DNA of 25,842 bases, taken from a virus. The notes under the pieces were generated by a model that was not told the DNA's origin, did no database searches, and was given only the letters and a program-made list of their open reading frames with translations. The translations under genes were made by a program, and so were the position numbers. The stretch is from IMG/VR virus record IMGVR_UViG_3300030104_003009, positions 1 through 25,842 of that record. One strand, 5' to 3'. Shown piece after piece: positions 1 through 25,842 of the stretch (within the stretch, counting starts at the first letter, position 1; every line of letters starts with the position of its first letter).

Positions 1-461
1 ATGTTTTCCTCGTGAAAGTCTGCGCCCCACACATACTTGTTGTACCTGCCGATAAAAGAAAAATGGCTCTCAAGTTTATCACGCATTCTTGCAAAGTCTG
101 GATTGAACCAGTAGTATTGCCCTCTTGCTTGAGGGAAGGCGCGAGGTATAAACTGCATCTCAAGAGCGTAACCCTCTTTACTTAGTCCAAGGCAGGGGGC
201 AAGCAGATCGCCCAGCACAGAGCATTCTAGAGCCTTATAGGCGGCATACTCAGCCTTATTGTGGGTTGGGTAACCCACTTTGATTACAGTGTGAGACCCC
301 TTCTTCTTTAGAACAATTCGTGTGGTGCCGTTGGTTTCAACAACTTGCAATTTAAACTTATTAGCTATCTTCTCAGAGTGTTCCCACAATTCTTGAATCT
401 CATTTAAAATGAGATTTTGCACATAGGAATCAATCCTGTTCAGAAGGTTGGTCGAAGCCAT
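1..461 (-). CDS. Kinase-fold-like phage protein, C-terminus cut by window edge
   Basis: Not called easily because the gene runs off the left edge; reading the minus strand gives an open frame from the ATG at 461 (MASTNLLNRIDSYV...) through position 1. About 153 residues are visible. A segment near residues 58-63 (HTVIKVG) looks like the beta-3 lysine strand of a protein-kinase fold, followed by a Glu-bearing helix, a hinge-like stretch (YALEMQFIP), and at the cut edge WGADFHEEN, which fits the D-x-H-x-x-N catalytic loop of kinase-like and aminoglycoside-phosphotransferase-like proteins. The start overlaps the preceding gene by 32 bases. Kinase fold is an inference from motif order only; the DFG-equivalent lies outside the window. 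Reading frame confidence is high, function low to moderate. Confidence 0.7.
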   Translation of the reverse strand, partial: MASTNLLNRIDSYVQNLILNEIQELWEHSEKIANKFKLQVVETNGTTRIVLKKKGSHTVIKVGYPTHNKAEYAAYKALECSVLGDLLAPCLGLSKEGYALEMQFIPRAFPQARGQYYWFNPDFARMRDKLESHFSFIGRYNKYVWGADFHEEN

Positions 462-639
462 GTTGCTTACGCATGTTTAAAGCCATAAGCTCATATTGAA
501 GCATCTCAAGAGCGTCCCATTCAGGACTGAGCATCGTACCATGCACATAATCTGCCACAAATTCTGTGGGCTTAGTATCTCCCCACACTACTTTATGAAC
601 CGCACCATTAATGATGTCCTCAAGATGCTCAGACCTCAT
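430..639 (-). CDS. Small hypothetical protein (69 aa)
   Basis: Open frame of 69 residues starting at ATG 639 with a good Shine-Dalgarno sequence (CAGGAGAAACT before ATG). It overlaps the end of the sigma-like gene by 11 bases and the start of the kinase-like gene by 32 bases, so it sits inside a coupled run. The sequence is soluble and mildly acidic, with no membrane segment, cysteine motif or repeat. I do not recognise the family. Confidence 0.6.
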   Translation of the reverse strand: MRSEHLEDIINGAVHKVVWGDTKPTEFVADYVHGTMLSPEWDALEMLQYELMALNMRKQHGFDQPSEQD

Positions 640-1222
640 AGTTTCTCCTGATGGACTGCCTAAGCTTGTTAACTGCCTTGTTAGTGAAGTGAACGGAAAG
701 TCCAGTGCTGCTTCTTAACGCCGAGTGATTAAGACTACCATCTTTTGAAAGGATTCCAGGGTTGCCCATAATCGCGTTAATCACCTTCTTAACATCTTCG
801 GGTTGCTCGTTGGTGAAGTCCTCTAATTCGATAGCAGACAACCCGTATTGAGCCCTTGAGTCTTCAATTCTGTCGTGCAAGCCCTGAGTTTCTCCGTTGG
901 CATGGTCTTGATCGATTGAATAATGCTTTTTCCTAAAGTCCATCTTCTTAGAGAGAGGAATACCTTTTTTTGCTTTACGGTTCCAAAGCACTGTCTTTGT
1001 ATACTGATCAAACAATTTATTATCAATGGCTATATCAAAGCTCTCTCCTGTCTTTTTCTTAAAGCCCTCAATGGACTCCAAAGCCGCCATACAAAGATCG
1101 GAGTAGTTATCTTCATGTGAGGCTAGAGCAGAATCGCCAGAAATCTTCATGGCGATTGTGTGCATTAGCTTACCATAACGCTCTTCGTAGAGAGCCCACT
1201 GCTTATCAGTTAATTGGGTCAT
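629..1222 (-). CDS. Sigma-factor-like protein, possible gp55-type late sigma
   Basis: 197 residues. The first 90 residues resemble sigma-70 region 2: an amphipathic start (LYEERYGKLMHTIAMKIS), an acidic DLxxxA-type helix (DNYSDLCMAALESIEGF), then FDQYTKTVLWNRKAKKG, like the helix that carries promoter-melting aromatics. The C-terminal 50 residues (TGLSVHFTNKAVNKLRQSIRRN) could be a helix-turn-helix. Phage late sigma factors of the T4 gp55 class are of this size (about 185 aa) and are small region-2-like proteins. The ATG at 1222 has no Shine-Dalgarno sequence but has a promoter-like box 6 bases upstream. Assignment is by pattern, not by strong identity; another nucleic-acid-binding protein is possible. 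Confidence 0.5.
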   Translation of the reverse strand: MTQLTDKQWALYEERYGKLMHTIAMKISGDSALASHEDNYSDLCMAALESIEGFKKKTGESFDIAIDNKLFDQYTKTVLWNRKAKKGIPLSKKMDFRKKHYSIDQDHANGETQGLHDRIEDSRAQYGLSAIELEDFTNEQPEDVKKVINAIMGNPGILSKDGSLNHSALRSSTGLSVHFTNKAVNKLRQSIRRNYEV

Positions 1223-1228
1223 GTAAAC

Positions 1229-1257
1229 AATTATAGACTAAGGAGTTGCTATTTCAA
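1229..1257 (-). promoter_or_regulatory. Sigma-70-like promoter for the sigma-like gene, leaderless
   Basis: Minus strand TTGAAA (1257-1252), 16-base spacer, TATAAT (1235-1230) within CTATAATT. The -10 box ends 7 bases before the ATG at 1222, so the transcript would start at or within about two bases of the start codon. No Shine-Dalgarno sequence lies between. The -35 box overlaps the stop of the preceding gene. Confidence 0.6.
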
Positions 1258-1562
1258 CTATCCAATCTGGCTTTTTCCTCACGAGAAGTTTCTCTGGAAT
1301 CCTTACCCATACTGAGTAAGCTATAACCACAGATATCTCTCCAAGGAGACTCATCCCCATAGCTAGGATCAGTCGCAAGCCTAAACAACTTGTCCACAAC
1401 CCTGCAAATGGTAAGCACATCTAGATACTGATCGGGCTTAATTCCATCAGGGAATAAAACCTTTAAGATCTTGTGAGCTTTTCCAAAGGAGTCTCCATAT
1501 GCCTCTTGCTTCTCAGCAACTAACTTACCAACGCTTTTTCCTAGTTCTTCGTATCTGTTCAT
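1254..1562 (-). CDS. Conserved phage protein, DUF1599-like (nucleotide-metabolism associated)
   Basis: 102 residues. The pattern EKQEAYGDSFGKA near the N-terminus, then PDQYLDVLTICRVVDKLFRLAT and a final SPWRDICGYSLLS is the layout I associate with small phage proteins of the DUF1599 type, which are linked to nucleotide modification or metabolism. The helix RVVDKLFRLA and the WRDICGY motif are the most family-like parts. The start at ATG 1562 overlaps the preceding zinc-ribbon gene by 38 bases. Function is not established; the family link is a recognition of pattern and should be treated as moderate. Confidence 0.6.
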   Translation of the reverse strand: MNRYEELGKSVGKLVAEKQEAYGDSFGKAHKILKVLFPDGIKPDQYLDVLTICRVVDKLFRLATDPSYGDESPWRDICGYSLLSMGKDSRETSREEKARLDS

Positions 1563-1752
1563 TCTTATTACCTAAATTTCTTTTCAGTATCTGTGTTCTT
1601 GATACACCTGTAACATCCCTGCCTAAACAAGTAGCACAAGTCATTGCCTTATTATATTCATACAACAAGGTCTTGTCTCCACAAGACTGACACTTCCCTT
1701 GTTCAGGAAGCTTACGCAATCTCACTCTCCAGCCATTGAATAATTGGATCAT
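1525..1752 (-). CDS. Small zinc-ribbon protein
   Basis: Up to 75 residues with two paired cysteines, C21-x2-C24 and C39-x2-C42 (CQSCGDK and CATCLGRD), a typical four-cysteine zinc ribbon, followed by a very basic tail (IRRTRKKRW) suited to nucleic-acid binding. The ATG at 1752 overlaps the preceding gene by 41 bases. A TTG at 1719 preceded by GGAGAG at about five bases would give a 64-residue protein and only an 8-base overlap, and may be the true start. Function unknown; a small regulator or transcription-associated protein is plausible. Confidence 0.6.
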   Translation of the reverse strand: MIQLFNGWRVRLRKLPEQGKCQSCGDKTLLYEYNKAMTCATCLGRDVTGVSRTQILKRNLGNKNEQIRRTRKKRW

Positions 1753-1969
1753 ACATTTGCTGCTGTATAATTACAGAGAAATCATCATGACCGCCAGCTT
1801 TAACATAGTTGTATGTTGCATTGGCTCGACTCCAGGTAATAGTGAGCATGGAGGCTATGGCTTTAAACTTTCTAGTCTTGTTTCTTTTTGAAGCACGGGA
1901 CTGTAATATTTTAAGCTGGGACATCACATCGGTAAGATATGTGGTGAGTTCTGCTTGTTGAGGTGTCAT
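1712..1969 (-). CDS. Small hypothetical protein (85 aa)
   Basis: 85 residues starting at ATG 1969, seven bases after the AAA+ unfoldase gene ends. Mostly helical, with a basic middle (SRASKRNKTRKFKAIAS) and no cysteine motif or membrane segment. A promoter-like box and an AGGAT ribosome-binding sequence lie just upstream. I do not recognise the family. Confidence 0.6.
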   Translation of the reverse strand: MTPQQAELTTYLTDVMSQLKILQSRASKRNKTRKFKAIASMLTITWSRANATYNYVKAGGHDDFSVIIQQQMYDPIIQWLESEIA

Positions 1970-1974
1970 ATCCT

Positions 1975-2005
1975 AGTTATAGTGATGAACTACCAAAAGT
2001 GTTAA
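1975..2005 (-). promoter_or_regulatory. Promoter-like element overlapping the unfoldase stop codon
   Basis: Minus strand TTAACA (2005-2000), 18-base spacer, TATAAC (1981-1976) in CTATAACT, five bases before the ATG at 1969. The TAA inside the box is the stop codon of the upstream AAA+ gene. Unlike most other boxes in the window, this one is followed by an AGGAT ribosome-binding sequence. Confidence 0.45.
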
Positions 2006-3359
2006 TAATTTCTAACTTATTTTCTCTAACTTCTGCATCATACTTACCTGTGCCGTTCTCAGGTTGTCGATTAGCCAAGATTTCGTCAGCAAGCGGTAGG
2101 CCCACGAGTCTTTTAAGAACGCGCTGAATATCTCTAGCTCCAAATTCTTCTGAATAACCATGTTTAATTACGTAATCAACGATCTCTGGGGTTGCTTTGA
2201 TTGGGTACTTTGCAAGAGCCAGTTTAGCTATCTCCTTAATATCATTCTGTGTTAAATCATTAAAAAAAACAAACTCATCAACACGACCACGAAATTCTGG
2301 TGAGAAGGTCGCTTCAATTGATTTCATAATTTGCTCCTTATCACCAGCAGAACTAATTCCGCTCCTGAAACCCACAGCTTCAGTTTTTAAGTCTTTAAGA
2401 CCACAGTTCGATGTCATAATGAATATTGAGTCTGTAAGGTCAATTTCATTGCCAGAGTTATCAGTAAGGGTGCCCGTGTCTAAAAGAGAAAGTAAAATGT
2501 TGTAGAGCTTAGGGTGTGCTTTTTCTATTTCATCAAAAACAATTGTCCATCGATTAGATTGATCCGCTTTCTCTTTAATTAGAGAGCTTTCAGAGTGACC
2601 AATGTAACCAGGGGGAGATCCTAGAAGTCTACTGACCTCATGCCCATTGGTGAACTCAGCACAATTAATAACCCAAAAATGTTTTGAGTATTTTTCTCCA
2701 AGTTTCCTAGCTAATTGAGTTTTACCACGGCCAGTTTTGCCAATAAAGAAGAGATTCATATGTGTGCTGAAATCAGCAGCTTTAAGCTTTACAGAATCAC
2801 GGACAGCACGAATAGCTTCGTCCTGACCTATAATATTCTTCTTTAAGAAAACCTCCAAACACTCGATGGATTGTAAAGAACTCAAAGGCTTTTCTTTTTT
2901 CTTTTTCTTTTTACTTGTTTTCTCTTCTAACTTCTTTTTAAACTCCTCGTCTTTCTTTGCATCGTTGACAAGAGTCTCTAGAATGAAAGACTCAGGCAGA
3001 ACTTCATTAATTTCATAGCAAACATACTCTATCCTAAAGTCTGGGTAATACTCGACGATGGCGCTGTAGTAAGCTCCCAGTAACTTGTACTCCAATAGCG
3101 GGTCGCTCACTGTTTCCTTTACCTTAGAGGCTTCTTCCATTCTTGAGATGAAAGTTTTCTTCTCATCTGAGGTAACCGAGTCAGCAATAACTATCTTCAC
3201 ATACCTAACGAAATCGAATTCACCAGAGGCGGTCTGTTTAATAAACCTTGTTAGCTTATTAAATAATATCTTGCCTTGACGCTCGGTCAGACGCTTAACG
3301 TGAATGATGGAGTTTAACTCGGCAGAGAACGCTTTAATGCTGTTAGTCTTTCTAGGCAT
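1977..3359 (-). CDS. Single-domain ClpA/ClpB-type AAA+ unfoldase
   Basis: 460 residues from ATG 3359, chosen because AAGGA lies five to six bases upstream and the overlap with the preceding gene is only 8 bases (an ATG at 3383 would add eight residues). Residues about 1-150 are a unique N-terminal domain, followed by a lysine-rich linker (KKKKKKEKP) and one Clp D2-like AAA+ module: IIGQDEAI, Walker A GKTGRGKT (207-214), a pore-loop-like GSPPGYIG (247-254), Walker B VFDEIEKAH (D276, E277), sensor-1 TSN and arginine-finger region EFRGRVDEF, then the small lid domain. ClpB has two AAA+ rings plus a middle domain; this protein has only one. It presumably remodels or unfolds proteins with ATP. No protease partner is in view. 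AAA+ identity is certain; substrate unknown. Confidence 0.93.
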   Translation of the reverse strand: MPRKTNSIKAFSAELNSIIHVKRLTERQGKILFNKLTRFIKQTASGEFDFVRYVKIVIADSVTSDEKKTFISRMEEASKVKETVSDPLLEYKLLGAYYSAIVEYYPDFRIEYVCYEINEVLPESFILETLVNDAKKDEEFKKKLEEKTSKKKKKKEKPLSSLQSIECLEVFLKKNIIGQDEAIRAVRDSVKLKAADFSTHMNLFFIGKTGRGKTQLARKLGEKYSKHFWVINCAEFTNGHEVSRLLGSPPGYIGHSESSLIKEKADQSNRWTIVFDEIEKAHPKLYNILLSLLDTGTLTDNSGNEIDLTDSIFIMTSNCGLKDLKTEAVGFRSGISSAGDKEQIMKSIEATFSPEFRGRVDEFVFFNDLTQNDIKEIAKLALAKYPIKATPEIVDYVIKHGYSEEFGARDIQRVLKRLVGLPLADEILANRQPENGTGKYDAEVRENKLEIINTFGSSSL

Positions 3360-3753
3360 CTTTGTCCTTGTTGAGCATCGCATTTAAGTTACTAAATAGT
3401 GAACCATTCAACTCCTGTTGAGATGGGCCAGCTTTACCCTCTAAATCCATCTCTTTAAGTTGATACTTCTGCATGGTCTGTGCCAATTTGAGAAGTTTTT
3501 CGTTTGCGGTGCCCATCTGACCAAGTGCGTTAGTAGATGCAGCTATAATTTTTGTGAACGCATCCACATTTGGATTGCCATTATCATCAAAGTTAACACG
3601 AGCCTGACCTAGATCCTGCATTGCATCTTTACAGTCCTCAAACAACTGTTGTGCTGCATCACGATCAGACTTTGCGTTGTCTTTAATTTCCTTGACGAGT
3701 CGGTTCATCTTCTGATCCGACCACATCTTGTTCTTCAGAATGTAGTTTGCCAT
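3352..3753 (-). CDS. Hypothetical helical protein, possible gp16-like small terminase
   Basis: 133 residues, almost wholly helical. The segment AFTKIIAASTNALGQMGTANEKLLKLAQTMQKYQ resembles in pattern the central region of T4-type small terminase gp16, which has a comparable [23 protein letters not shown] stretch, and overall size is similar (gp16 is about 164 aa). The start at 3753 has GAGGA eight to nine bases upstream. It overlaps the preceding gene by 71 bases, which is unusually long; internal Met codons at residues 10 and 16 are alternative starts. The terminase suggestion is based on one remembered motif and on no visible large subunit nearby, so it is tentative. Confidence 0.7.
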   Translation of the reverse strand: MANYILKNKMWSDQKMNRLVKEIKDNAKSDRDAAQQLFEDCKDAMQDLGQARVNFDDNGNPNVDAFTKIIAASTNALGQMGTANEKLLKLAQTMQKYQLKEMDLEGKAGPSQQELNGSLFSNLNAMLNKDKDA

Positions 3754-3889
3754 TTAATAATTCCTCGTCGTTATAAAACAAGTCCTCATCATCCAAGATG
3801 TCATCTTGATAATCAGGTAGATCTCTATGACTATTTAGTCTTGGACGCCTGGGTCCGTAACTTTTCTCTTTTCTAAATGTCTTGCCCAT
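3683..3889 (-). CDS. Small acidic hypothetical protein (68 aa)
   Basis: The open frame extends upstream to 4048, but the ATG at 3889 (MGKTFRKEKSYGP...) is preferred because it overlaps the preceding gene by only 17 bases. The protein has a basic N-terminus (RKEKSYGPRRPR) and a strongly acidic rest (DDILDDEDLFYNDEELL, VGSEDEPTRQGN), suggesting a largely disordered protein. No strong ribosome-binding sequence. The last 71 bases overlap the next gene in another frame. Family unknown. Confidence 0.5.
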   Translation of the reverse strand: MGKTFRKEKSYGPRRPRLNSHRDLPDYQDDILDDEDLFYNDEELLNGKLHSEEQDVVGSEDEPTRQGN

Positions 3890-4085
3890 GTTTAGTTTTA
3901 AGATTAGCGATGTAGCTACCTTTGATAAATTTGTTTGTATACCAAAAATAAAAAGGTATAGACCAGTCCACAGGCTTGATAATGATATCGAGATGTGTGA
4001 CGTAAAGGGCGAAATTTGCCAGCGACTCCCATATTGATATATTACCATAGATGATTAACCCAATGCGTTTAAGAATAAAACTCAT
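3873..4085 (-). CDS. Small hydrophobic hypothetical protein (70 aa)
   Basis: 70 residues; start and the preceding gene's stop share ATGA (4082-4085), good evidence that it is translated. Rich in Ile, Phe, Tyr and Trp (LIIYGNISIWESLANFALYV, WSIPFYFWYTNKFI) but without a clean long membrane helix. Could be a small membrane-associated or compact aromatic-rich protein. Not recognised. Confidence 0.55.
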   Translation of the reverse strand: MSFILKRIGLIIYGNISIWESLANFALYVTHLDIIIKPVDWSIPFYFWYTNKFIKGSYIANLKTKHGQDI

Positions 4086-4297
4086 GCTTTTTCAACCATA
4101 TTTTCCATGAATTCCTGGAATGCTTGCTCTCGTGTAAGGCCAGACTCACGTTGAGCTTTGGTCATTCTAAATCTTTTGCCTGTTTTCTTTTTGTAGTCCT
4201 CGATATCAATAAACGGGGCGTTAATATCGTTACTGTTAGATAACTGCTTTTTCAACGCCTCGTCAATGATGATGCTAAGTCTATCTTCGATTGCCAT
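4082..4297 (-). CDS. Small hypothetical protein (71 aa)
   Basis: 71 residues, charged and helical (MAIEDRLSIIIDEALKKQL..., ending REQAFQEFMENMVEKA). Follows uvsX by 18 bases. The ATG has no Shine-Dalgarno sequence; a CTATAATA box lies four bases upstream, so it may be the first gene of a leaderless transcript. Family unknown. Confidence 0.65.
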   Translation of the reverse strand: MAIEDRLSIIIDEALKKQLSNSNDINAPFIDIEDYKKKTGKRFRMTKAQRESGLTREQAFQEFMENMVEKA

Positions 4298-4301
4298 ATG
4301 T

Positions 4302-4309
4302 TATTATAG
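4302..4309 (-). promoter_or_regulatory. CTATAATA box four bases before a start codon
   Basis: Minus strand CTATAATA, then ACAT, then ATG at 4297. A convincing -35 is not visible. If used, RNA would begin at about the A of the ATG. Confidence 0.5.
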
Positions 4310-4315
4310 TATATA

Positions 4316-5290
4316 CTAATCTTCATTTAGAAGATTAATAATAGGTTCAACTCCCTCATCACCGGATTCAATAAGATCCTTAAGATGTGCAGACTGGAAC
4401 TTCTTACCTGTCGATTTGACAGTGTACCAGGATCCACCACGCTCTACAATACCATCACGCTCTAGGTGTGGCAAGAGTCCATAGTAGGGATTCAGACCTT
4501 CATTGAACATGAGTTCAAACTCACAGACCTTGAAGGGCTCAATGAGCTTATTCTTTTTGTTCCTCACCTTACCACGAATACCCGTAGGACTCTCTTTATC
4601 ACCCACAACATCAGTCTTTGCTGTTTCCAAGTTTACCCCAAGGTAGTAATCCAAAGCGTTGCCACCAGCAGCAGCGGTTCTAGGATCCCCATACATCTGA
4701 CCAACCTTGTTCCTGATCTGATTAACGATAACAAAAGCAACATTCTTGGGCCTAAGAATAGGATTAATCTTTCTAAGTGCTGCGCCTATCTGCTTTGCTC
4801 GTGTGGCTCCTACCATATTGTTGCCTTCATAGCCCTCAGCCTCCATCTCAGCTTTTGATGGCGAGACAGCTAGACTATCGTAGAAGACCACGATGGGCGT
4901 ATCAGAATCGTCAGTGCGAATTGAGTTGATGATCTTTTCAATCGTATCAAAGCAATCCTCTACACAAGGAGGTGCAGCGTAGATGAGTTTATTAGGGTCA
5001 ACACCTAAAGTCCTTGCAAACACAGGGTTGTATGCATTCTCAGAGTCAATAATGACAGTGTAGTAGCCTTTCTTCTGAGCGTTTCTCAGGATGTGGGTGC
5101 CGAAAACAGTCTTGGCAGTGGACGCGCCCCCAATAAACTGAGTAATCATGCCAATGGGCACACCACCATTGTAATTACCGGAGATCACCTTATTCAAGGC
5201 ATAGGATCCGGTAGAGATGAGTTCTGGTGTAAGCTCCTGCTCAGAGAGCATGGATGCGTTCTTAAGTTTCAGTATGATATCACTGGTCAT
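4316..5290 (-). CDS. uvsX: UvsX/RecA-like strand-exchange recombinase
   Basis: 324 residues of RecA-family core. It polymerises on ssDNA and carries out ATP-dependent strand exchange for repair and recombination-dependent replication. Visible motifs: Walker A at 54-61 (GGASTAKT), catalytic Glu in DSENAYNP (E84), Walker B PIVVFYDSL (D138), and the RecA signature NQIRNKVGQMYGDPRTAAAGGNAL (190-213) that includes the sensor Asn/Gln and DNA-binding loop 2. The Walker A has Ala in place of the usual Gly before Lys; T4 UvsX also departs at this position. Shorter than bacterial RecA (about 350). It lies apart from the gp32/helicase block but with a T4-like partner set in the same window. Family certain; uvsX rather than recA is by phage context. 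Confidence 0.93.
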   Translation of the reverse strand: MTSDIILKLKNASMLSEQELTPELISTGSYALNKVISGNYNGGVPIGMITQFIGGASTAKTVFGTHILRNAQKKGYYTVIIDSENAYNPVFARTLGVDPNKLIYAAPPCVEDCFDTIEKIINSIRTDDSDTPIVVFYDSLAVSPSKAEMEAEGYEGNNMVGATRAKQIGAALRKINPILRPKNVAFVIVNQIRNKVGQMYGDPRTAAAGGNALDYYLGVNLETAKTDVVGDKESPTGIRGKVRNKKNKLIEPFKVCEFELMFNEGLNPYYGLLPHLERDGIVERGGSWYTVKSTGKKFQSAHLKDLIESGDEGVEPIINLLNED

Positions 5291-5294
5291 GCAG

Positions 5295-5325
5295 TATTAT
5301 AGCTCCACAGGCCAAAAGTATTCAA
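5295..5325 (-). promoter_or_regulatory. Promoter-like element for uvsX, leaderless
   Basis: Minus strand TTGAAT (5325-5320), 18-base spacer, TATAAT (5301-5296) in CTATAATA, four bases before the uvsX ATG at 5290. The CTA TAA in the box is the last codon and stop of the upstream gene. The nearest GGAG is about 12 bases from the ATG, too far for a normal ribosome-binding site. Confidence 0.55.
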
Positions 5326-5719
5326 TATTATCTGGTTCAGTCCAACCATGCACAGAATAATAAACAGGATCCTTACGAAGAAGGTTAGAACGATGGCTAG
5401 CGTGGACTCGATCGTCGCCAATCCAGTCGGGCATTTGAATATCATCAGGAAGATCATAATACTTCATGGTGTTGTTGTAACCACGATCGATCCACTCTTG
5501 TATGCAGACATTGTGGTAGAGCTTGAGAGCAGGCAGATAACCGCGCCACATGGTGCGAGCGGGGTGATTAGCCCACCCAACCTTGGTACTAGGATTAGCG
5601 GCAAGCTTGTTGGTGCTATTAACCAATTGCATAGCCTCAACGCGCTGCTTGCCAAGACGGCGGTAGTCTAGAGCTTTGACGGAGGACACAAAGTCGGGAT
5701 ACGGCAGGAACGTTTGCAT
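5297..5719 (-). CDS. Pyrimidine-dimer DNA glycosylase family protein (Pyr_excise / MSMEG_6728-like)
   Basis: 140 residues beginning MQTFLPYPDFVSSVKALDYRRLGKQRVEAMQL, followed by GWANHPARTMWRGYLPALKLYHNVCIQEWIDRGYNNT. This start and the NHPA..MWRG..xAL..Y motif are characteristic of the MSMEG_6728/Pyr_excise family, whose founding members include T4 endonuclease V (DenV). Members are predicted DNA glycosylases acting on UV damage, but most are untested. The N-terminal Thr and Arg residues match the position of the DenV catalytic N-terminus. First gene of a minus-strand run, divergent from the plus-strand island. Family confident, enzymatic activity inferred. Confidence 0.8.
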   Translation of the reverse strand: MQTFLPYPDFVSSVKALDYRRLGKQRVEAMQLVNSTNKLAANPSTKVGWANHPARTMWRGYLPALKLYHNVCIQEWIDRGYNNTMKYYDLPDDIQMPDWIGDDRVHASHRSNLLRKDPVYYSVHGWTEPDNIEYFWPVEL

Positions 5720-5725
5720 GGCCTA

Positions 5726-5755
5726 AATTATACCAACCAGTTCCAATTTTACCAA
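5726..5755 (-). promoter_or_regulatory. Sigma-70-like promoter for the DNA glycosylase gene, leaderless
   Basis: Minus strand TTGGTA (5755-5750), 17-base spacer, TATAAT (5732-5727). The box ends seven bases before the ATG at 5719, predicting a start of RNA near 5720. The region 5720-5774 is the only divergent intergenic space in the window and must also serve the plus-strand genes; a CTTATATA sequence at 5765-5772 lies two bases before the plus-strand ATG. Confidence 0.6.
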
Positions 5756-5774
5756 CACTAAATACTTATATACC

Positions 5775-6053
5775 ATGGCTATCGTAGACTCGAACCCCAA
5801 CGACACGGTTACCAGAGCGGATCTTAACCAGCAGCTTGAAGTTCACGCTAAAACTATTGAACTTCAGATACTGTTATCCAAGCAGCAAGAGGAGATACTG
5901 GAGGAGTTATCCAACTGCGTTGAGGATCACAAAAGAATCAAAAGAGCTTTGGAGACTTTAGAGAGGAGGACCTGGAAGCAGGGTTGGCTTTTCTGGGGTA
6001 TGATATTCTCACTAATAACCACAGCAGCAACTTTAATGACAAAGGCAAGCTAA
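5775..6053 (+). CDS. Coiled-coil protein with C-terminal membrane anchor
   Basis: 92 residues on the plus strand. Residues about 15-68 are charged and helical with heptad-like spacing (LEVHAKTIELQILLSKQQEEILEEL..., HKRIKRALETLERRTWKQ), then one hydrophobic span WLFWGMIFSLITTAATLM near the C-terminus. This is a tail-anchored coiled-coil layout. No Shine-Dalgarno sequence before the ATG. It might be a membrane protein of lysis control or host takeover; nothing in the sequence decides this. The stop overlaps the next gene's ATG by one base (TAATG). Confidence 0.7.
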   Translation: MAIVDSNPNDTVTRADLNQQLEVHAKTIELQILLSKQQEEILEELSNCVEDHKRIKRALETLERRTWKQGWLFWGMIFSLITTAATLMTKAS

Positions 6054-6217
6054 TGACTGATACCCACCGGCAGCTTCTCGATAAGATCAACACTATTCAA
6101 AGTGATGAAATACCCTGCTCTTCTTATGAAGATACCGACACCTACAGGAAGACATTAGCCGATGCCTCAATTATGTTGGAAGATGAAATTGAGAAGCTTA
6201 AAAGCCGGATTGCTTAG
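6053..6217 (+). CDS. Small helical protein (54 aa)
   Basis: An open frame exists from 5984, but the ATG at 6053 (MTDTHRQLLDK...) is chosen because it overlaps the preceding stop as TAATG, indicating translational coupling. 54 acidic, helical residues ending ASIMLEDEIEKLKSRIA. Cotranscribed partner of the membrane protein before it. Converges on mazG with four bases between stop codons. Family unknown. Confidence 0.6.
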   Translation: MTDTHRQLLDKINTIQSDEIPCSSYEDTDTYRKTLADASIMLEDEIEKLKSRIA

Positions 6218-6221
6218 TTGG

Positions 6222-6590
6222 CTAGCAGCCGTCATCTTCGTGATCGTTGTTCTGATGGCGAACTCCACCACCCTTCACAAAGCCGTTGGGGTAACGAGAA
6301 AGTAACTTGTCCACGTTGGCCTGTGCAATTTCAGTAAGACTAAGCTGAAGATTTGCAGCAGCCATGGCAACATAGTAGAGAATATCACCAAGCTCTTTCT
6401 TGGCATCTTGGCGATTTAGTGGCTTTGCATGGAAATGCTTTTTCTTAATTAATTCACAGTATTCACCAGCCTCACCAGCAATACCTAAAGCCCAGTTAAG
6501 ATTAGCTTCGTCCCAAGACATATCAGGGTTGGCTGTTCGCTTACATGCTTCCTGATATTCATTAAATTTTATCGTCCTACGAGGATCCAT
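6222..6590 (-). CDS. mazG: MazG-like nucleoside triphosphate pyrophosphohydrolase
   Basis: 122 residues with the all-alpha NTP pyrophosphohydrolase metal-binding motifs: GEAGEYCELIK (E40, E43) and KKELGDILYYVA (E66, D69), i.e. ExxE...ExxD. These enzymes hydrolyse (d)NTPs to monophosphate and pyrophosphate; phage versions may adjust nucleotide or alarmone pools during infection. The ATG is fused to the gmd stop (TAATG), so it is the last gene of the long glycan operon, an odd position for a nucleotide enzyme. Ends HQNNDHEDDGC, a short acidic tail. Family confident. Confidence 0.88.
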   Translation of the reverse strand: MDPRRTIKFNEYQEACKRTANPDMSWDEANLNWALGIAGEAGEYCELIKKKHFHAKPLNRQDAKKELGDILYYVAMAAANLQLSLTEIAQANVDKLLSRYPNGFVKGGGVRHQNNDHEDDGC

Positions 6591-7561
6591 TATACAATCT
6601 CCATCCAGTGATTAACCATTTCTTCAACCATACTTTCAAAAGTATACTCAGGTTTCCAACCTAACACCTCTCTAATCTCAGAGGAATCTCCTTTCAAGAA
6701 ATCAAGTTCTTGAGCCCTAAAGTACTTGGGATCTACTTCAACATGGTCTTCGTAGTTAAGTCCAAGCTTTTCAAAAGTAACTTTGCACATGTCTCTAATT
6801 GTTCGGCTTTCACCTGTCGCCACAACCCAATCTCCGGCTGTGTCATAGTTCACAATCATATACATTGCGCGAACATAGTCCTTAGAGTGCCCCCAATCTC
6901 TTGAGGCATTTAGATTGCCTAAAGCAAGCTTATCCTTCTTACCTTTCTTAATCTCCACAGCACCCTTTACAATCTTGTTAGTGACAAAGTTTGAACCTCG
7001 TCTCGGAGACTCGTGATTAAATAGAATGCCGTTACAGACATGCATACCATATGCTGCCCGGTAGTGTCTAACTAAGTTGTAACCCATCACCTTTGCACAG
7101 CCATAAGGCGAGGTCGGTGTCATGGGTGTGGTTTTTCTTTGGTGTCCGTCATCATCAACGGAGTTTCCAAACATCTCAGAGGAACTCGCTTGGTAGAACT
7201 TGACGTTAGGAACAAATTGTCGGCAAACTTCCAATAGGTTTAGAACACCTAATGCATTTGTTTGAATCGTGAAAGAGGGAACATCAAAGCTGACCCTAAC
7301 GTGGCTTTGAGCGCCTAAGTTGTAAACCTCATCGGGCTTAACTTCCGATACAATTCTAGTCAGTGAGGGGACATCTAAAAGGTCACCGTAGTGTAACGTA
7401 ACATCAAGATCTCTAATTCTACTGTCTTGATTTTCAGACACAGAGTTACGGCGCACAATACCGTGAACTTCGTATCCCTTGGACAAGAGAAGTTCTGCCA
7501 AGTAACTACCGTCCTGACCTGCGATGCCAGTTATTAAAGCTTTTTTATTACTCATAGTCAT
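6590..7561 (-). CDS. gmd: GDP-mannose 4,6-dehydratase
   Basis: 323 residues of the extended short-chain dehydrogenase fold. It converts GDP-D-mannose to GDP-4-keto-6-deoxy-D-mannose, the branch point for GDP-L-fucose, GDP-perosamine and related sugars. Seen: Rossmann TGIAGQDGSYLAELL (11-25), VYNLGAQSHV, ASSSEMFG with catalytic Ser/Glu near 126-129, YGCAK with Y153 and K157, NHESPRRG (182-189) and RDWGHSKDYVRAM. Slightly shorter than the usual 340-370. Start shares ATGA with the GT10 stop; the Met at residue 3 is an alternative. No GDP-fucose synthase (WcaG/GMER) is in the window. Confidence 0.95.
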   Translation of the reverse strand: MTMSNKKALITGIAGQDGSYLAELLLSKGYEVHGIVRRNSVSENQDSRIRDLDVTLHYGDLLDVPSLTRIVSEVKPDEVYNLGAQSHVRVSFDVPSFTIQTNALGVLNLLEVCRQFVPNVKFYQASSSEMFGNSVDDDGHQRKTTPMTPTSPYGCAKVMGYNLVRHYRAAYGMHVCNGILFNHESPRRGSNFVTNKIVKGAVEIKKGKKDKLALGNLNASRDWGHSKDYVRAMYMIVNYDTAGDWVVATGESRTIRDMCKVTFEKLGLNYEDHVEVDPKYFRAQELDFLKGDSSEIREVLGWKPEYTFESMVEEMVNHWMEIV

Positions 7562-8388
7562 ATGCTCTTTTCAAAAAACTCACTAATTCCGTGATCCCAT
7601 AAAACCTTATGAACATTATTGTTGATTGCGAGTTCGTAATTCTTTTCCACCGCCTCTAAGTTAGAGTTATACCAAGACTCGTTGGCGACATTTTCTAGAA
7701 TGTGAGACAACTCACCTAACGTTTCAAAGATGATCACGCCTCTCGAATCATAATAGTCATGTATGTTAGAATTCTTATCACCAAAATAAATAGGAACTGT
7801 CCCACAAGCAAAGCAATCGTTAGCTTTTTCAGAAGTATATCCGCTGAATATATTCTCAACAACAACTTGATACCTATAGGGCTTGGTGCCCGTGGACTTA
7901 TCCTCTATGGGTTGATATCCTGTGCCGTACAGATCAAAATGCTGAGAGAACTGTTGGACTATGTCGTGTCTATACTTTTGTGCAGCAGTCTCTCTTTTGT
8001 TAGAAAAGATTACGGACATGTTTTTACTCTTGGGTGTCTTCCACCCAAAGTTAGTTTTGTCCATCTTTATTCTGGGCCACACAGGGTAGTATCTAAATTT
8101 ACTACTTAGGGAGAGTAGAGGCTTGTGGTGTGTGAGAATCATGTCGAATTTATCGTAATTCTCAGCTACCCAAGAATATACCCTTGGTATTATTGTAATT
8201 GGCTCTACAAGCATGGCAACTTTGTGCTTGCTTACATCACTCACTTGAGGTATGAGTGAATCAACATAGATTGTGATATTTGAGCTTTTACCTCTCACAA
8301 GAGTAATGTGATTAGAGCGTTCATTCTCTGCTCCTGTTATATCCGGGGATAAGGACTCGTGATGGAAACCTATGGTGTGTTTATACAT
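7558..8388 (-). CDS. GT10-like alpha-1,3/4-fucosyltransferase
   Basis: 276 residues. The C-terminal half has the GT10 signature: VVVENIFSGYTSEKANDCFACGTVPIYFGD (E178, N179, S186-E187-K188), equivalent to FENS...YvTEK...A...G.vPIyyG of fucosyltransferases. The N-terminal half is divergent. Such enzymes transfer L-fucose from GDP-fucose to an acceptor glycan. Adjacent and coupled to gmd, which makes the precursor of GDP-fucose; this neighbour relation strengthens the call. GAGG at seven bases supports the start at 8388. Confidence 0.85.
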   Translation of the reverse strand: MYKHTIGFHHESLSPDITGAENERSNHITLVRGKSSNITIYVDSLIPQVSDVSKHKVAMLVEPITIIPRVYSWVAENYDKFDMILTHHKPLLSLSSKFRYYPVWPRIKMDKTNFGWKTPKSKNMSVIFSNKRETAAQKYRHDIVQQFSQHFDLYGTGYQPIEDKSTGTKPYRYQVVVENIFSGYTSEKANDCFACGTVPIYFGDKNSNIHDYYDSRGVIIFETLGELSHILENVANESWYNSNLEAVEKNYELAINNNVHKVLWDHGISEFFEKSI

Positions 8389-8390
8389 AT

Positions 8391-9101
8391 CTAATCCTCA
8401 AACTTGTAATCAAACAAAGCTATGTCCTGTTTATAAATATTACCAACTTTCTCAATCAGTTCATCTGTATAGAAATATTCATAAGACGGAATGTTGTTTT
8501 TATCAAAGTCTAATGGCCTCCTTCTTGAAACATTATCAACTGTATCAGTGTAAGGGGACGGAGGTTGATAATAAAAATCTTCGAAATTGATGATATCTTC
8601 CAAGTTCAAGTCATCTTGTACTTTTCTCATGTCAGTGGCAAGGGATTCGACCTTAACTACCCTGTTGAACTGTAGGTCCATTGTGCCCTGGTAATAAGGC
8701 TTTACATGTTCCTCCATCCTGAGTGGATCAGCATTCTCTAGAAGATTTACAAGCTCAGTGAATGTTATATCGCCACTGTAAGAGTTATTCCCAAGCTCTA
8801 TGGGGAAATTCAAATTCTTCTCTCTCATTAAGATCTTCTTGTTTACGTAATAGGACACTAATCGTTTCCAAGGATTTCTTACAACTATAAATTTATAAAA
8901 ATCCTTGTATGGTTCCTTCGCCAGTAACATCGGATCACTAAGTGCATAACCACGATTATTACACTCTACATGAGGAGACTTAGCCCACTCAAAAACACCA
9001 TGAGTATTTAAGAACCAAACTTTAGCCGTGGCGCAAGCACACTTCGCGTTCCAAACAAGCATAAACTTGTGCTTATCACTCACCAAGATTCTATTAAGCA
9101 T
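8391..9101 (-). CDS. Carbohydrate sulfotransferase-like protein (PAPS-dependent)
   Basis: 236 residues with the sulfotransferase family 2 layout: VWNAKCACATAKVWFL (17-31) in the place of the 5'-phosphosulfate loop (PKCGSTT in typical members), FIVVRNPWKRLVSYY (71-85; R75 and S83) as the 3'-phosphate-binding motif, and MEEHVKPYYQG resembling the HWxPQ-type motif downstream. It would transfer sulfate from PAPS to a sugar hydroxyl. No signal peptide or membrane anchor, unlike Golgi relatives, so it would act in the host cytoplasm. Lies between a fucosyltransferase and a DegT-like aminotransferase. Family confident; substrate unknown. Confidence 0.85.
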   Translation of the reverse strand: MLNRILVSDKHKFMLVWNAKCACATAKVWFLNTHGVFEWAKSPHVECNNRGYALSDPMLLAKEPYKDFYKFIVVRNPWKRLVSYYVNKKILMREKNLNFPIELGNNSYSGDITFTELVNLLENADPLRMEEHVKPYYQGTMDLQFNRVVKVESLATDMRKVQDDLNLEDIINFEDFYYQPPSPYTDTVDNVSRRRPLDFDKNNIPSYEYFYTDELIEKVGNIYKQDIALFDYKFED

Positions 9102-9107
9102 ACGACC

Positions 9108-9115
9108 TATTATAG
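9108..9115 (-). promoter_or_regulatory. CTATAATA box before the sulfotransferase gene
   Basis: Minus strand CTATAATA, six bases before the ATG at 9101. CTA TAA is the last codon and stop of the upstream DegT-like gene. An AGG lies six bases before the ATG, so translation may not be purely leaderless. No clear -35. It could be an internal promoter within the glycan operon. Confidence 0.45.
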
Positions 9116-9712
9116 TCTTTTATTCTTAAAAACACTCATACTTCTAAGATCGGGCCAATCGGTTACCACCCATTCTCTAGGAGTGCAATGCTTCGCTTTC
9201 TTAAGTTTTTCGACGCCTGTCTTCGCCGTTTCTGGGGTCATATAGTAGTGATAGCCTATTGATGATATGTCCTGCTCTCTCCAGGGTATGTTAGGAAGTC
9301 TACCATCGTAAGACATCTTCTTAAGTGCCACTGCGTCCGACAGGCTATCAGTCAGTATCATACCTCCCTTACCCAAGCTTAAATGTTTTTGAAATTGAAA
9401 ACTTAGACACATGAGACTTCCAGGGACATAACCATTCTCTTGCCAATGAACGGCAGCGTCTATAATAGATGTATTCCCAAGAGTGTAGTAGTTCTTCCAT
9501 TGCCAATCGTCAAAGGACCAGTTAAGTTTCAACTTCTCTGCCGTAAAGGGAACTGAAATATAAGTTCTACAAGGAATGACAATGTCATCAGCCTCTGTGT
9601 GTCTTAAACATAATTCAATGGCGTGAGTGCAGCAGTCTGTAGCGACCGCGTAAGGTGCGTCATAGAATCTGGCCACCTCACTTTCGAATTTTGTTACATC
9701 GTCAAAACTCAT
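9110..9712 (-). CDS. Very short DegT/DnrJ/EryC1-type aminotransferase-like protein
   Basis: 200 residues, about half the usual 370-400. The fold-type I sugar aminotransferase order is still there: FESEVARFYDAPYAVATDCCTHAIELCL (9-36), DDIVIPCRTY, TSIIDAAVHW with the PLP-binding Asp (D85), and LSFQFQKHLSLGKGGMILTD with the Schiff-base Lys (K109), then MSYDGR and IGYHYYMTPETAKTGVEKLKK, matching G.NyRms..AA...QL. The segment between the sheet and D85 is much shortened and the C-terminal domain is missing. Family members make 3- or 4-amino sugars on nucleotide carriers. Activity with so small a protein is unproven; it could need a partner. ATGA overlap with the methyltransferase gene. Confidence 0.8.
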   Translation of the reverse strand: MSFDDVTKFESEVARFYDAPYAVATDCCTHAIELCLRHTEADDIVIPCRTYISVPFTAEKLKLNWSFDDWQWKNYYTLGNTSIIDAAVHWQENGYVPGSLMCLSFQFQKHLSLGKGGMILTDSLSDAVALKKMSYDGRLPNIPWREQDISSIGYHYYMTPETAKTGVEKLKKAKHCTPREWVVTDWPDLRSMSVFKNKRL

Positions 9713-10239
9713 TTTACCGCCTCAACATTTAAGCTAATCAGAACACCGTTATCCTTATCCATGTGAGGGATGTAGGCTTGTGAGTGATCATCAAAATTAG
9801 CGTGCTCAGTGGTTCTCCAATCATAAGCCTTCACGAACCTAAAACCAACATCGACTAGTGTTCTTTGAATTGAGAGGAAGTCGTAAGTTGTTTTGTGGTA
9901 AATTGCAGGGTCATTAAACTTACCGTAAAGAGGACCTAAGACTTGATCTAGCGTTATTTCACCCTGGCCATAAAGACCGGCTAAGACTGCAAAGTTAGGG
10001 ACGGCCAAACGAAGAATACCATTCTTCTTCAGAACTCTTAGCCACTCTTTAAGCACATGTGCGGCTTCGTCTCTGTCGAAATATTCTAGTAAGTGAGAGG
10101 CATACAGTAGGTCGCAACTATCATCATCGTAAGGAAGGTTCACAACGTCATTAGAGTCTATGTGAGGATAATCCACGTAATCAATGTGATGCCATTCTTT
10201 ACCAAAATCTCTCTTACCGCAGCCTAAATGAAGTTTCAC
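9709..10239 (-). CDS. SAM-dependent methyltransferase (paralogue 1)
   Basis: 176 residues, class I methyltransferase of the Methyltransf_11 type. Motif I is LHLGCGKRD (3-11), acidic end of strand 2 at HIDYVD, then VVNLPYDDDSCDLLYASHLLEYFDRDEAAHVLKEWLRVLKKNGILRLAVPN. Starts with GTG (10239) in a GTGA overlap with the cupin stop. It is clearly related to the gene at 12234-12788, sharing EY[FY]DR.EA..VLKEWLRVLK, VLGPLYGK, YHKT.YD and YIPHMDK. Probable sugar O- or N-methyltransferase in the glycan pathway (inferred from context). Confidence 0.85.
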   Translation of the reverse strand: MKLHLGCGKRDFGKEWHHIDYVDYPHIDSNDVVNLPYDDDSCDLLYASHLLEYFDRDEAAHVLKEWLRVLKKNGILRLAVPNFAVLAGLYGQGEITLDQVLGPLYGKFNDPAIYHKTTYDFLSIQRTLVDVGFRFVKAYDWRTTEHANFDDHSQAYIPHMDKDNGVLISLNVEAVK

Positions 10240-10649
10240 AGAAATACCTTATCCTTTTCCTGGCCTTCGTATGGACCAGTCTTGTATTCGTACACCAACG
10301 TATTATCCTCCATTATCTCATAGGTGTGCCCACCCTCTAAGGTGAAGGATATGTCTCCAGTGTTTAAGGTTACTTTTTCTAGCAAAGCACCATCGGTATC
10401 ATAGTAAGTCACCAAAATGCTGCCTCTCATCACAACCCAACTCTCCTGAGCTATGCATGAGTCATAGTTTGGCTTCTTCCAAATGTGTTGATGTGGTCTA
10501 AAGGTTAAACCTTTTTTCATTTTTAGGTGAGCACATTGAATGAAGTTTTCCGCTGAAACTAGCTCCGTCCTTGGCTCAGTAAATTCATCAAAACGATAAA
10601 GCATGTGAAGCAACTTTTCACTGCCTAGCTTTGAGTAAATCTTTTTCAT
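10236..10649 (-). CDS. WbuC-like cupin protein
   Basis: 137 residues with one cupin barrel: FRPHQHIWKK (metal-binding His pair), ESWVVMRGSILVTYYDTDGALLEKVTLNTGDISFTLEGGHTYEI and a terminal EYKTGPYEGQEKDK, the last resembling the C-terminus of WbuC-family cupins encoded in O-antigen clusters. WbuC proteins have no established reaction. GGAG nine bases upstream supports the start at 10649. Coupled on both sides by four-base overlaps, so part of the glycan operon. Confidence 0.75.
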   Translation of the reverse strand: MKKIYSKLGSEKLLHMLYRFDEFTEPRTELVSAENFIQCAHLKMKKGLTFRPHQHIWKKPNYDSCIAQESWVVMRGSILVTYYDTDGALLEKVTLNTGDISFTLEGGHTYEIMEDNTLVYEYKTGPYEGQEKDKVFL

Positions 10650-11065
10650 ACTAATTTCTCCTGAGGAACTATACAGTCAACTCTAAACGTGTCAGACTCG
10701 TAGTCACAGCCACCACGAACTCCCTCGCTAAAAACAACAAACTCATTCCCATCTTCCCTCACTATCAGGGTATGCACCTCAAGCGGAGGGGTAGAGACAA
10801 GATCGCCAACCTTAGCTATAACCATCTTAGGTTCATCTTCTGAATCGAGGGGCTTGTACCAGTATTCTAATGATCCTTTAGTTATGAGCATATGCTGAGT
10901 ACTTACCTTGTGGTAGTGATTGCCCCTCATCACATTTGGCTCTGAATGAATTATAGCAACATGATCTATGTTTTTCTTATAGAAGATATCTGCTATGCTA
11001 CCTCTAGCATCTTCAAATAATTCTAATGGAACTTCAACGTCAGTCCATACGTTTTTTATATTCAT
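10646..11065 (-). CDS. Sugar epimerase/isomerase-type cupin, CapF C-terminal-like
   Basis: 139 residues from ATG 11065, chosen over an ATG at 11083 because GGAGG lies seven bases upstream and ATGA overlaps the preceding stop. Sequence DARGSIADIFYKKNIDHVAIIHSEPNVMRGNHYHKVSTQHMLITKGSLEYWYKPL matches the D.RG...E...... RGNHYH pattern of the cupin domain of CapF and of sugar 3,4-ketoisomerases such as FdtA/QdtA. Likely acts on a keto-deoxy nucleotide sugar; possibly the 4-keto product of Gmd. Exact reaction unknown. Confidence 0.8.
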   Translation of the reverse strand: MNIKNVWTDVEVPLELFEDARGSIADIFYKKNIDHVAIIHSEPNVMRGNHYHKVSTQHMLITKGSLEYWYKPLDSEDEPKMVIAKVGDLVSTPPLEVHTLIVREDGNEFVVFSEGVRGGCDYESDTFRVDCIVPQEKLV

Positions 11066-12237
11066 GATAATTCCTCCAAGCACAAAAACTCCACGTTACT
11101 GTTTATATGCTCAATCTTCTCCTTCAACATTGAGGAGATATTCCAGGACAGTATCAAAGCATAAAACTTACCGTAATTAGAAAGAACTTCGTCGGCCACA
11201 ATAGGTATTCTGGTAAGAGGTGTATACTTACCTTTCTTGTGCTCCGAAGCGTCCGTGATGCAATCCAGCAATGTGCTATCTATGTTGTAGAAGTTTAAGA
11301 ATGTATTTGTCTTAGCGGCTGCTCCGATTCCCACGATAGGGTATCCTTCGTTTTTAATCTTATACAGCTTGGACATAACCTTATTCCTATCCTTTGTAAT
11401 TTCATTCATGAAATTTTGATAGGTTTCTTCCTTAAATAGTCCAAAGTCCTCCTCTTCAATTATCAAGTTCTCAACCTTCTTAATCATTTGAACATTGTCT
11501 TTCTTTCGAGAGAAAACTCTGATTGAACCTCCATGGTAATCAACTATTTGAACTTTGAATATTTCTAAACCATGTTCTTTCAATAAATTGAAAGCATACT
11601 TAACCGTAAAGTAAGTAACATGCTCGTGATAAACTTGATCAAACTTTTTATCTTGAATAGTGTAGAGCCAGTAGGGCAATTCAAAGATAAAGACTCCGTC
11701 GTCACTAAGGATTTCGGAAACAGCTTTTGTAAAAGCTGAGGTGTCGTTGGCATGATTGAAAACATTATTTGCAATAACAACGTCTGCAATACCAAAGTCG
11801 CTCTTCAACTGATCAAGAGAGTCTAAGCCAAAAAGAACATTATGTGTCTTCACTCCATTCTGGCTAGCGATATTTGCCATCGACTTGGACGGATCAACAC
11901 CCTCCGCTTGATAGCCCTTAGCCATGAACTGCTTAGTTAGGAAGCCGTCATTAGACCCTACTTCAAGAATTTTAGAGCCAGCAGGCAATAGGTCGCTAAC
12001 GTCATGAGCGTAATCTTCCCAATGCTTGCGCGACACTTTTGAGTTTGAAGATGTGTAAGAATAATTATAAAGGTTATACCTATCATCATCCTTTGTTTCA
12101 AACTTCAAACGTATCTCACCAGTCTCTTTATCTAAGCCGCAATGCAACGGGTAGGTGGGCTCCGATAAATGATACTGATCTTCGGAGATGAACGTATCTG
12201 CGAAGGGGTGCATTCCTAACTTAAGTATAGTTTTCAT
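11062..12237 (-). CDS. NDP-sugar C-methyltransferase-family protein, N-terminal zinc motif reduced
   Basis: 391 residues. Matches the three-part sugar C-methyltransferase family (Methyltransf_13/SAM core/Methyltransf_14; TylC3-like): LKLGMHPFADTFI and YPLHCG in the N-terminal part, SYTSSNS, SAM motif ILEVGSNDGFL (90-100), ELPYWLY...FDQVYHEHVTYFT, and C-terminal IVGIGAAAKTNTFLNFYNID. Typical members begin with a CRxC pair and have four zinc cysteines; here the first pair is absent and only C33 is kept, so the zinc site seems lost. Family members add a methyl to ring carbon of keto sugars. In a four-base-overlap chain with the cupin and another methyltransferase. Confidence 0.85.
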   Translation of the reverse strand: MKTILKLGMHPFADTFISEDQYHLSEPTYPLHCGLDKETGEIRLKFETKDDDRYNLYNYSYTSSNSKVSRKHWEDYAHDVSDLLPAGSKILEVGSNDGFLTKQFMAKGYQAEGVDPSKSMANIASQNGVKTHNVLFGLDSLDQLKSDFGIADVVIANNVFNHANDTSAFTKAVSEILSDDGVFIFELPYWLYTIQDKKFDQVYHEHVTYFTVKYAFNLLKEHGLEIFKVQIVDYHGGSIRVFSRKKDNVQMIKKVENLIIEEEDFGLFKEETYQNFMNEITKDRNKVMSKLYKIKNEGYPIVGIGAAAKTNTFLNFYNIDSTLLDCITDASEHKKGKYTPLTRIPIVADEVLSNYGKFYALILSWNISSMLKEKIEHINSNVEFLCLEELS

Positions 12238-12788
12238 TTTTTACACTCCAGATTTAACTGCATTTGAATGCCGTTTTTATCCATATGAGGCACGTAAGCT
12301 AACGAAAAATCATCATAGTCTTTCGGTAGAAACTCATTAGGATCATACTCCTCCACCTCAGTAAACCCCTGGTCTATTAAAAGGCTAGTTAAAGATTCGT
12401 CATCATAGATTGTTTTGTGGTATAAGTAACTTTCGTTGTTGAGCTTCCATTTACCATAAAGAGGTCCAAGAATCCCTATGCCGTCAACATCCCCATACTG
12501 CTGGTAGACTCTGACCACAGATTTAAAATTAGGGACTGATACCTTTAATATCCCCCCACTCTTTAAGACTCTTAGCCATTCCTTTAAAACAGTTACAGCT
12601 TCACTTCGATCATAATATTCAAAGGATCCACAAGTGTAGATCATATCTACGGAATTATCCTCAAACATGGACAGGTTACCCAAGTCTGTATCAGGATAAT
12701 CTATGTGCGGTAGATCATCTTTATCTACGTGAATAAATCCTTCCAAATAACGAGGACCACACCCTAAATGTAAATTTATATCGACCAT
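12234..12788 (-). CDS. SAM-dependent methyltransferase (paralogue 2)
   Basis: 184 residues; motif I INLHLGCGPRYLEGFIHVDKDD, then MIYTCGSFEYYDRSEAVTVLKEWLRVLKSGGILKVSVPNF. Duplicate of the methyltransferase at 9709-10239, with the same ILGPLYGK, LYHKTIYD and YVPHMDK blocks; similarity is visible even in the DNA of the KEWLRVLK region. The two probably methylate different positions or sugars. Follows a 146-aa unknown gene by one base. Confidence 0.85.
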   Translation of the reverse strand: MVDINLHLGCGPRYLEGFIHVDKDDLPHIDYPDTDLGNLSMFEDNSVDMIYTCGSFEYYDRSEAVTVLKEWLRVLKSGGILKVSVPNFKSVVRVYQQYGDVDGIGILGPLYGKWKLNNESYLYHKTIYDDESLTSLLIDQGFTEVEEYDPNEFLPKDYDDFSLAYVPHMDKNGIQMQLNLECKK

Positions 12789-12789
12789 C

Positions 12790-13230
12790 TTAGCTCACCC
12801 AAGCAACTGGTGCCTCCTCTATCCCGTTCGCCAAAAGAGTACAAGCTCTTCTTAAACCATCCACGCAGTGCCAGTTGTTTCGCACGATGATATAATAGCT
12901 TTCATAGGGTGGCTCTAAGTAATCTTTATCAGAGTTTACTATATCTTCAAACTCTTGAAGAAGCTCTTCAACAGTCATATTCTCATTAGGGGTTCCTTTC
13001 CTTGCCCAGGTGTGACCTCTGCAAGATTCAAAATAATCTTTTAATGGTTGTTTGCTTCCAGTAAGATACTTGAAGTGAGGAGTTTCCTTAATACTTATGG
13101 CAATAGGAGACCCCCATATTTGATCAACTATATTTTCAAGTCTTACTGTTTTTATCTCAGCAGACATGATCCCGTACCCTGGGGGTAGGTACAAGCTTTG
13201 TGATCGTTGACCTTCATGAATTTTTTTCAA
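12790..13230 (-). CDS. ParB-like-fold hypothetical protein in the glycan operon
   Basis: 146 residues. The start is TTG at 13230, supported by GGGAG seven to eight bases upstream, which lies inside the end of the preceding gene. The C-terminus YIIVRNNWHCVDGLRRACTLLANGIEEAPVAWV resembles the end of ParB/sulfiredoxin-like domains (xxDGxHRxxALxxxGxxxVPV). The N-terminal part (VRLENIVDQIWGSPIAISIKETPHFKYL) is not recognised. ParB-like proteins occur in glycan clusters with unclear roles; function here is unknown. Confidence 0.6.
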   Translation of the reverse strand: MKKIHEGQRSQSLYLPPGYGIMSAEIKTVRLENIVDQIWGSPIAISIKETPHFKYLTGSKQPLKDYFESCRGHTWARKGTPNENMTVEELLQEFEDIVNSDKDYLEPPYESYYIIVRNNWHCVDGLRRACTLLANGIEEAPVAWVS

Positions 13231-13231
13231 T

Positions 13232-13885
13232 TTAGGACTCCCTCATTTTGTTATAAAGAATTTCAGCCATCATGAAATCAAACTCGGTGTCGATGTCCAT
13301 GGACTCTATCTCGTTCAAAACCTTAAATGTAGGCTTTGGGGTTACGACGTTTCTATAAGTCTTCATGAGCTTTCTGCTTAACAAACAAACCCCATATGTA
13401 ATTTGATAAATGTTTGGTAGGTCTTGGCTGTTGGGAGAATTATTTAAAGAATAGTTAAGTGGCTTTCCATCCAACCACAGGTGATGCTTCACTGGTTTAA
13501 CGGTGACCACACTCTCTGAATTTTCAAAGTCTTTTAAACATTCTTCATAAGTTTCCAATGATATAAACGGACAAGTAACAGGACTGTATAAAACGTTGTC
13601 GCAGTCAGTAATCATACTTAAGTTATCAAAGAACTCTGAATTAGTTGCTTGAGACCCAGCGAAATAAGGTTCCCTCTCATGAGTCTTCGCCCCCATTGAG
13701 TTAGCCATCTCTAACATTTCAGGACAGTCAGAGGTCACTATGATATCTTCCAATCTAGACCTAATCTTCAGTAACTTATTAAGCTTGATTTGCAGTAACG
13801 AGGAATCACCAAAAGGCTTTATGTTTTTATTCTTAACTCTTTGAGATCCTTTTCTTACAGGAACTATAGCAGTTACTTTTTTCAT
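13232..13885 (-). CDS. NeuA-like acylneuraminate/nonulosonate cytidylyltransferase
   Basis: 217 residues, close to the usual size of the catalytic domain (about 225). The N-terminal signature AIVPVRKGSQRVKNKNIKPFG (6-26) is the CTP-binding loop of CMP-sialic acid synthetases; then IIVTSDCPEML, SMGAKTHEREPYFAGSQATNSEF, and NIYQITYGVCLLSRK followed by ESMDIDTEFDFMMAE. Such enzymes activate 8- or 9-carbon acidic sugars as CMP-sugars. The signature is NeuA-type rather than KdsB-type (no ARxxSxRLPGKP). Coupled by TAATG to the SIS-HAD gene and two genes from a GT29-like transferase, suggesting a nonulosonate branch. Substrate inferred. Confidence 0.85.
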   Translation of the reverse strand: MKKVTAIVPVRKGSQRVKNKNIKPFGDSSLLQIKLNKLLKIRSRLEDIIVTSDCPEMLEMANSMGAKTHEREPYFAGSQATNSEFFDNLSMITDCDNVLYSPVTCPFISLETYEECLKDFENSESVVTVKPVKHHLWLDGKPLNYSLNNSPNSQDLPNIYQITYGVCLLSRKLMKTYRNVVTPKPTFKVLNEIESMDIDTEFDFMMAEILYNKMRES

Positions 13886-14874
13886 TATCCTAATCTCCTA
13901 ATTATCTCAGACCAATCTCCTTTAAATTCTATGGCCTTATCGTCGATGTAGTAATCGGCTCGGGGCTTTTCAAAAGTTATCTCATCAATGAGATCTCTAA
14001 TACCGTGATTGATTAACCACTCATCCACAAGTTCATAACCAGATTTACCGTTCACTAAAGGACGATCTGGTTTTACTTTTGCTGAAAATACTATTATCCT
14101 CCAATATTTAGCTAGCTCTTCAATAGCCTCTAAAGAACCCTCTATCGGGTCACCGTAGCAGGTACCATCATGCCATCCTTTATCAAAAGTATGAATGACT
14201 CCATCAAAATCAATAGCCAATGTATTAAGTTCCCCCTCAAGACCTGGGGGTACCTGTTGATTGTATAATGTTCCTTCTTCGACTTCTGATTTAATACCCA
14301 AACAATCAAAGCGTCTGCTCTTTGCTTTATTGGAAATACTAGGGCACGTATGTCCAGCACCATGAATAAGTTCATAAGTAAGCGCAAGTGACATTAATTC
14401 AGATGTGTGGTAGTACTTCACATTCTGTATAATCTGAAGAACGTCTGGGTTGATGTCCTTCTCCTTTGATTGAGCCGCCCACAAGCAAGACTTTATACCA
14501 TTGTCAGACGCCCAGTTTAAAGCAGTGGCTAGACAGTCGGAAGATTTACCACTCGTTGAGCAGGACATGCCTATCGCAAGACACTTACTTTTATCCAGAC
14601 CACGAGTACGCATATCCAGCCAGTGCATCAACCAATCGTTAAAATTAGTATCACTTTGAATAGAGGTGCATAAAACTCCACCCGCAGGTGCTAATATATT
14701 CTTATCGGTTAAACGTGAAGCGTCAACCGCTGCGTGTTCCGCAATCGACATGTTACCACCGTGTCCGAAGTAGAAAACATGAGTGGCATCTCTGTATAAA
14801 CTTTTCAACTCGTCAAACTCAGGAGTTGATATTATAGTTCTAAACTTGTGATCAAAGTGTTCAATGTCTAACAT
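13885..14874 (-). CDS. SIS-HAD fusion: sugar-phosphate isomerase plus phosphatase-like
   Basis: 329 residues in two domains. Residues about 10-190 are a SIS domain like phosphoheptose isomerase GmhA: HVFYFGHGGNMSIAEHAAVDASRL (32-55), IGMSCSTSGKSSDCLATALNWA (101-122) and ELIHGAGHTCP. Residues about 217-329 are a HAD domain: motif I DFDGVIH (D222, D224), motif II FSAK (S264), motif III K303 and motif IV YYIDDKAIEF (D311, D312). SIS isomerase and HAD phosphatase steps occur together in ADP/GDP-heptose (GmhA, GmhB) and in Kdo (KdsD, KdsC) synthesis, but are normally separate proteins. Here fused and placed beside a CMP-sugar synthetase. Domains confident; exact substrates unknown. Confidence 0.85.
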   Translation of the reverse strand: MLDIEHFDHKFRTIISTPEFDELKSLYRDATHVFYFGHGGNMSIAEHAAVDASRLTDKNILAPAGGVLCTSIQSDTNFNDWLMHWLDMRTRGLDKSKCLAIGMSCSTSGKSSDCLATALNWASDNGIKSCLWAAQSKEKDINPDVLQIIQNVKYYHTSELMSLALTYELIHGAGHTCPSISNKAKSRRFDCLGIKSEVEEGTLYNQQVPPGLEGELNTLAIDFDGVIHTFDKGWHDGTCYGDPIEGSLEAIEELAKYWRIIVFSAKVKPDRPLVNGKSGYELVDEWLINHGIRDLIDEITFEKPRADYYIDDKAIEFKGDWSEIIRRLG

Positions 14875-14876
14875 GT

Positions 14877-15518
14877 TTACGGTAAATAATCGCTAAGAAA
14901 GTCATCAACTTTCAAACGTTTGTCAGTCGCTACGTTGTTTAAAAAGTATTGAAATTGACCTTCGATATCATGATAGTCCCCGTTGTCTCCAATTTTGAAT
15001 ATTTCGCTTATTCTATTCAAATCAGTATCCCCGTAATCAGGATGCTCTTTCGCGTAGCTAGTGCGGTAGAAGTCCAATCCAGTGATAAATAAGCTGTCGA
15101 TGTCATAGTTCAACAAATCCACCATGGCAATTAGGCCAGTGTTAGGTCTGCTCTTATTGTTCTCATTCAAGCTTGTTTTAATATTACAATACAGATTCGA
15201 ATCTATTATCTTGTGCTTGTTTAAATAAGTGTAACCATACACATGACAAGTTTCCAAACATCGCTCATTGAAGAACCATTCCGAGGGAGGATAAGAGCAA
15301 ACGAGATAATTAAGATTTGTATCTCCATAATCATGATAAGAACCATCATAATAGATGATGTCTGTTCTGGTTCCTGAGTCTAACGGATTACCAATTTTAG
15401 CATGATTTAATCTAACAACTATATCATGTGAATCTATGTAAGATCCATTGTTGCTTCCTTCGATAGACTTTGCGGGTCCAACTAACGCCACTTTTTTACC
15501 TTTTAGATAATTATCCAC
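14877..15518 (-). CDS. GT29-like sialyltransferase-family protein
   Basis: 213 residues starting at GTG 15518 (AAAGGA six bases upstream). KKVALVGPAKSIEGSNNGSYIDSHDIVVRLNHAKIGNPLDSGTRTDIIYYD (8-57) corresponds to the sialyl L-motif of GT29 (GxxxSL...G..Id.hD.ViR.N......dvG.rTd), and RPNTGLIAMVDLLNYDIDSLFITGLDFY (124-151) to the S-motif. A downstream HDIEGQFQYF could supply the His/Glu of the C-terminal motifs. Without a signal peptide or anchor it would act in the cytoplasm. Would transfer a CMP-activated acidic sugar. Lies beside the NeuA-like gene, supporting the call. It lacks about 80-100 residues of the animal stem and spacer. Confidence 0.78.
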   Translation of the reverse strand: MDNYLKGKKVALVGPAKSIEGSNNGSYIDSHDIVVRLNHAKIGNPLDSGTRTDIIYYDGSYHDYGDTNLNYLVCSYPPSEWFFNERCLETCHVYGYTYLNKHKIIDSNLYCNIKTSLNENNKSRPNTGLIAMVDLLNYDIDSLFITGLDFYRTSYAKEHPDYGDTDLNRISEIFKIGDNGDYHDIEGQFQYFLNNVATDKRLKVDDFLSDYLP

Positions 15519-16209
15519 GAGAATCCTTTTTTAGTATTTGATCTACCGAGATATCCAAAGCCAGTATTTTACTAGGGAAGGGTATTGCCCAAGCTGACTC
15601 AGGAGCACAATACCCCGCGTCTAAAACTTTTGTAGGAGGGTTATCAACAAAGTATCTGTTAACATGAGATTCATCGTGGTATATTGCCAATATCCCATTA
15701 GCGTCATCTTTATCAATGTTCGTAGATATTAAATCACAAAGTTTAAGAAACTCTGCGGACGATCCTCCTTGAAAGCCTCCGCAACAATACTGAGATATTT
15801 CATGTTTGCTAAGATAAGCTGTGGAGTTAACTTGCTGATCTTCAGGTGTGCCTTGACGGTTCGCTATGAATCCTGGGTGCTGGACGCCTAGTAGATCGGT
15901 GAGAACTTCCTCCCCAATGTAATCGATTACACGCATATCTGCATCTAAGTAATAGATGTAATCGTAGTGTTTTAGCTTATCCTTTATTGTTAGGAAGTAG
16001 TGATAACGGTAGTAGGAATCTCCAGGCCAACCCTTTGGCTCAATCTCTAATGCGACAGCATCGTGATTCAAAGGATGATTCACGTTATCCGTAAACACGA
16101 AGAAATCTCTATCGTGATTTTTTAGAAAGTACTTGTGAATAGAGTCTAACAGGGGGTTGACAAACTTCACATAGTCATTGGTCGCTATAATTACGAAAGC
16201 TATTTTCAT
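15511..16209 (-). CDS. GT6-family glycosyltransferase (ABO/alpha-1,3-Gal transferase-like)
   Basis: 232 residues from ATG 16209, chosen because it shares ATGA with the preceding stop; the frame is open further upstream. GT-A fold: MKIAFVIIATNDYVKFVNPLLDSI, YIYYLDADMRV with the metal-binding DxD (D89, D91), YCCGGFQGGSSAEFLKLCD, IAIYH-type AIYHDESHVNRYF (near 176-187) and NPPTKVLDAGYCAPE, all matching the order in GT6 enzymes of vertebrates, some bacteria and a cyanophage. Transfers Gal or GalNAc in an alpha-1,3 linkage with retention. DxD kept suggests metal dependence. Confidence 0.88.
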   Translation of the reverse strand: MKIAFVIIATNDYVKFVNPLLDSIHKYFLKNHDRDFFVFTDNVNHPLNHDAVALEIEPKGWPGDSYYRYHYFLTIKDKLKHYDYIYYLDADMRVIDYIGEEVLTDLLGVQHPGFIANRQGTPEDQQVNSTAYLSKHEISQYCCGGFQGGSSAEFLKLCDLISTNIDKDDANGILAIYHDESHVNRYFVDNPPTKVLDAGYCAPESAWAIPFPSKILALDISVDQILKKDSRG

Positions 16210-16991
16210 ATTAAAATCCAATCCTTCGGATGCATATCCTTTGTTGATAAGTGAGCGTTTAAAGGCCCGAACCATTTGGTAGGAGCAACAATCTTCCTAC
16301 CCTTATTATTATTTAACCAAGCACCCCACCAAGAGAAGCTAGAGTTAGCAATTATGTTATTCTGACATAAAGACATTAGATAAATCTCCATGTAATCCTT
16401 TTCCTCGTCAGCTATCACATGCCCTGGGTATTTCTCTCTTGCCCACTCTTTATCGTTGGTAAAGATAATTAACTTGGATGGCTTGAGTAGATCTAAGGCT
16501 TTCTCGTAGTAATCTGTGCTCGTTAAGTCAGCGTGGTAATTTGAATAAGGAAGCTCCAAGTAATCTCCTCTACGGATGTGCATTCCAGTCGTAAGATCAT
16601 CTACGTTATACTTACTCTTCAGATAGTTTAAATCCTCATCGACCATCTCAAACATTTTTAGAATGTGGTCTCTATTGTGTTGAAAATATCGATGACTTTG
16701 AAGGTAACTATTTTTAATAACAAGTGATTTATCGACCACTGGGATGGGTTTGAAATCAAATGAAGACTCGGTAAACACGTAGGCAAGACCCTCGAACTCG
16801 TCTGTACACAATCTTCTTAAGAAGTTATTAAAGTAGCCCCCATGGTTTGAACTCTTTATGGCAGGGAAGGTTGCCTTGTGTCCATTGTCTTTTGAGTAAC
16901 TTAGAACTGAAGCTATTTGGAATAGCTGATTCCCAATACCTGGACACCCAGGTGATGGTCCAATAACATCTGAAGTGATTATATTACTCAT
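16206..16991 (-). CDS. GT11-like alpha-1,2-fucosyltransferase
   Basis: 261 residues. Signature motifs of GT11: GIGNQLFQIASVLSYSK (18-34), SYLQSHRYF (95-103), GMHIRRGDYLELP (136-148, the HxRRxDY nucleotide-binding motif), LIIFTNDKEWA and NIIANSSFSWWGAWLN (212-227). Transfers L-fucose from GDP-fucose to Gal in alpha-1,2 linkage. Placed directly before the GT6 gene; in ABO-type antigens GT6 acts on a fucosylated Gal (H antigen) made by an alpha-1,2-fucosyltransferase, so the pair makes biochemical sense. Family confident. Confidence 0.92.
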   Translation of the reverse strand: MSNIITSDVIGPSPGCPGIGNQLFQIASVLSYSKDNGHKATFPAIKSSNHGGYFNNFLRRLCTDEFEGLAYVFTESSFDFKPIPVVDKSLVIKNSYLQSHRYFQHNRDHILKMFEMVDEDLNYLKSKYNVDDLTTGMHIRRGDYLELPYSNYHADLTSTDYYEKALDLLKPSKLIIFTNDKEWAREKYPGHVIADEEKDYMEIYLMSLCQNNIIANSSFSWWGAWLNNNKGRKIVAPTKWFGPLNAHLSTKDMHPKDWILI

Positions 16992-17602
16992 ACTTTCAAT
17001 GTGAAGTTAGTAAGGTCTGGTTGATCTTTTTGATAGAAGTAAGGACTGTTTGGCGTTAGAACCTTGAAGTCCTTGTGTATGGAAGCCAACGCCACATCGC
17101 AAGGAATAAAATTATCAAGATAAGATTCAATAACCTCAGCAGCCGCGTCGATATATCTCTGACTTAAAAACAACATGGCGTGAGTTCCGCACATGTTATA
17201 CACTCTTTTAAGTTCTGATGTCTCTTGAGTGGCCATCACGATACCGGGATACCCAAAATTGTTGTTCCTAATTGTGCCATGATTAGACACTCCTAAATAA
17301 ACAGCGTCAGCATAATCAGGCACTAAAAACTTTAACTTCAAAGCGTCTGTCGGTACAATATCATCCTCAAACACCACAGTCCCTGGCTTCATACTTTTCA
17401 GAAGATGCAAGTGCGACAAGCCACAACCTACAAAATGATTACCGTAAGGGTTTGATGGGGAGGATGTGGTATTAGCAGACGATCTCTCGAAAGGCAAACC
17501 AAGACGGTCCAAGACACTTTTACACTCTGCCATGGACTCTGTTGATGAATCTACATTGATAACGTAGTTCTTAGTTTTAGTTAGGTCAATAAATCGATCC
17601 AT
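16988..17602 (-). CDS. GT25-like glycosyltransferase
   Basis: 204 residues. KNYVINVDSSTESMAECKSVLDRLGLPFER (11-40) is the typical GT25 opening, FVGCGLSHLHLLKSM (57-71) the conserved GCxxSH motif, and VVFEDDI (76-82) the acidic metal motif; MCGTHAMLFLSQRYID matches the later T.Y.is....k segment. GT25 members are LOS/LPS galactosyl- or glucosyltransferases. Four-base overlap with GT11; its start lies within the end of the preceding gene by 22 bases and lacks a strong ribosome-binding site. Confidence 0.85.
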   Translation of the reverse strand: MDRFIDLTKTKNYVINVDSSTESMAECKSVLDRLGLPFERSSANTTSSPSNPYGNHFVGCGLSHLHLLKSMKPGTVVFEDDIVPTDALKLKFLVPDYADAVYLGVSNHGTIRNNNFGYPGIVMATQETSELKRVYNMCGTHAMLFLSQRYIDAAAEVIESYLDNFIPCDVALASIHKDFKVLTPNSPYFYQKDQPDLTNFTLKV

Positions 17603-18348
17603 GCCTCAAGAACCTTATCGTTTTCCCAGTATTCAGCCTGGGTGTCATTACCTTCGTCACCGTGATATTTCACTCCCGCACTCTTACACTCAGGTTTGAT
17701 TAAGTTAAAGGTCTCAAGCTTTGGAGAGTGGAAAACATCAGTTAATACATCATACACTGACTGCATGTCCGTGGAGATGCCTCTGTAGGAGACTTTATTA
17801 CCAAGCAAAGGCAACACCTTATCGTTAAAATATTCAGGAGAGGTAACCGCTCCATAAATTCTAACATCATCATGCCCATGCTTTAAAGCTCTCTCAATAG
17901 ATTTGTGAGTTCTCTTATTTTCATCTACACTACCGATGATACCAGCCACTTTAAATTTATTATCTTTGGGCGTGTATTTTTGAACAATGTTCGGGATAAC
18001 GTATCCATCGATGCCGTGCCAATCTCTTTGAAAGTTAGAGACAAAGTGAACGTCATCAAACACCAAGTCATTCATCTCTTTGATCGGGAAGATCTCTGTC
18101 TCATGGCAAGATAGTATCTGTTTCTTAACAGGCAACTTGTCAGTCACACGCATGTAGTGGTATACAAACACATCTTCTTTTGAAGGGGACACTTCATCAT
18201 GATGCTTCCACTCACAAGTTATACCATCCCACTTATGTGGAGTGTAAAAACAAGACTTGATACCCTTTGCATTAAGAGCGTTTACAAGACTATTAAAAGC
18301 GATGGTAGACCCACCAGGGCCACCCCAACCACTAACAAATTTAATCAT
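17581..18348 (-). CDS. GT-B type glycosyltransferase, short
   Basis: 255 residues. Starts MIKFVSGWGGPGGSTIAFNSLVNALNAKG, a glycine-rich donor/acceptor loop followed by a helix as in GT-B enzymes; VHFVSNFQRDWHG...YVIPNIVQKYTPKDNKFKVAGIIGSVDENKRTHKSIERAL is the interdomain region with the start of the C-terminal Rossmann domain, and VSYRGISTDMQSVYDVLTDVFHSPKLETFNLIKPECKSAGV the acceptor end with an acidic E. Shorter than usual GT4 (about 350). Probably GT4-like; donor unknown. Confidence 0.75.
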   Translation of the reverse strand: MIKFVSGWGGPGGSTIAFNSLVNALNAKGIKSCFYTPHKWDGITCEWKHHDEVSPSKEDVFVYHYMRVTDKLPVKKQILSCHETEIFPIKEMNDLVFDDVHFVSNFQRDWHGIDGYVIPNIVQKYTPKDNKFKVAGIIGSVDENKRTHKSIERALKHGHDDVRIYGAVTSPEYFNDKVLPLLGNKVSYRGISTDMQSVYDVLTDVFHSPKLETFNLIKPECKSAGVKYHGDEGNDTQAEYWENDKVLEAWIDLLT

Positions 18349-19504
18349 TTAATTTATATCCTACTTTCTGCATTGCTTCCATGTACAGGTCATACCTTCC
18401 GTGGCACAACTTTCGCCCATCAAACAAATCCTTTGTTCGTTCATGTAAATTTCTACCCAATTCAATACGATGATTCTTATCCTTACAAAGCTTTGCGAGT
18501 ATTTTTATCCACTCACTCTTGGGAGCATCAGGATCAATCAAGTAACCTGTTTCACCGTTAATAATTGTATCCTCGTAGCAGCCAACATTACTAGCGACCA
18601 ATGGGATTTTGTAACGAGAACATTCAGCCACCTTGATATCAGACTTAGAATCATTGAAATTATTCATCTGCAAGGGAGCTATTGCAACGTCCATATCCGC
18701 GTAGTAACGCCCGTAAGCATCAGGGGGTAGTGCGTAGTGTATGTTGTAGTTTTTGTGCCCCTTGAAGCCTCTCAGAAGCTGTGAGAGGTACTCAGGCCAG
18801 ACCTTAGCTTCCCAACTATCCTTGGGCTTGTTAGGGTCTGGAGGCGGGTGGCCATAAAAATTCCATTGAACGTTTTCTTTGCCAACCTTTTGATTGACAA
18901 GGTGAGGGATAGCATTAAAGACCCTAACGTCACCTCTATGGTGAATACCAGCCGCGTAACCAATCCTTGTAAACTTCGCTTTTGTTTTTGGATGATTCCA
19001 CGCAGGTAGCTGATAATCTAAACTGTTTTTTACTACCGCTAAACACTTACCTATAAGGGGCTGGATACGACCAGCGAACTTAGCAGATGTAACAGTCACT
19101 AAATCAGCATTGTAATAGCAATACTTTGTAACGTCTCCAAGTTTATTATCCCTATAGGTTTCGTATAAGTGATGCTCCTTATAGAGGTCAGTCAGCAAAT
19201 CATCTGTGTCAAAGTGAACAAACTTCTTCAACTCTTTAGCAATCCCAATAACACGAGCGGTATAGGGTCCTCCATATTTTAAAATGTTTGCAACAAAAAC
19301 AATATCAGCCCAATTCATATCATTGAGTTTGTCTGCTGGGGGAGCGTAATTCTTTTCGGTATCCACCTCCAAAGGGTTGTCATTAAATCTAACTTCAACC
19401 TTATCGCTCAACTCCTGAGCCAGCATCCCCATAGGACTTAATTGTCTGTAGTAACTACAGCCTCCATGATTTGCGAATACAACTAGTATCTTCAGTTTAC
19501 GCAT
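18341..19504 (-). CDS. GT4-type (GT-B) glycosyltransferase
   Basis: 387 residues, full length for the family. N-terminal KILVVFANHGGCSYYRQLSPMGMLAQEL, VHFDTDDLL, then C-terminal domain with RIGYAAGIHHRGDVRVFNAI, WNFYGHPPPD, and DVAIAPLQMNNFNDSKSDIKVAECSRYKIPLVASNVGCYEDTIINGETGYLIDP, the nucleotide-sugar-binding ExxxxxxPxVaS.vG..eD.i..G..G motif. First gene of the glycan array, preceded by its own promoter-like box and by the terminator of the replication block. Family confident, donor unknown. Confidence 0.88.
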   Translation of the reverse strand: MRKLKILVVFANHGGCSYYRQLSPMGMLAQELSDKVEVRFNDNPLEVDTEKNYAPPADKLNDMNWADIVFVANILKYGGPYTARVIGIAKELKKFVHFDTDDLLTDLYKEHHLYETYRDNKLGDVTKYCYYNADLVTVTSAKFAGRIQPLIGKCLAVVKNSLDYQLPAWNHPKTKAKFTRIGYAAGIHHRGDVRVFNAIPHLVNQKVGKENVQWNFYGHPPPDPNKPKDSWEAKVWPEYLSQLLRGFKGHKNYNIHYALPPDAYGRYYADMDVAIAPLQMNNFNDSKSDIKVAECSRYKIPLVASNVGCYEDTIINGETGYLIDPDAPKSEWIKILAKLCKDKNHRIELGRNLHERTKDLFDGRKLCHGRYDLYMEAMQKVGYKLND

Positions 19505-19509
19505 AGGGA

Positions 19510-19517
19510 CATAATAG
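19510..19517 (-). promoter_or_regulatory. CTATTATG box before the first glycan gene
   Basis: Minus strand CTATTATG, five bases before ATG 19504, in the position of the CTATAATA boxes elsewhere. No Shine-Dalgarno sequence. It lies directly after the terminator, as expected for the first promoter of the glycan operon. The -10 match is weaker (TATTAT) and no good -35 is seen. Confidence 0.4.
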
Positions 19518-19529
19518 TCTTATGGGTAT

Positions 19530-19565
19530 AAAAAAAACTAACCCAGATCCAAAGACCTGGGTTAG
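19530..19565 (-). terminator. Intrinsic terminator at the end of the replication block
   Basis: On the minus strand a perfect 9-base stem, CTAACCCAG ... CTGGGTTAG, with a 10-base loop, is followed by eight T residues. It lies 26 bases after the stop of the exported protein gene. This is the clearest terminator in the window. It is not a terminator for the plus strand, where no T-tract follows. Confidence 0.92.
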
Positions 19566-19590
19566 AAACACTGGTTCGCCCTTTGTTTTT

Positions 19591-20148
19591 TTATGCCGAA
19601 GCCGTAGGTTTCTTATCTTCCTCTTCGAAGACTTTCTTCGAACCATCTGAACTGTGAGCCGCACCAATAGCCTTACCAAGCGACACCACAGCATCTTTCA
19701 ACTCCATCTTGCCATTGCCAGGAACAGCAGCCTTAACAGCGGCACCATAGTGCTTACGCTTTCTCTTTGAAAAGAGAAGACCGAGACCTTCGAGCGCAGC
19801 GACACCTGGGAATACTGTGTTCAGACCTCCAAGAGCCATGCTAATAGCAGAGTCTAAGGCTTGTGACCCAGGATCCATCACATCCACGACATCCGCTGTA
19901 GGATCTAGAACGTGAACCTTGTCCACCAGGACTAGGGCTTCTCCCGTAGCAGCCATCTTGCCTGCAACCTCTGGGGGAAGCATACCCAGATCAGCCGGGA
20001 CCGCGTCTGCACGACCCGCAGGGGTTACATTACCAATGGTTGTAACTACCTTGTCAGCGAAGAGACTCTCCGCTAACGCGCAACCAGTACACAGAAGGCC
20101 AAATACTGTAACGAAAAAGCCTGTCAACCAAAATTTCTTATTCATCAT
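19591..20148 (-). CDS. Small exported protein or lipoprotein
   Basis: 185 residues. The N-terminus MMNKKFWLTGFFVTVFGLLCTGCALAES is a signal sequence: basic start, hydrophobic core, then either a weak lipobox (LCTGC, C23) or a signal peptidase I site after ALA. The mature part is Ala/Gly/Val rich, with a weakly hydrophobic stretch SAISMALGGLNTVFPGVAALEGLGLLF, a basic patch KRKRKHYG and an acidic tail. Start in an ATGA overlap with the SSB gene; GGGAG upstream. Last gene before the terminator. Could be involved in host envelope change or lysis; family not recognised. Confidence 0.7.
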   Translation of the reverse strand: MMNKKFWLTGFFVTVFGLLCTGCALAESLFADKVVTTIGNVTPAGRADAVPADLGMLPPEVAGKMAATGEALVLVDKVHVLDPTADVVDVMDPGSQALDSAISMALGGLNTVFPGVAALEGLGLLFSKRKRKHYGAAVKAAVPGNGKMELKDAVVSLGKAIGAAHSSDGSKKVFEEEDKKPTASA

Positions 20149-20966
20149 ACTTGTAAATCTCCCTTATCATCACTCCAAGGTGGAGCATCCGAGGTGGTCT
20201 CGGTCTTAACGGGGTTGAGAGAGGCTTCAAGGTTCATTACAAGTTCCTTGCCCTCCTCATAGCTGCCAATCTCGACGAGAGATTGCAGGTTCAATTCATT
20301 ATCCATCCACTCAGCTACCTGAGCAGGATTTCCAGCGCGAGTCTTTTTGTACTTAGCATTAGACTCAATGAAGCTAGGCCATTGACCTTGCTTAGTAATA
20401 CGAATGTTGAAGTCGTTACCACGCTCCAAATCAATGATCGTGCTGTTATCAGGATCATCCTCATCTTGGAAGTCCTCATTGATCATGGCCGACATCACAC
20501 GATCGAACAACTGCTTGCTCATGGCGATATACTTAACCGGATCTTCACCAGCCTCCTCAAGAGCACGCACCACACCGATGGAGTAGAATCGAGGCTTGGC
20601 CTTGAGTTGAGTCGCAAGGTCACCATACTTGGACTTTACGTTCTTACCAGTGGAATCCTTACCCAGGTTCAACTCCTTGTGGCGCCGCCACAGATCAAAG
20701 TAGAGATCACACACAGGGCACTTCTCGCCCTGAGTCTTACGACACTTAAAGTTCCGCCATTGACCCTCGCTGTTCTGATACTTGTGAACAGCGCCTTCCA
20801 CAAAGAACTCCAGGGGGTCATCCTTTCCAGGAAGGAATCGAACGAAGTTGTCGCCTTCCTGGAACGAAGCCCAGTTAGACATCCCCTGACCACCTCCGGT
20901 CTGAGGCTTATCCTCGTTCATGATTTTCTTGTGCATCTCGCGAAGTTCTGCTAGTGTTTTTGCCAT
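20145..20966 (-). CDS. gp32-like single-stranded DNA-binding protein
   Basis: 273 residues. The zinc site H61-x13-C75-x7-C83-x2-C86 (VHKYQNSEGQWRNFKCRKTQGEKCPVC) closely follows that of T4 gp32 (H-x12-C-x8-C-x2-C). Basic N-terminus (LAELREMHKKI) corresponds to the cooperativity domain and the C-terminal SDAPPWSDDKGDLQV is the acidic tail used to contact replication proteins. It coats ssDNA at forks and in recombination. Very strong ribosome-binding sequence AAAGGAG six to eight bases before the ATG, fitting an abundant protein. Located with helicase and recombination genes. Confidence 0.9.
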   Translation of the reverse strand: MAKTLAELREMHKKIMNEDKPQTGGGQGMSNWASFQEGDNFVRFLPGKDDPLEFFVEGAVHKYQNSEGQWRNFKCRKTQGEKCPVCDLYFDLWRRHKELNLGKDSTGKNVKSKYGDLATQLKAKPRFYSIGVVRALEEAGEDPVKYIAMSKQLFDRVMSAMINEDFQDEDDPDNSTIIDLERGNDFNIRITKQGQWPSFIESNAKYKKTRAGNPAQVAEWMDNELNLQSLVEIGSYEEGKELVMNLEASLNPVKTETTSDAPPWSDDKGDLQV

Positions 20967-21012
20967 TTTATTTCTCCTTTAGGCTGTTGGTTTGCAATCG
21001 AGTTCTAACAAG

Positions 21013-21435
21013 TTATTGGTAAAGCTTGGATTCCTGCCGACTGTTAGCGGAAAGCTGGACAAGCATATCTTTCTTCATCTCCAATGTACTACAGATACCC
21101 TTAGCATAGCCGTAGCTTTCCTTGAGACGACGAAATTCGTTGTTTAATTCTCCAGTCACCTCAAGCGACTGAACGTAATCTTCAGCGGCGACAGCAGTCA
21201 GCTTAACGCCTTCGCTTCTTTTGGCGGTACGAGCAGATGCCTTATAATTCTCCAAAGCATCCTCAGCGTTGTCTAGGAGTCTTTTGACCTTAATCATGAC
21301 ACCATAATAATAGCCGTAGAGTGCTGAGATTTCACGAAGCTGGTTGGCGACCTCGTTTGGATCACGGGCCACTTGCCCTACGTCCCTGATAGCAGTTTCG
21401 TAGGATTCCTGCGTAATGTTTTCTGGATCAAGCAT
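21013..21435 (-). CDS. Helical protein, possible UvsY-like recombination mediator
   Basis: 140 residues, fully helical. Its size (T4 UvsY is 137 aa), helix layout, a basic/aromatic centre (YYYGVMIKVKRLLDNAEDALENYKASARTAKRSEGVKLTA), and the ending LKESYGYAKGICSTLEMKKDMLVQLS suggest a UvsY-type mediator that loads the UvsX recombinase onto gp32-coated DNA. Position between the helicase block and the gp32-like gene fits. No single decisive motif; a generic phage helical protein is the alternative. Four-base-class overlap (8 bases) with the preceding metallopeptidase-like gene. Confidence 0.6.
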   Translation of the reverse strand: MLDPENITQESYETAIRDVGQVARDPNEVANQLREISALYGYYYGVMIKVKRLLDNAEDALENYKASARTAKRSEGVKLTAVAAEDYVQSLEVTGELNNEFRRLKESYGYAKGICSTLEMKKDMLVQLSANSRQESKLYQ

Positions 21436-21829
21436 AAATTGTTGCGAATAATTTGGGGTTAAACTTATGAATTAACATGGACTGTTTAGTAAGGGCTACC
21501 ACAAGCTGCTCATTAGACATGAACATCCTCTGCTGGTCAAAGTTTTTCTCGTCTAATCCTACACCTTCTAACATACAGTGGTAGATTTCATGAATTATAG
21601 TCTCACGAGCATCGAAATCAGAGAGATTCATCTCTAATTTTATTGCACGCTCATCCCAACAGCATACGCCGTCAACTTTCTGATCGTCCTGATGTAAGTC
21701 TGAGTGAAGCTCAAAGGTGAACGTGGCCCACCCCAGTTCTATCTCACCGATTTCTTTATCTACAAATTTATTGTAGATATGTTTTTTGTCTTTTATAAAA
21801 GGGAAATCACTCGGCTTGCTGTTCTTCAT
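21428..21829 (-). CDS. HExxH metallopeptidase-like protein
   Basis: 133 residues with the zinc-binding motif ETIIHEIYHCMLEGVG (H80, E81, H84) preceded by a strand WDERAIKLEMNLSDF, the order seen in small gluzincin-like phage proteins and ImmA/IrrE or SprT-like peptidases. The third ligand is not certain. C-terminal helix NEQLVVALTKQSMLIHKFNPKLFATI. Encoded between helicase and UvsY-like genes with a 23-base overlap with the helicase. Could cleave a host or phage DNA-bound protein, or be a structural fold only; substrate unknown. Confidence 0.75.
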   Translation of the reverse strand: MKNSKPSDFPFIKDKKHIYNKFVDKEIGEIELGWATFTFELHSDLHQDDQKVDGVCCWDERAIKLEMNLSDFDARETIIHEIYHCMLEGVGLDEKNFDQQRMFMSNEQLVVALTKQSMLIHKFNPKLFATIYA

Positions 21830-23117
21830 GTGATGGTTCTCTCATCTGAAGGGTCGTGTAGTCGATCCCAATATTAATTAGATAGTGCTGTTTCGAGTCA
21901 CGAGCCTTAATAACAAAGACCCGCATTTGGCCCTCATCATACTCTTCTTGCGTCTGATTTAAAGAGATAACCCAATCGGCAGGACGAATTTTTCCATATG
22001 AGTCGCCAAGCTCTGCGTCTGTGATAATGTTGACACGGCGTGCCTGACGGTTCGTTTGAGAGGCTGTCCAGACAAGGCAATTATGCTCGACCGCAAGCCC
22101 TCGAAGCTCCTCTGCAATTCTCTGTTGAGCTTGATACTCAGAATCAATAATACGGTTTGGACGTAGAAGCTCAAGGTAGTCTACAATAATCAGATCAGGC
22201 ACGAAGTCCTTGTGAAGTCGCAACTGTACGAGCAGGGCTCGCAACTGATTCACATTAGACGCACCCGTTGGGAACTCTTTAATAATCAGCCTGCCGTTGG
22301 TTTTCTTCTGAACTTCTTTAAGGCGATCCTTAAGCTTCAACTGAGCATGAGGCTTCTTGAGATCAGCATTACGAATCTCTGTAAGCACAGAGTCGAATCG
22401 TCCTGCGATCTTATCTTGGCTCATCTCCAATGAGAGATACAAGACATTCTTACCCTCATAGATGGCATGAGCACCCTGGTTCACAAGGTATAGTGACTTA
22501 CCAACACCTGGAGGTGCTACCACAATGGCAAGCTCCTTAGCTGCTAACCCACCTTCAAGGTTCCTATCATGGGTAGCGAAGACTGTAGAAATTTTTCGCT
22601 CGGTGTTGCCCTGGTAAGACCTGTATAGGCGAGCGTTAACCTCTTCAAAGTAGTCCTGGCCAACGTCTACGTTGCGATTTACGAGTAGCGCGTTCTTTAC
22701 AAGCTCCTCAACCTCTGCGATTTCACCCTCTTCGTTTAGGATGACCATCGCTTTACGAACCGCACCGTCCATTGCCTTTTGGCGAGCAAACTCCTCTACG
22801 GTGTCGAGAAGGAACTCACGGTCACCAAGGCAAGACTTGTCGATAGTGTTGATCTCTGCAATGGTATTCTCGTAATCAATACCAGTGTCAGCCGCGCCGG
22901 AGACGCTAGCATTAATGTAGTCTGGTAGAACTGAGTCAGAGGGCAGCTTTCGATACTTATCGTAGTAATTCCTTACCCCCAAGAAAACATTCTTGTAAGC
23001 AGGAAAGTCGAAGTAATCAGCCTTTAGAAGTGGAACGATCTCAGAGAAGAACTCAATGTCCTTCTTGAGAAGGTACAGACAACCACGCTTGGTGTTGTCG
23101 CTAATATGGTAGGGCAT
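21807..23117 (-). CDS. DnaB/gp41-like replicative helicase
   Basis: 436 residues. N-terminal helical domain (1-170) then RecA-like motor: Walker A APPGVGKS (201-208), LSLEMSQDKIAGRFDS with catalytic Glu (E231), Walker B PDLIIVDYLELLRP (D313), LVWTASQTNRQARR (349-361) and the Arg-rich end. It unwinds the replication fork as a hexamer and would carry the primase. Starts at ATG 23117 without a Shine-Dalgarno sequence; CTATCATA lies four bases upstream. The preceding gene ends 21 bases upstream. T4 gp41-like by context; no primase is in this window. Confidence 0.93.
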   Translation of the reverse strand: MPYHISDNTKRGCLYLLKKDIEFFSEIVPLLKADYFDFPAYKNVFLGVRNYYDKYRKLPSDSVLPDYINASVSGAADTGIDYENTIAEINTIDKSCLGDREFLLDTVEEFARQKAMDGAVRKAMVILNEEGEIAEVEELVKNALLVNRNVDVGQDYFEEVNARLYRSYQGNTERKISTVFATHDRNLEGGLAAKELAIVVAPPGVGKSLYLVNQGAHAIYEGKNVLYLSLEMSQDKIAGRFDSVLTEIRNADLKKPHAQLKLKDRLKEVQKKTNGRLIIKEFPTGASNVNQLRALLVQLRLHKDFVPDLIIVDYLELLRPNRIIDSEYQAQQRIAEELRGLAVEHNCLVWTASQTNRQARRVNIITDAELGDSYGKIRPADWVISLNQTQEEYDEGQMRVFVIKARDSKQHYLINIGIDYTTLQMREPSHEEQQAE

Positions 23118-23121
23118 AGTT

Positions 23122-23129
23122 TATGATAG
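23122..23129 (-). promoter_or_regulatory. CTATCATA box before the helicase gene
   Basis: Minus strand CTATCATA, four bases before ATG 23117, one base different from CTATAATA. No clear -35 and no Shine-Dalgarno sequence. Confidence 0.35.
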
Positions 23130-23138
23130 GGTCAGGGT

Positions 23139-23696
23139 CTACTTTTTCCTAGCTGCTTTTCCGATGGTACCGTCTTTTGTTGCTTGAATGTTTGCTTTCT
23201 TTAAAATTTCTCTGTTCTTTGTGGCTTGATCAGAGCTAGTTCTTTTGACGACTCCTTCCCTCTCAAGGACTTTCCAATTAGGAACCACCCTCTTGTAGTG
23301 CTGGTCGCCTGTTTTGATTCTTTCTTTTATTGCTGCGGTAGATTCTTTATAGAATTTCTCCGCTTGCACTTTATCCATACCTTCAGTGTGGTAGCGTTGA
23401 CGTTCCTTCATTGCTTGGTAAGAGTTTCTACCATGCTTAATCATTGGTGCTCCGTCAACCAGACGCTCGCCTTTGCCTCCACAGAGACAGTCTACCACAT
23501 CAGGTGGCATATCGCCATACTTAACTTCCTTATAAACTTCATAATCCCTAGGATCGTCCCAGTCAGGGAGAGCATCAATCTCTTCCTGACTGAGGCTACT
23601 AACTAAAACTTGTTCAGTGAATACGTCATCCACCAAAGGAATGTGACGCATTTCTTCTTTGTCACACTCCACGCAGTAATAGTTATAGTAAGGCAT
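23139..23696 (-). CDS. FmdB-like zinc-ribbon protein with basic C-terminus
   Basis: 185 residues from ATG 23696, preferred over an ATG at 23708 because it forms TAATG with the nrdJ stop. N-terminus MPYYNYYCVECDKEEM is typical of FmdB-type zinc ribbons (MPxYxYxCxxC); the second metal pair seems to be CLCGG (C70, C72), reached after an acidic insertion. The C-terminal 100 residues are basic (QAMKERQRYHTEG, WKVLEREGVVKRTSSDQ, IGKAARKK), suggesting nucleic-acid binding. Possible small regulator of transcription or RNA; not established. Confidence 0.75.
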   Translation of the reverse strand: MPYYNYYCVECDKEEMRHIPLVDDVFTEQVLVSSLSQEEIDALPDWDDPRDYEVYKEVKYGDMPPDVVDCLCGGKGERLVDGAPMIKHGRNSYQAMKERQRYHTEGMDKVQAEKFYKESTAAIKERIKTGDQHYKRVVPNWKVLEREGVVKRTSSDQATKNREILKKANIQATKDGTIGKAARKK

Positions 23697-25600
23697 TAGG
23701 CTCCACACTCCCCACCAATTTTGCAGGCTTCCACAGCCATTTCAGATTCAGCTTGATCGCTTGCAATAAGTTCCTTAGCCTTGGCAATATTTTCGTCAGT
23801 AAGTGGCAGGGCTTTGAGTGGCTCCATGCCCTTCGAACCCGCACGATAGACAGTCATGCCCTTAAGATAAGGAGCATACTTCAAAGCCATTTTGGAAACA
23901 ACTTCGTAATCAGCATCTTCAGGGAGATTGATAGTCTTACTGATTGCATTGTCCACATACTTTTGAATACATGCCTGAACAGCCATGTGTTGCTCAGGAG
24001 TGATATCATAGGATCCTACAATGTGACGACCATTGCCACCAGATTCTAGATCTTTTTTGAACAGAGGATCGAGAACCATCTGAGACTTCCAAGTATTACC
24101 CTCACGGTAGCGGCGATCATACATCGGGGCAAAGATGGGTTCAATACCCGTAGACGCACCGTGAATCATACCGACAGTACCTGTAGGAGCGGCAGTAAGC
24201 ATGACAGCATTACGAATGCCGTGCTCCTTAATAAGCATCCTGATACGAGCCGGAAGCGTCTTAGCGAACTCTTCGTTCAGGTATTTGCGAGCATTGAACT
24301 CAGGGAAAGAGCCACGCTCACGGGCGATGTAAACCGACGCAAGGTAAGACTCGTTACGAATCGTGGTGTAGAGTCGATCAATAAACTCAATGCATTTGTC
24401 CGTGCCATACTTGATGCCAAGTTTGATAAGCATGTGGTGCAAACCCATCGTGCCCAAACCAATACGGCGGGAGCGATCACCTGCAATCTTACACTCTTCA
24501 ATAGGATAGTGATTTGCAGTCAGAGTATTGTCGAGGAATCGAATGCCAGTGCGAATAGTTCTAGCAAGCCGATTCCAATCCAAATCGCTAGAATCCTCGT
24601 TCACCATGTTGGACAGATTGATATGACCCAAGCAGCAATTGGCGTAAGAGTCTAATGGAATCTCACCACAAGGGTTGGTGGCATTCATGCGAAGGAAGTA
24701 GGACATGTTGGTGTAACGATTTGTCAGCGACAGGTTGAAGATACCCGGCTCACCAGATTTGACAGCATTTTCCCATAAGCGATTCCACAGATCAATAGCC
24801 TTGAACTGAACCTCCTGAACATCCTCAAACTGATCGTCCCAGCCACGAAGGTGGTGTTGCTTTGCACGACCGAGAGCATCCTCTTCAGACAGTGCAACAA
24901 TGTTAATAATTTCACTGTGTCCGTCACTAGAAATTCTGTTTGCCGAGTAGACCTTATAATCTCTGTTGCCAAATTTAAACTGCCAGTTGTCGTCGTTCTC
25001 ACAAGCTTCAATAAACTTATCGGTGATTGCAACCGAGATGTTGAAGTTTGTTAACTGAGAAAGATCCAGTTTAATATGCAAAAAGTCCAGTAGATCAGGG
25101 TGATCCACATTAAGTTCCGCCATAAGCGCGGTTCTTCTGTTTTTACCTGCTTTAACATGATTTCCTACCTCATTAATCATTTGCATCACCGACACAGAGC
25201 CAGGGGCAGAGTTTTTTATATTCCCAATGTCATCGCCCTTCGGGCGAATCTTAGAGAAGTTAAAACCAATGCCACCACCCCCACAGGAGATGCGATACAT
25301 ATCTTGAATGGTCTTACCGATAGATTCTACACTGTCGTCAGGCTCAATAGCGTAACAATTGAGAAGATTTTGCTGACTACGACCAGCACCATAAATAATA
25401 CGACCCCCAGGTACAAGATCACCAGTGCTGAGGGCATCGTAGAACTTCTTCTCATACTTTTCAATTTCTTCATCACCTTCAACAGATGCGATGTGCTTCG
25501 CCATCGCCTTACATCTCTCTGAATATTTTGTTTCGCCTGGGTAAGCGTAACGAGACATGAAGAGTTCTTGACCTATACTATCCAATTGTTTAATTGCCAT
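23696..25600 (-). CDS. nrdJ: Adenosylcobalamin-dependent ribonucleotide reductase, class II
   Basis: 634 residues. Reduces ribonucleotides to deoxyribonucleotides, supplying phage DNA synthesis. Motifs: SQQNLLNCYAI (C82, redox Cys), ISCGGGGIGFNFSKIRPKG (105-122), NATNPCGEIPL (N309, C311 radical-site Cys, E313), SYANCCLGHINLS with the partner Cys near 322-323, LTAAPTGTVGMIHGASTGIEPIF and TVYRAGSKGMEP. C-terminal EACKIGGECGA has the shuttle cysteines C626 and C632. No ATP-cone domain is evident. Region 220-262 is a charged insertion. Class II is inferred from the NrdJ-type motifs and length; no NrdB gene is in view. Overlaps the gp46-like gene by 11 bases. Confidence 0.93.
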   Translation of the reverse strand: MAIKQLDSIGQELFMSRYAYPGETKYSERCKAMAKHIASVEGDEEIEKYEKKFYDALSTGDLVPGGRIIYGAGRSQQNLLNCYAIEPDDSVESIGKTIQDMYRISCGGGGIGFNFSKIRPKGDDIGNIKNSAPGSVSVMQMINEVGNHVKAGKNRRTALMAELNVDHPDLLDFLHIKLDLSQLTNFNISVAITDKFIEACENDDNWQFKFGNRDYKVYSANRISSDGHSEIINIVALSEEDALGRAKQHHLRGWDDQFEDVQEVQFKAIDLWNRLWENAVKSGEPGIFNLSLTNRYTNMSYFLRMNATNPCGEIPLDSYANCCLGHINLSNMVNEDSSDLDWNRLARTIRTGIRFLDNTLTANHYPIEECKIAGDRSRRIGLGTMGLHHMLIKLGIKYGTDKCIEFIDRLYTTIRNESYLASVYIARERGSFPEFNARKYLNEEFAKTLPARIRMLIKEHGIRNAVMLTAAPTGTVGMIHGASTGIEPIFAPMYDRRYREGNTWKSQMVLDPLFKKDLESGGNGRHIVGSYDITPEQHMAVQACIQKYVDNAISKTINLPEDADYEVVSKMALKYAPYLKGMTVYRAGSKGMEPLKALPLTDENIAKAKELIASDQAESEMAVEACKIGGECGA

Positions 25601-25842
25601 TGCTAATCTTGCTAATACCTTTGTGTTTTCTAACTGTAATTGCGTTCGTATCTCCCAGAAGTTCCTGTAAATAGTTATTATGTGTAATCACTAAGACCTT
25701 CTTCTCAGGGTTCTGGGATTCTAAAGTGCGAAGAAGACTGTTAACGGCCAAGATACCAGGATTGTCGATGTTATCACAAACCTCATCAAAGAACAAGAGG
25801 TTGCAATCAGTTCTCGAAATCTTAGAGCTAAGATCTTGAAGG
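25590..25842 (-). CDS. SbcC/Rad50/gp46-like recombination ATPase, C-terminus only
   Basis: About 83 residues before the window edge. Walker B NLLFFDEVCDNID, D-loop neighbourhood and the H-loop KKVLVITHNNYLQELL identify the ATPase C-terminal head of the SMC/SbcC family. In T4-type phages gp46 works with nuclease gp47 in recombination and host DNA breakdown. The upstream end is outside the window; an apparent TTG start at 25796 is internal, since the frame continues (LQDLSSKISRTDCN) to 25842. Adjacent to nrdJ with an 11-base overlap. Confidence 0.85.
   Translation of the reverse strand, partial: LQDLSSKISRTDCNLLFFDEVCDNIDNPGILAVNSLLRTLESQNPEKKVLVITHNNYLQELLGDTNAITVRKHKGISKISNGN

Follow-up and report, generated by a model that had tools for sequence, protein, structure and literature searches.

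Leaderless phage mRNAs are already known from the Thermus phage phiYS40 and from PY54, as are genes adjoining a -10 element in Deinococcus-Thermus. In Deinococcus radiodurans, a TANNNT motif was reported about 6-7 bp before almost one third of the ORFs, which give leaderless mRNA, while a separate class carries GGAG (PMC12340547). For phiYS40, most middle and late mRNAs were reported to be without a leader (PMC3594737), and the mRNAs of PY54 cI and cro begin at the AUG, the promoter lying immediately upstream of the start codon (PMC4488713). A passing remark that phage transcripts are often leaderless has also been published (PMC5312081). In the cyanophages S-PM2 and Syn9, a sigma-70-like motif was described at early genes together with a late promoter, NATAAATA (PMC2984593), and at bidirectional sigma-70 promoters a near-symmetric -10 element serves both strands (PMC10268837). 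No report of leaderless transcription in a T4-like phage was found in the literature consulted, in which PMC9004378 and PMC11845039 use the word only in their reference lists; absence from print is not claimed. In the present T4-like lineage, conserved sequence suggests that a leaderless design recurs from gene to gene.

The arrangement resembles that of Deinococcus-Thermus in that a -10 motif adjoins ORFs beside SD-type genes; it differs in belonging to a phage rather than to cellular genomes, in its consensus (C-TATNAT-R as against TANNNT) and in its footing, which is sequence here and experiment there. When the first 50 kb of phiYS40 were scanned in the same way, a similar peak was found (10 against 2.7 expected, with up to one mismatch); however, that phage has another host, its UvsX is about 31% identical, and in the present lineage the peak lies at replication and accessory genes. 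In PY54, the feature concerns two lysogeny-switch genes of a temperate phage, whereas here it recurs over many T4-like genes. The two-motif scheme of S-PM2 and Syn9 has a parallel here, where replication genes carry TATNAT and capsid-side genes TAAATA; in 80 kb each of Syn9 and P-HM1, no box was found at a fixed distance from the ATG, nor by the whole-record pattern. A symmetric -10 element between divergent genes is shared with bidirectional sigma-70 promoters, a class further defined by divergent RNA starts about 18 bp apart. In contrast to that class, the element here lies 5-7 nt from the start codon, so that one arm is predicted to be leaderless, and start codons are only 12-15 nt apart at the closest.

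The DNA belongs to an uncultured T4-like phage of a marine group, and the window, meaning the whole stretch analysed, covers 25.8 kb of its 27.3 kb record. UvsX, gp32 and gp41 represent the T4-type core in the window (PHROG and Pfam profile matches); the T4-type major head protein, tail sheath and large terminase occur in relatives, the window ending short of the virion genes. No near relative of the lineage was found among 50,697 phage records searched, and uncultured relatives are many. The only genome match was a contig in an Altibacter MAG (UvsX 95% identical); Altibacter was not accepted as host, because a phage contig that has been binned from a metagenome counts for little as evidence and because Bacteroidota promoters are different. 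The tRNAs of the phage were listed but gave no means of naming a host. The features of the window are as follows.

629 to 1222, minus strand: sigma-like protein of 197 aa (weak Pfam Sigma70_r2)
1229 to 1236, minus strand: box CTATAATT of the sigma-like gene, 6 nt before ATG 1222, with TTGAAA 16 nt ahead of its hexamer
1975 to 1982, minus strand: box CTATAACT, 5 nt before ATG 1969; stop codon of the preceding AAA/Clp gene inside
4302 to 4309, minus strand: box CTATAATA, 4 nt before ATG 4297
4316 to 5290, minus strand: UvsX-like recombinase (phrog_97, E 4.2e-63; Pfam RecA, E 4.4e-46)
5295 to 5302, minus strand: box CTATAATA of uvsX, 4 nt before ATG 5290; stop codon of the upstream gene inside
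5726 to 5733, minus strand: box GTATAATT, 6 nt before ATG 5719
9108 to 9115, minus strand: box CTATAATA of the sulfotransferase gene, 6 nt before ATG 9101; stop codon of the upstream gene inside
19510 to 19517, minus strand: box CTATTATG, 5 nt before ATG 19504 of the glycosyltransferase gene
19538 to 19565, minus strand: intrinsic-terminator-like hairpin of 12 pairs, then T8, 33 nt before ATG 19504 with the box between
20974 to 20980, minus strand: Shine-Dalgarno AAAGGAG without a box, before the gp32-like gene (ATG 20966), for contrast
21807 to 23117, minus strand: DnaB/gp41-like helicase (phrog_19, E 8.2e-86)
23122 to 23129, minus strand: box CTATCATA of the gp41-like helicase gene, 4 nt before ATG 23117

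The preliminary description had placed a -10-like box 4-6 nt before the ATG of eight minus-strand genes, and all eight are present, three of them (4302, 5295 and 9108) as the exact 8-mer. Over the whole window the 8-mer is not significantly enriched (35 matches at up to one mismatch against 28.3 ± 5.7 in 100 shuffles, 13 of which reached 35), and positional tests were therefore used instead. TATAAT with up to one mismatch stands 4-8 nt upstream of 10 of the 35 window starts, which were listed by hand; 2000 dinucleotide shuffles gave a mean of 2.04 and a largest value of 9. Two of the ten, 11047 and 18348 (TATAAA), were judged to be chance matches, and 11047 was wrongly placed in the hand-made list.

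The scan that had been proposed, of the box at a fixed distance from the ATG against controls, was carried out on 13 related IMG/VR contigs, with a gene caller blind to the box. Exact TATAAT was found 5-8 nt before 49 of 679 starts, where about 3 are expected from positions 12-44, and TATNAT at 4-8 nt before 77, against 11.1 expected. Six T4-like control phages (50-80 kb each) gave TATAAT before 4 of 512 starts, with 5 expected and no peak. A whole-record pattern matched 68 times in 15 related contigs and 9 times when reversed; the corresponding counts were 18 and 2 in 10 capsid-side contigs, and in control phages 14 and 14 (seven phages) or 16 and 14 (eight phages). One related contig, G010, has no excess of TATNAT (1 observed, 1.67 expected), and more distant records give a weaker signal (52 matches against 27 reversed, with a looser pattern). 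The observation of a box at a fixed distance is thus confirmed as real and beyond chance, and the scan, which could have refuted the leaderless reading, spoke in its favour.

The box is also conserved gene by gene. Among the orthologues of five window genes, it is kept with up to one mismatch in 62 of 63: the sigma-like gene has exact TATAAT in 12 of 13, one orthologue being without a box; the gene at ATG 1969 has the box with up to one mismatch in 16/16; the genes at ATG 4297 and ATG 5719 have it exact in 11/11 and 7/7; and uvsX has it with up to one mismatch in 16/16 (12 exact), in relatives down to 57% identity. For the gp41-like helicase, 14 of 17 non-redundant orthologues carry TATAAT with up to one mismatch, four of them exactly. 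The sulfotransferase gene has the same box in the one relative with an aligned start, and the glycosyltransferase gene has TATTAT at a similar place in all three relatives whose starts align. In 75 orthologous boxes, chosen at up to one mismatch, 13 of the 15 deviations fall at hexamer position 4 and two at position 6.

Boxed starts were said mostly to lack a Shine-Dalgarno sequence, and this was borne out: 7 of the 8 in the window have no SD 4-mer at -16 to -4. At start 5290, GGAG lies upstream of the box, and any SD 4-mer occurs in 2 of 16 uvsX orthologues; at start 1969, an AGGA stands too near the ATG (within 5 nt) to act as SD. Across the wider set, an SD 4-mer precedes 0 of 32 non-redundant exact-box starts as against 174 of 449 unboxed ones. 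It is found in 3 of 63 orthologues of the five boxed genes and in 29/29 of the neighbouring unboxed clp and g3352, and the unboxed, overlapping g3873 has neither box nor SD in 14 orthologues. No exact box stands at any of 220 overlapping junctions. The further claim that boxes mark nearly all non-overlapping junctions holds roughly in the window, where the clear exception is gp32 at 20966 (gap 46, strong SD), but not in the wider set, where the exact hexamer occurs at 32 of 261.

Four -35 elements had been called good. TTGAAA-16, TTAACA-18, TTGAAT-18 and TTGGTA-17 are all present in the sequence, but in the wider set a good -35 is exceptional, and the general claim was rejected. The average signal is weak, the best score having a mean of 1.72, where shuffles give 0.68 ± 0.33. 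TTG stands at spacer 16 or 18 in 6 of 32 exact boxes and at 17 in none. Conservation of the -35 is confounded, because in several genes this region lies inside the upstream coding sequence. Hairpins adjoin some boxes and end just upstream of them; strong upstream folding (below -18 kcal/mol) was found at 9 of 38 boxed and 8 of 228 unboxed junctions (p 1e-4), and median folding energy did not differ between the two (p 0.09). In five places, two divergent start codons are separated by no more than 12-15 nt, and the spacer includes a box. Of 22 divergent spacers 0-45 nt long, a partly redundant set, 19 have TATNAT on both strands. The gene diverging from terminase is boxed at 5 or 6 nt from its own ATG in 22/22, and the partner at RusA junctions is boxed in 9 of 18. 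Four divergent pairs have overlapping gene calls (spacers -2, -2, -11 and -17).

With a probability of roughly 80%, the boxes are sigma-70-type -10 elements whose transcripts would start at or a few bases from the ATG, giving mRNAs that are leaderless or nearly so. The elements, of consensus C-TATNAT-R, would be held 5-8 nt from the ATG, so that its A is the 6th to 9th base after the hexamer, the usual start-site window, and RNA polymerase would start at that A or within a few bases of it. Such mRNAs would presumably be translated by direct recognition of the 5' AUG; the boxes would probably be read by the host sigma-70 holoenzyme, which is a guess. The role of the box as a promoter, the place of the start site and the mode of translation are what we infer from sequence, and the leaderless reading put forward earlier is supported to that extent, the distance, the base before the ATG, the missing SD, the junction types, the hairpins and the divergent spacers all being consistent with it. 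Several boxes lie inside gene runs, and read-through mRNA could therefore also carry the boxed genes.

A possible variant of this reading, compatible with it gene by gene although the less probable form, is that the promoters are real and the leaders very short (1-8 nt) rather than missing. Among the 679 genes, exact TATAAT lies 5, 6, 7 and 8 nt from the start in 19, 14, 12 and 4 cases, and the gaps of 7-8 nt would allow a start 1-2 nt before the ATG; the commonest gap, however, is 5 nt (19/49). The pyrimidine enrichment directly before the A of the ATG also speaks for a start at the A: a pyrimidine is found at 29 of 32 exact-box starts and 26 of 35 one-mismatch starts, as against 96 of 173 among those unboxed starts whose gap is at least 5 (exact-box against unboxed, Fisher p 1e-4).

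It is unlikely that the -10 is read by the phage's own sigma-like protein (629-1222) instead of host sigma-70, in which case the transcripts would still be leaderless. Such a protein is encoded, and the poor -35 elements would suit it. Pfam Sigma70_r2 matches 12/12 orthologues at E up to 0.1 (best 2e-4), the window's member scoring 20.5 bits, short of the 24 set as curated cut-off. For a low-confidence structure model (mean pLDDT 61), Foldseek has sigma factors or transcription initiation complexes in its first 13 rows, in none of which E falls below 0.001 (best 0.079). No PHROG named sigma was found up to E 1, and identity with T4 gp55 was rejected, as T4 gp55 is absent from the matches of the 12-orthologue profile up to E 10. 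Yet the sigma-like gene is itself boxed (12/13), so that another factor would be needed first, and the weak -35 signal, placed at 16-18 nt, agrees with a holoenzyme of the host type. Capsid-side genes, moreover, carry a different box, TAAATA, with some likeness to the T4 late promoter, which is a possible late-sigma target and which the sigma-like protein may, as a guess, serve.

In 164 capsid-side upstream regions there are 44 TAAATA sites, of which 26 lie no more than 20 nt from the start, and the full TATAAATA occurs once. Exact TATAAT lies 0-9 nt from the start once in these 164 regions. TAAATA does so in 13 cases, and short or missing leaders are therefore possible at capsid-side genes too. 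With one mismatch allowed, redundant capsid-side data contain extra TATAAT-like words 3-7 nt from the start; after removal of redundancy few are left, several belonging to TAAATA boxes.

It is very improbable that the box is a translation signal, an AU-rich ribosome site in leadered, co-transcribed mRNA, and no promoter. Several boxed genes do lie close behind a same-strand gene, whose stop codon is inside the box at 1969, 5290 and 9101; on the other hand, the box reads as a -10 hexamer, some boxes directly follow the end of a hairpin, and the terminase partners, boxed in 22/22, have no same-strand upstream gene for co-transcription. That true starts lie downstream, the box being an ordinary promoter with a leader, can practically be dismissed: the gene caller sometimes took a later start (uvsX 5251 instead of 5290) and third positions in codons 2-10 of the sigma-like gene are no less conserved than first ones (1.18 against 1.19 bits), but they are clearly the least conserved in the other four of the five genes, a further in-frame ATG occurs in codons 2-9 of 0/63 orthologues, and all five families keep the same ATG.

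The leaderless reading would give a simple rule for predicting start codons and operons in such contigs, and it predicts that the phage's host translates leaderless mRNA well. The promoters would be very compact natural ones, with one near-symmetric -10 box filling most of the space between two divergent genes. It is rather doubtful, though conceivable, that genes are sorted by mRNA type, the heads of replication and accessory runs being leaderless (C-TATNAT-R) and the virion genes, many of which have SD leaders, being transcribed from TAAATA, perhaps by means of the sigma-like protein that the phage encodes. If this sorting is true, infection would switch the promoter class together with the mode of translation initiation, and one class of mRNA could then profit when the activity of initiation factors shifts.

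The TATAAT-like box described for eight minus-strand genes, 4-6 nt before the ATG, is present at all eight of these starts in the window:

1222, minus strand, sigma-like gene (629-1222)
1969, minus strand, g1712
4297, minus strand, g4082
5290, minus strand, uvsX
5719, minus strand, g5297
9101, minus strand, boxed gene
19504, minus strand, boxed gene; a hairpin of 12 pairs followed by T8 ends 33 nt before the ATG, with the box in between
23117, minus strand, gp41

The frequency of the 8-mer box over the whole window is not unusual; its placement is. TATAAT with at most one mismatch was found 4-8 nt upstream of 10 of 35 hand-listed window starts (mean 2.04 and largest value 9 in 2000 shuffles), though two of these matches seem to be fortuitous. 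A blind test used gene calls on the window's record and 12 relatives, 13 contigs in all; the calls rested solely on hexamer coding statistics, with both box and Shine-Dalgarno (SD) sequence ignored in the choice of start. Exact TATAAT ended 5, 6, 7 and 8 nt upstream of the start codon in 19, 14, 12 and 4 of 679 genes, where about 3 in total were expected from positions 12-44. The counts are if anything underestimates, since some boxed genes, including the window's uvsX, had been overlooked or given a wrong start. Six T4-like controls (50-80 kb each of T4, Syn9, HTVC008M, Melnitz, AG-345-P14 and P-HM1) gave 4 exact matches near the start in 512 genes against 5.1 expected, and 32 one-mismatch matches against 36.5. 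The scan at fixed distance from the ATG, proposed in the preliminary description, thus gave an excess in the relatives (49 vs about 3 in 679) and none in these controls. The same scan of phiYS40 yielded 2 exact matches (0.24 expected) and 10 with one mismatch (2.7 expected). TATNAT at 4-8 nt occurred 77 times in the 13 contigs against 11.1 expected, contig G010 alone showing no excess; the corresponding figures were 10 against 13.9 in the six controls and 22 of 299 against 4.7 in three more distant contigs. The pattern CTATAATRN{3,6}ATG was counted 68 times in 15 related records (every G007 match recurring in G008) vs 9 for the reversed pattern and 18 vs 2 in 10 capsid-side records; controls gave 14 vs 14 (7 phages) and 16 vs 14 (8 phages). 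A looser pattern gave 52 vs 27 in eight more distant records, many matches being common to G026 and G027.

The window, positions 1-25842 of a virus record of 27347 bases, encodes UvsX, gp32-like, gp41-like helicase, NrdA, MazG and AAA/Clp-like ATPase proteins. No record among 50,697 phage records exceeded 60% identity to UvsX or gp41; identities reached 35.5% for UvsX among the matches listed (60 of 3164 records) and 34.6% for gp41 (15 of 3404). IMG/VR relatives comprised 32 UvsX, 13 sigma, 75 capsid, 52 RusA and 64 gp41 loci and the best 80 of 478 terminase relatives, on contigs up to 91, 111 and 130.6 kb long. The sole host lead is a contig (NZTP01000040.1) with a 95% identical UvsX, binned in an Altibacter MAG, possibly as a binning artefact. 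A long run of sugar-nucleotide, glycosyltransferase, methyltransferase and sulfotransferase genes occupies 6590-19504. The ATPase gene in the replication region (1977-3383), with AAA_2 and ClpB D2-small domains, is kept in relatives. The gene downstream of gp32 (19591-20148) encodes a lipoprotein-like N-terminus (a hydrophobic stretch to LLCTGC) and is followed by a terminator-like hairpin.

In non-redundant orthologues of at least 55% identity with aligned start codons, the box (at most one mismatch) was kept in 12/13 for the sigma-like gene, 16/16 for g1712, 11/11 for g4082, 16/16 for uvsX and 7/7 for g5297; it was exact in 56 of these 63, three of which carry an SD 4-mer. An SD precedes all 29 orthologues of the unboxed clp and g3352, and 14 orthologues of g3873, a gene overlapping the one next to it, lack both box and SD. 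The flanks have clearly diverged at uvsX (0.20-0.43 bit/column at -50 to -15 vs 1.13 at -14 to -4) and g4082 (0.55-0.69 vs 1.40 at the box region), less so at the sigma-like gene, little at g5297 and not at g1712, where the upstream sequence is coding. A second in-frame ATG in codons 2-9 was found in none of the 63. Within codons 2-10, conservation is lowest at third positions in four genes out of five; in the sigma-like gene it equals that at first positions. The gp41 box is kept in 14/17 orthologues, varying among TATAAT, TATCAT and TATTAT. Among 75 orthologous boxes, admitted only with at most one mismatch from TATAAT, 13 of 15 deviations fall at hexamer position 4 and two at position 6. 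The hexamer is preceded by C in 67 boxes and followed by A or G in 64.

Two classes of start are apparent among non-redundant genes. None of 220 overlapping or nearly overlapping junctions has an exact box, compared with 32 of the 261 others; all 32 starts are ATG, and an SD is found at none of them vs 174/449 unboxed starts. Transcription typically initiates with a pyrimidine at -1 and a purine at +1, usually 6-9 nt after the -10 hexamer. The A of the ATG lies 6-9 nt past the hexamer, and the preceding base is C or T at 29/32 exact and 26/35 one-mismatch boxes vs 96/173 unboxed starts (gap at least 5), as would be expected if this A were the initiating base.

The four good -35 hexamers noted previously were all found in the window, but they do not generalise: the mean best -35 score of the 32 exact boxes, with a weight table taken from general knowledge, was 1.72 vs 0.68 ± 0.33 in 1000 shuffles (p 0.002), and TTG stood at spacer 16 or 18 in 6/32 and at spacer 17 in none. 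The signal is therefore weak on average, and at most sites a -35 cannot be recognised. TG occupies the extended -10 place in 6/32.

An mRNA leader cannot easily be fitted where hairpins adjoin the box or divergent spacers are narrow. Examples picked by eye in relatives have a hairpin of 11-17 pairs ending near the box of a large gene; of eight such hairpins folded, seven were equalled in 0/200 shuffles and the other in 1/200. Independently of choice by eye, upstream folding below -18 kcal/mol was found at 9/38 boxed vs 8/228 unboxed same-strand junctions (p 1e-4), while the medians did not differ (p 0.09). Five divergent gene pairs in related contigs and loci have start codons separated by 12, 13, 14, 14 and 15 nt, and a -10-like box takes up most of each spacer:

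G011, 42609/42623
G011, 103098/103111
L252
G026, 53000/53015
G030, 74555/74570

TATNAT is present on both strands in 19/22 divergent spacers of 0-45 nt (16 contigs, a partly redundant set). At 22/22 non-redundant terminase junctions the divergent partner's box precedes its ATG by 5 nt (6 nt in one case), and on the terminase side the nearest hexamer is more than 8 nt away in 19, mostly 18-24 nt. At RusA junctions the partner has a box at 4-9 nt in 9/18; RusA has an SD 4-mer in 12/18 and a hexamer at 14-20 nt in 15. At these loci (among L193-L272 and L273-L319) near-symmetric TATAATA/TATTATA lies near one start, its distance from the other being 14-24 nt in most cases. From this placement, a single near-symmetric element seems to serve both strands, in the manner of the bidirectional promoters known from bacteria (PMC10268837).

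The sigma-like protein is conserved across the lineage, with zero matches among 50,697 phage records and no homology found to T4 gp55. All 12 of its orthologues matched Sigma70_r2 with E no higher than 0.1, the lowest being 2e-4. The AlphaFold model of the protein is poor (pLDDT 61); with a best E of 0.079, the first 13 Foldseek rows for this model all belong to sigma factors or initiation complexes.

The upstream regions examined around the capsid gene, 164 in all, contain exact TATAAT at 0-9 nt once. TAAATA occurs 44 times there, 26 of these within 20 nt of the start, and 30 times in 378 replication-side regions without focus near the start. At loci L110-L184 it often appears as GGTAAATA immediately after a terminator-like hairpin, some examples continuing to ATG or SD. 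This box resembles the late promoter of T4 and cyanophages, TATAAATA/NATAAATA (PMC2984593), but its first TA is rare and the full 8-mer was found once. Since 13 of the TAAATA boxes lie within 0-9 nt of the start, leaders may in places be short or missing on the capsid side too.

Phages with leaderless mRNAs are already known: phiYS40 is reported to make mostly leaderless middle and late transcripts (PMC3594737), and the cI and cro mRNAs of PY54 are leaderless (PMC4488713). The literature covered did not report leaderless starts as a repeated and conserved feature of a T4-like lineage, combined with a distinct capsid-side box. A close parallel is known in Deinococcus-Thermus, where ORFs preceded by a -10 motif at a distance of about 6-7 bp coexist with a GGAG class (PMC12340547). 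On sequence grounds, the boxes are best explained as -10 elements, conserved and held at a set distance from the start codon, that give leaderless or nearly leaderless transcription, with a probability of about 0.8, confidence being slightly reduced by the uneven flank divergence and third-position decay over the five genes.
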